Origin: Mesorhizobium sp. M3A.F.Ca.ET.080.04.2.1
Lineage (GTDB): Bacteria > Pseudomonadota > Alphaproteobacteria > Rhizobiales > Rhizobiaceae
Assembly: GCF_003952525.1 (NCBI RefSeq)
Contig: NZ_CP034451.1
Coordinates: forward strand, 124,001-188,000
DNA length: 64,000 nucleotides
Direction: 5' to 3'
Position 1 is the first letter of the stretch; each line of letters begins with the position of its first letter. The notes under the pieces were generated by a model. The model had not been told where the DNA came from and made no database searches. It worked only from the letters and a program-made list of their open reading frames with translations. Shown piece after piece: positions 1-64,000 of the stretch. A program made the position numbers and the translations under genes.

Positions 1-243
1 TCAATGTCCGAGAGCGCCGACGGCCAGATGAAGGCGTTGCAGGTCGGGCATCAGATCGCGGCGCAGGAAGTCGCGCAGCTCCGGAAACTGCGCGGTCTCG
101 TCTCGCAACAGATGACCATGATGGGCACCTGGTACCAGTCCGAGCAGGCGCAAAAGGACGTCGCCCAGGCCCGCCGCGAAAAGTTCTTCAACGCACCGGC
201 GAACGACATTCGCGGCGGCCAGACGATGGAGCCCCGCTGGTGA
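1..243 (+). CDS. trbJ: TrbJ, conjugal transfer protein, 3' part only
   Basis: The reading frame is open to the left edge, so only the last ~80 residues are present. TrbJ is the VirB5-like component of P-type conjugative type IV secretion systems and is needed for mating-pair formation. The visible part is a charged, Gln-rich helical stretch (residues ~10-60 of the fragment) followed by the tail REKFFNAPANDIRGGQ...EPRW. The assignment rests mainly on position, directly upstream of trbK and trbL, and on this tail. The stop codon overlaps the GTG start of trbK. The tail closely resembles the tail of the next protein. Confidence 0.8.
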   Translation, partial: SMSESADGQMKALQVGHQIAAQEVAQLRKLRGLVSQQMTMMGTWYQSEQAQKDVAQARREKFFNAPANDIRGGQTMEPRW

Positions 244-455
244 GCCTCAAAGTCGCCGTCGTGATTGCGACACTTATCGCTCTCGTCGGAGGAGGGATTA
301 CCGTCTGGGTCTTTGTCCAGCCGGGCACCTCACCCGCCGGCCCTCTTGCCGCTCCCGATTCCGACGCAGAGCGCGCCAAGCGCCGCGAGAAGTTCTTTGG
401 CGGCGATAGGGATCGCGACATCCGCAGCGGACAGGAGATGAAGCCGAGATGGTGA
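240..455 (+). CDS. trbK: TrbK-like putative entry-exclusion protein
   Basis: A 71-residue protein starting at GTG 240, overlapping the trbJ stop. It has one hydrophobic segment at residues ~3-25, which reads as an inner-membrane anchor, then a short Pro/Ala-rich linker and a charged C-terminus (RREKFFGG...EMKPRW). Size, single anchor and place between trbJ and trbL fit the TrbK family, whose known members block redundant conjugation into cells that already carry the element. It overlaps trbL by 7 bases. The C-terminal ~24 residues nearly duplicate the TrbJ tail. Function is inferred from family and position. Confidence 0.72.
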   Translation: MSLKVAVVIATLIALVGGGITVWVFVQPGTSPAGPLAAPDSDAERAKRREKFFGGDRDRDIRSGQEMKPRW

Positions 456-1645
456 GTCTCAAACGCGCTTGTGCGCTCGAAACGACCTTCGTTGTCGTTG
501 CGATCCTGCTGATCGCGAGCTCGCCGGCGTTCGCCCAGCAGGGCCAGGTCCTGACCACGCTGGAGAACCAGGTCGTCACGGCCACTAAGGGCTGGGAATC
601 GACGATCATGGATGCCGCGCGCTCCCTGTTCTGGATCCTCGCCGGCATCGAGATCGGGATAGCGGCGGTGTGGCTAGCGATCAATGCCGCCTCGCTCGAC
701 GCTTGGTTCGCTGAACTGGTGCGCCGTATCATGTTCATCGGCTTGTTCGCCTTCATCCTCGATCGAGGTCCGTCATTGGCCAAAGCGATCGTGGACAGCC
801 TCTTTCAGATCGGCGCCGACGGCGGTTCGGCCTCGCCCGCCAATATCTTCGACGCCGGCATCCATGTCGCCTCGAAAATGTCCGAACAGGCGAAGTTCGG
901 GCTCTGGGAGGACAACGCGCTGGCAATCGCCGCGGTCTTCGCCATGGTGGTGATCGTCGTCGCTTTCAGCCTCGTTGCCGCGATCTTCGTTGCAGTCATG
1001 GTGGAGATGTATATCGGACTACTCGCCGGCATGATCATGCTCGGCCTCGGAGGATCCTCCTACACCAAGGATTTCGCCGTTCGGTACCTCGTCTATGCGT
1101 TCTCGGTCGGCATGAAGCTGATGGCGCTTGTCATGATCGCCAAGATCGGCTCCGATATTCTTCTCGGACTGGCCGAAGCGCCGACGGCCGAATCCGACCA
1201 GTTCATCACCACGCTCGCCATCGCCGGCATCTCCGTGGTGGTGTTCGTCATCGCTATGTATGTGCCGCCGATCATTCAGGGCGTTGTCCAGGGCGCATCG
1301 GTCTCGGGTGGCATGGAAGCGATCCGCCACGGCGGGCAGACAGCGACCTTCGCCGCCGGCGGTGCCTTTCTTGGCGCAAGCGCTGCGAGGACCGGCGCTC
1401 AGGCGGCAAGTGCGGCGAGGGCAGGGGGCTCGTCTATGGCGGGTGCCGCGCTCCGTGGCATGGCGTCAGGGATCGGAAATGCCGGATGGGCGGCAGGATC
1501 GGCAGCCAAGGAAAAGGCAATCGCTTCCCCCGGCGCCTATGCCGGCTCGCTGCTCGGCCTCGCCAACGCCAAGCTCGACCACTCGCGCAGCCCCGGCATA
1601 TCGGCGAAGCTTCCGACGCCTCCGCCCCTCAACGAGAACAAGTAA
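449..1645 (+). CDS. trbL: TrbL, polytopic inner-membrane conjugation protein
   Basis: 398 residues, the usual TrbL size. TrbL is the VirB6-like polytopic membrane protein of the conjugative type IV secretion channel. A signal-like N-terminus ending near ASSPAFAQQ is followed by several strong hydrophobic stretches between residues ~50 and 280 (for example FWILAGIEIGIAAVWLAINA and VFAMVVIVVAFSLVAAIFVA). A Gly/Ala-rich, low-complexity C-terminal third follows, which is typical for the family. The start is ATG 449, overlapping trbK. The gene is co-directional with trbF 17 bases downstream. Confidence 0.9.
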   Translation: MVSLKRACALETTFVVVAILLIASSPAFAQQGQVLTTLENQVVTATKGWESTIMDAARSLFWILAGIEIGIAAVWLAINAASLDAWFAELVRRIMFIGLFAFILDRGPSLAKAIVDSLFQIGADGGSASPANIFDAGIHVASKMSEQAKFGLWEDNALAIAAVFAMVVIVVAFSLVAAIFVAVMVEMYIGLLAGMIMLGLGGSSYTKDFAVRYLVYAFSVGMKLMALVMIAKIGSDILLGLAEAPTAESDQFITTLAIAGISVVVFVIAMYVPPIIQGVVQGASVSGGMEAIRHGGQTATFAAGGAFLGASAARTGAQAASAARAGGSSMAGAALRGMASGIGNAGWAAGSAAKEKAIASPGAYAGSLLGLANAKLDHSRSPGISAKLPTPPPLNENK

Positions 1646-1662
1646 TCGAGAACTGGTGAAGC

Positions 1663-2325
1663 ATGGCCGGACGCACCCCGCCCGACAATCCCTATCTTGC
1701 TGCGCGCAATGAGTGGAACGAGCGTTACGGCTCCTACGTGAAGGCCGCCTCGGCCTGGCGCATCGTCGGCATCACCGGCATGGCAATGGCCGTCGTCGGT
1801 TTCACCTACTCGATCTACCAAAGCACGCAGGTCAAGCTGGTCCCTTATATTGTCGAGGTCGACAAGCTCGGCACCGCCGTCAACGCGGGCTTTCCGCAAC
1901 CGATCGAATATGCGGACCCGCGGGTTGTGCGGGCCACGCTCGGCGGCTTCGTCTCAAACTTCCGGTCGGTGACGCCGGATGCGGTCGTGCAAAAGCAGTA
2001 CATCGACCGCACCTATGCGCTGCTGCGCACCTCCGACCCGGCTACGGAGAAAGTCAACGCCTGGTTCCGCTCGAACTCCCCGTTCGAAAAGGCCAAGAAC
2101 GCCACGATCGCGGTTGAGGTAAACAACGTCGTCGCGCTCTCGAACCAGAGCTATCAGATCGATTGGACCGAGTTCGAGCGCGACCGCCGCGGCCGAGAGA
2201 CGGCCGTGCGCCGGTTTCGCGCCATCGCCACCGTCACGCTGACGCCACCTCAGGACGAAGGCGTGATCCGCCTCAATCCGATCGGACTTTATCTCAGCGA
2301 TTTCGACTGGACCGCGCAGCTTTGA
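1663..2325 (+). CDS. trbF: TrbF, VirB8-like conjugation protein
   Basis: 220 residues. TrbF is the VirB8-like bitopic inner-membrane component that nucleates the channel. A short cytoplasmic N-terminus ([19 protein letters not shown], typical of TrbF) is followed by one transmembrane segment at ~residues 29-50 and a periplasmic domain containing [14 protein letters not shown] and, near the end, an NPIGLY motif (DFDWT follows). The last two are hallmark TrbF sequences. The gene lies in unbroken order between trbL and trbG. Confidence 0.93.
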
Positions 2326-2341
2326 AAGGCCCCTCCTGGCT

Positions 2342-3187
2342 ATGATCTCCCCGACCGTCAAATACGGAGCCGTGCCCATCTCGGTGTTCGTGTCCGTGTT
2401 CACCGCCGCATCCTCCATCCCGACCGCTTCTTTTGCCGATGGCGTCTCGGCCAATGAGGCGAAGGGCATCGGGATCTCGAGCCAGTGGCGCGGCAGCCGC
2501 GGGCTCGTGACCAAGGGCGCCGACGGAAAGGTCATCTTCCTCTACGGCGAGGTCCAGCCATCCGTGGTCTGCTCGCCGCTCCAGGTTTGCGACATCGAGC
2601 TTCAGCAGGGCGAGGTCGTGCGTGACGTCCTCGTCGGCGACACCGTTCGCTGGAAGGTTGAGCCGGCGACGTCGGGCGCTGCCGGCGGCCAGTCCATCCA
2701 TCTGGTCGTCAAGCCTTCCGAGCCGGACCTGGTGACGTCGATGATCGTCACGACCTCGCGGCGGACCTATCACTTCCAGCTCAAATCGCACCAGACCCAG
2801 TACATGGCGCGCGTCGGCTTCGAATATCCGGAGGATGTTTCGGAAAAACTCGCCGACATCAATGCGCGCATCGAGGCAAGCACGATCCCCGGTGCCGGTG
2901 TGCCGGCCGAACAGCTCAATTTCTCTTATTCTATCTCGGGCAACGCCGGCTGGCGGCCGACCCGCGTCTATTCGGACGGGCAAAAGACCTACATCCAATT
3001 CCCGCGCTCACTCTCCGGACAGGACGCGCCAGTTCTCTTCGTGATCTCGGGCGGGCAGAACAGGATCGTCAACTACAGAATGAAGGGCGACATGATGGTG
3101 GTCGACTATCATGTCGACCGCGCGGTTCTCGTCTCCGGCGTCGGCTGGCGTCAGGAAAAGGTGACGATCCGGCGGGGAGGGCGGTGA
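2342..3187 (+). CDS. trbG: TrbG, VirB9-like conjugation protein
   Basis: 281 residues with an N-terminal secretion signal (hydrophobic residues ~8-30). TrbG is the VirB9-type periplasmic/outer-membrane component of the P-type channel. The beta-rich body includes the VirB9/TrbG/CagX-type stretch [17 protein letters not shown] (residues ~78-94) and the C-terminal region [29 protein letters not shown] typical of the family, quoted here in part: [19 protein letters not shown]. The stop overlaps the start of trbH, so translation is probably coupled. Confidence 0.92.
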
Positions 3188-3639
3188 TGGCAGCTTCCCC
3201 CTTCCGCGCCCTCGTCGCTGCCGCAGTCCTCGCCTCCTTACTTTCCGGATGTCAATCAGTCGGAACCGACGGTCTTGGCGCAAGCGATGCTCCGGCCGAG
3301 ATTTCTGGACCGGCTGCAAGCGCGATCGCCGGCGACATGGTGAGTCGGCTGGCCGAACACGTGGGGCCGGGGAAGGCGACGGTCGTGCTCAAACAGGACA
3401 ATTCGCCCTTCGGAGAGGCGCTTCAATCTGCCCTGCGCGGCTGGGGCTACGCTGTCGTCACGGATCAGAAGACCGGCAAGGAAACAAGGACTGTCCCGCT
3501 CACCTATCAGATCGTGCCCTATGACGGCCAGGTTCTCGCGCGCCTGTCGACGGATCAAGTTGAACTCGGTCGTGCGTACGTCACGTCTCCTGGCAGCGCG
3601 CAGCCCTCCAGCGCGCTCTCGGTCATGAAGCGAAGCTAG
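3184..3639 (+). CDS. trbH: TrbH-like conjugation lipoprotein
   Basis: 151 residues. The N-terminus is a lipoprotein signal: a hydrophobic stretch ([19 protein letters not shown]) ends in a clear lipobox with Cys at residue ~23, so the mature protein should be lipid-anchored. Size, lipobox and place between trbG and trbI fit TrbH, a VirB7-like partner of TrbG. The start is GTG 3184 or ATG 3187, both inside the trbG stop region; a GGGGAGGG ribosome-binding site lies just upstream. The C-terminal half has the TrbH-like pattern of a small alpha/beta domain ([16 protein letters not shown]). Confidence 0.8.
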
Positions 3640-3649
3640 GAGGTACAGT

Positions 3650-4966
3650 ATGGTCCAATCCCTCAAGCTGGGCGGCACCCCGGAGGCGGAGCAGGGCTCC
3701 GGTTTGAGGCGACTCAACCGGCTGCCGGTCATCGTCGTCATCCTGCTCGTAGTCGCCTTCCTCGCCGTCATTCTCTACGGGCTGACCTCGCGCGGGCTGT
3801 ACTTTCGGAAGGATCCCGGCATCGGCGAAACATCCGGCAATCCGGCATCCACCTTCGCCGACCAGATCAAGCGCGGAGTCTCGGACGGGATCATCGGGGA
3901 GCCGCAGCAAACCACTTACCAACCCACGCCTGTCGAGAACAAGCCGACCCGGACGGAACCCGACATCATGCCGTCGCAGCCGTCGCATCAGGAGGAGCCT
4001 GGCAGGGCGCAAGAACTGGAACCCGAAGAAATCTGGCGAGCCCGCCTGGATCGAGAGCAGAAAGAGCAGTATCTGCGCGAACGTCACCGCCAGCGGATGG
4101 GCCGATTGCAGGCCAATGACGCAGCCTATGACGCGCCGATCGCCATCGATCAGGGCAAGCTGGGACGGGAAAGCGAGCCCGGCTCGCGGGTCACTCAAGG
4201 CGCCGGTCCGGGCTCTTCCAATGCATCAGCGATCGGGTCGACGTCTGATCTCTATGCGGCGGCCTTGCGCGCCGGGCTTGGCGACGCCAACGTCGATCCC
4301 AATGGCCAGCGTAGCAAGGAGGACTTTTTCAACACGGATCTGAAGGAGCTCGGGTACCTTCCAAGCCGTGTGGTTCCGCAGCAATCTCCCTATGAGCTGA
4401 AGCGGGGGTCTGTTATCCCAGCGACGCTCATTACCGGCATCAACTCGGATCTGCCTGGCCGCATCACCGCACAGGTCTCCCAGAACGTCTACGATAGTGC
4501 CACGGGTCACCATCTCCTTATACCGCAGGGGACAAAGCTCCTCGGCCGCTATGACAGCAAGGTATCATTCGGGCAGAGCCGCGTTCTCGTAGTCTGGACC
4601 GACATCATCTTCCCGAATGGAGCGACGCTCCAGATCGGCGGAATGGCGGGAACCGACGCCCAAGGCTATGGCGGGTTTCGTGACAAGGTCGATCGCAAGT
4701 GGCTCCAGACCTTCGGATCGGCAATCCTGATCGCGGTGATCGGGACCGGCATCGACATGGCCGTTCCGGAGAGTTCGACGCTCGCGGCGCAGGACACGGC
4801 ATCCGACGCGGCGCGGCGGAATTTTGCGGAAACGTTCGGCCGTGTCGCCGACCGGACGATCCAGCGGAACATGGACGTGCAGCCGACACTGGAAATCAGA
4901 CCGGGCTACAAGTTCAACGTTCTCGTCGACCAGGACATCGTATTTCCGCGGTTGCACTCCAGATAG
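3650..4966 (+). CDS. trbI: TrbI, VirB10-like conjugation protein
   Basis: 438 residues, starting at ATG 3650 behind AGGAGG. TrbI is the VirB10-like protein that spans the envelope and links the inner-membrane energizing complex to the outer-membrane core. One transmembrane segment at residues ~24-45 (LPVIVVILLVVAFLAVILYG) is followed by a long charged, Pro-rich linker to ~residue 190. The C-terminal barrel-type domain then contains SPYELKRGSVIPATLITGIN and LLIPQGTKLLGRYDSKVSFG, the diagnostic VirB10/TrbI motifs. This is the last recognisable trb gene here. The short DUF2274-type reading frame often found after trbI is not seen. Confidence 0.95.
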   Translation: MVQSLKLGGTPEAEQGSGLRRLNRLPVIVVILLVVAFLAVILYGLTSRGLYFRKDPGIGETSGNPASTFADQIKRGVSDGIIGEPQQTTYQPTPVENKPTRTEPDIMPSQPSHQEEPGRAQELEPEEIWRARLDREQKEQYLRERHRQRMGRLQANDAAYDAPIAIDQGKLGRESEPGSRVTQGAGPGSSNASAIGSTSDLYAAALRAGLGDANVDPNGQRSKEDFFNTDLKELGYLPSRVVPQQSPYELKRGSVIPATLITGINSDLPGRITAQVSQNVYDSATGHHLLIPQGTKLLGRYDSKVSFGQSRVLVVWTDIIFPNGATLQIGGMAGTDAQGYGGFRDKVDRKWLQTFGSAILIAVIGTGIDMAVPESSTLAAQDTASDAARRNFAETFGRVADRTIQRNMDVQPTLEIRPGYKFNVLVDQDIVFPRLHSR

Positions 4967-5101
4967 TTTCGACTTGGGACGGTTACGCATGATTGCCGAT
5001 TTTGTCGAAATGCGGGAATTGCAGTTTGACTCAAGCGCTATGTCCTAGACAGTGATACTGCCGGCCGGCTCGGCGTACGCACCGGATCAATTGAGAAGAC
5101 C

Positions 5102-5698
5102 ATGAGCAAATATAGAGACCATCGCGATCAAGGGCGGCGTCGAGATTATGGCGAAGACAGTCGATCTTCCGATCGAACGTCGGAACCCAGCTATTTTCAG
5201 CGTCGGCCCGTGGTAGCTGCTGATCCTACGACCGCTGAGGTGGTCTGGTTCAACGCCAACAAGGGCTTCGGCTTCGTGAAGCTCGCTGACGGTGCTGAGG
5301 CCTACCTGCACATACGAGTTCTGGAGGCCGCGGGGAGCGGAGGCGTCTCCGATGGAACTCGCCTGAAAGTTACGATTGAAGAAACTCCAAGAGGACGGCA
5401 GGTGGCGCAGGTGCTGGAGGTTGGCGAGGCCGTCTCCAAGCCTTCTGTCCATAGCGGGCGCGCCGGAGCGCCCTCCGGAAGCGGTTCGGGGACGACAAGC
5501 GAGGGAATGGTGAAGTGGTACAATCCAGATAAGGGTTTTGGCTTCATCGCGCCCTCTGATGGCGGTAGGGACATTTTTGTTCATGCGACCGCGCTGGCCC
5601 GCTCGGGGCTCGGCGGACTTGCGGAAGGGCAAAAGGTTCTCTTTGAAAGCGGGCAGGGCAAGAAGGGTCTTGAGGTTCAGACCATTCGCCTCCCCTAG
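5102..5698 (+). CDS. Tandem cold-shock-domain protein
   Basis: 198 residues with two cold-shock (CSD) folds. The first spans ~residues 39-107 (AEVVWFNANKGFGFVKL), the second ~136-198 (GMVKWYNPDKGFGFIAP, then DIFVHATAL). CSDs bind single-stranded nucleic acid, and two-domain versions are widespread in rhizobia. The second domain keeps both RNP motifs (KGFGFI and IFVHAT). In the first, the second motif is altered (AYLHIRV), so nucleic-acid binding may rest mainly on the C-terminal domain. The N-terminal ~38 residues are Arg/Asp/Ser-rich and disordered. The gene is transcribed alone. Its role in this element is unknown. Confidence 0.92.
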   Translation: MSKYRDHRDQGRRRDYGEDSRSSDRTSEPSYFQRRPVVAADPTTAEVVWFNANKGFGFVKLADGAEAYLHIRVLEAAGSGGVSDGTRLKVTIEETPRGRQVAQVLEVGEAVSKPSVHSGRAGAPSGSGSGTTSEGMVKWYNPDKGFGFIAPSDGGRDIFVHATALARSGLGGLAEGQKVLFESGQGKKGLEVQTIRLP

Positions 5699-5965
5699 AT
5701 TATACTGTGGTTCTTGGTCGCCGAAGTTTTCCTTCGCTTACCGGCCGAGCGACCGAGGCAGCATAGTTTCCGAGTAGCCTTGCTGTCCGAACGTGGGAAA
5801 TTCTTGCTATTGCAATGGGAAAAATTGCGAGACAAAACCAAGCAGGCATTGTCGCGACGCGAAGCTCGGCACCGCATCCGTTGGCGCCTTCCGTTGACTG
5901 CCTAGCGATGGCAGAATCCATGCAGCCGACCTTGTGACGTTTGATCCGGATTGCAACGCCTACCG

Positions 5966-6877
5966 ATGATGAAGACCAGCATTGATCATCTGCCGGAGAA
6001 AAAGCAGCGCGAGCTTGCCCGGATCATGGAACTCATCCATGAAGAATTCGACGACGCCATTGCAGATGGCACGACCGAATTCAAGAAGAAGGGCCGGATC
6101 CTCAAGATGATCTTGTTCGGCTCCTACGCACGTGGAGACTGGGTCGACGAGCCGCATACTATGAAAGGCTACCGATCGGACTACGACCTGCTGATAGTCG
6201 TCAACAATCGCAAGCTCGCCGATTTCGCTTACTGGTACAAGGCAAAGGACCGCCTTATTCGCGACCAGACTGTGGAAACGCCGACAAACTTCATCGTGCA
6301 TTCGCGCCGTGAGGTGAATACGGCGCTGCGCGAAGGGCAGTACTTCTTCACTGACATCCGTCGCGATGGTATCGTGCTTTATGAGCTTGACGAGGAGCCG
6401 TTGGCCGAACCCCGGCCGCTCACTCCCAAGGAAGCATACGAAACTGCCAGAGAGCACTTCGAGAACAGATTTCCGGGAGCTCGCAATTTCCACAAACTGT
6501 TTGCCACTGCCCTTGAGGGTAGAATGTGGAAGGAGGCCGCATTCCTTTTGCATCAAGCCCTTGAGCATGGTTATGCGACGCTGCTGCTCGTCCTGACCAA
6601 TTACAGCCCGCCCTCGCACAAGCTGTCATTCCTGAGTGCTTTGGCGGAAGATCAGGACCGGCGACTCGCCGAAGTCTGGCCGCGCGACCAGCAGCGGTAC
6701 CGCGCATGGTTCAATACGTTGAACGAGGCCTATGTCAAAGCACGATACTCAAAGCATTACGACATCAGCGAAGAAGCGCTTGGTTGGCTCGGTGAGCGCA
6801 CTGCGGAATTGCAGAGGCTGGTCGAAGAAATCTGCCGTGGCCACCTGCGGCGGTTGAAGGAAGCCGTGGTCGGCTGA
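5966..6877 (+). CDS. Nucleotidyltransferase-HEPN fusion protein
   Basis: 303 residues from ATG 5966. The N-terminal half is a minimal nucleotidyltransferase domain with the catalytic pattern GSYARGDW (residues ~53-60) and the acidic pair in SDYDLLIV (~71-78). The C-terminal half is a HEPN domain (FHKLFATALEGRMWKEAAFLLHQALEHGYATLLL; shown in short: EAAFLLHQALEHGYATLLL) followed by an RYSKHYDI segment near residue 265. In two-gene MNT-HEPN toxin-antitoxin systems the transferase modifies and silences the HEPN RNase; here both are in one chain. Full-length fusions of this kind are common in Proteobacteria but poorly characterised. It stands alone between trb and the metabolic island. Confidence 0.85.
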   Translation: MMKTSIDHLPEKKQRELARIMELIHEEFDDAIADGTTEFKKKGRILKMILFGSYARGDWVDEPHTMKGYRSDYDLLIVVNNRKLADFAYWYKAKDRLIRDQTVETPTNFIVHSRREVNTALREGQYFFTDIRRDGIVLYELDEEPLAEPRPLTPKEAYETAREHFENRFPGARNFHKLFATALEGRMWKEAAFLLHQALEHGYATLLLVLTNYSPPSHKLSFLSALAEDQDRRLAEVWPRDQQRYRAWFNTLNEAYVKARYSKHYDISEEALGWLGERTAELQRLVEEICRGHLRRLKEAVVG

Positions 6878-6895
6878 CGCCCTTGCCTCGATCGT

Positions 6896-8470
6896 TCAAT
6901 CAGCCGGCGTCTTGGCGGATTTGGCATTCACATAAGCCCTGATTTCAGGCTGATGGACTTCGTGCTCAGGCCAGAATCGCGCTCTCCTCCACTGCAGCAG
7001 TCCTGGCGTGTAGTAGCCAATTCCCGGCGTCGCAACGCCAAGCGGCGCGCCGATCCCAGCGAAATTCAGCTTGAAGTGATATCCGGATTTCACGACGACG
7101 AAATCCTGGCTCGCGACATCGATGCCTTGGCTCGCAAAAGCCGCCGGGTCGTGGGTGAAGCCCGGCTTGCTCGTCAGCATGATTCTCAGCCGGTCATCGA
7201 CCACCAGCACCGCGGTGCGGCCGAGCGACGTTTCTTCGCCTGCACCGAACGGTCCACCGATCACAAAGCGACCATCGCTGATCGCGGCAACCACGCCGGA
7301 AACCGTGTGAGGCACGAATCCCGGCGTTAGGCCTCCACCGATGGCAAGTGTAACCTGAGCTCCGATGCCGGCCATTGCTGCCGCTTGGACGCTTTCGGGA
7401 TCGGTGACCGGGACGGCACCACGAGGGCGGTCGGCCCGGGCCAGCGCTGTTTCGATGATGGCCGTGCTATCGCCAGGCGCCCCTGCCAGAACCCGGTCTC
7501 CCATGTCGGCCAGGATGTAAGGGCGCCGATCGGGCTCGCGAGCGATGAGCTCGAACGCTTGATCGATAGTCAGAAGGCCGTCTTGGAAGTGCTCGCGACA
7601 AGCCCAGAAAAACTCAGCGAGCTCAATTGCGGCAGTTTGCGCAAGCCGGCTGAGGCCATGCGTCAGCACGACCACTGCCTGTCCCATGCCCTGGTCATCT
7701 GCATAGGGATAGACATTGAACAGAGAGACGTCCCAGATCTCCGTATGCGCAGCGACGAGCACACGTGCACGTGCATGCAGTTCGGCAAGAGGGCCGCTAC
7801 CGGTCTCGGCGGCTCCGGGCAAAATCATGGGCACCTTGGCCATGGTGAGGACCGGGTCGAGCGTTCCGTCCAGCACTGCCGCCAGGCATTCAACTACCCG
7901 CTCACCGCATAAAATCACGTCGGAATGCGGGTTCTCCTTGCATGCGATGCAGATATCAACCGAACTGAGCATGGCCCCTGTAACATGGGCATGCAGGTCA
8001 AGACCGATGCCTATCGGGACGTCCGGCCCCACGGCCTCGCGTAAACGAACCAGAAGATCCCCGTCGGCATCCGGCAGCTCGGTCGTGGCCATTGCGCCGT
8101 GCAATTCGAGCGCGATGGCGTCGTACCGCTCTTGGCGAGCCAGAGCGATCAGCGCGTCCCGCAGCTGAACATAAAAGTCATGGTCTACCAAGCCACCGGG
8201 AGGAGCAACGGCCGAGACTGTCGGCACCAGCAAGTAGCCAAGCTCCGTTGCCCGCTTGACGATGCCGCCAAGGGTCGTCCCGGAGTGCCGTGCGTGAGCG
8301 AGCACGTGCTCGCCACGCTTCACTTCGAACGCCTCACTGAAGGTGATCTGCGGGCTGAAACTGTGAGACTCATGAAAGAGGCGCCCAACGAGAATGCGTC
8401 TGCGAGACGACGGCCTTTCGTCCAGTCGGCGCCGATGTTTGGCTCCGCCTGATGGCATTGCTCCATGCAC
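6896..8470 (-). CDS. MlrC-like M81-family metallohydrolase
   Basis: About 524 residues. It matches the M81 family named after MlrC, the enzyme completing microcystin degradation, but members occur widely next to ABC importers and act on unknown amide/peptide substrates. Visible motifs: RRILVGRLFHESHSFSP near residue 24 onward and the metal-site segment GIGLDLHAHVT. The C-terminal MlrC domain starts about residue 305 (YILADMGDRVLAGAPGDST). I chose GTG 8470 because GGGAG lies 7 bases upstream; the track-style upstream extension runs into the permease gene. It is the last gene of the minus-strand importer operon, 46 bases after the permease gene, suggesting that it hydrolyses the imported compound. 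Confidence 0.85.
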   Translation of the reverse strand: MHGAMPSGGAKHRRRLDERPSSRRRILVGRLFHESHSFSPQITFSEAFEVKRGEHVLAHARHSGTTLGGIVKRATELGYLLVPTVSAVAPPGGLVDHDFYVQLRDALIALARQERYDAIALELHGAMATTELPDADGDLLVRLREAVGPDVPIGIGLDLHAHVTGAMLSSVDICIACKENPHSDVILCGERVVECLAAVLDGTLDPVLTMAKVPMILPGAAETGSGPLAELHARARVLVAAHTEIWDVSLFNVYPYADDQGMGQAVVVLTHGLSRLAQTAAIELAEFFWACREHFQDGLLTIDQAFELIAREPDRRPYILADMGDRVLAGAPGDSTAIIETALARADRPRGAVPVTDPESVQAAAMAGIGAQVTLAIGGGLTPGFVPHTVSGVVAAISDGRFVIGGPFGAGEETSLGRTAVLVVDDRLRIMLTSKPGFTHDPAAFASQGIDVASQDFVVVKSGYHFKLNFAGIGAPLGVATPGIGYYTPGLLQWRRARFWPEHEVHQPEIRAYVNAKSAKTPAD

Positions 8471-8516
8471 AAGATTTCTCCCTTTATTGGCGCGTGGCGC
8501 TAGCCGGGCCCAAGCT

Positions 8517-9368
8517 TCATCCCAGACGGTCATGGTCGCTCCGCCGCCGCGCAATCTCAATCGTGCTCATGAGCACCAGCGAGACCAGCGTCAGGACAGT
8601 CGAAACGGCGGCGATCACCGGCGTAAGATTGAAATCGATGTCCTCGAACATCTTGCGCGTGATCGTCTTGCCCTCGGTGCCGGAGATGAAGAAGGCAACG
8701 GTCGCCTCATCGAACGAGGCGAGGAAAGCGAAGACCGCGCCGGCGGCAACGCCGGGCCGGATGTTCGGCAGCACGATGTGGAAAAACGCCTGCAGGCGCG
8801 TGGCGCCGCAATTGAGTGCCGCAAGCTCGAGGTTCGGATCAAAGCGCTGCAGAGCGGCACTTACTGTGATCACCACGTAGGGCACCGCCAGCATCGAGTG
8901 GGCAATGACGAACCCGTAGAAGTTGCCCACCAGGCCGAGGGGGGCAAAGAAAAGATAGAGCGAGACGGCGATGACGATATGGGGGACGATAAGCGGAGCC
9001 AGCGTCAGCGCCTGGAGGTACTCTTTGGCAGGCAGTCGGCCTCGGATCAATGCAACAGCGGCAAGCGTGCCGATGACCGTGGCCGTGAACGTCGTCGCAA
9101 CAGCGATACGAAGGCTGAACCAGGTCGCGGCCATCCAATCCGGGTCGCTGAAATACGCCTTGTACCACTTGAATGTGAGCCCCAGGGGCGGGAACTCAAT
9201 GTAGGGTGAGGTGCCGACAGACATCGGGATGACGATGAGCGTCGGCAGCAGAAGGAAAAACAGGATTAACCCGATCGGCACCGCGGCAAGAAGTGCCGCC
9301 GTATTGCTGGCGATATGGCCTTTTTCTCGAACGGCTCGTTCAGCAAGAACCAGGTCAGCGTTAGCCAA
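8517..9368 (-). CDS. ABC transporter permease, PotC type
   Basis: About 283 residues from a TTG start at 9368 that overlaps the stop of the upstream permease and has AAGGGG 7 bases before it. The protein has six hydrophobic segments and the inner-membrane-component motif for docking the ATPase (ELAALNCGATRLQAFFHIVLPNIRPG; core: CGATRLQAFFHIVLPNIRPG). The sequence LAPLIVPHIVIAVSLYLFF and the C-terminal FDEATVAFFISG are typical of PotC-like permeases of the spermidine/putrescine family. It pairs with the next permease and with the ATPase at 10251. The substrate is unknown. Confidence 0.92.
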   Translation of the reverse strand: MANADLVLAERAVREKGHIASNTAALLAAVPIGLILFFLLLPTLIVIPMSVGTSPYIEFPPLGLTFKWYKAYFSDPDWMAATWFSLRIAVATTFTATVIGTLAAVALIRGRLPAKEYLQALTLAPLIVPHIVIAVSLYLFFAPLGLVGNFYGFVIAHSMLAVPYVVITVSAALQRFDPNLELAALNCGATRLQAFFHIVLPNIRPGVAAGAVFAFLASFDEATVAFFISGTEGKTITRKMFEDIDFNLTPVIAAVSTVLTLVSLVLMSTIEIARRRSDHDRLG

Positions 9369-10254
9369 GTTTGAACCCCTTGTTAAGCGCGAGCGCGCGC
9401 CGGAAAACAATGACCAGCAAAAGCGTGGCGGCGAGCAGAACCGCGGCCAGCGCTCCTGCGAATGGCCAGTCAAGGAGTTCCGTCGTCTGCTGACCGATCA
9501 AGGTCGACATCATAAGAGTGCCTGGTCCGCCGACGAGCGCCGGCGTGATGTAGAACCCAAGCGACAGAATGAAGGTGATGAGCACCCCTGCCGTCACGCC
9601 GGGAAGGCTCAGCGGCAACGTGACGCGAAAGAAAGCCTGGAGGCTGCCGGCGCCAAGATTGCGCGCCGCTCTCACAAAGTCATCGGGAATGTTGCGGACA
9701 ACCGAATAGATCGGCAAAATCATGAAGGGCAGCAGAACCTGCGTCATCGCCGCGATCACGGCGCCCTGTGTATAGAGGAGCCGCAACGGCGTCCCTGTCA
9801 GCCCTGTCTCGATCAGGGCGTTGTTGACGACACCGTTTCGCTGGAGGAGCACTATCCAGGCGTAGGAGCGAACGAGGACGCTCGTCCACAAGGGGATGAG
9901 CACGCAGGCGGCAATCAGCATTGCTGTGCGCCCAGAGACGCGGGCCATCGCCATAGCCACCGGGTAGCCAAGCAGCAAGGCGAGAGCGGTAACGACGAAG
10001 GCGATCTCGAACGTGCGCCACAGAACAAGCAGGAATAGCGGCTCCTGCAGGATTCGCGCGTAGTTCGCAAACGTCGCTTCCGGTACGAAGACACTGCCCC
10101 AAAAGAGCTTTCCGACCGGGTAGAGGAAGCCCCCAACGAGAAGCAGGACAAGCGGGGCTACGAGAAGCAGCGACAGACCCGGCCCATATTCCTGCGCCGA
10201 AGTTGGGCGGCCCCCAAAAGGACTCCCTGCCAAGGGTTTGGCGCGCATCGTCAC
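9361..10254 (-). CDS. ABC transporter permease, PotB type
   Basis: 297 residues. The GTG start at 10254 overlaps the stop codon of the ATPase gene (GTGA), and the stop overlaps the next permease, so the operon is translationally coupled. It has six membrane segments, the PotB-type QVLLPFMILPIYSVVRNIP and the ATPase-docking loop (RAARNLGAGSLQAFFRVTLP). Family members carry polyamines, or in other branches Fe3+, thiamine or phosphonates. The binding protein of this operon is of the PotD/PotF type, so a small amine or amide is the likely substrate class. Confidence 0.92.
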   Translation of the reverse strand: MTMRAKPLAGSPFGGRPTSAQEYGPGLSLLLVAPLVLLLVGGFLYPVGKLFWGSVFVPEATFANYARILQEPLFLLVLWRTFEIAFVVTALALLLGYPVAMAMARVSGRTAMLIAACVLIPLWTSVLVRSYAWIVLLQRNGVVNNALIETGLTGTPLRLLYTQGAVIAAMTQVLLPFMILPIYSVVRNIPDDFVRAARNLGAGSLQAFFRVTLPLSLPGVTAGVLITFILSLGFYITPALVGGPGTLMMSTLIGQQTTELLDWPFAGALAAVLLAATLLLVIVFRRALALNKGFKLG

Positions 10255-11354
10255 GGCCTCCGCTCCGGAAAGACCTGCACTGCCTGGCTTGGTATGGTCA
10301 GGCCGACGCGTTCGCCTTCTTGCGGGTGCGCAATGCCATGATCCGTGCTGGCCTGAACATGGACGAGCTCGCCTCCGGCAAGGCGCACCAGGAACGTCCG
10401 GAACGAGCCGACAAAGATCACGGCTTCAACGACGCCGTTGAGAGGCGGTCTATCGCTGTCTTCTGGGCGCAAGATTCGTATCTGCTCCGGTCGCACGGCC
10501 ACACGCATTTTGTCGCCAGGCCGGGGCGGCGAGGGCAGATGGGGTGGGCATTCTTTCAGCTGAATGAAGCCGCTTTGGCCAAGGCCGAATTCGAGACCGG
10601 TTCCGTTGCAGCTGTGACAGACAGCTTCCAGGAAGTTTGTCTTGCCGACGAAATCGGCGACAAATGGCGTGGCGGGATTGTCATAGAGCTCGGTCGGTGA
10701 ACCGATCTGCTCCAGCGAGCCGTTGCGCATGACCGCGATACGGTCCGACATGGTGAGCGCCTCCTCCTGGTCGTGAGTCACATAAATGACGGTCACGCCC
10801 AACCGCTGCTGCAGGCGCTTTATCTCGATTTGCATCTGCTCACGCAGCTTCTTGTCGAGCGCGCCAAGTGGCTCGTCCATAAGGAGGACGGGCGGCTCGA
10901 ACACCAAAGCGCGCGCCACTGCCACGCGCTGTTGTTGCCCGCCCGACAGCTCGCTCGGCAGACGTTTGCCAAAGTCTTGGAGTTGCACCAGCGCGAGGGC
11001 GTCGGTGACCCGACGCGCAATCTCGGCTTTCACAACTTTGCGCATGCGCAGCGGAAAGGCGACGTTGTCCGCAACCGTCATGTGGGGAAAAAGCGCGTAT
11101 CGCTGAAACACCATACCGATATTGCGCCGGTTCGGCGCAACATAGGTCACGTCGCGGTCGCCAATCCGGATCGCGCCTTCGCTTGGCATCTCGAAGCCGG
11201 CAATCATCATAAGGAGCGTCGTCTTGCCGGACCCTGACGGTCCCAGAAGCGAGAGGAACTCGCCGGAACGAACCTCGATGCCCACCTCCTTCACGGCGCG
11301 AACCACGCCGTAACGCTTGCCTAGCCCCCGAACCGAAACACTTGCTCCATCCAC
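10251..11354 (-). CDS. ABC transporter ATP-binding protein, PotA type
   Basis: About 367 residues from GTG 11354, which has GGAGG 9 bases upstream; a longer frame exists but has no ribosome-binding site. Walker A LLGPSGSGKTT, signature LSGGQQQRVAVARAL, Walker B VLLMDEPLGALD and the switch His in VIYVTHDQEEA are all intact. The C-terminal ~110 residues form a TOBE-type regulatory domain (DKMRVAVRPEQIRIL), as in PotA/CysA-like importers. It energises the two permeases encoded directly downstream. Confidence 0.95.
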   Translation of the reverse strand: MDGASVSVRGLGKRYGVVRAVKEVGIEVRSGEFLSLLGPSGSGKTTLLMMIAGFEMPSEGAIRIGDRDVTYVAPNRRNIGMVFQRYALFPHMTVADNVAFPLRMRKVVKAEIARRVTDALALVQLQDFGKRLPSELSGGQQQRVAVARALVFEPPVLLMDEPLGALDKKLREQMQIEIKRLQQRLGVTVIYVTHDQEEALTMSDRIAVMRNGSLEQIGSPTELYDNPATPFVADFVGKTNFLEAVCHSCNGTGLEFGLGQSGFIQLKECPPHLPSPPRPGDKMRVAVRPEQIRILRPEDSDRPPLNGVVEAVIFVGSFRTFLVRLAGGELVHVQASTDHGIAHPQEGERVGLTIPSQAVQVFPERRP

Positions 11355-11450
11355 TGCTCGGCTACCTCCAAAAAAGTCGAAAGTTGAGGGACGACATTTC
11401 AGGATCGCCAAGCCTGATGGCTTTGGCAGCCCTGGCGTTCGGAAATCAGT

Positions 11451-12596
11451 TCAGCTCGCGATCCACATGCTCCAGCGCTGCAAAACCTTCTCGCGGTTTG
11501 CGGCAAGCCATTCGCGGTCGACACGAACGATGTTTGACCAGTTGGCGGGCTGCAGCACACTTGAGGCCTTGGCATCGGCCGGCAAGAAATCGAGGGCTCC
11601 GCGCTGAGCTGTCGAGCCGAAAGACTCCGCCGCGAATTCGGCATGCGCCTTCGGGCGCGTGTAGATGAAATCGAGCAGCGCAAGTGCGGCGTTTGGATGC
11701 TGAGCCGCTTTGGTCACGGCCCAAAATGCTGCATCCAGCGGCGCACCGTTCCAGCTAATGCCGAGCGGAATTCCCTCGCCGCGCAGCCGGAAGGCGCGGC
11801 CCGAAAACAGCATAGCCATCACCACTTCGCCCGTACGAAAGATCTGCTGGCTCTGGTCGCCGCTCTTCCACCATACCGTCACATGCGGCTTGATCTCGTC
11901 CAGCTTGCGAAAGGCGCGATCGATGTCCAGTGGGAACAGCGCATCTCGGCTGACGCCATCCGCCTCGAGCGCCGCAATTAATGCCCACCACGGATTGCCG
12001 ATGTTGGGTAGCGCCCTCGGTCCAGGGAAAGCCTTCACGTTCCAAAAATCCGCCCAGCTGGCCGGCTGTGCCTGGCCTTCGGGAAAGCTGCGTTTGTCGA
12101 AGGCAAGAACGCCGCCTCCGATATCAAACATCACGCCCTCGCGCAGACATGAACCGTCGACACCCTGGCTGGCCACGTCCGGCAAGCCGGCGCAATCACC
12201 AAGATCACGAAGCAGGCTCGTGACGTCTGGGGTCAGCGAGTCGATCGAAAGGGTGATGACGTCCCATTCAACCTTTCCAACAGATGTCATGGCCTTCAGC
12301 TTGGCGAGCTTCTCGCCATAGCCGCCGCCGGTCGGGACGACCTCTATGCCCGTGGCTTCGGTAAACGGGAGATAGAAGTGCCTGTTGACAAGATCCCCGT
12401 AGGCGCCGGTGCCGCCCGCCACCACAACATGTCTCTCCCCCGCCTGGCGTGCGCGCTCGACGAGTTCATCCAAGGGGGCCGCCATGACGAGCTGGGGCAA
12501 AGTCAAGCCAACGCCTGCGGCGGCCGCCGCTTGAGCGGCCATGCCAAGCGCTCTGCGCCTGCTCATTGCCGCTGCCTCGATCCGCGATTTGCCCAC
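11451..12596 (-). CDS. Extracellular solute-binding protein of the GntR-linked importer
   Basis: About 381 residues. The N-terminus carries a twin-arginine-like signal (MSRRRALGMAAQAAAAAGVG, starting 10 residues into the protein) with a hydrophobic core and a likely cleavage after QLVMAAP. The body matches family-1/PotD-like periplasmic binding proteins (YGEKLAKLKAMTSVGKVEWD; VWWKSGDQSQQIFRTGEVVM). GTG 12596 has GGGAG 9 bases upstream; ATG 12566 is a possible alternative. It is the first gene of the five-gene importer/MlrC operon and is transcribed divergently from gntR. A GntR-type candidate operator lies 46 bases upstream. Confidence 0.9.
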   Translation of the reverse strand: MGKSRIEAAAMSRRRALGMAAQAAAAAGVGLTLPQLVMAAPLDELVERARQAGERHVVVAGGTGAYGDLVNRHFYLPFTEATGIEVVPTGGGYGEKLAKLKAMTSVGKVEWDVITLSIDSLTPDVTSLLRDLGDCAGLPDVASQGVDGSCLREGVMFDIGGGVLAFDKRSFPEGQAQPASWADFWNVKAFPGPRALPNIGNPWWALIAALEADGVSRDALFPLDIDRAFRKLDEIKPHVTVWWKSGDQSQQIFRTGEVVMAMLFSGRAFRLRGEGIPLGISWNGAPLDAAFWAVTKAAQHPNAALALLDFIYTRPKAHAEFAAESFGSTAQRGALDFLPADAKASSVLQPANWSNIVRVDREWLAANREKVLQRWSMWIAS

Positions 12597-12641
12597 TTTT
12601 CCATTCTCCCGGTTCCAGCCACGAACATGTACTTTTTTAAA

Positions 12642-12663
12642 ATATGAAATTTGGTGTAACAAA
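12642..12663 (-). promoter_or_regulatory. Candidate GntR operator, importer side
   Basis: Read on the minus strand, this site contains TTTGTTACACCAAATTTCA. A near copy, on the plus strand, lies at 13554-13575 in front of the aminotransferase operon; 18 of 22 positions are identical. The core has the form TTG-N6-CAA, which fits the short inverted half-sites bound by FadR/FCD-type GntR regulators. It sits between the binding-protein gene and gntR. Confidence 0.65.
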
Positions 12664-12820
12664 CCGTTCATAATTCTGTCAAGCCGTCGAGACGCTTTTT
12701 GGACCCCTCTGGCGCTAGTTATGTCCCAAGACTAGGTTTAGCCGCATTTTCTTAGCGAATCGCGTGGGAGAAGCTCCTTAACTCCCCGCATCGCATTCAT
12801 GACGGAACGGACGGGAACCA

Positions 12821-13549
12821 ATGTTTGCTGCGCCAAAAAAAGGCAAAGAAGCGCTTCCGGGCGATATTGCGCCGATTGGGCGGCACAGCAGCCTAGGCGA
12901 GAGCGCTTACGCGACCTTGAAAGACTCGCTCATTCGAGGAGCGCTCCAGCCAGGCACGAAGCTTACCCTTCGGTCGGTCGCCCAAGTCCTCGAGGTCAGC
13001 ACCACGCCAGCCCGCGATGCCATCACACGGCTGATCGGGGAGGGGGGGCTGATCAATGCCGGGCCCAAAACCGTCATCGTGCCTTATCTGAGTCTTCCAG
13101 ACCTCGATGAGCTCACGGCAATTCGCCTTTCCCTGGAGGGCTTGGCGGCCGAGCAGGCCACAAACCACGTGACCGAGTCAGACATCCATGAATTGGAAAC
13201 TCTACAGGAACGGATCAATCGCGGTCTGGACGAGGCGCGATACACGGATGTGCTTGATGCCAATAAGGATTTTCACTTCCTGATCTATCGCCGCTCCGGC
13301 ATGCGTCGGCTCGTAACCATCATTGAATCGTTATGGCTCCGCATGGGGCCGGCGTTCAACGGCCTCTATCCGGAGTTCGCGCAATCACGCACTGGCGTTT
13401 CCAACCATTTGTGGGCTCTACGTGGTTTGCATGACCGCGATCCCGCGGCGGTTCGAGCGGCGATCGAGAACGATATTCGCAGCGGCTACCGTCGCTTGTC
13501 CTCGCAACTTGCTGCAATAGGAGAGCAGCAAGGAGAATCGCATACCTAA
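12821..13549 (+). CDS. GntR-family regulator, FCD (FadR) subfamily
   Basis: 242 residues. The N-terminal winged helix (residues ~27-85) has the GntR pattern LKDSLIRGALQPGTKLTLRS and the recognition-helix region LEVSTTPARDAITRLIGEGG (VLEVSTTPARDAITRL). The C-terminal FCD ligand domain follows with the family's metal-site residues plausible in DANKDFHFLIYRRSG and SNHLWALRGLHDRD. Such proteins bind organic acids or amines and usually repress adjacent catabolic operons. The gene lies between two operons that both carry the same candidate operator, so control of both is likely. Confidence 0.93.
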   Translation: MFAAPKKGKEALPGDIAPIGRHSSLGESAYATLKDSLIRGALQPGTKLTLRSVAQVLEVSTTPARDAITRLIGEGGLINAGPKTVIVPYLSLPDLDELTAIRLSLEGLAAEQATNHVTESDIHELETLQERINRGLDEARYTDVLDANKDFHFLIYRRSGMRRLVTIIESLWLRMGPAFNGLYPEFAQSRTGVSNHLWALRGLHDRDPAAVRAAIENDIRSGYRRLSSQLAAIGEQQGESHT

Positions 13550-13553
13550 CTTT

Positions 13554-13575
13554 TTTGTTGCATCAAATTTCAAAA
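13554..13575 (+). promoter_or_regulatory. Candidate GntR operator, aminotransferase side
   Basis: This site contains TTTGTTGCATCAAATTTCA and starts 5 bases after the gntR stop codon, 63 bases before the aminotransferase start. It matches the inverted copy at 12642-12663 in 18 of 22 positions. Together they bracket gntR and suggest that one regulator governs both importer and enzyme operons. Confidence 0.65.
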
Positions 13576-13637
13576 TCTGATTTTCCTCCCGCCAATGTCA
13601 GGACGCGTCGTTTGACGTTCGACCATGGAGGTGGAGT

Positions 13638-15008
13638 GTGATCCCTGTTCCGGCCAGTTTACAGACGTCCAAAGCGGCGGCTTTTCCGCCGGGGCAGCAT
13701 TCGCGGGCACTGTTTGAGCGCGCTCATGCCGTCTTCCCTGACGGAACGACACGCATCACCGTCGAACGCGACCCCGTTCCTCGCTACATTGCGCGCGCAG
13801 AGGGAGCCTATCTGACCGACGTCGACGGCAGGCGCTTCCTCGACCTCAACTTGAATTTCACCACGCTCATTCACGGGCACGCTTTCGAACCGGTGCGTGC
13901 GGCCGTCGAAAGCCAGATGAGGAGCGGCACCTGCTTTGCCAACCCAACGGAGGCGGAAGTCGAGCTCGCTTCCGTCCTATGCGCCCGCGTGCCTCGGCTG
14001 GAGCGGATCCGCTTCGTCAATACAGGCACTGAAGCCGTCATGTTCGCGATCAAGGCGGCCCGCGCGTTCACCGGACGATCTCGCATCGCCAAGATCGAAG
14101 GCGCCTATCATGGGGCTTATGATTGGGTGGAAGTGGCTCAGGCAAGCGTCCCCGAGAACTGGGGCCTTCCGGACAGCCCGGCGGCGACGCCCTATTACCG
14201 CGGCATGCCGGCTTCGGTGCTGGACGATGTGGTGGTGCTACGGTTCAACGATGCGGCTGGAACGCGCGAATTACTGAACCGGCGCGCCAGCGAAATCGCG
14301 GCGGTGCTAATCGATCCGATGCCCAGCCGGGCCGGGCTCATCGCCCCCGAACCGGAATTCGTTTCCGCTCTCCAGGAAACGGCGCGCAAGCACGGGATTC
14401 TTCTCATCGCCGACGAGGTCCTCAATTTTCGTCAGGACTATCACGGCGCCTCGGCACACTATGGTCTCCAGCCGGACCTGTTTGCCTTGGGCAAGATTAT
14501 TGGGGGCGGGTTTCCGATTGGAGCGGTCGGAGGTCTGGGCGAAATCATGAGCGTGTTCGACGGCAGCCGCGGCCGGCCATTGCTTCCGCAAGGCGGGACG
14601 TTTTCGGCGAATCCGATTTCCATGGTGGCTGGCCGGGCCGCAATGAACGCCCTCGATGAAATCGCCTTTGCCCGGCTTGAACGGCTGGGTAACCAACTGC
14701 GGAACCGCTTGGAGGACATTATCGCACGGGCAAATGCGCCGCTTAGCATTACCGGGGCGGCTTCGCTCTTCCGTATCCACCCGAAGCCGACGCGTCCACG
14801 CGAGTTCCGGGAAGCGCATTGGAACCCTGCCGAAGCCAAAGCCATGAAGGAGACGTCCCGATTCTTCGCGGGACAAGGTATCGTCCTTCCCGTTGGCGCG
14901 GCGGCCTGTCTTTCGACGACTATGGGCGAGGCGGAAATCGATGCGGTCGCCGGCGTCTTTGAAGCATTCCTTTCTGAAAATTCCGCCCTCATCGAGGAGA
15001 TAGCCTGA
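13638..15008 (+). CDS. Class III PLP aminotransferase, glutamate-1-semialdehyde mutase-like (paralog 1)
   Basis: 456 residues from GTG 13638 with a GGAGGTGGAG ribosome-binding site. The fold-type I class III pattern is clear: RFVNTGTEAVMFAIKAARAF (PLP phosphate site), IADEVLNFRQ with the ring-binding Asp, and the Schiff-base Lys in FALGKIIGGGFPIGAVGG. The sequence is closest in style to HemL-like enzymes, but the catabolic context rules out a simple heme role; aminomutase or omega-transaminase activity is possible. It is the first enzyme gene of the plus-strand operon; its stop overlaps the next start (TGATG). A clear paralog is encoded at 21944-23275. Confidence 0.9.
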   Translation: MIPVPASLQTSKAAAFPPGQHSRALFERAHAVFPDGTTRITVERDPVPRYIARAEGAYLTDVDGRRFLDLNLNFTTLIHGHAFEPVRAAVESQMRSGTCFANPTEAEVELASVLCARVPRLERIRFVNTGTEAVMFAIKAARAFTGRSRIAKIEGAYHGAYDWVEVAQASVPENWGLPDSPAATPYYRGMPASVLDDVVVLRFNDAAGTRELLNRRASEIAAVLIDPMPSRAGLIAPEPEFVSALQETARKHGILLIADEVLNFRQDYHGASAHYGLQPDLFALGKIIGGGFPIGAVGGLGEIMSVFDGSRGRPLLPQGGTFSANPISMVAGRAAMNALDEIAFARLERLGNQLRNRLEDIIARANAPLSITGAASLFRIHPKPTRPREFREAHWNPAEAKAMKETSRFFAGQGIVLPVGAAACLSTTMGEAEIDAVAGVFEAFLSENSALIEEIA

Positions 15009-16747
15009 TGTCCGCGCCTCGCGAAACCGTCGCTGAGCTTATCGCCCAGGCACTGAAGCGCCATGGCGTCGAGATCATTTTCGCACAAAGCCTTCCCTCC
15101 GCGGTCATCCTGGCCGCCGAGGCGATCGGCATTCGGCAGATCGCCTACCGCCAGGAGAACATGGGCGGCGCAATGGCTGACGGATATGCGCGGCGATCGG
15201 GCTGTATCTCGGTCGTTGCTGCCCAAAACGGCCCAGCGGCAACGTTGCTGGTCGCCCCGCTCGCCGAGGCGCTGAAGGCCAGTGTGCCGATTGTGGCGCT
15301 CGTCCAGGAGGTGGGGAGGGCGCATTTCGATCGCAATGCCTTCCAGGAGCTTGACCATATCGCCCTGTTCCAGCCTTGCGCCAAGTGGGTCAGGCGTCTC
15401 ATCACCGCGGACCGCGTGGATGATTACGTCGACGCGGCCTTTACCGCGGCTGGAAGCGGCAGACCTGGCCCCGCGGTGCTGTTGCTGCCGGCGGATCTGT
15501 TGCGGGAGGTGGCCGTCGAATCCGGGCATCCACGCACCGCGACGCTCGGCGCTTGGCCAATCGACAGACCGCGACCAAGCGATTGGGCTATCTCTACTGC
15601 CGCCAAATTGCTGGCGCAGGCTCGCCAGCCGATCGTTATGGCCGGGGGTGGGGCATTGACCACAGGGGCGCCGCAGGCGCTCGCTCGTTTGCAGGAAGCG
15701 GCGCACCTGCCAGTGATCACCACACCCATGGGCAAGGGAGCGGTGGACGAAACGCACCCGCTTTCCCTTGGCGTCCTTGGTCCACTTACTGGTCCGGGAT
15801 CGATGGGGCGCTATTCACGGCAGCTTCTGCGTGAGGCGGATGTGATCCTGCTGGTCGGCACGCGAACCAATCAAAACGGAACGGACAGCTGGCGCTCCAT
15901 TCCGAAGTCAGCAAGCCTCATTCATGTCGATGTCGATCCTGCGGAAATCGGCCGCAACTATGAGGCGCTCCGCCTTGTCGGTGACGCGGCGGAAACGGTT
16001 AGGGCTCTCACCGAAACGATTAGTCTCTGCGACCTTTCACGACGTCACGAGGCGCGCGGTCGGTTGGAGCGAAAGATTGCGGGGATGCGTAGAGCCTTCG
16101 AGGCGGAGCGCGGCAGGCTCCTGGCTGGCCAAGCGAGCCCAATTCGACCCGAGCGGGTGATGATGGATCTTCAACGCTGCCTCACGCCGACCGTGACGGT
16201 GGTTGCCGATGCCAGCTACTCCTCCATGTGGGTGGCAGGCCAACTGACGGCCCTTGGGGCGGGCCAACGTTTCCTCACGCCGCGCGGTCTGGCGGGCCTG
16301 GGTTGGGGGCTACCCATGGCGATCGGCGCCAAATTGGCCAATCCTGATGCTCCTGTTGTGGCCCTCGTCGGCGATGGCGGTTTTGCTCACTCCTGGGCCG
16401 AACTCGAAACAATGGTGCGCCTTGGCGTCAACGTCACCGTCGTCGTCCTGAACAACGGCGTGCTGGGGTACCAAAAAGACGCCGAAACGGTGAAGTTTGG
16501 CCGATACACCAGTGCTTGTCATTTTGCGCCTGTCGATCATGCGGCGCTGGCCAGAGCTTGCGGCTGCAGCGCCTTCCGAGTCGAGAACCAGGAAGAGGTC
16601 CTGCCGGCGCTGCAGACGGCCCTTGCTGCGGAGGAACCATGGCTGATCGAGATTATCACCGATCCCGATGCCCACCCGCCTTTATCTTTGTATGACGGGA
16701 CGCTTGACGCGGCCGAGCCGTCTCCTGCTCTTGCGGAGGCTGTCTGA
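15008..16747 (+). CDS. Thiamine-diphosphate enzyme, acetolactate-synthase-like
   Basis: 579 residues with the three-domain layout of the acetolactate synthase/benzoylformate decarboxylase family. The catalytic Glu is in IAYRQENMGGAMADGYAR (~residue 50). The ThDP/metal motif is GDGGFAHSWAELETMVRLG followed by NN (VVVLNNGVLGYQKD). The reaction could be decarboxylation of a 2-oxo acid, or carboligation to an acyloin. It is not next to a small regulatory subunit or other ilv genes, so branched-chain amino acid synthesis is unlikely. The start overlaps the preceding stop; the following dehydrogenase is also coupled. Confidence 0.92.
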   Translation: MSAPRETVAELIAQALKRHGVEIIFAQSLPSAVILAAEAIGIRQIAYRQENMGGAMADGYARRSGCISVVAAQNGPAATLLVAPLAEALKASVPIVALVQEVGRAHFDRNAFQELDHIALFQPCAKWVRRLITADRVDDYVDAAFTAAGSGRPGPAVLLLPADLLREVAVESGHPRTATLGAWPIDRPRPSDWAISTAAKLLAQARQPIVMAGGGALTTGAPQALARLQEAAHLPVITTPMGKGAVDETHPLSLGVLGPLTGPGSMGRYSRQLLREADVILLVGTRTNQNGTDSWRSIPKSASLIHVDVDPAEIGRNYEALRLVGDAAETVRALTETISLCDLSRRHEARGRLERKIAGMRRAFEAERGRLLAGQASPIRPERVMMDLQRCLTPTVTVVADASYSSMWVAGQLTALGAGQRFLTPRGLAGLGWGLPMAIGAKLANPDAPVVALVGDGGFAHSWAELETMVRLGVNVTVVVLNNGVLGYQKDAETVKFGRYTSACHFAPVDHAALARACGCSAFRVENQEEVLPALQTALAAEEPWLIEIITDPDAHPPLSLYDGTLDAAEPSPALAEAV

Positions 16748-17526
16748 TGGCGGAACTTGGCGAAGAGATACCGGTTGCGGTGATCACTGGCGCCTCGAGC
16801 GGCATAGGCCTTGCAACTGCCGACGCGCTCTTGCGGGCAGGTTATCGTGTCGCCTTCTTCAGTCATCAGCCGGAACGGGTTCAGGCTGCCGCTCGCGCGC
16901 TGTCCGCTTCCTACGGGGCAGAGCGAATAAGGTCGGCGGTGGTCGATCTGCGAGACCCAGAGGCAGTGCGCCGGTTCTTCGACGAACTCGCCGCCCATTG
17001 GCCGGCTCCATCCGTCCTCGTCTGCAATGCCGGCTACTCGCCCAAACGCAATGGCGGCCGGATCCCGATTGCTGAAATCGACCTTGCCGACTGGAATGAA
17101 GTGTTGGGGATCAATCTGACCGGTGCGCTGGTTTGCTGCCAATGCGTTCTGCCGGCGATGGCCGAGCGCCGATACGGACGCATCGTCTTCATCGGTTCGC
17201 TCGCCGGTCGTACGATGCCAAGGATAGCCGGTGCTGCCTATACCGCATCCAAGAGCGGGCTTGCCGGTCTCGCTCGATCAATCGTCAGCGAATATTCCCC
17301 GTTCGGCATCACCGCCAACACGATCACGCCCGGTCGCATCGTGACGGACATGACGGGTCCCACGGATTCGCTCGTCAACAAGGAGGCCCTTACACGCATT
17401 CCCATCGGCAGGCTCGGTCGAGCAGAGGACATCGCCCGTGCCGTTGCTTTCCTGGTCGCGCCGGACGCCGACTTCCTGAACGGCGCGGTGCTCGACATCA
17501 ATGGAGGCGAATTCACGCCCCCATGA
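16747..17526 (+). CDS. Short-chain dehydrogenase/reductase
   Basis: 259 residues, a classical SDR. The Rossmann motif TGASSGIG is at residues ~15-22, NAG in VLVCNAGYSP at ~97, the catalytic Ser in FIGSLAGRTMP and the Tyr/Lys pair in AAYTASKSG. The C-terminal DINGGEF signature is present. By context it would oxidise or reduce the keto/hydroxy product of the ThDP enzyme. The start overlaps the ThDP-enzyme stop, and the stop overlaps the amidohydrolase start (ATGA). It appears complete. Confidence 0.93.
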   Translation: MAELGEEIPVAVITGASSGIGLATADALLRAGYRVAFFSHQPERVQAAARALSASYGAERIRSAVVDLRDPEAVRRFFDELAAHWPAPSVLVCNAGYSPKRNGGRIPIAEIDLADWNEVLGINLTGALVCCQCVLPAMAERRYGRIVFIGSLAGRTMPRIAGAAYTASKSGLAGLARSIVSEYSPFGITANTITPGRIVTDMTGPTDSLVNKEALTRIPIGRLGRAEDIARAVAFLVAPDADFLNGAVLDINGGEFTPP

Positions 17527-18989
17527 ATCCTTCAGCGCTTGTCGAGCCAGCCACAAAAATTCGGATGATTACCATGCCCTTTGCAACGAACGCCTCAGGG
17601 GTGCCAGCCGGCTCGAATGAGCCGCAACGCAGTGATCTCATCGTCCACAATGCCACAATCCTCACGGTGGACGCCGATGATCGCGTTATTCGGACCGGCG
17701 CGCTTGCCGTCCGAAACGGACGCATCGTCGCGCTTGACCGGCAAGAGAAGATTTTCGCCAGCTATGCCTCAGACCAGTTGTTCGATGCGGCAGGAGGCGC
17801 GGTCCATCCGGGGTTCATAGACGCCCACGTTCATGTCTCCCAGTACACGGCGCGCAGCGTTTTGCCCCTGATGGAAGGGACCTCCGTTACCATGGGGCAC
17901 TGGAAAGGCGGGCTGACCCCAGAAGATGAGTATGCAAGCGCCCGTTTGGCTGCTCTCGATTACCTGCAATGTGGCTATACCGGCTTTGTCGATCCTGGAA
18001 CTGTCTTTGAGCCTGACGCAGTCGCGGCCGTTGCTGATGAAGCCGGTATTCGCATCTGGCTCACTGACCCTTACGTCGCCGACGGCGGTGAGGCGCTGGC
18101 CGCTGATTTACCTGAACTGGTCAGCGAGAACTTTCTCGCCCGCTGGCCGCGAAACACCGATGAAGCGTTGAAGAGATTGGGGGGCCAGCTGTTTCGCAAT
18201 CGCAACCCAGACAGCCTGGTGAAAGCCTTCGTCGGACTCTACGGGGAGGCGACCGATTCACCCGAACTCTACCAAGCCGCCCTGAGCCTAGCCCGTGATC
18301 GCGATGTGAGATTTCAAGAGCATCTTGGATATCTTCCGGCCTTTCAGCTGAAACGCGAGAAGGCGCTTGGGCAGCCACTGCTGAGGTGGTTCGAGGAACG
18401 TGGGTTCCTGGATTCCCACGTCACGTTCACTCACATGAACCTGGTGCGCGAAGACGAGATTTCGCTTCTCGGGAAATTTGGAGTGCGCGTCGTCTGGTGT
18501 CCGTGGGGCCAGCTGCAAATGCTTGGCAAGGACGGTGCCCAGGCACGCATGGCGGACATGCATCGCGCCGGCGTGAAGGTCGGGATCGCCAGTGATATCC
18601 CTCGTGTTGCCGACTTCGATGTCCTTGGAAGCCTGGCCGCCTCGGCTGCCGCGACCTCGGGACGGCCTGCAAAGCCGAGGGAGATTCTGCGCATGCGCAC
18701 GCTTGGCGCCGCGGCGACGATCGGTGCCGATGGAGAGCTAGGCAGTCTCGAGGTCGGCAAGCGCGCCGACTTCGTGGTGCGGTGTCCGAGCGCTTCTGTG
18801 AATTTCGGCTTCGATCCGGGCCTTGAGCTTGGAGTCATCGGCGGCCGCCACACCGTGAAAGCGGTGTACGTGGGCGGTCGTCAGGTCGTCGATGGCGGGA
18901 AGGTCGTCACGCTGGACGACGACTCGGTCATTGCCGCAGCGCATCGCTCGGCGCGCGCGCTTGCATCCAGGATAGGCCTTCGCGCCTGA
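17523..18989 (+). CDS. Amidohydrolase, deaminase/chlorohydrolase-like (paralog 1)
   Basis: 488 residues in the metal-dependent amidohydrolase superfamily, closest in style to the S-adenosylhomocysteine/cytosine deaminase and chlorohydrolase group (TrzN/AtzA-like). Metal and catalytic positions visible: HVHVSQY (residues ~101-107), QEHLGY, a His in FTHMNL and the Asp in IASDIPR. The small beta domain is at both ends (LIVHNATILTVDADD; GKRADFVVR). The ATG at 17523 overlaps the SDR stop. It ends 6 bases before the convergent end of its own paralog. It would hydrolyse or deaminate a ring or amidine substrate; the exact one is unknown. Confidence 0.9.
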   Translation: MNPSALVEPATKIRMITMPFATNASGVPAGSNEPQRSDLIVHNATILTVDADDRVIRTGALAVRNGRIVALDRQEKIFASYASDQLFDAAGGAVHPGFIDAHVHVSQYTARSVLPLMEGTSVTMGHWKGGLTPEDEYASARLAALDYLQCGYTGFVDPGTVFEPDAVAAVADEAGIRIWLTDPYVADGGEALAADLPELVSENFLARWPRNTDEALKRLGGQLFRNRNPDSLVKAFVGLYGEATDSPELYQAALSLARDRDVRFQEHLGYLPAFQLKREKALGQPLLRWFEERGFLDSHVTFTHMNLVREDEISLLGKFGVRVVWCPWGQLQMLGKDGAQARMADMHRAGVKVGIASDIPRVADFDVLGSLAASAAATSGRPAKPREILRMRTLGAAATIGADGELGSLEVGKRADFVVRCPSASVNFGFDPGLELGVIGGRHTVKAVYVGGRQVVDGGKVVTLDDDSVIAAAHRSARALASRIGLRA

Positions 18990-18995
18990 GGCCGA

Positions 18996-20405
18996 TCAGG
19001 CAAGGTGAAGGCGGGCCGCAAGGCCTCGCACTGACTGACGGGCGCGAGCTATCACGGCGGGCCTGTCGGCCTTCAGCACCTCGCCACGCTTTAGAACGCA
19101 CTTGCCGTCAACGAACACGGAGTCGATGGTGCCAGCGTCGGCGATGACCGCGAATTCCAGCGCCGGATCAAACCCCAGGTTTTCGGATACATCCGGCCTA
19201 CGGACTACGAAATCGGCGCGCTTGCCGACCTCGAGACTACCAAGTTCCGAAGCCGCGCCCACCGTGGCAGCTGATCCGATTGTGCGCATGCGCAGGATTT
19301 CGTGCCCAGACGCGGCCAGCCCCGTTGCCGCCGCCGTCACGGCGGCCAATGTACCGAGCCCGCCAAAATGCACAGCGCGAGGAATGTCACTTGCGATCCC
19401 AACCTTTACGCCGGCCCGATGCAGCTCCACCATCCGGCCTTCGGCGCCGCCCCGGCCAAGCATCTGCAACTGCCCGTAGGGGCACCATACTATGCCGACA
19501 TCCCGTGCCTTGAGGATCTGGACGTCCCCCGGATGAACAGCATTCATGTGGACAAAGGTGACATGGCTATCGAGGAGACCTTCACCGCTCATATGCTCCA
19601 TCATACTGGCCCCGAGCGCGTATTCACGTTGACGGTAAAGCAGAGGCGCGTAGCCCAGATGCTCCTGCAATTGCACGCCATGCTCACGGGCCAGATCGAA
19701 GGCGGTGCGAAAAAGCGCTTGCGAGTCCGTGCCTTCGCCATAGAGGCCAACAAATGCTCTGACGAGACTGTTCCGGTCCTTGTTGCGGAATAATTGTGAT
19801 CCCAAACGGCGGAAGGCTTCGTCCCGATTTTTTGGCCAAAGGGCAAGAAACGACTCGCTGACAAGTTCCGGAAAGTGTTTCTGGAGTTCCGTGCCGGCGT
19901 CGGCGACATACGGATCGGTCAGCCATATGCGAATGCCGAATTCATCCGCGACCGGGGCGACCGCGTCCGGACAAAATATGGTGCCCGGGTCGACGAAGCC
20001 AGTGTAACCGCTTCTTAAATAGTCGACAGCCGCTAGGGCCGCGCTCGCGTGCTCATCATCGGGTGTAAGCGCGCTTTTCCAGTCGCCCATCGTGACACTT
20101 GTTCCGTCCATGCAGGAAAGGACGCTGCGCGAGGTGTACTGGGAAATATGGACATGGGCGTCGATGAAGCCGGGATGGAGGATTCCTCCGCCAGCGTCGA
20201 TGACCTCGCGGAAATCATGGTGAGAAAGGATATCCCGACTGTATCCGACTGCAACAATCAGCCCATCGTGGACCGCCACGGCGCCGTTCGCGATCACCTG
20301 GTCTTTCGCATCGACCGTCAGAAGCACCGCATTGTGAACGACAAGGTCATACACTTGCCTCTCATTCTTCGAGGGACCCATCGTCTTCGCGGTCAAGGCT
20401 TCCAT
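18996..20405 (-). CDS. Amidohydrolase, deaminase/chlorohydrolase-like (paralog 2)
   Basis: 469 residues, strongly similar along its whole length to the protein at 17523-18989 (shared blocks GFIDAHVH, SQYT.RSVL, GTSVTMG.W, SGYTGFVDPGT, IRIWLTDPYVAD). The metal-site pattern is the same: HVHISQY, QEHLGY, FVHMN and ASDIPR. The start ATG 20405 has GGGAGAG 5 bases upstream. It is the last gene of the second minus-strand block. The two paralogs meet tail to tail with a 6-base gap. Retention of both suggests related but distinct substrates rather than a very recent copy, as the flanking genes differ. Confidence 0.9.
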   Translation of the reverse strand: MEALTAKTMGPSKNERQVYDLVVHNAVLLTVDAKDQVIANGAVAVHDGLIVAVGYSRDILSHHDFREVIDAGGGILHPGFIDAHVHISQYTSRSVLSCMDGTSVTMGDWKSALTPDDEHASAALAAVDYLRSGYTGFVDPGTIFCPDAVAPVADEFGIRIWLTDPYVADAGTELQKHFPELVSESFLALWPKNRDEAFRRLGSQLFRNKDRNSLVRAFVGLYGEGTDSQALFRTAFDLAREHGVQLQEHLGYAPLLYRQREYALGASMMEHMSGEGLLDSHVTFVHMNAVHPGDVQILKARDVGIVWCPYGQLQMLGRGGAEGRMVELHRAGVKVGIASDIPRAVHFGGLGTLAAVTAAATGLAASGHEILRMRTIGSAATVGAASELGSLEVGKRADFVVRRPDVSENLGFDPALEFAVIADAGTIDSVFVDGKCVLKRGEVLKADRPAVIARARQSVRGLAARLHLA

Positions 20406-20467
20406 GATTTCTCTCCCTACTTACGAGCATGGTGCGAGCTGTTGGCTCGCATTTTTTCTCGATCGCC

Positions 20468-20986
20468 TTACCGGCGCGGGCGCGCCTCGTAAAAACCCTT
20501 CACGCAATCGCCGTATGTTCTGTCTTCGACATGTGTGAACCCGATCTTTTCGGCCGCGCGAATCGCGCGTGCGTTCTCGGGCCTGATCAGCGCGACCACC
20601 CGCTCCAGGCCAAGTTCCTCGAAGGCATAGCGCAGGATCTCCCCGCCGAGTTCGGGACCGATCCCGCGGCCAGCAATATGCCCGAACAAGCAAAGGCCGT
20701 ACTCGACATCCGCCGTATCCTCGAAGCGGCGCAGGCCCGCGCGGCCCGCGAATTCGTTTCCTGCCCGCGAATTTCCTCTCAAGAACACGCCAAAAAAGCC
20801 AAATCCGTTCTGCCGCCAAGCCTGGACATACTGGTCCAGCTTTTCCTCGGTGTTCCGGCGGGACGGAGGCTCGCCTGAAAACAGGGATTGTACGACCAAC
20901 GGATCGGTGTGCAGGCGATGAACGTCTTCGAGGTCGGACTTGGCCAGCGGGCGCATAAAAAGTCGCGGCGTCTCAAGAGCAAGCAT
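20468..20986 (-). CDS. GNAT N-acetyltransferase, RimJ/RimL-like
   Basis: 172 residues of the GNAT fold. The N-terminus LETPRLFMRPLAKSDLEDV is the typical beginning of RimJ/RimL-type acetyltransferases. The acetyl-CoA site is represented by LFGHIAGRGIGPELGGE (the Q/R-x-x-G-x-G/A pattern), and the C-terminus ENARAIRAAEKIGFTHVED is the usual alpha4 region. A GAGGAAAC ribosome-binding site precedes ATG 20986. By position in the block it could acylate a primary amine of the small molecule made here, for protection or export. Confidence 0.9.
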   Translation of the reverse strand: MLALETPRLFMRPLAKSDLEDVHRLHTDPLVVQSLFSGEPPSRRNTEEKLDQYVQAWRQNGFGFFGVFLRGNSRAGNEFAGRAGLRRFEDTADVEYGLCLFGHIAGRGIGPELGGEILRYAFEELGLERVVALIRPENARAIRAAEKIGFTHVEDRTYGDCVKGFYEARPRR

Positions 20987-21007
20987 GATTGTTTCCTCAA
21001 AAGCGTG

Positions 21008-21925
21008 TCATAATTTTCGGGAGATGAGCCCTCGAGCGAAAAAGACGCTGGCGATTATCGGCATCATGAGCATCATTTGGATTGGAGTTGGCCTCTCGCC
21101 GAGAAACCCGGCGCCGAAGGCGATACTCAAAGCAGGGACCAGGTAATGGTGCGTGCTGGCAAAGGCCGGCCCACTCAACCTGATCAAGCGATAGTAGGCG
21201 ACGTACATCACTGCTGTGGACACGACGCCGAGTAGCAGCAGAGCAACAAGAGCCTGCGCTGTCGGGGTGATCGCCCAAGGGCGTTCGAAGGCAAGGCTCA
21301 GCGGCAGTAACATTGGAATTGCGCAGATCATGACCGCCGTTCCAGTCACGAGTGCATTCTTGTCCTGTAGTCGGGCCACCGCGCGACCGGACAGCGCATA
21401 GCTTGCAGCTGCTCCCAAAAGGGCCGCAAGCGGTGCGGCACTTCTGCTTGAATGCAGCGTCGATATTCCGGACGGGCTCAGGAACCCGGCCAGGCTGATA
21501 AAGCCCACCAACAGACCGAAGATGATTGCTCGCGATGGCTTCTCACGAAGGGCAAGACAGGCGAGAAGCACCGCGAAGAGAGGCGTCGTAGCGACCAGGA
21601 TCGCCATCTCGCTCACCGGCACGGTCATGGAGGCCCACGCGATCAGATAGAGAGGCAGAGCGTGGCCGAACAATGCGATCTGCGCGTATCTGGCCCAGGC
21701 ATCGAAGCTTGCGGGAAGGGATTCTGCATGGCCAAACCTCAACCACACAAGCAGCACGGTTGCAGCGATCAGCAGCCTCGCCGTCGCAAGGGTTGCCGGC
21801 GGCACATCAAGAACCGCAATCTTGATGAGAATATAAGAGCCCGCCCACCAAACTGAGACGGCGGCGAGCAGCAGGTAGGCGAGGAGCGATCGCCGATCGT
21901 TAGCAACTGCAAAGGCGCCCTTCAT
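21008..21925 (-). CDS. EamA/DMT-family transporter, likely exporter
   Basis: About 305 residues with ten hydrophobic segments in two EamA repeats (residues ~12-145 and ~155-290). The first repeat includes WWAGSYILIKIAV and ATARLLIAATVLL; the second has the matching LSGPAFASTHHYLVPALSIAFG, shown in short: SGPAFASTHHYLVPALS. The family (RhaT/YdcZ/RarD relatives) mostly exports amino acids and metabolites. ATG 21925 fits an AGGAGG 9 bases upstream; ATG 21934 lies directly on that site and is less likely. It follows the aminotransferase gene by 18 bases. Confidence 0.9.
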   Translation of the reverse strand: MKGAFAVANDRRSLLAYLLLAAVSVWWAGSYILIKIAVLDVPPATLATARLLIAATVLLVWLRFGHAESLPASFDAWARYAQIALFGHALPLYLIAWASMTVPVSEMAILVATTPLFAVLLACLALREKPSRAIIFGLLVGFISLAGFLSPSGISTLHSSRSAAPLAALLGAAASYALSGRAVARLQDKNALVTGTAVMICAIPMLLPLSLAFERPWAITPTAQALVALLLLGVVSTAVMYVAYYRLIRLSGPAFASTHHYLVPALSIAFGAGFLGERPTPIQMMLMMPIIASVFFARGLISRKL

Positions 21926-21943
21926 GACTGTCATCCTCCTGCC

Positions 21944-23275
21944 TCACCCGACAGCGGCGGACGGTGTCGTGGCGGCCAGCTTTGCCAATGCTCGCCCGAA
22001 CCGGACGGCGAGCGTGGCGATCTCGGCCGTTGCCATTGGGGTTGAAAGGGCCCCCAGGCCAATGCGCGATAGGAGAATGCCTTCGTTGCGGCAGAGCGAA
22101 ATCAACCGCGAAAGGCGCTGTCTTTGGTGCCACGCATGATAGGCGCTCGCGTAGTCCTTTACTTCTCCGTCGCCAACGAACACGCAAAAAAGGGAGCCGG
22201 CGCCGGTGACATGCCCTCCTATATCTGAGGCAGCCAGTGTTGCGCCAAGTTCCGAACGAGCTTGCGCTCCAAGGGCGTTGAGCCGCTCGATCTCCACTTC
22301 GGTCAGGGCGCGCATGGCGGCAGCCCCTGCAACCATGCTTAGTGGATTGGCGGTGAAGGTCCCTGCCTGGGAGACGGGCGGTTTGCCGCGGCTTGGATCA
22401 AAGACGCGCATGGTTTCGGCTCGACCGGCAACAGCCCCGATTGGCAGTCCGCCGCCGACGATCTTGCCGAAGGTGCACAGGTCCGGTTCGACCCGGTAGG
22501 TGGCAATCGCGCCGCGATAGCTCAGCCGGAAGCTCAGAACTTCATCCGAGATCAGCAGAATTCCATGGCGGGCCGTGAACTCGCGCAGGAAATGCAGGTA
22601 CGTGTGATCGACGGGTACCAGCCCCGCGCGCGATGGAAGGGGGTCGATGACAATGCAGGCCAGCGTCTGCTTGTGCCGCTCCAGCACCCGCTCAGTCGCA
22701 TCGACGTTGTTGAAAGGAATGACGACCACCTCGGCCAGGACTGAGGCCGGGGTTCCGTGGTTATACGCCTGGGCCTCTGCGGTCCCCGTTTGCCAGTCGG
22801 CCGGAACAGGATCGAAACTTGCTTCCACATAGTCGTAGTTGCCGTGATAGGCGCCCTCACATTTTGCTATTTGCGGGCGCCCGGTGAGGGCACGTGCGGC
22901 CTTGATGGCCATCATCACCGCTTCAGATCCTGTATTTGTGAAGCGCACCTGCTCGAAGAAGGGCACCCTTTCGCAAAGAATCTCAGCGAGATCGATCTCA
23001 CTCTCGGTGGGATTGGCAAAACTCAGTCCCCGGCCGATTTGTGTGATCAGCGCCGAGTTCACGTCCGGGTGGTCATAGCCATGGATCAGGGCCGTGAAAT
23101 TGTTCTGGAAATCCAGATAGGCGTTGTCGTCGACATCTATCACATAGGCTCCCTTTCCGGATTTCTGATAAAGCGGAAAGGGCGCCTCGTAGACGCTGCT
23201 GCGGGTGTTGCCTCCAGGCATGACCTTTTTCGCACGCTCATGAGCCAGGCGAGAGGTCCTCATTTGCTCGGTCAT
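21944..23275 (-). CDS. Class III PLP aminotransferase, GSA mutase-like (paralog 2)
   Basis: About 443 residues. Same family and layout as the protein at 13638-15008: GNTRSSVYEAPFPLY versus GTTRITVERDPVPRY at the N-terminus, then FTALIHG, RFTNTGSEAVMMAIKAARAL, LISDEVLSFR with the PLP Asp, and the Lys in CTFGKIVGGGLPIGAVAG. The start at 23275 (MTEQMRTSRL) has GGAG about 11 bases upstream; ATG 23263 is possible. The gene sits between the alpha-oxoamine synthase and the exporter, so it may aminate, or move the amino group of, the synthase product. Confidence 0.9.
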   Translation of the reverse strand: MTEQMRTSRLAHERAKKVMPGGNTRSSVYEAPFPLYQKSGKGAYVIDVDDNAYLDFQNNFTALIHGYDHPDVNSALITQIGRGLSFANPTESEIDLAEILCERVPFFEQVRFTNTGSEAVMMAIKAARALTGRPQIAKCEGAYHGNYDYVEASFDPVPADWQTGTAEAQAYNHGTPASVLAEVVVIPFNNVDATERVLERHKQTLACIVIDPLPSRAGLVPVDHTYLHFLREFTARHGILLISDEVLSFRLSYRGAIATYRVEPDLCTFGKIVGGGLPIGAVAGRAETMRVFDPSRGKPPVSQAGTFTANPLSMVAGAAAMRALTEVEIERLNALGAQARSELGATLAASDIGGHVTGAGSLFCVFVGDGEVKDYASAYHAWHQRQRLSRLISLCRNEGILLSRIGLGALSTPMATAEIATLAVRFGRALAKLAATTPSAAVG

Positions 23276-23393
23276 GGTCCGAAACTCCGATAAGACGCCT
23301 TGTCCGGATGCGACTTGATTGGGTGGAAAGCTCGGCCCTACAAGCCTCGACGAAGCCGCTTGATGCCGCGTCGGAAGCGAAGTCATTCGGGGC

Positions 23394-24653
23394 TCAGGCC
23401 GCCGTTAGTGCTTCTTGCTCATAGCAAGCAATCTTGGCGCAGAGCTGCTCCAGGTCCGAAAGCTCGTGACTTGCCGTCAGGCAGATGCGTATGCCCGACC
23501 GACCCTGAGCAACCGTCGGAAAGAACGTCACGGATGTGTAAAAGCCTTCGTCGAGCAGGCGCTCCGCGAACTTGATGGCCGCGAATTCGTCACCGACCTT
23601 GATCATGCGGATCGGCAGCAGGGCGCCGCGCTGGTCTGTCTCGATGTGCTTGTCGAAAAAGGCAATCCGCTCGGCCAAGCGTTCCTGGCGAAGCTTAAGC
23701 TCGGCCGTTTGGTGAATCTTCGCCGAGGCGAGGGCGGCGCCAACGGCGGCGACATTGGGTGAAGCGGAGAATGCATGAGGAAGGGAGTAGCAGCGAAACA
23801 GCGCCTCCTGATGCACCGTTCCCAGCATGAGCATGCCGCCCGAAGCGCCGAAGCCCTTGCCGAGCGAAGCCGCGACGATCGTGCGCTCGCCAAGTTCGGG
23901 GGGCAATTGCGAGCGCACAAAACCTTCGCCGTTGTTACCAAAGAGCGAAATTCCGTGCGCATCGTCGATATAGAGAAAAAGACCATACTTTTCCTGCAAC
24001 CTCAGAAGTTCTTTGATCGGCGCAAAGCCGCCCATCGAATAGACGCCATCGCATACATAGGCGACGACCGGATGCTTCCGGCAAATCTGCTCCAAGGCAT
24101 CGAGGTCGCTGTGAGGAATAGTCTCGACCTGCGTTTCTTGCGCAACGACTGGTTTGTGAAAAGCCAGAGAGGCATGGGCCAGACGGTCGAAAACCATCAC
24201 TGGTTTCTGCCCCTCCGTCAGATGTCCAGAGGCAATGATCGGCAGTGCCCCCATGTTGGCGACCATAACCGTTGAATAGGCAATGACGCGTGCGCCAAAG
24301 AGTTGGGAAAGGGTGCCCTCCAGATCGCCTATGAGCCCAAAATTCAACCGAGTGCGCGCACAGGACCAGTGAAGCGAGCCATATTCTTCGACTGCCGTGA
24401 TGGCGCCGGCAACGATAGCCGGATGATTGTCGAGGCCAAGGTAGGAACAGCGCACATAGTCTGTGATAGTATTCCCTCGGCGGTCTCCTGCCGTGAGTGA
24501 GACGGCCCTTCCCAGTCCGGAGTGCCCGTAAACGGCCATCAGCCCGCGGCGGTGAGCCTCCTCGAAAAACGTTCGAGTCCGGTCGATGACCGAGGCAGTG
24601 TTGCGGAAGCGAGCAGCGCGGCCAGCGCTTGCTGGAGATTCTGCTGCTGACAT
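23394..24653 (-). CDS. Alpha-oxoamine synthase-family PLP enzyme
   Basis: 419 residues from ATG 24653 behind AAGGAGG. Fold-type I PLP enzymes of this family (KBL, BioF, ALA synthase, serine palmitoyltransferase, CqsA) condense an amino acid with an acyl thioester to give an alpha-amino ketone. Visible: SCARTRLNFGLIGDLE (substrate loop), FLYIDDAHGISLFG with the PLP Asp, and the Schiff-base Lys in AASLGKGFGASGGM. The N-terminal ~40 residues are extra compared with BioF. It is first in the minus-strand block and has no linked biotin or heme genes. The product is not predictable, but this is the most clearly biosynthetic enzyme of the island. Confidence 0.88.
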   Translation of the reverse strand: MSAAESPASAGRAARFRNTASVIDRTRTFFEEAHRRGLMAVYGHSGLGRAVSLTAGDRRGNTITDYVRCSYLGLDNHPAIVAGAITAVEEYGSLHWSCARTRLNFGLIGDLEGTLSQLFGARVIAYSTVMVANMGALPIIASGHLTEGQKPVMVFDRLAHASLAFHKPVVAQETQVETIPHSDLDALEQICRKHPVVAYVCDGVYSMGGFAPIKELLRLQEKYGLFLYIDDAHGISLFGNNGEGFVRSQLPPELGERTIVAASLGKGFGASGGMLMLGTVHQEALFRCYSLPHAFSASPNVAAVGAALASAKIHQTAELKLRQERLAERIAFFDKHIETDQRGALLPIRMIKVGDEFAAIKFAERLLDEGFYTSVTFFPTVAQGRSGIRICLTASHELSDLEQLCAKIACYEQEALTAA

Positions 24654-24781
24654 CTGAACCTCCTTTCGCGAATAAAGGATCGAGCAGATGTGGCACATAA
24701 GCCCATCCTTCTTTCGCGGGTAAGCATCTTCCAAAAGAGAGGATGGATATAAAGAAGAATATTGTGCTTGCGCGTGAATTG

Positions 24782-24813
24782 TTGTTAATTTCTTTTGACA
24801 AGCAAATTAACAA
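24782..24813 (-). promoter_or_regulatory. Inverted repeat upstream of the alpha-oxoamine synthase gene
   Basis: Perfect 10-base arms TTGTTAATTT and AAATTAACAA are separated by 12 bases. The element lies about 130 bases upstream of the synthase start, in an AT-rich pocket of the 313-base gap between that gene and the response-regulator gene. It could be an operator or part of the promoter. It is not the same as the GntR motif. I see no other gene in 24654-24966. Confidence 0.5.
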
Positions 24814-24966
24814 TCAAGTCAAACATTCACAGTGTTGTAACAAGATGGGGCGGAACTCGCATCCGGATCCGGCTGACCCACGCCGGCGAGGGACAATCAG
24901 CTTTGTGTTAAGTTCACGGCATGCCGCAAGTGGTGGAGATGTTGGTGCAGGCAACAGTTCTGCCGA

Positions 24967-25668
24967 TCAGGAATTGTCCGTATCATCAAGCATGTAGCCA
25001 GCGGATCGGACCGTTCGGATCGAGACTCCCGTTCGGAGCTTGTACAGCGACTTGCGTAGCCGACTGACATGTACGTCCACCGTGCGGGCGTCGACATGGA
25101 TGTTTTTTGGCCAAGCGATCGCAATTAGGTCCTGGCGGCTGAAAACCTGGCGCGGATTTTCGAGCAGGTGCCGTAGCATGCGGAATTCAATCGCCCCTAG
25201 TTGGAATTCCCTATCGCCACTTCGCGCGCGCAAACTGTCGGGCCGCAGTTCTATGTTGCCGAAGCCAAGAACGTGGTGGCCGTGAATATTGCTGCGCGCG
25301 CCTGTCGTTCGCTTCGACCGCAAGGAAGCTAACAGCTTCGCTGGTACCAGAGGCCGGACGAGGCTGTCGTCAACACCTGCCTTCAAAAGTTCGATATGCT
25401 GGTCTTCCGCGCCTGGTGCAATCAGCGCGACAAGCAGGGCAGCTCGAGTCGTCGGCTCCTGCTTCAGCTGGGCACACAGCGTGGCGATCGGGAGGCCGCC
25501 GGGACGACAGTCCAGGATGACTACGGCGGGAGACATTTCCCTCGCCCGTTCCACCGCATGCTCGACGTTGCCCGCGAGCAGGGCCTTGTATCCTTCCAAG
25601 CCAAGAATGTATTCGAGGATGATGTAGAGTTCTGCGTCTTGCGAGCAGATAATTGCCACTGGCTCCAT
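24967..25668 (-). CDS. OmpR/PhoB-type response regulator, orphan and partly degenerate
   Basis: About 233 residues from ATG 25668. The receiver domain (residues ~3-118) keeps the phosphoacceptor Asp in AVVILDCRPGG, but the conserved Lys of the usual xxKP motif reads Arg (DSLVRPLVP). The C-terminal winged helix (~135-230) is intact: LGAIEFRMLRHLLENPRQVFS (short: FRMLRHLLENPRQVFSRQDL) and VDVHVSRLRKSLYK. No histidine kinase is adjacent. Loss of the Lys suggests altered or no phosphorylation-dependent switching. The frame extends to 25788 upstream but without a convincing start. The DNA-binding half looks functional. Confidence 0.85.
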   Translation of the reverse strand: MEPVAIICSQDAELYIILEYILGLEGYKALLAGNVEHAVERAREMSPAVVILDCRPGGLPIATLCAQLKQEPTTRAALLVALIAPGAEDQHIELLKAGVDDSLVRPLVPAKLLASLRSKRTTGARSNIHGHHVLGFGNIELRPDSLRARSGDREFQLGAIEFRMLRHLLENPRQVFSRQDLIAIAWPKNIHVDARTVDVHVSRLRKSLYKLRTGVSIRTVRSAGYMLDDTDNS

Positions 25669-26001
25669 CGGCAGCTCTGCTCCCGGTCGAAGGCGAGCCG
25701 ATATACGAGATCGCGCGCGGTCGTTCTCCTCTCGCCGCAATGCCAGCAACCCGCTGGATTCCGACCTCGAAGGTGACACAATCAACACTGACCGCTACTG
25801 CAATCGATCCTAGCGGGGTAGGTAGTAGAATTACCACCTTGCCAAGAGGCGCTCACCGCGCACCTTGGCCGCAAGACCAGGGACGGCACGAATACGTCCG
25901 GGCAGATGCCCGAGACTGTGGCTCACTTCTGTGGGAGATCAACGTCCGGTCTAATGGCTTCGTCAGCCCCGCGCCGGACGCAACCCGCGGGAGATTTTGG
26001 C
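25669..26001. other. Gap without a recognisable gene
   Basis: Between the divergent response-regulator gene and the small reading frame at 26002. Reading frames here are short and overlap on both strands, and none shows a domain I recognise. It presumably holds the two divergent promoters. Confidence 0.5.
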
Positions 26002-26277
26002 GTGGAACAATATGATAGCGAAGACATACTGGCTGGCGGAAATCGCTTAACACTATGGCATTTTGCAAATCCTTCGGAGGCGGCTGACGCCGCAATCGCC
26101 CTTTACGGTTCAGGGGCTTCGCTCGCAGCTGCGTCCGCGGCGTTCGCTGCCCGCTACGCGGGCCGCGAGGATGATTTTCGGTTTTGGTTCACTGTCTTTT
26201 CGCGACTGAGGCGCAGTGATGGAAAAGAACCGCCCGCAGGGAAAACCTTGTCGGACGAACAGAAACCGCCCGGATGA
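26002..26277 (+). CDS. Small hypothetical protein
   Basis: 91 residues from GTG 26002, with GGGAG 8 bases upstream. A longer frame begins at ATG 25906 but its extra residues look non-coding. The protein has an Ala-rich helical middle (SLAAASAAFAARYAGRE) and a polar C-terminus; there is no signal peptide or membrane segment. I do not recognise a domain. It precedes the quorum-sensing genes on the same strand, 171 bases before the truncated luxR-like gene, so a regulatory role is possible but unsupported. Confidence 0.5.
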   Translation: MEQYDSEDILAGGNRLTLWHFANPSEAADAAIALYGSGASLAAASAAFAARYAGREDDFRFWFTVFSRLRRSDGKEPPAGKTLSDEQKPPG

Positions 26278-26305
26278 TAGCACATTGGAAGGTCAAGCGA
26301 GAGCG

Positions 26306-26327
26306 CTGCCAGCTGAATTTGCGGCAG
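26306..26327. promoter_or_regulatory. Weak lux-box-like dyad
   Basis: A 22-base dyad with arms CTGCC and GGCAG, about 120 bases upstream of the truncated luxR-like gene and on the promoter side of luxI. LuxR-family boxes often have CTG-type ends with dyad symmetry of 18-20 bp. The arms here are only 5 bases, so this could be chance. Confidence 0.3.
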
Positions 26328-26448
26328 TGCTAATATCTGAGCCTTGGCTTGTTTTGTCGCTTCCGATGATTGAAAACAGTTTCAATAGCCTCAATGCATC
26401 ACTAAACTCTGACCGTGTCCGTGGCATTCACGCGAAAGGAAGCGCCGG

Positions 26449-26862
26449 ATGAATACCATGCACATACTTCAGGACGCCTTACAGTTGGCTAATGCCCCGA
26501 CCGTCGGGGCGCTCATCGGACTCTATCGCGCCGCTATCCGCCAGTTCGGGTTTAGCCACTTCATCGTGACGGGATTGCCAAGCCACGGCCAGCGCTTCGA
26601 AAATCTGGTTCTTGAACGGCTCTGGCCCGAAGACTGGATGTCCCACTATCTATCGCGCGACTACATCAAGCGCGATCCGGTTGCGATGGCCTCCCTTGTC
26701 CTTAGGACACCTTTCACCTGGAAAGAGGCCAGTATGCGCGCCAGCGAGTTGGGATCCGTTGGCGATCGCATCATGAGGGAAGGGGCTATGCGGAAGACTG
26801 GCTCCGTCACGCGCACGCAGGCCGTCGCAAAAGCTTTGAGCTCGATGGAGATCGCCGGCTGA
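26449..26862 (+). pseudogene. Truncated LuxR-like autoinducer-binding fragment without a DNA-binding domain
   Basis: 137 residues. The first ~115 match the N-terminal autoinducer-binding domain of LuxR/TraR regulators: FGFSHFIVTGLPSHG, then WPEDWMSHYLSRDYIKRDPV (W, Y, D-P positions of the ligand pocket) and TPFTWKEA. After RIMREGAM the family pattern is lost; the expected second half of the domain and the HTH are missing. Only 89 bases separate it from luxI, too few for an HTH in any frame. It may be a deletion remnant, or a short antagonist-like protein such as the truncated TraR homologue TrlR. Start ATG 26449. Confidence 0.7.
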
Positions 26863-26951
26863 AGGAAGCCGGGCGTCAATGGCTAAAGATGGCAATAGCC
26901 GGCGCGAGCTCCTCCTAAGAATGTCGCTCCAAAGAGGAGTGGCCGCATTTC

Positions 26952-27524
26952 ATGATTCGTCTCATCACCGGTAGCGCTGACCCTCGCCACCAAGATCTCC
27001 TGGAGGAACACTACAGGTTGCGTCACGACATTTTTGTCGGCGAGCGTGGGTGGGGGGCGCTTGCCCGACCCGACGGGCGCGAGGTCGACGGCTATGATAC
27101 ACCCCAGGCAGTTTATGTGCTCGCCCTCGAGGAGGACCATGTGGTCGGAGGGTACAGGTTGCTGCCGACGAGCGCCCCTCATCTTCTCCAAGATCGTTAT
27201 TCGCACCTGGTCGATGGACCGGTACCGCATGGGCGTGAGATCCACGAATGGTCCCGATTTTTCATAAGACGGGATCGTCGCGGAGGGAAGCTCTTCCGGC
27301 ATTTGATGGGTTCAGTTCCCAGCGTGTGCAGGCTTCTGGGCATATCGAGATTAACAAGCGTGATAGAGCCTAATTGGCTGACGCGGTTCGATGCCGCGAG
27401 TTTTCGCTATGGGCTCCTCGGGTCGTTTGTCGAGGTGACCGGCATGCAACTCGCCGCGGTGCAGATTGACATCGAACAAGCTCCCGAGCCCGGCCACGCA
27501 ATCGGCTGGAATACGACAATTTAG
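26952..27524 (+). CDS. LuxI-family acyl-homoserine-lactone synthase
   Basis: 190 residues. The family's invariant residues are in place: Arg and Phe in YRLRHDIFVGERGW (with the conserved Trp), the acidic pair in GREVDGYD, Arg in GGYRLLPT, and Glu/Arg in EIHEWSRFFIR. LuxI enzymes make AHL signals from acyl-ACP and S-adenosylmethionine. AAGAGGAG precedes ATG 26952. The next gene, 39 bases downstream, encodes a complete LuxR. In ICEMlSym-type elements TraI/TraR pairs control excision and conjugative transfer; the same job is likely here next to trb, but the signal is not predictable. Confidence 0.95.
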   Translation: MIRLITGSADPRHQDLLEEHYRLRHDIFVGERGWGALARPDGREVDGYDTPQAVYVLALEEDHVVGGYRLLPTSAPHLLQDRYSHLVDGPVPHGREIHEWSRFFIRRDRRGGKLFRHLMGSVPSVCRLLGISRLTSVIEPNWLTRFDAASFRYGLLGSFVEVTGMQLAAVQIDIEQAPEPGHAIGWNTTI

Positions 27525-27563
27525 GTGGGGACGAGATAGAGTCAGGCTAATAGGGGTACCTCG

Positions 27564-28274
27564 TTGGACGAACAAGTTCACGCTTTGATCGACGCCATCG
27601 ATCTTGCTCGCGACGAACGCGCGGTGCGAAACGCTCTGAAGAAGTTTGTAGTGGATTGTGGCTTTGAGCGGTACGCATATCTCCATTCCGGTCTGACTGG
27701 CGTCGGGGTATCGAGCGATTATCCACCCGAATGGCGAGACACCTATTTTCGCAAACGGTACTCCAGCATCGATCCCGTGGTGACGAAAGCGAAACGACTC
27801 AATGCACCGTTCTCCTGGTCGACCGAGGATCTACATCCAAGGCGGCGATCGCCGGAAGAGCGGCGGTTCGTTGCAGAGGCGACCGACTTTGGTATTCGGT
27901 CAGGACTGACAATTCCGCTGCAAGTGAGTTTTGGAACTGTGGCGATGCTCACCTTGGCGTCCTCCCGTCAATCCACTGAAATCTCGCCCCCACATGACAG
28001 TCACCGGACAGCGACGGCGGTGGCATTCGTCCACATCAAGCTGAGCATGCTAAGCGAGCCTAAGTGTGAGAGGACGGAAACGCGGCTAACAACGCAGGAG
28101 GCGACATGCCTCACGTGGTCGTCCCTGGGAAAATACATGCCGGAGATTGCTGCCATTCTCGGAATAGAGCACAGAACCGTGCAATATCATCTCGACAATG
28201 TGCGAGAAAAGCTCGGGGCAATTAATCTGCCACACGCTGTCCGTATTGCAATGGTGCGCAAGCTCCTCAATTGA
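27564..28274 (+). CDS. LuxR/TraR-family quorum-sensing regulator
   Basis: 236 residues from TTG 27564, following luxI by 39 bases. The N-terminal autoinducer-binding domain (~1-160) has FERYAYLHSG, YPPEWRDTYFRKRYSSIDPV, FSW and FGIRSGLTIPLQ, all in register with TraR-like proteins. The C-terminal LuxR HTH (~172-236) has LTTQEATCLTWSSLGKYMPEIA and HRTVQYHLDNVREKLG. The usual Glu-Val pair of the HTH motif (QEATCLTW for REREVLRW) is partly changed but the helix pattern holds. The protein should activate target promoters with AHL. It is likely the partner of the adjacent synthase. Confidence 0.93.
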   Translation: MDEQVHALIDAIDLARDERAVRNALKKFVVDCGFERYAYLHSGLTGVGVSSDYPPEWRDTYFRKRYSSIDPVVTKAKRLNAPFSWSTEDLHPRRRSPEERRFVAEATDFGIRSGLTIPLQVSFGTVAMLTLASSRQSTEISPPHDSHRTATAVAFVHIKLSMLSEPKCERTETRLTTQEATCLTWSSLGKYMPEIAAILGIEHRTVQYHLDNVREKLGAINLPHAVRIAMVRKLLN

Positions 28275-28481
28275 GCGTGGTAACGCTCGACGTTAATCGA
28301 ATACATTTGTAACTGAATGATCTAGTCGGACGTAATAAAGTTCCATAATGTTTGTTATGCCACTTTTGCGTGTAGCAGCTATTTAGTAATGCGACAGTTG
28401 CCCCAGTTAGAGATGCGACACCTCCCACCTTCCGATTGAAGCGGGAAAGGAAGGCTGGCGAATTCAGACGGATCCGGAAGC

Positions 28482-29054
28482 TTATGGAGTTCGGTAGAGA
28501 ACAATACGTCCCGTCGGAACGAGTTGGGAAAGAAAGTCGAAGTCCCGGATGTTGCCCGTAAGCACGCTCCCGCCCAGTTGCCGCGCCTGCAAGAAAACTA
28601 GAGCGTCGTTGACGAACTTGCGTTGGTGACCTTCGCCTTTCGGCAAATTGCTCATTCGGAAAAGGAGGCCGGCGAGAATACCGGCTTGCCCCCAGATTGT
28701 AACATCGGGAGCATGAAGCCGATGTTCAGGTATATCTGCGAGCGTTGCTTGGATCGTTTTCAGAACGGTCTTCGTAGAAGTGTGCTTTGGATCCAGACGG
28801 CCGAATGCGTGTGTCAGTTCGGAAAGGCAAACAGCCGAGTGATGACACAGCCGATACGTCAGCAGCCTATCCACCTCGGCCGGCGATCGGCCCTGCAGAA
28901 CATCGAGATAAACGGTGGCATCCAGAAACAACGGACCGCCAATAGTCGGCTCGTCGTTTACCCACGGCAATTCGTCATCGGCCCGACGAACCAGTGTCCC
29001 CTGGCGTCTGTGTGGCTTGAGTGATCGGAGGGTCTCGGCAAGATTAAATCCCAA
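28482..29054 (-). CDS. PIN-domain toxin, VapC-like
   Basis: 190 residues. A PIN-type RNase fold is indicated by LFLDATVYLDVLQGRS (first acidic residues, about residue 43-58), the conserved Glu in CLSELTHAF and the late acidic cluster FVNDALVFLQARQ and TGNIRDFDFL. VapC toxins cleave tRNA or rRNA. The N-terminal ~38 residues are an extra charged extension compared with compact VapC proteins. The start overlaps the end of the antitoxin gene by 11 bases, the normal arrangement of such modules. It probably stabilises the element. Confidence 0.85.
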   Translation of the reverse strand: MGFNLAETLRSLKPHRRQGTLVRRADDELPWVNDEPTIGGPLFLDATVYLDVLQGRSPAEVDRLLTYRLCHHSAVCLSELTHAFGRLDPKHTSTKTVLKTIQATLADIPEHRLHAPDVTIWGQAGILAGLLFRMSNLPKGEGHQRKFVNDALVFLQARQLGGSVLTGNIRDFDFLSQLVPTGRIVLYRTP

Positions 29055-29340
29055 GGTCGATATCCGAGGGGATGCTCCCCTTGCGCTTCACGAGACGAGC
29101 CCCGAAATCGTCCTCCAGCGCCAACCGCGACAGCGCAAGCTCCAACAGCTCGGTGTCCGATGTGACGTGGGCGCGCTTCTTGGCAGCATCGACTAGCTCC
29201 GACGGTACACGTCCCGACAAACGCGTATTTTTTACGGTGCCAAGGAGGCCAGCAGCCCTCGCCTGCTCGAGGATGAGTTTGTTACGGGTTAACGCAACCT
29301 TTGCTTCGTTGTCTGTAGCCGAATGGATTTGAGCGCCCAT
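29044..29340 (-). CDS. Antitoxin partner of the PIN toxin
   Basis: 98 residues from ATG 29340, with AGGAG 5 bases upstream. A region near residues 45-70 (RLSGRVPSELVDAAKKRAHVTSDTELLELAL; short: VPSELVDAAKKRAHVTSDTE) fits a ribbon-helix-helix DNA-binding fold. The C-terminal ~25 residues, acidic and basic mixed (EDDFGARLVKRKGSIPSD), are the probable toxin-neutralising tail. The first gene of the pair, upstream of the toxin gene, preceded by a palindromic operator at 29351-29382. Function follows from context; I cannot name the exact family. Confidence 0.78.
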   Translation of the reverse strand: MGAQIHSATDNEAKVALTRNKLILEQARAAGLLGTVKNTRLSGRVPSELVDAAKKRAHVTSDTELLELALSRLALEDDFGARLVKRKGSIPSDIDLGI

Positions 29341-29350
29341 GCAAACTCCT

Positions 29351-29382
29351 ATGTTGAACATAACGTAGCCTACGTTCAACAT
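29351..29382 (-). promoter_or_regulatory. Autoregulatory operator of the toxin-antitoxin pair
   Basis: An interrupted palindrome with outer arms ATGTTGAAC and GTTCAACAT and inner arms ACGTA and TACGT around GCC. It is 10 bases upstream of the antitoxin start, where antitoxin/toxin complexes bind in known modules. Confidence 0.75.
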
Positions 29383-29401
29383 CGATGCAAGAGCGCATGA
29401 C

Positions 29402-29590
29402 GCCGCAAAGAGTTCCGCACGCTGTCGCAGGCCCTGACGCTACGCTACGACAAGGTGCTGTTCATCCTCGAGCCGAGCGCATTTGCGAAGAGTCTGGCGG
29501 GCAAAGAGGCAGTCGTGTCGTCTGCGACTATCCTGACGGTCGGCTTGAGATCATGGAAGGCAGCACGTCCCTGCATTCGGCGCCAAGCAC
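29402..29590 (+). pseudogene. ISNCY-type transposase remnant, frameshifted
   Basis: The frame from 29404 reads RKEFRTLSQALTLRYDKVLF (then ILEP), and after a frame change near 29515 the sequence continues VVCDYPDGRLEIMEGSTSL. Both pieces recall, from memory, the C-terminal half of ISNCY-family transposases (LRYDKVLFILEP, then DYPDGRLEI). Only about 60 codons survive. The rest of the gap 29591-29954 shows no gene. The remnant indicates past insertion between the toxin-antitoxin module and the vitamin block. Confidence 0.65.
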
Positions 29591-29954
29591 GCATCACTGT
29601 CGCAATCTTGTCAGCGTTATTTCACCCCCACGTTGCTTTGACCTGTACCGTACAAGCGGCAAGGTCACCGAACTTCAGTGCTTCGGTCCTTTGGCTCGGC
29701 CAACTGCGCTGCCGAACACAGGCTCGCTGCGTGCAACTCAAGGTCCTGCGAAAGCGAAGCCCGCCGCAACCGCGCGCCTCCTTACGTGACGTTACCCATA
29801 GCAGGTGTCGCGTTTAGAGCATTTCTGTAGAGCGTCGAAGGCATAGTTTGGGCAGCTGACGCCTTGGTGGCTAGGTGTCGGCAGGTGTGCTACAAACTCC
29901 TACTAAATCGATTCAAGCAAGACTCGACTGCGGCTCTATTCGACTTTCTGCAAC

Positions 29955-30920
29955 ATGGACGATCAGCCGACAGAAACCAAGAAAAGCAGGCCCCCCGGAA
30001 CGTCCGACATCAAGGCGGACTTGATCGCCGTCGTCGTGGCGGTCGGCGACAATGAGCCTTATGTCCTCACCATCGGGTTGAAAGACAGCCTGCCCTCCGG
30101 GCCTTTTGAGCTTGATCATCGATCGCTGCAATCCGGCTTGAGAAAGTGGGTCGAGGAGCAGACCGGCCATGCCTTGGGATACATCGAACAGCTCTACACC
30201 TTCGCCGATCGGGACCGCATCGGCAATGAGCAACAACAGCGGGTCATCTCGATCAGCTATCTCGCTCTCACCCGCAAGGAACAGGCAGCCGGCGCGTCAA
30301 ACTGCGGTTGGCAAAGCTGGTACGAATATTTTCCGTGGGAGGACCATCGAGCCGGCACGCCGCGGCTGATCGGCGATTTGCTGCGGCCGCGGCTGATCGA
30401 ATGGGCGGAACGGGTGCATGAGGCCGCCATCCGGCGCGAGCGCCAATGGCGGGCGGCGATTGCCTTTGGTTTCGAAGGCCGCCCGTGGAACGAAGAGTTG
30501 GCGCTTCAGCGCTATGAGCTGCTTTACGAAGCCGGCCTTGTGGAGGAGATAGCGCGCGAAGGGGATTCGAACGACATCGCTCCGGCGCTTGGCAGATCGA
30601 TGATCGCGGATCATCGCCGCATCCTGGCCACCGCCATCGCGCGCCTGCGCTCGAAGATCAAATACCGACCCGTAGTCTTCGAACTGATGCCGCCGACCTT
30701 CACCCTGCTCCAACTACAGCGAGCGGTTGAGGCCCTAGCGGGCAGGCTCATCAACAAACCGAACTTCCGCCGGCTCATAGAGCAGCAAGAACTGGTCGAG
30801 GAGACGGGCGAGACGTCTCTCGAAACGGGCGGTCGGCCAGCGAAGCTTTTTCGGTTCCGTCACGCGGTCCTCGATGCGGCGGCAGGTGCAGGGACGAGAT
30901 TGCCGCTGTCCCGGGCTTGA
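29955..30920 (+). CDS. nadQ: NadQ/NrtR-like Nudix transcriptional regulator of NAD synthesis
   Basis: 321 residues. The N-terminal ~145 residues are Nudix-like (DLIAVVVAVGDNEPYVLTIG, then SGLRKWVEEQTGHALGYIEQ), with a degenerate Nudix box, consistent with a ligand-sensing rather than hydrolytic role. The C-terminal part (~225-320) is a winged helix (TLLQLQRAVEALAGRLINKPNFRRLIE; short: LLQLQRAVEALAGRLINKPN). NadQ regulators are described for alphaproteobacteria as repressors of nadABC. Its position directly upstream of nadA, on the same strand, supports that, as do the repeats at 30926-30977. Homology to other Nudix regulators cannot be excluded. Confidence 0.75.
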   Translation: MDDQPTETKKSRPPGTSDIKADLIAVVVAVGDNEPYVLTIGLKDSLPSGPFELDHRSLQSGLRKWVEEQTGHALGYIEQLYTFADRDRIGNEQQQRVISISYLALTRKEQAAGASNCGWQSWYEYFPWEDHRAGTPRLIGDLLRPRLIEWAERVHEAAIRRERQWRAAIAFGFEGRPWNEELALQRYELLYEAGLVEEIAREGDSNDIAPALGRSMIADHRRILATAIARLRSKIKYRPVVFELMPPTFTLLQLQRAVEALAGRLINKPNFRRLIEQQELVEETGETSLETGGRPAKLFRFRHAVLDAAAGAGTRLPLSRA

Positions 30921-30980
30921 CACCACTTATAGTCAAAGTAGAAATATACCCCTTATAGCCAATTGGACTATAAGGGGAGG
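30917..30980 (+). promoter_or_regulatory. nadABC promoter and candidate NadQ operator, with an RBS hairpin
   Basis: TTGACA (30917-30922) and TAGAAA (30939-30944), 16 bases apart, form a possible promoter overlapping the nadQ stop. CTTATAGTC at 30926-30934 lies between them. Arms CCCCTTATAG (30949-30958) and CTATAAGGGG (30968-30977) form an almost perfect 29-base palindrome with CCAATTGG in its centre, repeating the same CTTATAGYC core twice. The 3' arm contains part of the nadA ribosome-binding site GGGGAGG (30974-30980), so the RNA hairpin could also limit translation. Confidence 0.7.
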
Positions 30981-30985
30981 CGCCG

Positions 30986-31960
30986 ATGACCGCGGCATTA
31001 CCTATGGCTGCGGCCTTGTATGAGCGCGTCCGGCGGGTGATTCCACCGATCGAATGGCCGGCCTTCACCGAGGACATCCACGCCATCCTCGCGCTAAAGC
31101 GCGAGCGCAACGCTGTCATCCTGGCGCACAACTATCAGACGCCGGAGATCTTTCATTGCGTGGCCGACATCGTCGGCGACAGCCTGGCGCTCGCCCGCAA
31201 GGCCATGACGGTCGATGCGGACGTCATCGTGCTGGCCGGCGTGCATTTCATGGCCGAGACAGCGAAGCTCCTCAATCCCGGCAAGACCGTGCTCATTCCC
31301 GATCTCGGCGCCGGCTGCTCGCTCGCCGACTCGATCACGGCTGCGGATGTACGCCTGATGCGGCAACGCTATCCCGGCGCGCCTATCGTGACCTACGTCA
31401 ACACCTCTGCAGCGGTGAAGGCCGAGTCCGACATCTGCTGCACGTCCGGCAATGCGCTTCAAGTGGTGGAATCGCTCGGCGCGCCGCGCGTGATCATGCT
31501 GCCCGACGAATATCTGGCAAAAAACATCGCGGCGCAGACAGAGGTCGAGATCATCGCCTGGCAGGGACACTGCGAGGTGCATGAGCGCTTCACGCCCGCC
31601 GACATACGCGAACTGCGCGAGGCGCATCCCGGCGTCACTGTGCTGGCCCATCCCGAATGCCCGCCGGAGGTCGTCGCGGAAGCGGATTTCGCAGGCTCGA
31701 CGGCGGCGATGTCCGACTATGTCGGACGGCACAAGCCGGCACGTGTCGTGCTGATGACTGAATGCTCGATGAGCGACAATGTCGCCGTCAAGCACCCTGA
31801 AGTCGACTTCGTGCGCCCGTGCAACCTCTGCCCGCACATGAAACGAATCACGCTTGCCAATATCCGCGCGGCACTTGAGGAGAGCCGCCACATCGTCACC
31901 ATAGACCCAGGCGTCGCCGACCGCGCACGACGGGCAGTGGAGCGCATGCTCTTCGCATGA
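30986..31960 (+). CDS. nadA: Quinolinate synthase NadA
   Basis: 324 residues. NadA condenses iminoaspartate with dihydroxyacetone phosphate to quinolinate, using a [4Fe-4S] cluster. Seen: [24 protein letters not shown] (in short: [20 protein letters not shown]), [34 protein letters not shown] with cluster Cys, AHPECPPEV and the C-terminal [12 protein letters not shown] with the third cluster Cys. GGGGAGG is 5 bases upstream of ATG 30986. It overlaps nadB by ATGA. Usual length for the family. Confidence 0.97.
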
Positions 31961-33498
31961 CGCCATACATCCATGACATTGCCGGGGTGCCGGTCATTAT
32001 AGGCGCTGGCCTCGCCGGCCTGATGACGGCACTGCATTTGGCGCCTCAACCAGTCGTCCTGCTCTCCAGGTCCCCACTTGGAACGGATGCCTCAAGCACA
32101 CTCGCTCAGGGCGGGCTCGCAGCGAGTCTGGGGGAGGACGACAGCCCCGAGTTGCATCTCGCCGATACGCTTGCAGCAGGTGACGGGCTTTGCAATGAAC
32201 ACATGGCCAAGCGGGTGGTCGAAGCTGTACCTGACGCTATCGACCACCTCTTACGTTTGGGAGCTCCCTTCGACCGCGCGTTGGATGGAAAACTGCGGCT
32301 CGGCCTGGAGGCCGCGCATTCGCGTCGCCGCATCGTGCACGCCGCCGGAGACGCCACCGGTCACGAGTTGTTCCGTGCGCTGCTCGCCGTGGCGCGGCGG
32401 ACCCGTTCGATTACAATCATGGAAGGCATAACAGCCCTTCGCCTCGTGGTCGCGGAGGGCAACATCGTGGGCTTGCTGGCTGTCGTGCACAGCGACGTCT
32501 TCGCATTGCCCACCCGCCGCGTCGTGCTTGCGACCGGCGGCATAGGTGGCCTTTTTTGTGATACGACGAACCCGCTTTCCTCGTTTGGACACGGGCTGGC
32601 GCTGGCCGCCTGTGCCGGCGCAGAGCTCGCCGACCTCGAATTCGTGCAGTTCCACCCGACGGCGCTCGACACGGAGCGCCGGCCAATGCCGCTTATAAGC
32701 GAAGCAGTGCGGGGCGAAGGCGCGGTCCTGACCGATGAACATGGTCTGCGCTTCCTTGCCGACACGCCTGGCGCCGAGCTCGCATCGCGAGATGTGGTCG
32801 CGCGGGCGATCGCCAATCAACTCGCCGCTGGGCGTCGTGTCTATCTCGATGCCCGGCAATGCCTCGGGCAGAAGTTTGCCACACGTTTCCCGGCGATCGG
32901 GACAATTTGCAAGCAGGCCGGCATCGATCCGGGCGTGGAGCCGATCCCCGTGCGCCCGGCCGCCCACTACCACATGGGCGGGGTGGCCGTGGGCGCTGAG
33001 GGGCGCAGTTCCGTGAGCGGTCTGTGGGCATGTGGCGAGGTCGCTTGCACGGGGCTGCACGGAGCAAATCGCCTGGCCAGCAACTCGTTGGCCGAAGCAG
33101 TCGCAACAGCGGCCTGGGTAGCGGCAAGTGTCGCCGGCACCTGCGCAGGCTGGCAGTGGTCTAGACTCCCAGCAATAGTTCCGATGCGACCCGACCCTTC
33201 ACCCATTCGCGAACTTGTCTCCAATGCGCTTGGCATCATCCGGACAGGCAAGGGGTTGCGCGACGCGATCGCAGCTCTGCTGCCGACCGCTGTTGGCGAG
33301 ACAGCGGCGGCCGATCCGGCGCTGGTGGCGCTGTTGATTGCGATCGCGGCCCTTCGGCGCGAGGAGAGCCGCGGCTCGCACTACCGATCCGATTTCCCGC
33401 AGCGCGATGCTGACCCCCTACCCTCCCGGCTTACGCTCTGCACAGCCTTCGAGACGGCGGTCGCGCTCAATTGGCAAGTAGCCCAACGGAGCCGCTGA
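31957..33498 (+). CDS. nadB: L-aspartate oxidase NadB
   Basis: 513 residues. NadB is a FAD enzyme that oxidises L-aspartate to iminoaspartate for NadA. The FAD-binding Rossmann motif [14 protein letters not shown] is at residues ~11-24. The second FAD segment is in ATGGIGGLF, with [10 protein letters not shown], the catalytic-region [12 protein letters not shown] and [19 protein letters not shown] (the flavin-binding motif of the succinate dehydrogenase flavoprotein family). The start overlaps nadA, and nadC follows after one base, so the three genes are one operon. Confidence 0.97.
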
Positions 33499-33499
33499 C

Positions 33500-34381
33500 A
33501 TGAGTTCACTTGCGCCGCTTCCCCAGATTGTCATGGAGCCGATCGTCCGCGCTGCCTTGCTGGAGGATCTGGGCAGAGCCGGCGACATCACCAGCGAAGC
33601 CATCATCCCCGCCGATTGCAAGGCAACGCTCGCGTTGAATGCCCGGCAGGCCGGCGTTGTCGCAGGGCTTGATCTGGTGATGTTCGCGTTCCTCCTCGTC
33701 GATCCTGGGATCAGCATGCAGTTGCGCTGTCTCGAGGGCGGCAAGGTTTCCGCTGGGGAGACCATCGCGGTCGTAAGCGGGCCGGCGCGAAGCCTGCTGA
33801 CGGCCGAGCGGACCGCGCTCAATTTCCTATGCAAGCTGAGTGGCATCGCAACGGCGACGGCCTCGCTTGTGAACGCGGTACGCGGCCATAACGCGAAGAT
33901 CGTATGCACGCGAAAAACAACGCCAGGCCTGCGTGTCCTGGAAAAATATGCCGTGCGCGCGGGCGGCGGCGCCAATCACCGCTTCGCGCTCGACGATGCG
34001 GTGCTGATCAAGGACAACCATATCGCCATTGCCGGCGACATCCGCACCGCAATCGAGCTGGCGCGTGATGCCGTAGGCCACATGATCAAGATCGAGGTGG
34101 AGGTCGACACGCTGCATCAGCTGGAGATGGCGCTCCAAGTCGGCGTCGACGCTGTTCTCCTCGACAACATGTCGCTCGAGGATCTTGGCCAGGCCGTGGC
34201 AATGGTCGGAGGCAGAGCTGTCACCGAGGCGTCGGGTCGGGTGACACTGAAAACGGCTCCGGCAATCGCGGCGACCGGCATCGACCTTATCTCCGTCGGC
34301 TGGCTTACCCACAGCGCTCCCATCCTCGACATTGGCCTTGATATGCCCGCGGACCGGAATTGCAGCAGGCATCTGAACTGA
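33500..34381 (+). CDS. nadC: Nicotinate-nucleotide pyrophosphorylase NadC
   Basis: 293 residues. NadC converts quinolinate and PRPP to nicotinate mononucleotide and CO2. Visible: LLEDLGRAGDITSEAI at the N-terminus, ERTALNFLCKLSGIATATA, TRKTTPGLRVLEKYAVRAGG (substrate-binding Arg/Lys cluster), HRFALDDAVLIKDNHIA and EVEVDTLHQLE with DAVLLDNMS. All family motifs are present and the length is normal. It starts one base after nadB stops. It completes the de novo NAD pathway of the element. Confidence 0.97.
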   Translation: MSSLAPLPQIVMEPIVRAALLEDLGRAGDITSEAIIPADCKATLALNARQAGVVAGLDLVMFAFLLVDPGISMQLRCLEGGKVSAGETIAVVSGPARSLLTAERTALNFLCKLSGIATATASLVNAVRGHNAKIVCTRKTTPGLRVLEKYAVRAGGGANHRFALDDAVLIKDNHIAIAGDIRTAIELARDAVGHMIKIEVEVDTLHQLEMALQVGVDAVLLDNMSLEDLGQAVAMVGGRAVTEASGRVTLKTAPAIAATGIDLISVGWLTHSAPILDIGLDMPADRNCSRHLN

Positions 34382-34391
34382 GGGAGAGGAC

Positions 34392-34715
34392 ATGAACCGG
34401 GACCGCAGCAACTCCTTTGGCCGCAGACTAACTCGCGCCACCACGTCCTTGGTTCCACCGACCACCGACCTGAGCCTGCTCGCTGCCGGACGACGCAGTT
34501 CAAGCGGCAGGGAGAAAGCGACGGGCCAGGCACAAACAAAGGACCGCGTGGAAGCACTTGGCTTTATCATCTGTCGGCTCGACGAACTGCGCCAGATGGC
34601 TTCCTCTCACGGCCTGGAAGCACTCAGTTGTCTGTTGGACGTCGCCTTCACCGAATCCTGTGACGCGATCAGAAGGGAGCGTTCATGCGCTCAAGCCGAA
34701 GAAAGCACGCGATAG
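34392..34715 (+). CDS. Hypothetical protein between nadC and panD
   Basis: 107 residues, starting 11 bases after nadC with GAGGGAGAG upstream of the ATG, so it is probably translated. It is Arg/Ser-rich in the first half and helical in the second ([20 protein letters not shown]), with no signal peptide. I do not recognise a domain. Its end is 57 bases before the panD start. Position in the vitamin operon gives the only hint to its role. Confidence 0.55.
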
Positions 34716-34771
34716 GCGCCGAGAGCGCGAGACACGGTGACACAGGATTAGAAGTGACATCGGAGGAAGGG

Positions 34772-35224
34772 ATGCGCAAAATTGTCGCCGGCAAGCTGCA
34801 CGGCATTCACGTCACCGAGGCCAATCTCGACTACCATGGCTCGATCACGCTCGACCCCGACCACTGCGAGGAGGCAGGCATCTTGCCGATGGAATTCGTC
34901 GAGATCTGGAACAAGAACTCGGGCGCACGGATCTCGACCTATGTCATCCTGGGCGAGCGCGGATCGCGCTGCTGCATCCTAAACGGCGCCGCGGCCCGCA
35001 CCTGTCAGCCGGGCGATCAGGTCATCATCTGCAATTCGGTTTATGTGCACGAGAGGGAACTGACCGCGCTCAAGCCCCGCGTGCTGACCTTCGACAAGGA
35101 CAATCGCATCGTTGATCGCCTCACTTACTCGGTCGCGCGCAACGTGGAGGGAGGCTACAGTTTTTCCATACTCGACGGGGCCCGCAACTCCCTCCCCGTG
35201 CCGACGCTGGTGGGCAGATCATAA
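34772..35224 (+). CDS. panD: Aspartate 1-decarboxylase PanD
   Basis: 150 residues from ATG 34772, which has GGAGGAAGG just upstream; a longer frame to 34685 is not needed. PanD makes beta-alanine for pantothenate and coenzyme A. It is a proenzyme that cleaves itself at Gly-Ser to form a pyruvoyl cofactor; here the site is Gly23-Ser24 in [10 protein letters not shown]. The family blocks [20 protein letters not shown] and [20 protein letters not shown] are intact. No panB or panC is adjacent. It is read together with the nad and bio genes, 59 bases before bioB. Confidence 0.96.
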
Positions 35225-35283
35225 TGGGCCCCAAGTCTGGTGTCTTGGTTGCTACCCAAATGTTTTTTGTTGATGGAGGTGAA

Positions 35284-36282
35284 ATGAACGCGGAACTTAG
35301 CCCGGACCTAACGTCGGACCCTGTGGGTTGGTCCCTTGCGGCCTGGACGCGAGAGGGAGCCCAGGCCATCCACGACCTGCCCTTCAACGACCTGCTGTTC
35401 CGGGCCCAGACGATCCATCGCGAGAATTTCGATCCCAACCGGGTGCAGCTGTCGCGCCTGCTCTCGATCAAGACCGGCGGCTGTCCTGAGGATTGCGGCT
35501 ATTGCAGCCAGTCGTCGCATCACCAGTCCGGCCTCAAGGCCTCGAAGCTGATGGAGGTTCAGCGCGTCATCGACGAGGCCAGGAAGGCGCGCGACGCGGG
35601 CGCCACGCGCTATTGCATGGGAGCCGCATGGCGTAGACCCAAGGAGCGCGACATGGAGGCGGTCGTCGCCATGGTCGAGGGCGTGAAGGCGCTAGGCATG
35701 GAGACCTGCATGACGCTCGGCATGCTCGACCTCGATCAGGCGCAGCGGCTGAAGCAAGCCGGCCTCGACTACTACAACCACAACATCGACACCTCCGAGC
35801 GCTACTACAGCGAGATCATCTCGACGCGGACCTTCACTGAGCGGCTGGACACGCTGGTCAATGTCCGCGACAGCGGCATCAAGGTCTGCTGCGGCGGCAT
35901 CGTCGGCATGGGCGAGGAGAAGGCTGACCGCATCGACATGCTGGTGACTTTAGCCAACCTGCCGGAGCCGCCCGACAGCGTGCCGATCAACATGCTGATC
36001 CCGATCGAGGGCACGCCGCTCGGCGAGGCCGAACCGATCGAGCCGATCGAATTCGTGCGCACCATCGCGCTGGCCCGCATCATGATGCCGAAATCGCATG
36101 TGCGGCTCTCCGCCGGCCGCACGGCGATGAGCGACGAGATGCAGGCGCTGTGCTTCTTCGCCGGCGCCAACTCCATTTTCGTCGGCGACACCCTGCTGAC
36201 CGCCGAAAACCCCGGAGAGGACAAGGACAGCGCGCTGTTCCGCCGGCTGGGCATCAAGCCGATGGAGCGCGAAGCCCAGTGA
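35284..36282 (+). CDS. bioB: Biotin synthase BioB
   Basis: 332 residues from ATG 35284, behind GGAGGTGAA; the frame extends to 35224 but without a ribosome-binding site. BioB is the radical-SAM enzyme that inserts sulfur into dethiobiotin. The cluster motif [11 protein letters not shown] (Cys-x3-Cys-x2-Cys) is at about residues 63-73. Further family blocks are [26 protein letters not shown] and the second-cluster region [12 protein letters not shown]. It overlaps bioF through the 36279-36282 GTGA. Confidence 0.97.
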
Positions 36283-37433
36283 ACGGGCGCGCGAACGGCC
36301 GGGCTTTGCTCGACCGCTACGAGGCCAGCCTGCGCGGGCTGGCCCGCAAGGACCGATTGCGGAGCCTCAGCGCCCGCTCGGGCGCCGACTTCGCCTCCAA
36401 CGACTATCTCGGCCTGGCGCGCTCCAAGCGCATGGCAGAGGCGGTTGCGGCGGCACTCGCCGCCGGTACGCCCATTGGGGCGACGGGTTCTCGGCTGCTG
36501 CGCGGCAACGACCCCGAACACGAGGCCCTCGAAGCCAAGGCGGCCGGCTTCTTCGGCGCCGAGCGCGCGCTGTTCTTCGGCGGCGGCTATGTCGCCAATT
36601 TCGCGGTGCTCACGACCTTGCCGCAGAAGGGCGATCTGATCGTACTGGACGAACTGATCCATGCCAGCGCGCATGAGGGCGCGCGAGCCGGTCGCGCCGA
36701 TGTGGCGGAAGCGGCGCACAACGATGCAGGCGCCGTCGACGGTGCGATCCGGGGCTGGCGCACGAGGGGCGGCGCCGGCCGACCCTGGATCGTGGCCGAG
36801 AGCCTCTACAGCATGGATGGCGACCGGGCTCCGCTCGGTGAACTGATCGAGGTCGCGGATCGCCACGATGCGTTCCTGTTCGTCGACGAGGCTCATGCCA
36901 CCGGCGTCTACGGTCCGGATGGGCGCGGGCTCGCGCACGATCTCGAGGGCCGCGACAATGTCGTGGTGCTCCACACCTGCGGCAAGGCGCTGGGCGCATC
37001 CGGCGCGCTGGTCACGGCGCCGGCTGCGCTTTGCGACTTTCTCGTCAACCGCTGCCGGCCGTTCATCTATGCCACCGCGCCCTCGCCGCTGATGGCGGTG
37101 GCGGCGGCAACGGCCCTCGACATCGTCGCTGACGAACCGGCGCGCCGCGAGCGGCTGGCGAAGCTGGTTGCGCTCGCCGGCAAGAGGGCCGATCACCTTG
37201 GCCTGCCCGCGAGCGGTTCGCAGATCCTGCCGGTCGTCGTCGGCGAGAATAGCCGCGCCATGGCGCTGGCAGGAGCGCTGCAGTCGCGTGGTTTTGATGT
37301 GCGCGGCGTCCGCCCGCCAACCGTGCCGGAGGGGACGGCAAGGCTCAGGATCTCGCTGACCCTGAATGTCGGCGAGGGCGACGTTTCCGCACTGTTCGAT
37401 GCACTTGCCGGGGAATGGGAGCGCGCGCGATGA
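36279..37433 (+). CDS. bioF: 8-amino-7-oxononanoate synthase BioF
   Basis: 384 residues from GTG 36279, overlapping the bioB stop. BioF condenses pimeloyl-thioester with alanine. Visible: [53 protein letters not shown] with the PLP Asp, and the Schiff-base Lys in [14 protein letters not shown]. The C-terminal [17 protein letters not shown] is the family signature. The length is normal. It is distinct from the alpha-oxoamine synthase at 23394-24653, which lacks biotin context. Confidence 0.97.
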
Positions 37434-38068
37434 CGGTGCAGATCGTCGTGACCGGCACCGACACCGGCATCGGCAAGACGGTGTTCGCGGCGGGCCTGGC
37501 CGGCCTGCTCGACGGCATCTACTGGAAGCCTGTGCAGGCCGGCTTAGGCGAAGAAACCGACAGCGAGACTGTCTCCCGGCTCGCAGGATTGCCCGCGGAT
37601 CGAGTGCTGCGCGAAGCCTGGCGTCTCAACGAACCGCTCTCGCCGCACCGCGCCGCCGAGTTGGACGGGGTGGAAATCGATCCGGACGCGTTGATGCTGC
37701 CCGCGACCGACCGGCCACTGGTCGTGGAAGGCGCCGGCGGGCTGATGGTGCCGATCAACAGGCGCACGCTCTACATCGACATCTTCGCGCGCTGGCGCGC
37801 GCCAGTCGTGCTCTGCGCCCGAACCGGGCTCGGCACCATCAACCACACGCTGCTCTCGATCGAGGCTCTGCGCGCGCGCTCGATACCGCTGCTCGGCATC
37901 GCCTTCATCGGCGACGAGATGACGGATACGCAAAGGACGATCGCCGAGATGGGCAAGGTGCGGGTGCTCGGCCGCCTGCCTCGGCTCGATCCGCTGACGC
38001 CAGAGGCGCTTGCCGCGGCCATGCGGTCCTCGTTCCATGTGTCCGACTTCACGGAGGTCCGACCATGA
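37430..38068 (+). CDS. bioD: Dethiobiotin synthetase BioD
   Basis: 212 residues from ATG 37430, overlapping the bioF stop (ATGA). BioD carboxylates diaminopelargonate to dethiobiotin using ATP. The P-loop-like motif [19 protein letters not shown] is at residues ~8-26. [17 protein letters not shown] and [15 protein letters not shown] are the substrate and nucleotide blocks of the family. It overlaps the bioA start by 4 bases. Confidence 0.95.
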
Positions 38069-39326
38069 GCTCCGCCGTCTGGCATCCGTTCACCCAGCAT
38101 GCCACCGAGCCGGTTCCGCCGACCATCGCGCGCACCGAGGGCGCCTATGTCGAGACGCGCGAGGGCAAGCGCATCCTCGATGCGATCTCGTCCTGGTGGG
38201 TCATCACCCACGGCCACCGCCATCCAAAGATCGTGGAGGCGATTCGGAACGCAACCGAGACGCTCGACCAGGTGATCTTCGCCGGCCTCAGCCATGAGCC
38301 GGCCGAGCGATTGGCTTCGGCGCTGGTCGACATGGCTCCGCCGGGCCTGGACTGGGTTTTCTATTCCGACAGCGGCTCGACCAGTGTCGAGGTCGCGCTG
38401 AAAATGGCGCTCGGCTTTCACCGCAACAACGGCACGCCGCGCTCGCGCATCGTCGTCATGGAGCACAGCTATCACGGCGACACCATCGGCACGATGAGTG
38501 TGGGCGCGCGCGGCATCTTCAACGCCGCTTACGAGCCCCTGCTGTTTGAGGTCGACACCATCCCCTTCCCCGCCGCGGGCCGGGAGCAGGAAACGCTCGA
38601 CGCCTTCGAACGGCTCACGCGCGACAGTCAAGTTGCCGCCCTGATCGTCGAGCCGCTGGTGCTCGGCGCCGGCGGCATGTTGATGTATCCCGCCTGGGTA
38701 CTCACCGAACTCAAGCGCATTGCCGAGCGCTCCGGAACACTGTTCATCGCCGACGAAGTGATGACCGGCTGGGGCCGCACCGGCACGATCTTCGCCTGCG
38801 ATCAGGCAGCGATCGCACCCGACATATTGTGCACGTCCAAGGGGCTGACGGGCGGCTCGCTGCCGCTCGCGGCGACGCTTGCCACCGATGCGATCTTCCG
38901 AGCGCATTACTCCGGCGACCGGGCCAGGACCTTCTTTCATTCGAGTTCCTACACGGCAAACCCGATCGCCTGCGCGGCAGCGCTCGCAAATGTCGGCATC
39001 TGGCGTCACGAACCCGTGGCGGAACGCGTGGCCGCCCTGTCGCGGATGCAGGCGGAAAAGGTTACGCGGTTCAGCCAGGATCCGCGTTTCGAGAATGCGC
39101 GCACGGCCGGCACCATCGCCGCGCTCGACCTCAGAGTCGGCAATGCCGGCTATCTGGCCGAGGTCGGGCCGAGGCTGCGCGCCTTCTTCCTCGATCGCGG
39201 ATTGCTCGTGAGACCGCTCGGCAACGTCATCTACGTGCTGCCGCCATACTGTGTACGTCGGGCGATCTCGACCGGCTTTACGACGCTATCGACGAGGCAG
39301 CCAGTCTTGCGGGCGACAAGAGATGA
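38065..39326 (+). pseudogene. bioA: Adenosylmethionine-8-amino-7-oxononanoate aminotransferase BioA, frameshifted near its end
   Basis: Starts at ATG 38065 and reads as normal BioA for ~396 residues: SSWWVITHGHRHPKIVEAI, HSYHGDTIGTMSVG, FIADEVMTGWGRTG and the PLP Lys in LCTSKGLTGGSLPLA. After LPPYCV the frame runs on into bioZ (RRAISTGF...). The expected end, [20 protein letters not shown], is in the next frame and stops at 39326, overlapping bioZ. One base is missing around 39254. The catalytic core is intact, but the last ~24 residues are replaced by a long foreign tail ending at 39837. It is either an assembly error or a mutation; the dethiobiotin pathway would depend on it. Confidence 0.85.
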
Positions 39327-40306
39327 ACCACACGGCGCGCATCATAGGCTTTGGCCATTCCGTGCCGGCGCGCAGCGTCGGCAATGCCGAGATCGAGGCA
39401 AGCCTCGGGCTGGAGGCGGGTTGGATCGAGGGGCGCACCGGCATCCGCTCGCGTTTCTGGGCGGAGCCCGGCGACACGCTGTCCGGACTGGCGGCCAAGG
39501 CGGGAGACATGGCGCTCAAGGCCGCCGGCATCGATCGCAAGGCCATCGGCCTGCTTCTGCTCGCCACATCGACGCCGGATCATCTGCTGCCGCCGAGCGC
39601 GCCGCTGGTGGCGCACAGGCTCGGCCTCGAAAGGGCCGGCGGGATCGACCTCGCCGGCGCCTGCGCGGGATTCATCTACGCCATGGCCTTCGCCGACGGC
39701 TTCGTGCGCCTGCACAACAGGCCGGCCGTCGTCATTGCGGCCAACATACTGAGCCGTCGGATCAATCCGGCCGAGCGGGCAAGCGCGGTGCTGTTCGCCG
39801 ATGCTGCCGGCGCGGTGGTGCTCGCCCCGTCAAGTGATCCCGGCCACGGCATACTCGGTTCCTCTTTCGCCTCGGATGGGTCCGGTTATGACCTGATCCA
39901 TATCCCGGCGGGCGGCAGCAACCGCCCCTTCTCGGAAGAGATCGACATCGCCGAAACCCGCATGACCATCGCGAACGGCCGCGAAGTCTTCGCCAAGGCG
40001 GTGGAGATGATGAGCCGCTGTTCCTTAGAGGCGCTGGAGGCGGCCGACCTTGCGGCGCCGGATGTCGCCCGCTTCGTGCCGCACCAGGCGAACGCCCGTA
40101 TATTCAACGCCGTCGGCAAGTCGCTCGGCATCGAGGACGAGCGCATCGTCAAGACCATCGCCGACTATGGCAACTCGTCGGCTGCAACAATCCCCCTGTC
40201 GCTGTCGATTGCTCACAGCACCAACCCTCTTCGGCCGGGTGAGAAACTGCTGCTGGCCTCGGCCGGCGCAGGGCTTATCGGCGGAGCGCTGGTGGTTGGC
40301 GTTTAG
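39323..40306 (+). CDS. bioZ: BioZ, KAS III-like enzyme for pimeloyl precursor synthesis
   Basis: 327 residues from ATG 39323. BioZ replaces BioC/BioH in many alphaproteobacteria and supplies the pimeloyl thioester by condensing a short acyl-CoA with malonyl-ACP; it was first described in the bio operon of the R7A symbiosis island. The KAS III triad is seen: Cys in [13 protein letters not shown], His in [12 protein letters not shown] and Asn in [13 protein letters not shown]. It overlaps the true bioA end by ATGA. It is the last gene of the bio operon, 47 bases from the end of gabD. Confidence 0.94.
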
Positions 40307-40353
40307 CCTTTGGCCGATGCCCAATGGCTAAGTGTGGTCCACGGCGTCTTGAC

Positions 40354-41832
40354 CTAGATTCCGCCCATGCAGAGATACTTCATCTCGAGATACTCCTCCA
40401 AGCCATGTCGGGAGCCTTCGCGACCAATCCCTGATTGCTTCATGCCACCGAAGGGAGCGGCTTCCGATGACATCCGGCCGGTGTTGATGCCGATCATGCC
40501 GTATTCGAGTGCCTCGGCCACATGCCAGACGCGCTTCAGATTGGAGGCATAGAAATAGGCGGCGAGACCGTAGATCGTATCATTGGCCTCGCGCACCACC
40601 TCATCGGGATTCTCAAAACGGATGATCGGCGCGAGCGGCCCGAAAGTCTCTTCCTGCGCGAGCAGCATTTCACTGGTGATGCCCGTCAGCACGGTCGGCT
40701 CGAAAAAGGTACCGCCGTGAGCTGCCGGGCTTCCGCCGCAGCGGATCGCTCCGCCCTTCCCGATCGCGTCGGCAATATGAGCCTCGATCTTGAGGAGCGC
40801 GTGGGTGTCGATCAACGGTCCGATGGCGACACCCGGTTTGAAGCCGTCGCCAACCGAGAGCGAGCGAACCCGTGCGGCAAATTTCTCGGCGAATTCGTCA
40901 TGCACGCCGGATTGCACATAGAGCCGGTTGGCGGACACGCAGGTCTGCCCGGCATTTCGAAACTTTGCCTGGATCGCACCATCGACGGCAGCATCGACAT
41001 CGGCGTCGTCGAAGACGATGAACGGCGCGTTCCCGCCGAGTTCGAGGCTGACTTTCTTGACCTGATCCGAGCACTGGCGCATGAGCAGCCGCCCGACTTC
41101 GGTCGAACCGGTGAAACTGATCTTGCGCACTTTCGGATTGGCGCAGAGCTCACGCCCGACCGCGGCACCTTCCGAGGCATAGATCAAATTTACGACACCC
41201 TCGGGGAAGCCTGCCTCCGCCGCCAGCGCGAACATCGCGCCGGCGACGAGCGGGGTTTGCTCGGCCGGTTTCAGGATGATCGCGCATCCGGCCGCGAGTG
41301 CCGGTGAAATCTTGCGGGCCACCATCGAAGCGGGAAAGTTCCAGGGCGTAATGGTGCCAACGACGCCAATCGGCTGCTTGATGACCAGCATGCGCCGATC
41401 TGTCGAAGGCGCGGAAATCGTCTCGCCGTAGATCCGATTGGCTTCTTCCGCGTACCATTGCAGGTAAGCGGCGGCATGTGAGACTTCCGATATTGCTTCA
41501 GGCAGCGGCTTGCCCATTTCGGCGGTCAGGATTGCAGCCAGGTCATCGGTGTGATCGAGGATCAGCTGGTGCCAGCGCCACAATGTGTCGCTACGATCCC
41601 GGGCCGTCAAAGCTGCCCATTTGGCTTGCGCGACATAGGCCCTGTCGATTGCAGCCTTCGTTTGCTCCGCGCCCATATCGGGGAGTTCGGCGAGCAATTC
41701 GCTAGTCGAGGGATTGAAGACCTGGAAGACGCTTCCATCCCACCGATCGCCTTGGCGTGCCAAGCGATCCAGCGCGGCAAACCGCTCCGGTTGTTTGAGA
41801 TGGCGAAGCAGAGAACTGTTTATGCCCGGCAC
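40354..41832 (-). CDS. gabD: NAD(P)-dependent succinate-semialdehyde dehydrogenase
   Basis: About 492 residues from GTG 41832, which has AGGAG 7 bases upstream. The aldehyde dehydrogenase fold has catalytic Cys in FRNAGQTCVSANRLYVQ, Glu in SLELGGNAPFIVFDDAD and the cofactor motif FTGSTEVGR. The Arg-rich and AEMGKPLPEA segments are typical of GabD, which oxidises succinate semialdehyde to succinate in GABA use. It lies on the opposite strand, between bioZ and the thiC riboswitch. GABA or gamma-hydroxybutyrate are likely sources; the assignment to other semialdehydes cannot be excluded. Confidence 0.9.
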   Translation of the reverse strand: MPGINSSLLRHLKQPERFAALDRLARQGDRWDGSVFQVFNPSTSELLAELPDMGAEQTKAAIDRAYVAQAKWAALTARDRSDTLWRWHQLILDHTDDLAAILTAEMGKPLPEAISEVSHAAAYLQWYAEEANRIYGETISAPSTDRRMLVIKQPIGVVGTITPWNFPASMVARKISPALAAGCAIILKPAEQTPLVAGAMFALAAEAGFPEGVVNLIYASEGAAVGRELCANPKVRKISFTGSTEVGRLLMRQCSDQVKKVSLELGGNAPFIVFDDADVDAAVDGAIQAKFRNAGQTCVSANRLYVQSGVHDEFAEKFAARVRSLSVGDGFKPGVAIGPLIDTHALLKIEAHIADAIGKGGAIRCGGSPAAHGGTFFEPTVLTGITSEMLLAQEETFGPLAPIIRFENPDEVVREANDTIYGLAAYFYASNLKRVWHVAEALEYGMIGINTGRMSSEAAPFGGMKQSGIGREGSRHGLEEYLEMKYLCMGGI

Positions 41833-42054
41833 AGAAGAGCTCCTCAGGATAAGGCGACATCTCGTCTTAGAAACATCGCGGAAAGCAGCGTAGCTGCAGC
41901 GTGACACTCGGCATTTGTCCAGCGCATCGTTTTTTGCCCAATCTGGGCAACAATGCCTTCGGATTTCAATCCAACCTTGATGCAGGCAGCCGATTGTCGA
42001 ACAGGACCGCCGTCACAAGAGTTGACAGAGCGACTTCGCATCGTCCAACCTAGA

Positions 42055-45062
<3,008 letters not shown>

Positions 45063-45079
<17 letters not shown>

Positions 45080-45260
45080 CGGCCAAACCCATGAAGTCGC
45101 GGCCGAAACGCTTGCCGCGCTGCTCAGCGAACTTGACTTCCAGGGCAGCTGGCTCGCCACCGCGAGGAACGGCGATGTCGTGCCTGCCAGGGAACGCGAC
45201 CGCTGCCGTCTCAGCGATGGCGATCGCATCGAAATCCTCTCGCCGATGAAGGGGGGCTGA
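45063..45260 (+). CDS. thiS: Sulfur-carrier protein ThiS
   Basis: 65 residues from TTG 45063, with AAGGAG 7 bases upstream. It is a ubiquitin-like beta-grasp protein ending in the required Gly-Gly (SPMKGG), whose C-terminus is thiocarboxylated to give sulfur for the thiazole. Start codon and overlap with thiO (17 bases) indicate coupled translation. It is too short to be noticed by size alone; the family pattern ([20 protein letters not shown]) supports it. Confidence 0.92.
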
Positions 45261-45264
45261 TCCA

Positions 45265-46038
45265 ATGCTCGACCTCTATGGACATAAATTCTCGTCCCGC
45301 CTTCTGCTTGGCACCGCGCTCTACCCCTCGCCTGCCATCATGGCCGAGGCGATCAAGGCGTCCGCCACGGAGATCGTCACCGTGTCGCTCCGCCGCGAAA
45401 CATCGGGCGGCAAAGCCGGCGGCCAGTTCTGGTCGCTGGTCCAGTCGCTGGGGGTTCGCGTCCTGCCCAACACCGCCGGCTGCCATTCGGTGAGCGAAGC
45501 GGTGACGACGGCGCGAATGGCGCGCGAGGTGTTCGGCACGGACTGGATCAAGCTCGAGGTGATCGGCAACCACGACACGCTGCAGCCCGACGTCTTCGGG
45601 CTGGTCGAAGCAGCCAGGATCCTTGCCGCGGAAGGTTTCCAGGTCTTTCCCTACACGACCGACGACCTCATCGTGGCCGAGCGCCTGCTCGACGCCGGCT
45701 GCCGGCTGTTGATGCCCTGGTGCGCGCCGATCGGCTCCGCGCGCGGGCCGCAGAACCCCGATGCGCTGCGAAGCCTGCGCGGGCATTTTCCCGGCGTGCC
45801 GCTGATCGTCGATGCCGGCATCGGCCGGCCATCGCACGCCGCAGCCGTGATGGAGCTCGGCTACGACGCGGTGCTGCTCAACACGGCGGTCGCCAAGGCA
45901 GGCGATCCCGTCGCCATGGCAGCGGCCTTCGGCAAGGCGGTCGAGGCCGGCCGCGAGGCCTATTGCGCCGGTTTGCTCGAGCCGCGCGACATGGCCGTCC
46001 CCTCGACCCCCGTCATCGGCATGGCAGCGTTCTCATGA
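45265..46038 (+). CDS. thiG: Thiazole synthase ThiG
   Basis: 257 residues, TIM-barrel. ThiG forms the thiazole phosphate from DXP, iminoglycine and ThiS-thiocarboxylate. Visible: [42 protein letters not shown] with the DXP-binding Lys, and [20 protein letters not shown], then [12 protein letters not shown]. All are characteristic. It follows thiS by 4 bases and overlaps thiE. Confidence 0.97.
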
Positions 46039-46640
46039 GGCTCGATCCGTTTTACCTGATCGTCGATTCCGCCGCCTGGATCGAACGGCTGGTGCCGCTC
46101 GGCTTGAAACTGGTGCAACTGCGCATCAAGGACCGGGACGAAGCTTCGCTACGCCGCGAGATCCATGCTTCGAAGGCGGTCTGCGACCGTCATGGCTGCC
46201 AGTTCATCGTCAACGACTACTGGCGCCTCGCGATCGAGGAGAATTGCGATTTCGTCCATCTCGGCCAGGAGGATCTGCTCGAAGCCGATTTGAAGGCCAT
46301 CCGCAGGGCGGGCCTGAGGCTCGGCCTCAGCACTCACGACGATGCGGAACTCGAGACCGCGCTGCAAGCCGAGCCCGACTATGTCGCGCTTGGCCCGATC
46401 TACCCGACCATCCTTAAGGCGATGAAATGGGCGCCGCAGGGACTGGACCGTATCGCTGTCTGGAAGAGGCGCGTCGGCGGTCTTCCGCTCGTGGCCATCG
46501 GCGGGCTCACCGTCGATCGCATTGCCGGTGTCTTCGCCCAAGGCGCTGAGAGCGCCGCGGTGGTTACCGACATCACCCGCAACGCGCACCCCGAGGCGCG
46601 CGCGCTGGAATGGCTGACGGCGACGGCGCCATGGCGATGA
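46035..46640 (+). CDS. thiE: Thiamine-phosphate synthase ThiE
   Basis: 201 residues from ATG 46035, overlapping the thiG stop. ThiE joins the pyrimidine and thiazole parts to thiamine phosphate. Visible: [34 protein letters not shown] (in short: [20 protein letters not shown]), [21 protein letters not shown] and VAIGGL. The Lys/Arg positions for diphosphate binding are kept. Overlaps thiD by about 10 bases. Confidence 0.95.
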
Positions 46641-47406
46641 CGCCGCATGTCTTGATTGTCGCCGGCTCCGATTCGAGCGGCGGCGCGGGAATAGCCCGCG
46701 ATGTCGAGACCGTTTCGGCGTTCGGGTTGCGCAGCTGCCTCGCCATCACGGCCGTGACGGTGCAAACGCACGACACCGTCGAGCAAATCGAGCATATGCC
46801 GCCGGAACTTGTTGCCGCCCAGATGCGTGCCGCCTTTGCCGCCAACCAAGTCGCTGCGGTCAAGATCGGCATGCTGGGGACGGCGGCGGCGATCGAAGCG
46901 GTCGGCTCCGTCCTGGTGAGCAGTCCGAAAGTGCCGGTGGTGCTCGACCCTGTACTGGCCTCCACCTCGGGACGAGTGCTGCTGGAGGACGACGCCATCG
47001 ACGTGCTGCGCCGCGACCTGATGCCGGTCTGTCGGCTGGTGACACCCAATCTGCTCGAGTTGGCGGCGCTGACCGGATCGCCACCGGCACTGGATGAAGG
47101 AGAGGCCAGCCTTCAAGGCGAGGCACTGTCTACGATGATAGGAACTGCAGTGTTGGCCAAGGGTGGGCATGCGCGAGAAGGTCAGCCTGCCGTGGACCTG
47201 CTTGTGCAACCCGACTGCCCGGTCTTGCGTTTGGAGGCACCCCGTTTGGACAGGAAAGGGGGACAGGCTGCACGCTCTCCAGCGCCATATCCGCTTGCCT
47301 TGCGTTGAACAGCCCCCTTGAAGCAAGTGTAGCTGCAGCCAAACGGCACGTCTTCGACATCCTGTCCATGTCAGCTCAAAGGAGGAGGCGGTCCGGCCCC
47401 GGTTGA
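46631..47406 (+). pseudogene. thiD: HMP(-phosphate) kinase ThiD, frameshifted in its C-terminal part
   Basis: From ATG 46631 the frame reads a normal ThiD start: LIVAGSDSSGGAGIARDVET, FGLRSCLAITAVTVQ, PVVLDPVLASTSG and TPNLLELAALTG. At a run of five Gs (47258-47262) the frame breaks; it ends at 47308 with an unrelated tail. The next frame continues with the missing active-site block GTGCTLSSAISACLAL and NSPLEASVAAAKRHVFDIL, stopping at 47406. GTGC holds the anion-hole and catalytic Cys, so the truncated product would be inactive. A one-base indel in the G-run accounts for it. Confidence 0.85.
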
Positions 47407-47647
47407 TCTGGACAATCTGCGGTTTCTTGCCGGGTTTGCCCATCCTGCGCCTTGCACAAGGCTGGCATGAGACAAGAGGTTCTCCGCCGCACATCCTTGA
47501 TCGCGCAACGTCTCGACATCGCCAGACGAGTTTTGGCCAAGCACCGCAAGCAGCCGAGCTCGACCGGTTGAACGCACGCCCAAAGGCGACATCAACTGCT
47601 TTGCCGCGACATCTCCAATCGTTTTGCTGAAGACGCCTCGTCTTGCG

Positions 47648-48412
47648 CTAGATAGCCAGTTCGCCTCCGTCGATACGGAACGTGGACCCCGTCACGAACG
47701 ATGCATCGCTCGAGGCGAGATAGGTGAACAGTCCGGCTACTTCAGCAGGGGCGCCCATTCGGTGCAACGGCACAGCGTTCTTGAGGAACTCCGCCCTAAC
47801 GTCGGTCGCCTTGCGACCGATCATGGCGCTCATCACCTCAAGGTCGGAAGAATTCATCTCGGTATCGATCTGGCCCGGAGCGACGGCGTTTGCGGTGATG
47901 CCGTGCTCGGCCAGTTCAACACTCAAGGCCCGCATAAGAGCCATGACGGCCCCTTTGCTGGCGGCGTAGGCCGTTGATGGGGCATGTGCTTCGCCGCGAA
48001 GGCCGGCGATCGACGCGGTGGCAAGAAGCCGCCCTCCCTTGCCGAATTCAATCATTGCGCGGGCCGCAGCCTGCAACGTCATCATCACGCCGACCAGGTT
48101 GACGTCGATGACGCGCATCCAGGAAGCGCGGGTCCCGTCTACGAAATGTTCAATCTGCCCAACACCGGCGTTTGCTACGCAAATATCCACGCCGCCGAAT
48201 TTCTTCGCCAGTTCCACGGCTTGCGCTAAGTCCCGTTCGTCGGTGACATCGCCCTTGACCCACTTGAGCTGTGGCTGCTGAAGCGACTGGTCGACGACGC
48301 GATCAAGTGCCACAACTTTTGCGCCCTCACGCAAAAAGCGCTCCACCGTCGCGCGGCCAATGCCGTTGCCGGCGCCGGTTACGATTGCGACCTTGTCAGC
48401 GAGAATTCCCAT
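47648..48412 (-). CDS. Short-chain dehydrogenase/reductase of the LacI-linked operon
   Basis: 254 residues, a classical SDR. Cofactor motif VTGAGNGIGRA (residues ~11-21), VANAGVGQIEH, catalytic Ser in LATASIAGLRG and Tyr/Lys in STAYAASKGA. The C-terminal RIDGGEL signature is complete. AGGAAC precedes ATG 48412. It is last in the minus-strand operon of the LacI regulator and importer, 69 bases after the ATPase gene, so it probably oxidises the imported hydroxylated compound. Confidence 0.92.
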   Translation of the reverse strand: MGILADKVAIVTGAGNGIGRATVERFLREGAKVVALDRVVDQSLQQPQLKWVKGDVTDERDLAQAVELAKKFGGVDICVANAGVGQIEHFVDGTRASWMRVIDVNLVGVMMTLQAAARAMIEFGKGGRLLATASIAGLRGEAHAPSTAYAASKGAVMALMRALSVELAEHGITANAVAPGQIDTEMNSSDLEVMSAMIGRKATDVRAEFLKNAVPLHRMGAPAEVAGLFTYLASSDASFVTGSTFRIDGGELAI

Positions 48413-48481
48413 ATGTTCCTCTTGGCATTGTGCCGAGCAGTTGCGGCAGGTGGATGTTTTGCGATTCGATTTGGAAGAGGC

Positions 48482-49594
48482 CTACGGCGCTGGCAACCGC
48501 TGAAAGTCATCTTCGACGAACAGAACATCCTGAGCGAGCCAACTTAAAAAGATCCGGGTCCCCGCCGGTGGTGGCGCAAACGCCTGGGGCCCGGCCGAGA
48601 CCTGGACACTCAGGCCGTGTTCGGCAAGCACATGGATGTCATATTGCGAGCCGGTGAAGACGCAGCGCTGGATGACGCCCGCCAGCTGATTGATCCCGGC
48701 CTGTGTCTCTTGCCTGGAGATCGTTACTCGCGCCCGTGGCAGGACCGCTGCAATGCGGGCTGATCCAGTGAGCCAGGTGGGAGCCGTTCCCTCGAGCGTA
48801 AGGTTAGGCGCTTCGAGGCGAAGCCGGTCGCCTGAGCGCTTCACGTGACCCTCGACAACGGTGCCGACGTTGATGAACCTCGCCACATGCGTCGTGCGCG
48901 GATTGCGATAGAGATCTTCGGGGGTATCGATCTGCACGATCCGCCCGCGATCCATGATCGCAATGCGATCGGCGATCGCGCAGGCCTCTTCCTGATCGTG
49001 CGTGACATGGATGAACGTCGTCGCGGTCTCCTGCTTGAGCGCAACCAGTTCATCCTGCATCTGCCGGCGCAATTTCAGGTCGAGAGCGCCGAGCGGCTCG
49101 TCGAGCAAAAGCACCGACGGACGCGTCGCGAGAGCGCGCGCGAGCGCCGCGCGCTGTTGCTGGCCGCCTGATAGCTCGGCGATCTTGCGTTTCTCCATTC
49201 CGTGAAGGCCAACCAGGTCCAGCACCTCTCGGGCACGTTGCTCGCGCTCTCTTCGGCCGCGTCCGGCCATTTTCAGGCCGAACTCGACATTTGTGCCGAG
49301 GCGCATGTGTGGAAAGAGTGCGTAGCTCTGGAAGACCGTGTTGGTCGGGCGCTGATACGGCGCCCGTTTCGTGACGTCCTGGCCGTCGATGGTGATCGAA
49401 CCGCGGTCGGGCTCGACGAAGCCGCCGATGATGCGCAGGATCGTTGTCTTGCCGCAGCCGCTCGGGCCGAGCAAAGCGAAGAGCTCTCCCCGCTCGACTT
49501 CGAACGAAACACCCCTCCCCTCATCGCCCAACGCAGGTCCTTGCTGCCCTGGATATCGCTTGGCCAGATCGGTGCACTGCAAGGCAGATGGCAT
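48482..49594 (-). CDS. ABC transporter ATP-binding protein, PotA type (LacI-linked importer)
   Basis: About 370 residues from ATG 49594 (GTG 49597 is adjacent). Walker A LLGPSGCGKTTILRIIGG, Q-loop region TNTVFQSYALFPHM, signature LSGGQQQRAALARAL, Walker B VLLLDEPLGALDLK and the switch His in FIHVTHDQEEA are intact. A C-terminal TOBE-like domain follows (~residues 245-365). It energises the fused permease encoded upstream at 49640-51421. Confidence 0.95.
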   Translation of the reverse strand: MPSALQCTDLAKRYPGQQGPALGDEGRGVSFEVERGELFALLGPSGCGKTTILRIIGGFVEPDRGSITIDGQDVTKRAPYQRPTNTVFQSYALFPHMRLGTNVEFGLKMAGRGRREREQRAREVLDLVGLHGMEKRKIAELSGGQQQRAALARALATRPSVLLLDEPLGALDLKLRRQMQDELVALKQETATTFIHVTHDQEEACAIADRIAIMDRGRIVQIDTPEDLYRNPRTTHVARFINVGTVVEGHVKRSGDRLRLEAPNLTLEGTAPTWLTGSARIAAVLPRARVTISRQETQAGINQLAGVIQRCVFTGSQYDIHVLAEHGLSVQVSAGPQAFAPPPAGTRIFLSWLAQDVLFVEDDFQRLPAP

Positions 49595-49639
49595 CACAAG
49601 GCTTCCTCTTTGTTTGAAGCGGGCTCAGGCAGCCGCATC

Positions 49640-51421
49640 TCAAGCGGCGTGCTCGAGAGAGAACGGGCCGGCGGCACTGCTTTTGTCTCTGCGCTGCCCG
49701 ATGTTGGATACGAATGCACCAAGCACGAGCAGGATGAAGGAGACCGTGAGCAGCATGACGGCAACGGCGACGACGGCCGGTGTCACGCTGAATCGCAGTT
49801 GCCCGAAGATGTAGAGAGGCAGCGTGCTGTCGGAGCCGGTCACGAGAGCCGTCAGGATGAATTCGTCGATCGATAGCGCGAAGGTGATCAGGGCGGCCGC
49901 CACGATACCTGGCAGGGCTTGCGGGACGGACACCAACAGGAACGCTCTCGAGGGCGTCGCGCCCAGATCCATGGCGGCGAGTTCAAAGTTGGGGTCCAGG
50001 CCTTCCAGCCGGATCAGCACGAGAAGCGTGACGATGGGTAGACTAAGCACGGTGTGGCCAGCGACGATGGTCCACAGACCGCGTTCGACCCCCAACGCGT
50101 TGAGCCCGATGATAATGGCAAGGCCCAGCAACATCGGCGGCAGGAAGATCGGCAGGGATACGATTGCCATGCTGACCTGGCGCCAGCGACCCGGGCTGCG
50201 CGCAAGCTGGACAGCGGCCACCGTTCCAAGGACGAGGCTGATTCCGACGGCGGTCACCGCAACGATCAGGCTGTTCTTCATGCTCTCGATCATCAAAGGG
50301 TCCTGGAAGACGGCGACAAACCACTGCGTGGTGAACCCGAGGAAAGGAAAGCCGATGCTTGGGTTTGCATTGAAAGCAAATATGAACAGCAGCGCGATCG
50401 GCGCGTAGAGGAACCCAAGGAACAGGTACGAATAGGCTCGCAGCAACGGCGCGCGCGTCGGCGTGAAAGCCCGCGAGAACGTCCCGACCTGGGCAGCCCC
50501 CCCGGTGGCCCAGCGCAGTACCAGAAGCAGGCCGAAAACAACGATCATCAGGATAAGGGCGAGCGCCGATCCAAGACCCCATTGTACTGATGAGCCAAAC
50601 TGCAGCTGGATGATATTGGAGTAAAGATAGCCGTCGGTGCCACCAATCAACTGCGGCGTCACGTAGTCGCCGAGGATGATGATGGCGCCGAACACGAAGC
50701 CGCCCAAGATACCAGTCCGGGCGATTGGCAGCGTCACGTGCAGGAGCCCTTGCCAAGGCCTGGCGCCGAGATCAGCCGCCGCTTCCAGAACGGTGGGGTT
50801 GGAGCGTTCGAGCGCGATGAAGGTGGTCAGGAACGCCAGGGGAAAAAGCAGATAGACGAACGTGATGACGATCCCAGCCTTGTTCAACCCAAAGACCCAC
50901 AGTGGCTGGTCAATCAGACCGATCTGCACGAGCCCCTGGTTGATCAGACCGGTGTCGCCAAGCAGGTTCATCCAGGCGAAGACACGGATCAGATAGCTGG
51001 TGAAGAACTGCAAGACAGCGAACAACACCCACAGTAGTCGCTGGTTCGGGGGGACCTTGGTTGCGACGAAATAGGCAAAGGGAAACGTGACGCAGACCGT
51101 CACCGCCGACGCCAGCCCGGCAAACAACAGGCTAAGCAGCAGTACGCGCCAATAGACTGCGGCTGCGAAGAACCGGGCGTAGTTGCTTAGCGTCCATTGC
51201 GGAACGATTTGCTGATCGACTGTCGGCCAAAGGGAATAGACCGCGAGCACCGCCATCGGCAAAAAGACGCCGATGACGATTACTGCGACCGCTGGAAGGC
51301 TCAGCAGCGGGCTTTCCAGTCCGCGCCGCATCCACTTGCGCCGGCGAGGCGGCGTCGCGGCTACCTTGGCTGACTTCATTGTGACAAGATCGACCGGGAT
51401 GTCGTGGGGCACCGCGAACAC
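49640..51421 (-). CDS. Fused PotB-PotC ABC permease
   Basis: About 593 residues with two six-segment permease domains in one chain. The first half (~55-310) is PotB-like (TSYLIRVFAWMNLLGDTGLI; VTPQLIGGTDGYLYSNIIQ), the second (~330-590) PotC-like (SLPIFLPPMLLGLAIIIGLN; FALSIDEFILTALVTG). Each has its ATPase-docking loop (EAAADLGARPWQGLLHVTLP and AAMDLGATPSRAFLLVSVPQ). I chose GTG 51421, which has GGAGG 6 bases upstream and starts 3 bases before the preceding gene ends; ATG 51379 is an alternative. Separate PotB and PotC genes are the rule; fusions are found in the Fe3+-type branch. Confidence 0.9.
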   Translation of the reverse strand: MFAVPHDIPVDLVTMKSAKVAATPPRRRKWMRRGLESPLLSLPAVAVIVIGVFLPMAVLAVYSLWPTVDQQIVPQWTLSNYARFFAAAVYWRVLLLSLLFAGLASAVTVCVTFPFAYFVATKVPPNQRLLWVLFAVLQFFTSYLIRVFAWMNLLGDTGLINQGLVQIGLIDQPLWVFGLNKAGIVITFVYLLFPLAFLTTFIALERSNPTVLEAAADLGARPWQGLLHVTLPIARTGILGGFVFGAIIILGDYVTPQLIGGTDGYLYSNIIQLQFGSSVQWGLGSALALILMIVVFGLLLVLRWATGGAAQVGTFSRAFTPTRAPLLRAYSYLFLGFLYAPIALLFIFAFNANPSIGFPFLGFTTQWFVAVFQDPLMIESMKNSLIVAVTAVGISLVLGTVAAVQLARSPGRWRQVSMAIVSLPIFLPPMLLGLAIIIGLNALGVERGLWTIVAGHTVLSLPIVTLLVLIRLEGLDPNFELAAMDLGATPSRAFLLVSVPQALPGIVAAALITFALSIDEFILTALVTGSDSTLPLYIFGQLRFSVTPAVVAVAVMLLTVSFILLVLGAFVSNIGQRRDKSSAAGPFSLEHAA

Positions 51422-51423
51422 AC

Positions 51424-52569
51424 TCAGCCTCCGACAACCTCGACATAGGCCTGCGTCCATTCGGACGGATTGGCCGGCGGCCCCTGGAATAGCAATTTCT
51501 GGACGGCGTCGGGTTTATCCGCGCCGCGGTCAAGAAGTTGCTGCGCCCCGTCGCCACCCTGGGCCAGGGTCCGCTCCGTGGCGGTCTTGCTACACTGCGG
51601 GAATCCGTAGGTCGCGTAGAGGTATGTCTGGATTTCCGGACTGTTCCAGACCTCGATGAATTTGAGTGCGCCCTTTCGGTTCTTGGCGCCCTTGACCACC
51701 ATGGGGCCGTCAATCCAGCCAAGGCTGCCTTCTTCGGGAATGACGGCCTTCACGACTTCCTTACCTGCGGCACGGTTGAGACGGGCTGCCAATGCAAGGC
51801 TGGATGTCTCGCCGATGAAGGCCTTGCCGGTGCGCAGGGCATCCATCAGAACCTCATCGCTAGGTGCAATCTGGAACGGCTTTAGCTTTGCCAGATGCTG
51901 GGCGGCCGCCTGAAGTTTGTCGCCTGTCATCGAGTAGATCTCGTTTCGCGGCACACCTAGGCTCAATCCGCTGATCGCCAAGAAATCTTCCGGTCCATCG
52001 CGCATGATCACCTTGCCTTGCGGAAGCTTGGCGTCCCAAAGGGCGTTCCAGGAAAACGGCTCGGATGGTTTGAATTGCTCTATGTTCCAGATGAGGCCTT
52101 CGGTGTCCCACATGTTGGGGAACAACATCAGCTTGTTCGGTTCGACCACGTACGGAAACGACGTATCCTCGCGGAAGACGGGCCACAGCTGATCCCAGCC
52201 CGGGATTTCCTTGATGTCGAGGGCCTCGATGAGCCCAGCTTTGTAGTAGGTCGGTGAGAAGCCGCAATTGGCGAAGACAATATCGTAGGATCCCGCTCCA
52301 CCAGCCTTGACCTTGGTGAACATGTCCTGATCGGTCGCGGCCGGGACGCCGCGCACGTTCACCCCGGCCTTCTTCATGATGGCGACGATTTCCGGCGTGA
52401 TGTAGCTCGTCCAGCCAAGCACGACCACGTCCTCTTCGGCGGCGCGGACTGGACCGGCGCCCAGAGCACCCAAGCCCAGCGCGACACTGGCTGTGCCGGC
52501 CAGAAAGCCACGGCGAGACAATTGCGGCTGAGCAGCATTGATCGATCCATTGCAGGACTGCGGTTTCAT
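51424..52569 (-). CDS. PotD/PotF-like solute-binding protein (LacI-linked importer)
   Basis: 381 residues from ATG 52569, behind AAGGGGAAG. The N-terminus carries a twin-arginine-type signal (SRRGFLAGTASVALGLGALG, cleavage likely after AGPVRA). The body resembles PotD/PotF binding proteins (VVVLGWTSYITPEIVAIMKK; YDIVFANCGFSPTYYKAGL; GLIWNIEQFKPSEPFSWNAL). It is first in the importer operon and has a palindromic LacI-type operator 57 bases upstream. The ligand is unknown; linked dehydrogenase and LacI suggest a sugar alcohol-like or amino polyol compound. Confidence 0.92.
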   Translation of the reverse strand: MKPQSCNGSINAAQPQLSRRGFLAGTASVALGLGALGAGPVRAAEEDVVVLGWTSYITPEIVAIMKKAGVNVRGVPAATDQDMFTKVKAGGAGSYDIVFANCGFSPTYYKAGLIEALDIKEIPGWDQLWPVFREDTSFPYVVEPNKLMLFPNMWDTEGLIWNIEQFKPSEPFSWNALWDAKLPQGKVIMRDGPEDFLAISGLSLGVPRNEIYSMTGDKLQAAAQHLAKLKPFQIAPSDEVLMDALRTGKAFIGETSSLALAARLNRAAGKEVVKAVIPEEGSLGWIDGPMVVKGAKNRKGALKFIEVWNSPEIQTYLYATYGFPQCSKTATERTLAQGGDGAQQLLDRGADKPDAVQKLLFQGPPANPSEWTQAYVEVVGG

Positions 52570-52625
52570 GGCTTCCCCTTGTCGTTGTTGTTTATTGTTC
52601 GATTTTGCGCTTCCACGGCCGGCTC

Positions 52626-52639
52626 GTGGAACGTTCCAC
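52626..52639 (-). promoter_or_regulatory. Perfect palindromic operator, LacI type, with promoter
   Basis: GTGGAACGTTCCAC is a perfect 14-base palindrome with the central CG typical of LacI/GalR operators. On the minus strand a TTGACA (-35) lies upstream at 52664-52669, followed 18 bases later by GATAGT as a weak -10, with the palindrome just beyond, where bound repressor would block transcription of the binding-protein gene. Confidence 0.8.
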
Positions 52640-52689
52640 AACTATCCCGCTCCCTTGGGTAAGGTGTCAAGAGAATTTTTGCAAAAATA

Positions 52690-53723
52690 TTATCTAACGT
52701 TTGGTAGGTACGGCGCTGTGGTGCGGCGCACCACAAGGCGAGGCGGCAGGGCAATGCTGGTCGATAGCTTTCCATCGGCTTCGGCAGAGGGCCCGTCGAT
52801 GGCGGTGTCGACCACCAGCCTTGCCAGGTCCTTCATCGGCTGCGCGATCGTCGTCAGCGCTATGCGACTGTGGCTGGCGATGGTTATGTCGTCGAAGCCG
52901 ACAAGCGACAGGCTTTCAGGAATGCGTAGCCCAAGCGCGTCGGCAGCGGAGATGAGTTCGAGCGCGACGCGGTCGAGCGCGGCGACCAGGGCAGTCGGAC
53001 GATTCTTTCTTTTTAGAAACTGCCTGAGTATTTCCTGATAGTTGGGACGCGGCTCTTTGTTGCGATTGCCGACCTCGCGCAAAAGATGCGCCTCCTCTAT
53101 GCCAAGCCCCGCAACCTGCATGCCGTGCTTATAACCTTGGAACCGCGCCGCTTCCACGTTCGGGTCGTTTCCCAACATGGCGCTGACGAACCCGATCTTT
53201 TCGTGGCCGAGCGCTGCCAGATGTTCAACCGCAAGGCTGGTGCCGGCGCTGTCATCGACAGCAATGGACAGCTCCTTGGCCATGCGGATGCCGACGAACA
53301 CCTTGCGGATTTCGGGGCCGACGAGTTCAAGAGCTTTTTTGCCTGGAGCTGACAAGAACATCATGGCAGCTACCCGATGCTCAATAAGGCTTCTTACCCG
53401 GCTGCTCTGGTGCTCCAATTGGCTGCCAGTGACCACGAGCAAAATGCTGTGCATTCGCTGCGCGGCATAAGCTTCGATATACGTGGCGAGTTCGGCGTGA
53501 AAAGGGTTGGTCAGGTCGTCTACCACCACGCCAAGCACCTTGGATCGCTGGCGCATGTATCTGGCACCGGCGTTTGGCCTGTAGCCGAGCTCGTCGATCG
53601 CCTTCAGGACGCGCTTGCGAATGTCTGCATCAACCGTCTTCTTGCCCTGCAGGACGTTTGATACCGAGGACTTTGAGACTCCGGCGTAGGAAGCGACATC
53701 GATAATCGTCGGTGCTCTTCGCA
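52690..53723 (-). CDS. LacI-family transcriptional regulator
   Basis: About 344 residues from ATG 53723. The N-terminal LacI HTH is intact (TIIDVASYAGVSKSSVSNVL, then hinge RYMRQRSKVLGVVVDDLTNP). The ligand-binding domain resembles ribose/galactose-binding proteins (SLVGFDDITIASHSRIALTT; TTIAQPMKDLARLVVDTAID). A TTG at 53757 extends the frame but lies in a perfect palindrome (CAAGAATTCTTG, 53755-53766) that may be an autoregulatory site, so I prefer the ATG. It is upstream of, and co-directional with, the importer it should repress. Confidence 0.92.
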
Positions 53724-53757
53724 TTTTTTTCGAACCAGCCTTCTTCAGTCCGTCCAA

Positions 53758-54220
53758 GAATTCTTGCGATCCAGAAACCGTACGCGCCGGGTCGCAAAGT
53801 CACGGTATCGGCAATCTTGAAGATGTCGGCAAGCGGCGATCTCACGCCTCAAACGGGTTGCGCCCAAACCGCCCCGAGTCGCCAAGCGGTCTGCAACTCG
53901 CTTTGGTCACACTGATAAAATTGCCTGATCTGGCGACATCACCGATCAGTATTTGACACTGGTGGTCCGCGGCATGACGTTGAGAACCCAAGGCGACAGT
54001 TTGGCAACAGAGCCGTGATGCCTGCTGGGGGGTACAGGTGCGGGGGTGTGGCTGCGCCGTCAGGCGCGAAGTTACAGCGAGGATAGCGGCCGGCGGGACG
54101 TTTTCCCGCGCAAAGCACGTCTGTTTTCGGATCCATTGCTTCACCGTCAGCATCGTCGGCGAAAAATAGACCTTTGAGCTGATCGCCCCCCGCGGCGCTG
54201 TGCCACCTCAAGTTCGGTGC
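53758..54220. other. Gap without a recognisable gene
   Basis: Between the lacI gene and the promoter of the Liv-type operon. Short reading frames on both strands show no family pattern. It contains the CAAGAATTCTTG palindrome at its left edge and otherwise nothing I can name. Confidence 0.55.
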
Positions 54221-54265
54221 TTGACAAGAATCCAACATTTGCTCTTATATTAATGAGCGTTAATT
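54221..54265 (+). promoter_or_regulatory. Promoter and candidate TetR operator of the Liv/Hyu operon
   Basis: TTGACA (54221-54226) and TTATAT (54245-54250) are 18 bases apart. Directly after the -10 comes TAATGAGCGTTAAT (54251-54264). The same arrangement, 18-base spacing and a motif of matching form TGACGAGCATTGAC, precedes tetR (63181-63194): 9 of 14 positions are identical and all differences are transitions. Confidence 0.65.
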
Positions 54266-54281
54266 AGGGGAACCAACAAAT

Positions 54282-55514
54282 ATGAAAACGCATATCCGCA
54301 AAAAACGAGTTGCCTCGGTCGGTCGTGCCCTCCTTCATCGGGCAGCACTAGCGACAGTGATGCTGTCGGCAACGTCCGCGATGTCCTGGGCGGCCGATCC
54401 GGTTACGATCGGCTTCGCCACCGCGCAGTCGGGCTGGATGGTTGCCTATGACGGCGATGGCAGGAACATGGCACAGCTATGGATCGAGGATCGCAACAAG
54501 GCGGGTGGCCTGCTCGGCCAACCTATCAAAACGATCATGGCCGACACCAAATCGGATCGCGTCGAAGGCGCGCGGGCGGGCCAATCCGTGGTCGACCAAG
54601 GCGCCAACATCGTCATCGTGTCATGTGACTACGACCAGGGCTCGCCCGCGGCGGGCGCTGCACAGAGAGCCAATCTGATCTCGGTCTTCCTGTGCGCGGA
54701 GGATCCGAAGGCCGGTGTGCAGGGTGTCGGGTCGAATTCATTCACCACTTCGGCGGCCGCGCATGTGCAAGGTGCGGTCGCGCTGCATTGGGCGGCTGAG
54801 AACCTTGGCGTCAAACATCCCTATGTCCTGCTCGATACAGTAGCCGAGTACGACAAGTCGCTGTGTGCCGGCTTCCGCTGGGCCGCATCACAGACGGACG
54901 GTGTCAAGATTGTAGGCGAGGACACCTTCAAGAACGACGACCCTTCAATTCAATCCCAGATCACCCGCATCACCGCTTCGGCCGACCAGCCTGATGCCAT
55001 CATGCTGTGCAGCTTTACGCCCGGCGGGGCGAGCGCGATCCGACAGATCCGAGCGGCCGGCATCAAAGCGCCCATCGTGTCCGGCAGCGCGATGGATGGA
55101 ACTTATTGGACGGATGCCGTTCCCGGTCTGAGTGACTTCTACGTTCCGGTCGCAGCTTCGGTGCACGGCGATGACCCCCGCCCGGAGGTTCAGGCCCTCA
55201 ACGAGCGGTACAAGGCTCGCTACGGCACGCTGCCAGCAACGACCTACGCCTACCCGATCTACGCTTTCCTGGACCTTTGGGCGCGCGCGGTCGAAAAGGC
55301 GGGGACCGCTGACTCGGCCAAGGTCACCGACATCCTAAACACGATGCATGACGAACAGACCTTCATCGGACCGCGCAGCTTCACGCCGGACCTGCACATC
55401 CAGCAGAACGCCAAGATGCAGATCCTTCAGTACAAGGACGGCAAAGTCAAAGTCATAAGCAACTACGCGCTACCCCAGCCGGTGCCGGTCGACGTGCTCT
55501 TCGGCCAGAACTGA
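54282..55514 (+). CDS. Liv-type (amide/branched-chain amino acid family) binding protein
   Basis: 410 residues with a signal peptide (ALATVMLSATSAMSWA, cleavage about residue 36). The fold is the two-lobed Leu/Ile/Val or urea/amide-binding family: VTIGFATAQSGWMVAYDGDG, then IKTIMADTKSDRVEGARAGQ, and NDDPSIQSQITRITASADQP. It begins the operon with hyuAB and the Liv-type transport genes. A strong hairpin after the stop may set a high ratio of binding protein to the rest. The substrate could be a hydantoin, lactam or amide, from the linked HyuAB. Confidence 0.93.
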   Translation: MKTHIRKKRVASVGRALLHRAALATVMLSATSAMSWAADPVTIGFATAQSGWMVAYDGDGRNMAQLWIEDRNKAGGLLGQPIKTIMADTKSDRVEGARAGQSVVDQGANIVIVSCDYDQGSPAAGAAQRANLISVFLCAEDPKAGVQGVGSNSFTTSAAAHVQGAVALHWAAENLGVKHPYVLLDTVAEYDKSLCAGFRWAASQTDGVKIVGEDTFKNDDPSIQSQITRITASADQPDAIMLCSFTPGGASAIRQIRAAGIKAPIVSGSAMDGTYWTDAVPGLSDFYVPVAASVHGDDPRPEVQALNERYKARYGTLPATTYAYPIYAFLDLWARAVEKAGTADSAKVTDILNTMHDEQTFIGPRSFTPDLHIQQNAKMQILQYKDGKVKVISNYALPQPVPVDVLFGQN

Positions 55515-55532
55515 CCTCCCTTTCTGGTCGGC

Positions 55533-55561
55533 GGGCCCCGGCAGGGCGGACGCCGGGGCCC
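55533..55561 (+). terminator. Strong intergenic hairpin, attenuator-like
   Basis: Perfect 10-base arms GGGCCCCGGC and GCCGGGGCCC around a 9-base loop, 18 bases after the binding-protein stop. No U-run follows, so it is not a classic terminator. Its likely effects are mRNA stabilisation of the upstream gene and partial termination. Confidence 0.7.
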
Positions 55562-55598
55562 GAACGATATTTCACCGATGCGCGCGAGCAAGAGACAG

Positions 55599-57680
55599 AT
55601 GGCGTACGTTATTTCGCTAGATACCGGCGGAACATTCACCGATGTGGTGGTCGTCGGCCCGGACGGTGTGCCGGTGATCGGCAAGGCGTTGACAACCCAC
55701 GACCGGATCTTTTCGGGCATGCGGGAGGCGATTGCCGCTGCCGCGTCGGAGAAGTCTCTCTCATTGGAGCAGTTGCTCGCCGAGACGGCGCTGCTCGTCT
55801 ATGGGACAACGCGCGCAACCAACGCCATTGTGACGAAACGCGTCGCAAAAACTGCCTTCGTCACAACCGCCGGGTTCCCCGATATTCTCGTTTTGAAAGA
55901 AGCCGGGAAATTCGATCCGCACGACTTCCGCGCGCCTTATCCCGACCCCTACATTCCACGCCGCCACACCTTTGAGGTGAACGAGCGTATGAGCTCGGAA
56001 GCAACGGTTGCCATCCCCTTCGACGAAAGCCAGGCTCGGGCGGTGATCGGCGAGATCGTGGCGCAGAAGTTCGAGGCCGTCGCCGTCTGCTTCCTATGGT
56101 CGGTCGCCAATGGTGAGCATGAGCGCCGTTTCGGGCAGCTTCTGGATGAGCTTGCCCCCGGTCTGCCCTACACCTTGTCCCATGAGCTGATCCCGATCGT
56201 GCGCGAATATCGTCGCGCCTCGGCGACCGCCATAGATGCCTCGCTCAAGCCGTTGATGCAAAGCCACTTGCGGGGACTCGAATCCGATCTGCGCAATGCC
56301 GGCTACAAAGGCGAAATACTCGTCTCGACGACGTCGGGCGGATGCACGAACATCGATGCTATGGTTGCCAAGCCCATCTACACGATCGGTTCCGGCCCGG
56401 CGATGGCGCCGATCTCGGCGCGGGCTTATGCGGTCCAGGAAAGCTTTGGTGACAATGTCATTGTCTGCGACACCGGGGGCACGACCTTTGACGTCGGCCT
56501 GGTGCGCGACGGCCGGCTGACATTTACCCGCGAGACGTGGCTTGGCCCGCAATACACCGGCGATCTGATGGGCATCTCGGCCGTTGATATGCGATCGGTC
56601 GGCGCCGGCGGTGGCTCGATCGCGTGGATTGACGAAGGCGGACTGATGCATGTGGGGCCACAGTCGGCGGGATCGGAGCCCGGCCCCGCCTGCTATGGCC
56701 GTGGTGGCCTGCAGCCAACTGTTTCGGATGCCGCCGCCGTGCTTGGCTATTTCGATCCGCACTACTTTCTTGGCGGGCGCATGGAGCTTGACGTCGCCGC
56801 GGCACGTCGCGCCATTGAGACCATCTCCTCGCGCATTGGTTTGACCGTCGAGGAATGTTCCTTCCGCATTCTGACGCTTGCCAGCGAGCTCATGATCCGC
56901 GCCATCGGTGACATCACGATCAACGAAGGCCTCGACCCGCGTGAAAGCGCGATCGTCGCTGGTGGTGGCGCTGCCGGCATGAACATCATGCTGATTGCAA
57001 AGGAGCTTGGCTGCAAGAGGGTCATCCTCCCCAAGACCGCCTCGGCGCTCTCCGCCGCCGGCATGCAGTACGCCAACATCGTCGCCGAAGAGACAGCAAG
57101 CCACGTCACATCGACCGAAGGCTTCGACCTCGCCGGTGTTGGCCGGGTACTCGATTCCTTGACCGCCAAGTTGCGCAGGTTCGCAGAAGGCTTGGCGCAT
57201 GACAGGGCCGATCACGCGATCGAATATATCGCGGAAGCCCGCTACGCGGGACAGGTCTGGGAGCTCGATACGCCGATCCCGTCGGGCCATCTCAAGGACC
57301 TCGCGTCCGTTGCCGAGCTGCAGGAAGAATTCCATCGCACGCATGAACGCGTCTTCGCTGTCCGCGATGAAGGCAGCGCTGTCGAGTTCATCAATTGGAA
57401 AGCACGGCTCAGCATTCCGTTGGCCGATCCTCCATCTCCGATCGCGGATGTCGACATCGTCGATGCGGCGCCAGCCGGCAAGGATACTGTTGCGAGGCGG
57501 GATTGCTATTTCGGTGATGCGACCGCCGTCGCCACTCCGATCTACAAGGCGAGCAGTATTGCGCCCGGCATGCGTGTCGCCGGTCCGGCCATCATCGAAG
57601 AGCCGACCACGACACTGGTGGTCTATCCAGGCATGTCGGTGACGCTCAGCGCCGCTGGCAACTACCTGCTTGAGATTTGA
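55599..57680 (+). CDS. hyuA: Hydantoinase/oxoprolinase subunit A (HyuA-like)
   Basis: 693 residues (ATG 55599; ATG 55578 is possible). The family hydrolyses 5-oxoproline, hydantoins or N-methylhydantoin with ATP; subunit A carries the ATP-binding, actin/hexokinase-like fold. Visible: VISLDTGGTFTDVVVVGPDG at the N-terminus, VYGTTRATNAIVTKRV, the second phosphate motif VCDTGGTTFDVGLVRDG and GGGAAGMNIMLIAKELGCKR. Acetone and acetophenone carboxylase subunits are relatives, so the name gives a class. It is directly upstream of subunit B. Confidence 0.92.
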   Translation: MAYVISLDTGGTFTDVVVVGPDGVPVIGKALTTHDRIFSGMREAIAAAASEKSLSLEQLLAETALLVYGTTRATNAIVTKRVAKTAFVTTAGFPDILVLKEAGKFDPHDFRAPYPDPYIPRRHTFEVNERMSSEATVAIPFDESQARAVIGEIVAQKFEAVAVCFLWSVANGEHERRFGQLLDELAPGLPYTLSHELIPIVREYRRASATAIDASLKPLMQSHLRGLESDLRNAGYKGEILVSTTSGGCTNIDAMVAKPIYTIGSGPAMAPISARAYAVQESFGDNVIVCDTGGTTFDVGLVRDGRLTFTRETWLGPQYTGDLMGISAVDMRSVGAGGGSIAWIDEGGLMHVGPQSAGSEPGPACYGRGGLQPTVSDAAAVLGYFDPHYFLGGRMELDVAAARRAIETISSRIGLTVEECSFRILTLASELMIRAIGDITINEGLDPRESAIVAGGGAAGMNIMLIAKELGCKRVILPKTASALSAAGMQYANIVAEETASHVTSTEGFDLAGVGRVLDSLTAKLRRFAEGLAHDRADHAIEYIAEARYAGQVWELDTPIPSGHLKDLASVAELQEEFHRTHERVFAVRDEGSAVEFINWKARLSIPLADPPSPIADVDIVDAAPAGKDTVARRDCYFGDATAVATPIYKASSIAPGMRVAGPAIIEEPTTTLVVYPGMSVTLSAAGNYLLEI

Positions 57681-57694
57681 GGGGGGCGGCTCTG

Positions 57695-59479
57695 ATGGCA
57701 ATCGCAGACAAGTCTTCCTTCGATCCGTTCCTCACGGCAATCATCGCAAATCGGATGGACGCCATCATCCGAGAGATGACCAACACCATGCTGCGTGCCG
57801 CTCGTTCGGCTGTCATCAACAGCGCGCGCGATTTCAGCTGCTCGATCGTGACCGCAGACAACCAGTTGCTGGCCTCGGCCGAGGGGCTGCCAATCCACAT
57901 TTTCGGCAGCGACCTTCTGACGTCGGCAATGCAGCAATTCCATCCTGGTGATATTCGCGAAGGGGACTGCTATCTGCACAATGATCCCTATAGCGGAAAC
58001 AGCCACGCTGCGGATCACGCCTTTCTTGTTCCGGTGTTCGTGGAAGGCGAACACTTGTTCACGGCGGTCGCCAAGGCCCACCAGGCGGATATCGGCAATG
58101 CCCTGCCGACGACCTACATGGCTGGTGCGCCGGACCAGTATGCCGAGGGCGCGTTGATTTTTCCCGCGGTCCGGATCCAGCGTGATTACAAAACCAACGA
58201 TGATATCGTGCGTATGTGCCGGGCCCGTATCAGGGTTCCCAACCAGTGGCATGGCGACTTCATTGCCGGTATCGGCTCTGCCCGTATCGCCGAACGTCGG
58301 CTGAAGGAACTGTGCGCCAAATATGGCAAGGAGACGATCCGCGCCTTCATCGCAAACTGGCTCGATTATTCAGAAGACCTGATGGTGAAGGCGCTGCGGT
58401 CGATGCCTGCGACACGTCTTTCCAATTCCGGCAGGCTCGACCCGCTGCCGGGTCTCTTGCCACAGGGAGTGCCACTCAACGTCTCGCTCGAAATTGATCC
58501 GGCCAAGGCGACGGTGAATATCGATCTGCGTGACAATATCGATTCCGTTCCGGTGGGCCTCAACCTGAGCCTGGCCAGCGCCTCGGCGGCCGCGGTGGCC
58601 GGGGTGTTCAACTCACTCAGCTTTTCGGTGCCTCGCAACGCTGGATCATTTCGCCGCATCAAGTTGCAATTTCGCGACGGCTCAGTGATCGGAAAGCCAA
58701 AATTCCCACACAGTTGCTCGGTTTCGACGACCAATCTTGCCGACAGGCTCATCAACACGGTGCAAGCCGCCTTTGCCGAGGTTAGTCCTGATTGGGGGTT
58801 GGCCGAAGGTGGGCTGGGAGTGGGCTTGGGCTACGCCGTGGTCTCCGGGCAGGACCACCGCTTCGGTGGCGAGCCCTATGTCAACCAGTTGGTCTTGGGT
58901 TCTGCAGGAGGTCCCGGCAGCCCCGTCGCCGACGGCTGGCCCACCTACGGCATTCCCGTCGTGGCAGGACTGATGTATCGCGATTCCATCGAGATAGACG
59001 AGCTCAAGCACCCGCTTCAGGTAGTCTGTGTGCGACTGCGCATGGGAACGGCCGGCGCCGGCCAGTTCCGTGGCGGAGCGGCGCTGGAGATGGCCGTAAC
59101 GCCGAAGGAACTCCCCATTCAGTTCATCTGGGCCTGCGACGGTGGCGAGACACCGCCGAAAGGAGTTCGCGGCGGTCAAGACGGTACCCGTGCGGGGCAT
59201 TTGATCATTCGTGCGGACGGCACTGAGGAACTCCTTCCCAGCCTGGTCATCATCAGCCTTCAAAAGGGCGAAACACTGAAGGGCTGGCATACATCGGGCG
59301 GGGGCTATGGCAAGCCCTATGACCGCGACCCGGCACGCGTGCTCAAGGACGTGCTTGAACGATACGAGACCCTTGAACGCGCAAAGACCATCTATGGAGT
59401 GGTCTTGAGCGGATCGACGGCGGATGAAACTCTCAACGTGGATGTCGAGGCGACAGCAGCGCTCAGGAGGGCTTCTTGA
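57695..59479 (+). CDS. hyuB: Hydantoinase/oxoprolinase subunit B (HyuB-like)
   Basis: 594 residues from ATG 57695. The family pattern is complete: FLTAIIANRMDAIIREMTNT, SARDFSCSIVTADNQLL, DCYLHNDPYSGNSHAADHAF (short of the full block) and HQADIGNALPTTYM. The C-terminal part has GAGQFRGGAALEMAV and SGGGYGKPYDRDPARVLKDV. Subunit B partners HyuA for ATP-dependent amide-bond hydrolysis. It starts 14 bases after hyuA; its stop overlaps the next gene's start, so the ABC genes are co-transcribed. Confidence 0.93.
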   Translation: MAIADKSSFDPFLTAIIANRMDAIIREMTNTMLRAARSAVINSARDFSCSIVTADNQLLASAEGLPIHIFGSDLLTSAMQQFHPGDIREGDCYLHNDPYSGNSHAADHAFLVPVFVEGEHLFTAVAKAHQADIGNALPTTYMAGAPDQYAEGALIFPAVRIQRDYKTNDDIVRMCRARIRVPNQWHGDFIAGIGSARIAERRLKELCAKYGKETIRAFIANWLDYSEDLMVKALRSMPATRLSNSGRLDPLPGLLPQGVPLNVSLEIDPAKATVNIDLRDNIDSVPVGLNLSLASASAAAVAGVFNSLSFSVPRNAGSFRRIKLQFRDGSVIGKPKFPHSCSVSTTNLADRLINTVQAAFAEVSPDWGLAEGGLGVGLGYAVVSGQDHRFGGEPYVNQLVLGSAGGPGSPVADGWPTYGIPVVAGLMYRDSIEIDELKHPLQVVCVRLRMGTAGAGQFRGGAALEMAVTPKELPIQFIWACDGGETPPKGVRGGQDGTRAGHLIIRADGTEELLPSLVIISLQKGETLKGWHTSGGGYGKPYDRDPARVLKDVLERYETLERAKTIYGVVLSGSTADETLNVDVEATAALRRAS

Positions 59480-60265
59480 GTGCACGAAGCGCGGTTTCGA
59501 AACAGCCTTTTCCGCCCGGAGAACGATGTGAGCTTCTCTAACGGGATCACACTTACAAGCGAAGCAGTTTCGGTAAGCTTCGAGGGTCTTCGAGCCCTTT
59601 CCGACGTAACGCTGTCCATCGCCAAGGGAGAGATCATAGGCCTTATCGGCCCCAATGGCGCCGGCAAGACGACACTGGTCAACTGCCTCACCGGCTTCCA
59701 AAAGCCCTCGGCAGGCCGGGTTACGCTCGGCGGTCGCGATACCACCAAGTGGAAGACAGCAACGTTTCGCCAGGCAGGTGTCGCGCGCACCTTCCAAGGC
59801 GGACGGCTTTTCCGCGAAATGACGGTGCAGCAGAACGTCGAGGTGACTGCCGTTGCCCTGGGCCTGTCGCGCCGCGCGGCCGCCCACGAGGCTGCGTTGC
59901 TTTTAGACTGGATGGGTATCGGGCACATGCGCGGACAACTCGCAAGCACACTGCCTTACACCGACGAACGCAGGGTCGCCATTGCTCGAGGGCTCATTCG
60001 TTCGCCTGATTTCCTGCTGCTGGACGAACCGGCTGCGGGCATGTCGGATCATGAGTGTGAAGAACTCATGTCGCTGGTACGTTCGATTCCCAAGGATCAT
60101 GGGTGCGGCGTTCTGTTGATCGAGCACAATGTCGCCGTGGTGCTCGGCCTTTGCGCTCGTATCCACGTCCTCGATGGAGGTCGCACGCTTGCGGAAGGCA
60201 CGCCCGCTGACGTTCGAGCCAACAAATCCGTGATCAGCGCCTATCTCGGCGCGGAGGCGGAATGA
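59480..60265 (+). CDS. Liv-type ABC ATPase, LivG-like, with altered signature motif
   Basis: 261 residues from GTG 59480 (AGGAGG 12 bases upstream); GTG 59528 is possible. Walker A LIGPNGAGKTTLVNCLTG and Walker B FLLLDEPAAGMSD are intact, and EHNVAVVLGLC holds the switch His. The usual LSxGQ signature is replaced by LPYTDERRVAIARGL: there is no Gly in the loop that normally contacts ATP. LivG relatives vary here, but TD in this place is unusual. The operon position and the LivF partner show it is the first ATPase of the importer. Confidence 0.9.
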   Translation: MHEARFRNSLFRPENDVSFSNGITLTSEAVSVSFEGLRALSDVTLSIAKGEIIGLIGPNGAGKTTLVNCLTGFQKPSAGRVTLGGRDTTKWKTATFRQAGVARTFQGGRLFREMTVQQNVEVTAVALGLSRRAAAHEAALLLDWMGIGHMRGQLASTLPYTDERRVAIARGLIRSPDFLLLDEPAAGMSDHECEELMSLVRSIPKDHGCGVLLIEHNVAVVLGLCARIHVLDGGRTLAEGTPADVRANKSVISAYLGAEAE

Positions 60266-61020
60266 TGAGTTCCGACCACATCCTGCGTGTCACGGATCTG
60301 CGCATTGCATACGGCCGTGTTCAGGTCCTGCACGGCGTGTCCTTGGATGTACCTTCCGGCGCGCTCCTGGCAATCGTCGGGCCAAACGGTGCCGGCAAAT
60401 CCTCGACGCTTTCGGCGATCGCAGGCGGTGTTTCAGGCACCGGCGACGTGCGTTTCGATGGTCAGCCGATCCTGGGTCTCAAACCCGAAGCGATCGCACG
60501 CTCAGGGCTTAGCTTCGTGCCCGAAGGTCGCCACGTTTTTGGCAGCCTGAGCGTGGAGGAAAACCTCAGAATCGGGACTTTCATGCGTGGCGACCGCCAG
60601 CGAGCGGAACGCGATCTGCAGCTTGTGCTGAACTATTTTCCGAAGCTCAAAGAGCGCATTCGTCAGGCTGGGGGAAAGCTCTCCGGTGGCGAGCAACAGA
60701 TGCTGGTGATCGGGCGTGCGCTCATGACCCGACCCAAACTCATACTCATAGACGAACCGAGCCTTGGCCTGGCTCCTCGCATTGTCGAGGAGGTTTACGC
60801 CATCCTGCATCGATTGCGATCGCAAGAAGGCGTCAGCATCCTGGTGAACGAGCAGAGCTCGCGCCGCGTGATGAACTTTGTCGATGAAATCATCGTGCTG
60901 CGCGACGGTCGGGTGCAACTGAAGGGCCGTCCCTCCGATTTGGCGAAGAGCCATGCCTTGCACGACGCCTATTTCGGCACGGGAACGTTTGATCGCGACT
61001 CCGGGGAGGCGGTACACTGA
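60262..61020 (+). CDS. Liv-type ABC ATPase, LivF-like
   Basis: 252 residues, overlapping the previous gene. Walker A IVGPNGAGKSSTLSAIAG, signature KLSGGEQQMLVIGRALMTRP, Walker B LILIDEPSLGLAP are intact; the region after Walker B (SILVNEQSSRRVM) has Asn-Glu-Gln where His is usual in the switch loop of LivF relatives (VEQN). The LivF-type short form without extra C-terminal domain. It forms the second ATPase of the importer. Confidence 0.93.
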   Translation: MMSSDHILRVTDLRIAYGRVQVLHGVSLDVPSGALLAIVGPNGAGKSSTLSAIAGGVSGTGDVRFDGQPILGLKPEAIARSGLSFVPEGRHVFGSLSVEENLRIGTFMRGDRQRAERDLQLVLNYFPKLKERIRQAGGKLSGGEQQMLVIGRALMTRPKLILIDEPSLGLAPRIVEEVYAILHRLRSQEGVSILVNEQSSRRVMNFVDEIIVLRDGRVQLKGRPSDLAKSHALHDAYFGTGTFDRDSGEAVH

Positions 61021-61931
61021 CATACTTTGTCCAGACGTTCATCGATGCGCTAAGCCTCGGAAGCCTCTATGCGCTTGCCGCCTTGGGGATTGGGCTGCTG
61101 TTCGGCATCATGCGACTGATCAACTTTGCGCATGGCGAGTTCGTGACGATGTCGGCCTATGCGCTCATTGTTCCTTCGGCTGACGTCACCGCCAAGCTGT
61201 TGATCGGTGGCTGGAGCTGGCCTCTGTTGATCTTCGCGATCCTGGCGTTTGGCATGGCAATCGCGCTCCTTTCGAACTTGTTGGTGTTTCGGCGCTTGCG
61301 CAGTGCCGCACCGCAGAACCTGATGGTCGTGTCCTTCGCGCTTGGCTACATCATCCAGAATCTGCTGATGATGGTCTATGGCGCGCGCCCGAAGGCCATT
61401 GGCCTGTGGTCGTCCCTGACACAAGCCACCGAGCTCGGCGGGATCAGGATTCCGCTCCTTCAACCGGTGACGATCGGCGTAACGTTGCTGCTTTTGCTTG
61501 CGATCCTGCTGTTCATGCGCAAAACGTCTTTCGGCATCCAGATGCGTGCGGCGGCTGAGGATTTTCGGATGGCCCGCTATTTGGGGGTACGCGCCGACTT
61601 CGTCATTGCCTTGTCCTTTGCATTGAGCGGCCTTCTCGCGGGCGTTGTCGCCTTGCTCTACGTCGTGCAGACCGGTCTGCTTGCGCCGACCATGGGCGTC
61701 AACATCGTGACGTTCGCCTTTATCGCGACCGTCATAGGCGGAATGGGCAGCTTGCCCGGGGCGGTGCTCGGCGGCCTCCTCGTCGGGATCGCCACTTCCT
61801 TGCTGCAGGCTTATTTGCCCGACAGCATCCGGGCGTTCCGCGACGCATTTGTTTTCCTGTTCGTCATCCTGCTGCTGCTGGTTCGCCCTTCGGGGATCAT
61901 CCGACTGAAGCAGTTCGAAGAAAGGGTCTGA
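61017..61931 (+). CDS. Liv-type permease, LivH-like, with an apparent CTG start
   Basis: About 304 residues. The family N-terminus (TYFVQTFIDALSLGSLYALA, first membrane segment) is coded from 61020, but no ATG, GTG or TTG exists in frame between a stop at 60990 and TTG 61083. CTG 61017, overlapping the livF stop and preceded by GGGGAGG (61003-61009), is the best start. Eight or so membrane segments follow, with the LivH signature MRLINFAHGEFVTMSAYA and the ATPase loop region MRAAAEDFRMARYLGVRADF. It ends with LVRPSGIIRL. Starting at TTG 61083 would lose the first segment. Confidence 0.85.
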   Translation: MTYFVQTFIDALSLGSLYALAALGIGLLFGIMRLINFAHGEFVTMSAYALIVPSADVTAKLLIGGWSWPLLIFAILAFGMAIALLSNLLVFRRLRSAAPQNLMVVSFALGYIIQNLLMMVYGARPKAIGLWSSLTQATELGGIRIPLLQPVTIGVTLLLLLAILLFMRKTSFGIQMRAAAEDFRMARYLGVRADFVIALSFALSGLLAGVVALLYVVQTGLLAPTMGVNIVTFAFIATVIGGMGSLPGAVLGGLLVGIATSLLQAYLPDSIRAFRDAFVFLFVILLLLVRPSGIIRLKQFEERV

Positions 61932-61932
61932 G

Positions 61933-62995
61933 ATGCAAGCTCGAGGCCAGGTCTTAACGTCAATCGCGTCCGAAGGAGCACGCCCAGTCTGGACTCAGGC
62001 GCAGACGCCGATAGTGCTTGTAATACTGCTCGGACTGATCGCGTTGGTCAGCAGCCACTTTGGCGGTTCGGCACAGACAGTAACCGAGATGATGATCCGC
62101 GTGGTCCTTGTTGTCGGTCTCTATGTCTTCGTCGGCAACTCGGGAATCTTGTCGTTCGGCCACATCAGCTTCATGTCGATCGGCGCCTACGCCTTCGTGT
62201 GGCTGAGCTGCTGCACGTTGCCAATGCTAAAGCCGATGAACCTGCGGGGTCTGCCGATCTTCCTGCAACACATAGCGTTGCCCTCCTATCGGTCTGCTTG
62301 GAGCAGCCGCCCTGGCTGGCATCGTGGCAATCGTGGTTGGGGCCATTTTGATGCGGTTGTCGGGAACCGCCGCGTCCATCGCTACCTTCGCGTTCCTGGC
62401 TGGGCAATATGCGTTCTACATGAATTGGAGTGGCGTAACAGGCGGGACAGCGCTTCTGGCGAACTTGCCCGTATTTGTCGGTCCGTCAGTCGGCACCGGT
62501 CTGGCGGCGTTGGCCATATTGATTGCCTGGCTTCATCAGGAGTCCCGATACGGATTCATGCTTCGGGCGGCACGCGACGATCAAACCGCGGCCAAGGGGT
62601 CTGGCGTCAACGTCTGGTTTGTTCGAACAGTCGCATTCAGCCTCAGCGGCCTGATTGTCGGCATTGGCGGCGCGATGCATGCCGGCTTCCTCGGCATCGT
62701 GACGGTCGATGCCTTTTACTTGCCACTTACCTTCCTGACCTTGGCGATGCTGATCGTTGGTGGTTCAGGAAGCCTATCGGGTGCGGTCATCGGCGTTATG
62801 GCCCTCACTGCGGTGACCGAAATATTGAGGCGTCTCGAAGCCGGAATCCCGGTCGGCGGAACCATATTGAGTCTTCCTGCCGGCTTGCAGGAAGTAGGTC
62901 TCGGCTTGGTGATGATCCTGGTCATGATGTTTCGCCCCGCCGGAATCATGGGTGGTCGCGAACTTATATTTGGCTCGATCTGGCCGCGGCGTTGA
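61933..62995 (+). pseudogene. Liv-type permease, LivM-like, frameshifted
   Basis: The first ~117 residues from ATG 61933 read as LivM (MIRVVLVVGLYVFVGNSGIL, FGHISFMSIGAYAF). At 62281-62283, in CCC, the frame breaks; an extra C, or two missing bases, would join ALP to PIGLLGAAALAGIVAIVVGA in the next frame. That frame continues with RLSGTAASIATFAFLAGQYA, FMLRAARDDQTAAKGSGVNV and stops at 62995. Without repair the product lacks its second half and the importer would have only one intact permease, LivH. The alternative is a sequencing or assembly slip. Confidence 0.85.
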
Positions 62996-63149
62996 GCGCC
63001 TTGCTGCTGCCTTTGGGTAGCGAACGCTCCGCCCGCTGTGGCATCTGGCCTGGATTTTCCGGGCATGTCGGCTCCCTCGCGAGTTTGCCCGGGCAGTCAG
63101 CTTGACCGACATGTTTTGCTGCCCGAAATCCTTGGCATACAAACAATTT

Positions 63150-63194
63150 TTGGCAAAAAAGAGCGGTTTGCCGTATATAGTGACGAGCATTGAC
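63150..63194 (+). promoter_or_regulatory. tetR promoter with candidate autoregulatory operator
   Basis: TTGGCA (63150-63155) and TATATA (63174-63179), 18 bases apart, are followed by TGACGAGCATTGAC (63181-63194). The layout mirrors the promoter at 54221-54264. The rest of 62996-63241 holds no gene. Confidence 0.6.
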
Positions 63195-63241
63195 GACATA
63201 GATTGAGTATGACGCAGAGCGAAGGTGAAAGAGGAAGGCCA

Positions 63242-63886
63242 ATGGCCGACACTGAAGCGACCATTGAGCTGAAATCCAACCAGCCCACGCGCGGGGTCCC
63301 GCGCTCGACTACTCGCGACAGGCTGATTGAAGCCGCGGTCGAACTCTTCGGTGCCAACGGCTTCAACGAGACTTCCATGCGCGACCTTGCCACAGAAGTG
63401 GGCATCAAGGCGCCGGCGCTGTACAATCATTTCCGCTCGAAAGAAGAGATCTTCATCGAGGCCATCACGGTCACGCTTGGAGACTTCCACTCTGAGGTCA
63501 CCAAACGCGACGATCCCAATTTGTCAGGCCTCGAGCGTCTTGAGAACATCGTATCGCGACATGTGATCTACCAGATTGATCACGCCCGCACCGCGAAAGC
63601 CAATGATCGGCTGATTGAATCGTCTGCGATGGACCGCCTCAATCACGAGCAGCGCGAGGCGATCAGGTCAATGCTGCGCAAATACCTCGACACAATGACA
63701 GACATCTGCACCCAAGTCGTCCGCGATGCCGGTCGCGAGCCTAAGGATGTCCGCTTGGTCGCGCTTGCGATTGGATCGATGTGCGACAAGGTGCTTTCAT
63801 GGTACCGTCCCAATGGCCGATACCCGAAACAAAAGATTGCCGCGCATTTTTCCAAACTGGCTCGCAGCATGCTCGAAGCCGAATAG
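63242..63886 (+). CDS. TetR-family regulator
   Basis: 214 residues from ATG 63242, which has GAGGAAGG just upstream; two further in-frame starts (63203, 63209) lie without such a site. The HTH is typical: RDRLIEAAVELFGANGFNET, MRDLATEVGIKAPALYNHFR (recognition helix) and SKEEIFIEAI. The C-terminal ligand domain (~85-210) is helical and resembles regulators of acyl-CoA or amide metabolism, without a specific match. It ends the Liv/Hyu region and probably represses it and itself through the shared motif. Confidence 0.93.
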   Translation: MADTEATIELKSNQPTRGVPRSTTRDRLIEAAVELFGANGFNETSMRDLATEVGIKAPALYNHFRSKEEIFIEAITVTLGDFHSEVTKRDDPNLSGLERLENIVSRHVIYQIDHARTAKANDRLIESSAMDRLNHEQREAIRSMLRKYLDTMTDICTQVVRDAGREPKDVRLVALAIGSMCDKVLSWYRPNGRYPKQKIAAHFSKLARSMLEAE

Positions 63887-64000
63887 CTTTAACCGGATGG
63901 TCGGGACCAAGCTTCGAAGGCTCTCAAGCGAGCAGGTCCCTGATCCGCATTTTGTCGCCAGCCTGGCCATTTTCAAGGGATGACAGGGTCAGGCCGCCGC

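Follow-up and report, generated by a model that had tools for sequence, protein, structure and literature searches.

The window, i.e., the whole stretch of 64,000 nucleotides analysed here, carries an island of importer, regulator and enzyme genes that is probably (at about 60%, in our estimate) a diverged and enlarged RctR-type module that couples plasmid transfer to a small amino compound. Like the window, the rctR-rctC locus of S. meliloti pSymA presents, in identical order, an importer, a GntR regulator, an aminotransferase, a ThDP enzyme and an SDR. The identity between the two reaches 62% for the aminotransferase (AT-B), 67% for the ThDP enzyme, 52% for the SDR, 64% for an alpha-oxoamine synthase-family enzyme (AOS), 57% over 203 residues for GntR and 37% for the binding protein. 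In both, a response regulator stands directly before the AOS gene, and a palindrome is common to the two loci. Judging from homology and position, the pSymA GntR protein is presumably RctR, which is described, in the available part of PMC13274422, as repressing an adjacent operon of several enzymes, with rctC activating rctB and with a signal that is unidentified. The window repeats this published feature of the RctR locus, as its GntR gene adjoins a multi-enzyme operon (13638-18989).

The two loci also differ. The pSymA enzyme operon ends in a second response regulator, which we read as RctC, whereas the window has an amidohydrolase gene after the SDR. The 25.7 kb of pSymA compared contain no MlrC, GNAT, EamA, aminotransferase A or amidohydrolase homolog; unlike pSymA, the element of the window carries trb, repABC and luxI/luxR genes. 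An RctR-type system further involves the repressor RctA and the antirepressor RctB, under which a virB-type transfer system is placed, and transfer is de-repressed when RctR is lost; the transfer genes scanned within the window are of the trb type.

Gene content and surroundings of the island

The genes named in the sequence-only reading, which had described a make arm and a take arm, were all recovered at their positions and strands. The take arm opens on the minus strand with an MlrC/M81-family amide hydrolase (6896-8560; PF07364, 252 bits; PF07171, 126 bits). It is followed, on the same strand, by an ABC importer composed of a PotC-like permease (8517-9473) and a PotB-like permease (9361-10254), both scoring under the model cut-offs, an ATPase of the PotA subfamily (10251-11411; TIGR01187, 392 bits for a cut-off of 355.6), and a substrate-binding protein of the mannopine/agropine/GABA type (11451-12671). 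For the latter, the start had to be corrected: position 12566 (MSRRRALG..., Tat-like by judgement) is more probable than 12671. The plus strand then encodes the GntR/FCD repressor (12821-13549; domain models), the class III aminotransferase AT-B (13638-15008; PF00202, 186 bits), the ThDP enzyme (15008-16747; PRK06112, 913 bits for a cut-off of 673), a FabG-like SDR (16747-17526; domain and family models) and the amidohydrolase AH-B (17523-18989; PF01979). Pfam and NCBIfam scans of the island proteins gave no opine-named enzyme model among the matches listed.

The make arm lies entirely on the minus strand. The AOS gene (23394-24653; PRK07505 subfamily, 518 bits for a cut-off of 342) is preceded, just upstream, by a PhoB/OmpR-type response regulator (24967-25788; domain and family models) and directly followed by a second class III aminotransferase, AT-A (21944-23386; PF00202), an EamA exporter (21008-21934; PF00892), a GNAT acetyltransferase (20468-20986; PF13302) and the amidohydrolase AH-A (18996-20405; PF01979). 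The AOS sequence contains Lys, His and Asp motifs that we take to be those of the alpha-oxoamine synthase family. A housekeeping role as BioF or KBL, of the kind that the sequence-only reading had named as fatal to its proposal, is disfavoured: AOS fails the BioF (TIGR00858, 163 of 426 bits) and KBL (PRK06939, 131 of 460 bits) models, and it is unlikely to be the host's BioF given a separate bioF-like gene (36150-37433) beside bioB and bioA, although this gene does not reach the bioF threshold either (345 of 426 bits). Its closest solved relative is the Streptomyces albogriseolus enzyme 8xha (262 bits), named Alb29 in the available part of PMC11906848, yet this protein comes from another phylum.

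The paralogy between the arms is real: AT-A and AT-B share 47% identity over 420 residues, AH-A and AH-B 59% over 466 residues, and the two amidohydrolase genes are convergent, 6 bases apart. A recent inverted duplication was rejected as the origin of the mirrored layout, because AT-A and AT-B sit in two well-separated clades of their tree. The proposal of one linked small-molecule unit combining synthesis-type and uptake-type genes held up, and a similar arrangement recurs in Neorhizobium galegae, where AOS, AT-A and GNAT form one unit and MlrC and the importer another. AT-A relatives on Caballeronia and Mesorhizobium plasmids sit in other, catabolic-looking clusters.

Plasmid-transfer genes lie beside the island. 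On the plus strand, the end of a trb conjugation operon (449-4966), scanned for trbL (449-1645; PRK13841, 719 bits) and trbI (3650-4966; PRK13831, 768 bits), is followed at the island edge by a nucleotidyltransferase-HEPN protein (5951-6877; weak Pfam NTP_transf_2 and HEPN matches). On the other side lie, also on the plus strand, a LuxI-family autoinducer synthase (26952-27524; PF00765, 58 bits) and a LuxR-family regulator (27564-28274; PF03472 and PF00196). A symbiotic replicon, part of the rhizopine analogy, is not supported: repABC and VirB11- and VirB4-like matches lie just upstream of the island, a TraA-type relaxase is found at 45 kb, and the sole nifH over the cut-off sits elsewhere on this 6.17-Mb contig, at 3.82 Mb, no closer to the island than 2.4 Mb.

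A core shared among Rhizobiaceae genomes

We surveyed presence and absence in 394 Rhizobiaceae genomes, with a threshold of 1e-90 for AOS and thresholds of our own setting for the other counts. AOS was found in 19 of them, and the binding protein, permease, GntR, AT-B, ThDP enzyme and SDR were each present in all 19. AOS is thus associated with the take arm, and its co-occurrence with the core is more than chance; in one genome (G297), AOS and the rest of the core lie on different contigs. Of the 394 genomes, 20 have a member of the close ThDP clade, among them all 19 AOS genomes, and the next score drops from 776 to 700 bits; in one genome (G123), the ThDP enzyme, AT-B and GntR are present and AOS is absent at 1e-90. 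Near AOS, homologs of the response regulator were detected in 17 of the 19 genomes, of the nucleotidyltransferase-HEPN protein in 14 and of LuxI in five. A class-wide AOS search at 1e-100 returned the window's own genome alone among 385, so that no wider comparison could be drawn.

On the other hand, much of the make arm is optional. The expected co-occurrence of AOS with two aminotransferase and two amidohydrolase families was borne out for AT-B and failed for AT-A (3/19), AH-A (2/19) and AH-B (4/19), so the idea that paralogous enzymes are the essence of the system is not supported; EamA is equally patchy (4/19). Moreover, in 11 of the 19 AOS genomes, the stretches compared reduce the make arm to AOS, with no homolog of GNAT, EamA, AT-A or either amidohydrolase, and the idea of two separate pathways is therefore not supported. 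Not every AOS locus has the importer in the stretch compared: it is missing from pEmeLPU88b, MesoLj131c2 and Pelagibius, and M. amorphae (L006) shows a match to its ATPase alone. Several loci were set aside: L010 (one of ten loci, at 21% identity), L061 (the same region as L054), L005, L007 and L009 (contigs of G359, G281 and G047, respectively), and L001 and L002, whose stretches stop after AH-A.

A candidate operator and the described relatives

A 16-bp palindrome stands at the promoters of this core. In the window, the candidate GntR operator TTTTGTTGCATCAAAT (13553-13568) lies before the enzyme operon, with two mismatches to the consensus TTTTGTTGCAACAAAA, and it is the only site in the window, for 0.05 expected; a degenerate candidate, ATTTGGTGTAACAAAC (12649-12664), with four mismatches to the consensus, precedes the importer, and sites resembling it occur at three other loci (L011, L017 and L018). 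Of 30 loci, 29 have the palindrome at the promoter of the enzyme operon, and 24 of 29 have it in the gap between importer and GntR, both places having also served to define the consensus. The independent test came from the unit formed by the response regulator and AOS, which is preceded by the palindrome in 12 of 23 hand-chosen loci, for 0.03 expected. The window's own unit has no such palindrome (5-6 mismatches), nor do any of the seven Mesorhizobium and Chelativorans-type loci tested, pAtC58, G270, G308 or G328. A GntR site at the promoter of the AOS gene itself was rejected (0/24 loci). GntR would presumably bind this 16-bp candidate site.

The sequence-only reading knew of no described pathway with this gene set; the core corresponds to the enzyme and importer part of both the pSymA RctR locus and the att region of Agrobacterium fabrum pAtC58, although the chemistry of this core is not described in the available parts of the sources. 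The pAtC58 region shares with the window the importer, GntR, enzymes and AOS, the core being in identical order, and traA is nearby; unlike the window, the stretch compared has no GNAT or MlrC homolog. Its importer appears, by gene order and product, to be attA1, attA2, attB and attC, names given in Table 4 of PMC4051167 (consulted as an excerpt). According to the available part of PMC4018554, the att region was at first assigned a possible role in attachment, which subsequently came into doubt. We also considered that the regulator before AOS could be RctB. R. etli p42d is reported to use RctA/RctB (PMC7403402, available part), and the pSymA copy of the regulator has no match on p42d; it cannot, therefore, simply be named RctB, and this identification was dropped.

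Proposed circuit and competing readings

In the RctR-type module that we favour, a small amino compound would enter through the dedicated opine-family ABC importer. The GntR/FCD repressor, encoded between the importer and the AT-B/ThDP/SDR operon, would hold the palindromic operator at both promoters and release it on binding the compound or one of its products. The AOS-family enzyme, whose gene lies directly behind the response regulator, would act in the same pathway, and the opened circuit would, by homology with pSymA, feed the decision to start conjugation. In the variant of the window, the AOS unit includes three further genes (an aminotransferase, GNAT and an exporter) and the unit of the importer includes the MlrC hydrolase, the compound being presumably acylated for export and de-acylated after import. 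The ligand of GntR, the control of transfer in the Mesorhizobium host and the acylation cycle are all putative parts of this scheme, and the enzymes may make the compound, consume it, or both.

A serious competitor, to which we give somewhat less than even odds, is an opine-like nutrient module, in which the core solely degrades an imported plant or bacterial amino compound, with AOS working as a cleaving enzyme and plasmid transfer tied to feeding in the manner of Ti plasmids. The enzyme 2-amino-3-ketobutyrate CoA ligase works in the cleaving direction. The binding protein matches the mannopine-binding structure 5l9s (203.5 bits) and 6hly (100 bits), scores that indicate the opine family and not the substrate. 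Ti-plasmid opine systems likewise place uptake and enzyme genes, with a binding protein of this family, beside transfer and LuxI/LuxR genes; we know of no opine operon that includes the AOS-ThDP core. A palindrome common to importer and enzymes is typical of inducible catabolic operons, and no homolog of the window's EamA was found near AOS in 15 of the 19 genomes. The coupling of opines to conjugation is established (PMC4231840, available part). Against degradation alone, the importer-less AOS loci pair with export and ligation genes: pEmeLPU88b and Pelagibius have an MFS transporter plus ATP-grasp L-amino-acid ligases (with transposase pieces between in Pelagibius), and MesoLj131c2 has an ATP-grasp fragment. 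Such ligases were rejected as a general partner of AOS: they are frequent among plasmids of rhizobia (100 records, of which 91 are predicted to be conjugative) and, at two of the ligase loci inspected, no AOS-type gene is annotated within 9 kb, so this association weighs little. In addition, alpha-oxoamine synthases are described as irreversible formers of C-C bonds in the available part of PMC11906848.

It is possible, though unlikely, that an amino-ketone-derived conjugation pheromone is produced, exported, taken up again and sensed by the plasmid's own cells. The proximity of the AOS-AT-A-GNAT and MlrC-importer units in N. galegae and in the window points this way, as do the ligase and exporter genes at importer-less loci and the repressor-type site before the regulator-AOS unit, which autoinduction would need. 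Of the 19 genomes, 8 have both GNAT and MlrC, 11 have neither and none has just one of them. This concordance fits an acylate/de-acylate pair, although the independent events behind it are few: the ThDP tree gives three independent, well-supported pairs (p = 0.25, sign test) and the AOS tree gives two (p = 0.5). Pelagibius was left out of this tree-based count, together with L003 and L004, which have GNAT without MlrC in stretches that stop short of the importer. Against this reading, no product is known, exporters are not conserved, the GNAT/MlrC pair is missing from most AOS genomes, and AOS scores 81 bits for a cut-off of 428 on PRK07179, the model of known CqsA-type autoinducer synthases.

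A rhizopine-like symbiotic system, the analogy drawn from the sequence alone, is very improbable. What the island has in common with mos/moc is the notion that a single replicon both produces and uses a compound, and it does carry genes of the synthesis type side by side with genes of the uptake type. MocA is a Gfo/Idh-type dehydrogenase, and no such domain was found among the scanned island proteins; the island is far from nif, the importer is of polyamine/opine type, and pAtC58, the plasmid of a non-nodulator (A. fabrum), carries a relative. Equally improbable is an accidental gathering of unrelated accessory genes on a mobile element, which the patchiness of the amidohydrolases, EamA and AT-A and the conflict between AOS and ThDP trees for pEmeLPU88b would suit, and which is possible for the two amidohydrolases but disfavoured for a core complete in every AOS genome and sharing a palindromic site.

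Relatives of the island adjoin plasmid-transfer genes in nitrogen-fixing bacteria, and so the island may carry the chemical cue that lets such plasmids move. According to the available parts of PMC8628070, PMC9601222 and PMC7403402, it is unknown which stimulus relieves symbiotic plasmids of RctA repression. A narrower and more doubtful proposal is that RctR-controlled conjugation is cued by a diffusible molecule, encoded by the plasmid and built on an AOS-made amino-ketone, exported (acetylated in the GNAT/MlrC variant), re-imported through the opine-type importer and read by GntR. If true, this cue would be a second chemical language of rhizobial plasmid transfer beside acyl-homoserine lactones, with luxI/luxR adjacent on the same element. 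The constant company of AOS and the RctR-type core and the 16-bp site, usable in reporters, give handles on the stimulus; the binding protein could serve to fish for the ligand, for which the GNAT/MlrC pair predicts an acylated form. If this is right, the signal moving nodulation plasmids between soil bacteria would become directly testable.

The conserved unit and its surroundings

The genes named in the sequence-only reading are all present in the window, according to gene calls and domain and profile searches, and its bases (124001-188000) belong to a single 6.17-Mb contig. The alpha-oxoamine synthase-family gene (AOS, 23394-24653) is assigned to the NCBIfam subfamily PRK07505 (518 bits, cut-off 342), described just as 'hypothetical protein', and its closest solved relative in a structure-database search is a Streptomyces albogriseolus protein (262 bits), named Alb29 in PMC11906848. 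AOS is 84-97% identical to its relatives in named Mesorhizobium (L001-L003, L006), which points to this genus as the probable host. The binding protein of the ABC importer (8517-12671) has a mannopine-binding protein as best solved relative (203.5 bits), followed at lower ranks by GABA-sensor, agropine and polyamine binding proteins; the best ones are 6k8h (409 bits) for the class III aminotransferase AT-B (13638-15008) and BbmA (224 bits) for the ThDP enzyme (15008-16747). Motif inspection found the catalytic motifs expected for these families in AOS, AT-B, the second class III aminotransferase AT-A (21944-23386), the ThDP enzyme, the SDR, the M81-family amide hydrolase MlrC and the amidohydrolases AH-A (18996-20405) and AH-B (17523-18989).

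We searched 394 Rhizobiaceae genomes, evenly drawn out of a larger group. AOS was found in 19 of them (E <= 1e-90). The ThDP query (1e-160) matched 35, in two score sets, 20 at 776 bits or more and the next at 700 or less; the high-scoring set includes all 19 AOS genomes, with G123 as sole extra. For the other 18 AOS loci we compared the flanking sequence on both sides, plus extra pieces for G217, G281 and G297, in which the core lies outside the flank or on another contig. With identity thresholds of our own choosing, the binding protein, the PotC-like permease, the GntR regulator, AT-B, the ThDP enzyme and the SDR are present in 19/19 AOS genomes, which means presence rather than linkage for G297, whose AOS and remaining core are on separate contigs. 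The natural unit is therefore AOS with the importer, GntR and AT-B/ThDP/SDR. The other genes are more variable: response regulator homolog 17/19, HEPN-nucleotidyltransferase 14/19, GNAT acetyltransferase 8/19, MlrC 8/19, LuxI 5/19, EamA exporter 4/19, AH-B 4/19, AT-A 3/19 and AH-A 2/19. The make arm initially proposed is reduced to AOS (with its regulator) in 11/19. Queried alone, AH-A-type amidohydrolases occur in 5/394 genomes, one of which (G233) lacks AOS.

The island follows repABC and VirB11- and VirB4-like matches immediately upstream, there is a TraA-type relaxase at 45 kb, and trbL and trbI run into it; a protein with two cold-shock domain matches (5102-5698) adjoins the trb genes. 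LuxI/LuxR come after the island, then a vitamin cluster (nadA, nadB, nadC, bioB, a bioF-like gene, bioA, a FabH-like gene, thiC and thiO; 30986-45079) grouped beside the transfer element. In G217, a second single-contig genome of the genus, AOS is similarly placed (121 kb). Further on, 48482-59479 encodes another ABC importer of polyamine type, its permeases fused, together with a LacI-family regulator and two caprolactamase-like subunits (508 and 263 bits, each below the cut-off of 1000), perhaps a further uptake-and-amide-hydrolysis set. The only nifH match above cut-off lies at 3.82 Mb (3821204). About 7 kb from it, outside the window, a response regulator (G000:C1:3829342-3830043) is 44% identical to the one preceding AOS, hinting at a related control circuit near nifH.

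The GNAT/MlrC variant

N. galegae pHAMBI1141b carries AOS-AT-A-GNAT followed by MlrC-binding protein-permeases-ATPase, the latter unit facing GntR-AT-B-ThDP-SDR. The same GNAT-plus-MlrC form is found in the window, on pB2-1-8, which carries the whole orthologous island, and in seven other genomes; AT-A goes with it in 3/8 genomes. Of the 19 AOS genomes, 8 carry GNAT together with MlrC and 11 carry neither (Fisher 1.3e-5, on points that are not independent). Among 30 units including named plasmids, 11 have both and 19 neither, L003 and L004 being excluded (GNAT seen, MlrC not, in stretches that stop short of the importer). On the ThDP tree, each gene changes 4 times, and well-supported branches yield only 3 independent pairs, every one concordant (p = 0.25); the AOS tree gives 2 independent pairs (p = 0.5).

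In pEmeLPU88b (L012), AOS clusters with Mesorhizobium and the ThDP enzyme elsewhere, which suggests an exchange of the synthase among loci. A succinate-semialdehyde dehydrogenase within this AOS locus is 76% identical to the window copy (40354-41907). Relatives of its ATP-grasp ligase (LAL_C2) occur on 100 records of a plasmid collection, 91 predicted conjugative and 98 from Rhizobium, Sinorhizobium or Mesorhizobium.

A candidate operator, and known relatives of the island

Scanning the flanks of the GntR gene (12821-13549) for palindromes recovered TTTTGTTGCAACAAAA. With <= 3 mismatches, it lies upstream of AT-B in 29/30 loci (0.01 expected from shuffles) and in the importer/GntR gap in 24/29 (0.05 expected), sites that also served to define the motif. 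Tested at new places, it was found ahead of the response regulator preceding AOS in 12/23 loci, pSymA included, versus 0.03 expected; provided that GntR binds the site and that AOS shares a transcript with the regulator, this would bring AOS within the repressor's reach in those 12 loci. Among the same 23 loci, it was not found at the regulator/AOS unit of Mesorhizobium and Chelativorans-type loci. In the window, the sole match at <= 3 mismatches in 64 kb is at 13553-13568 (2 mismatches; 0.05 expected, 5/100 shuffles having one), and the importer-side candidate has 4. By eye, a TTAAtAAtAATTCAC-like element, which we would guess to be a regulator site, is common to 8/10 distinct aligned AOS upstream regions, the two exceptions being Chelativorans-type. 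In the Chelativorans-type L036, L037 and L038, the HEPN-nucleotidyltransferase gene stands at the regulator/AOS end, versus the MlrC end in the window.

S. meliloti pSymA shows the order importer / GntR-AT-B-ThDP-SDR-regulator 1 / HEPN-NT / regulator 2-AOS. We equate this GntR with RctR, the repressor in pSymA conjugation control, and regulator 1 with RctC, taking rctR to be SMa0955 and rctC SMa0961. SMa0956 is printed as glutamate-1-semialdehyde aminomutase (PMC3272708), which is compatible with AT-B. PMC13274422 describes RctR as the repressor of a neighbouring multi-enzyme operon and rctC as the activator of rctB, the antirepressor; it gives the signal as not identified and reports the activation circuit in 13/30 pSymA-like plasmids. 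The words 'aminotransferase' and 'acetolactate' were not found in those portions of it and of related literature searched by word, a set outside which the original RctA/RctR papers lie. A. fabrum pAtC58 carries the same gene set between blcR and traA, and its importer matches attA1-attA2-attB-attC by order and product (PMC4051167 Table 4). Published accounts name atu5126-5130 the att transport operon (PMC7486931) and call the part played by att genes in attachment unclear (PMC4018554).

Possible consumption, production and transfer control

The opine-type importer and the enzymes under one common site argue for consumption of a compound, a somewhat doubtful reading that would exclude neither an RctR-type module nor a self-made signal. 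In favour of production, loci that lack the importer in the stretch compared have AOS next to an MFS exporter and ATP-grasp L-amino-acid ligases (pEmeLPU88b and Pelagibius, the latter with transposase pieces in between) or beside an ATP-grasp fragment (MesoLj131c2). A self-made signal, equally compatible with such a module or with consumption, appears rather unlikely. An AT-A-type aminotransferase follows AOS in N. galegae, G047 and Mesorhizobium; Pelagibius has this pair too, with a formyltransferase in between. A cycle of acylation by GNAT and de-acylation by MlrC would suit a molecule both released and taken back. Our main reading, with a probability of roughly 0.6, is that the molecule would gate plasmid transfer through an RctR-type module.
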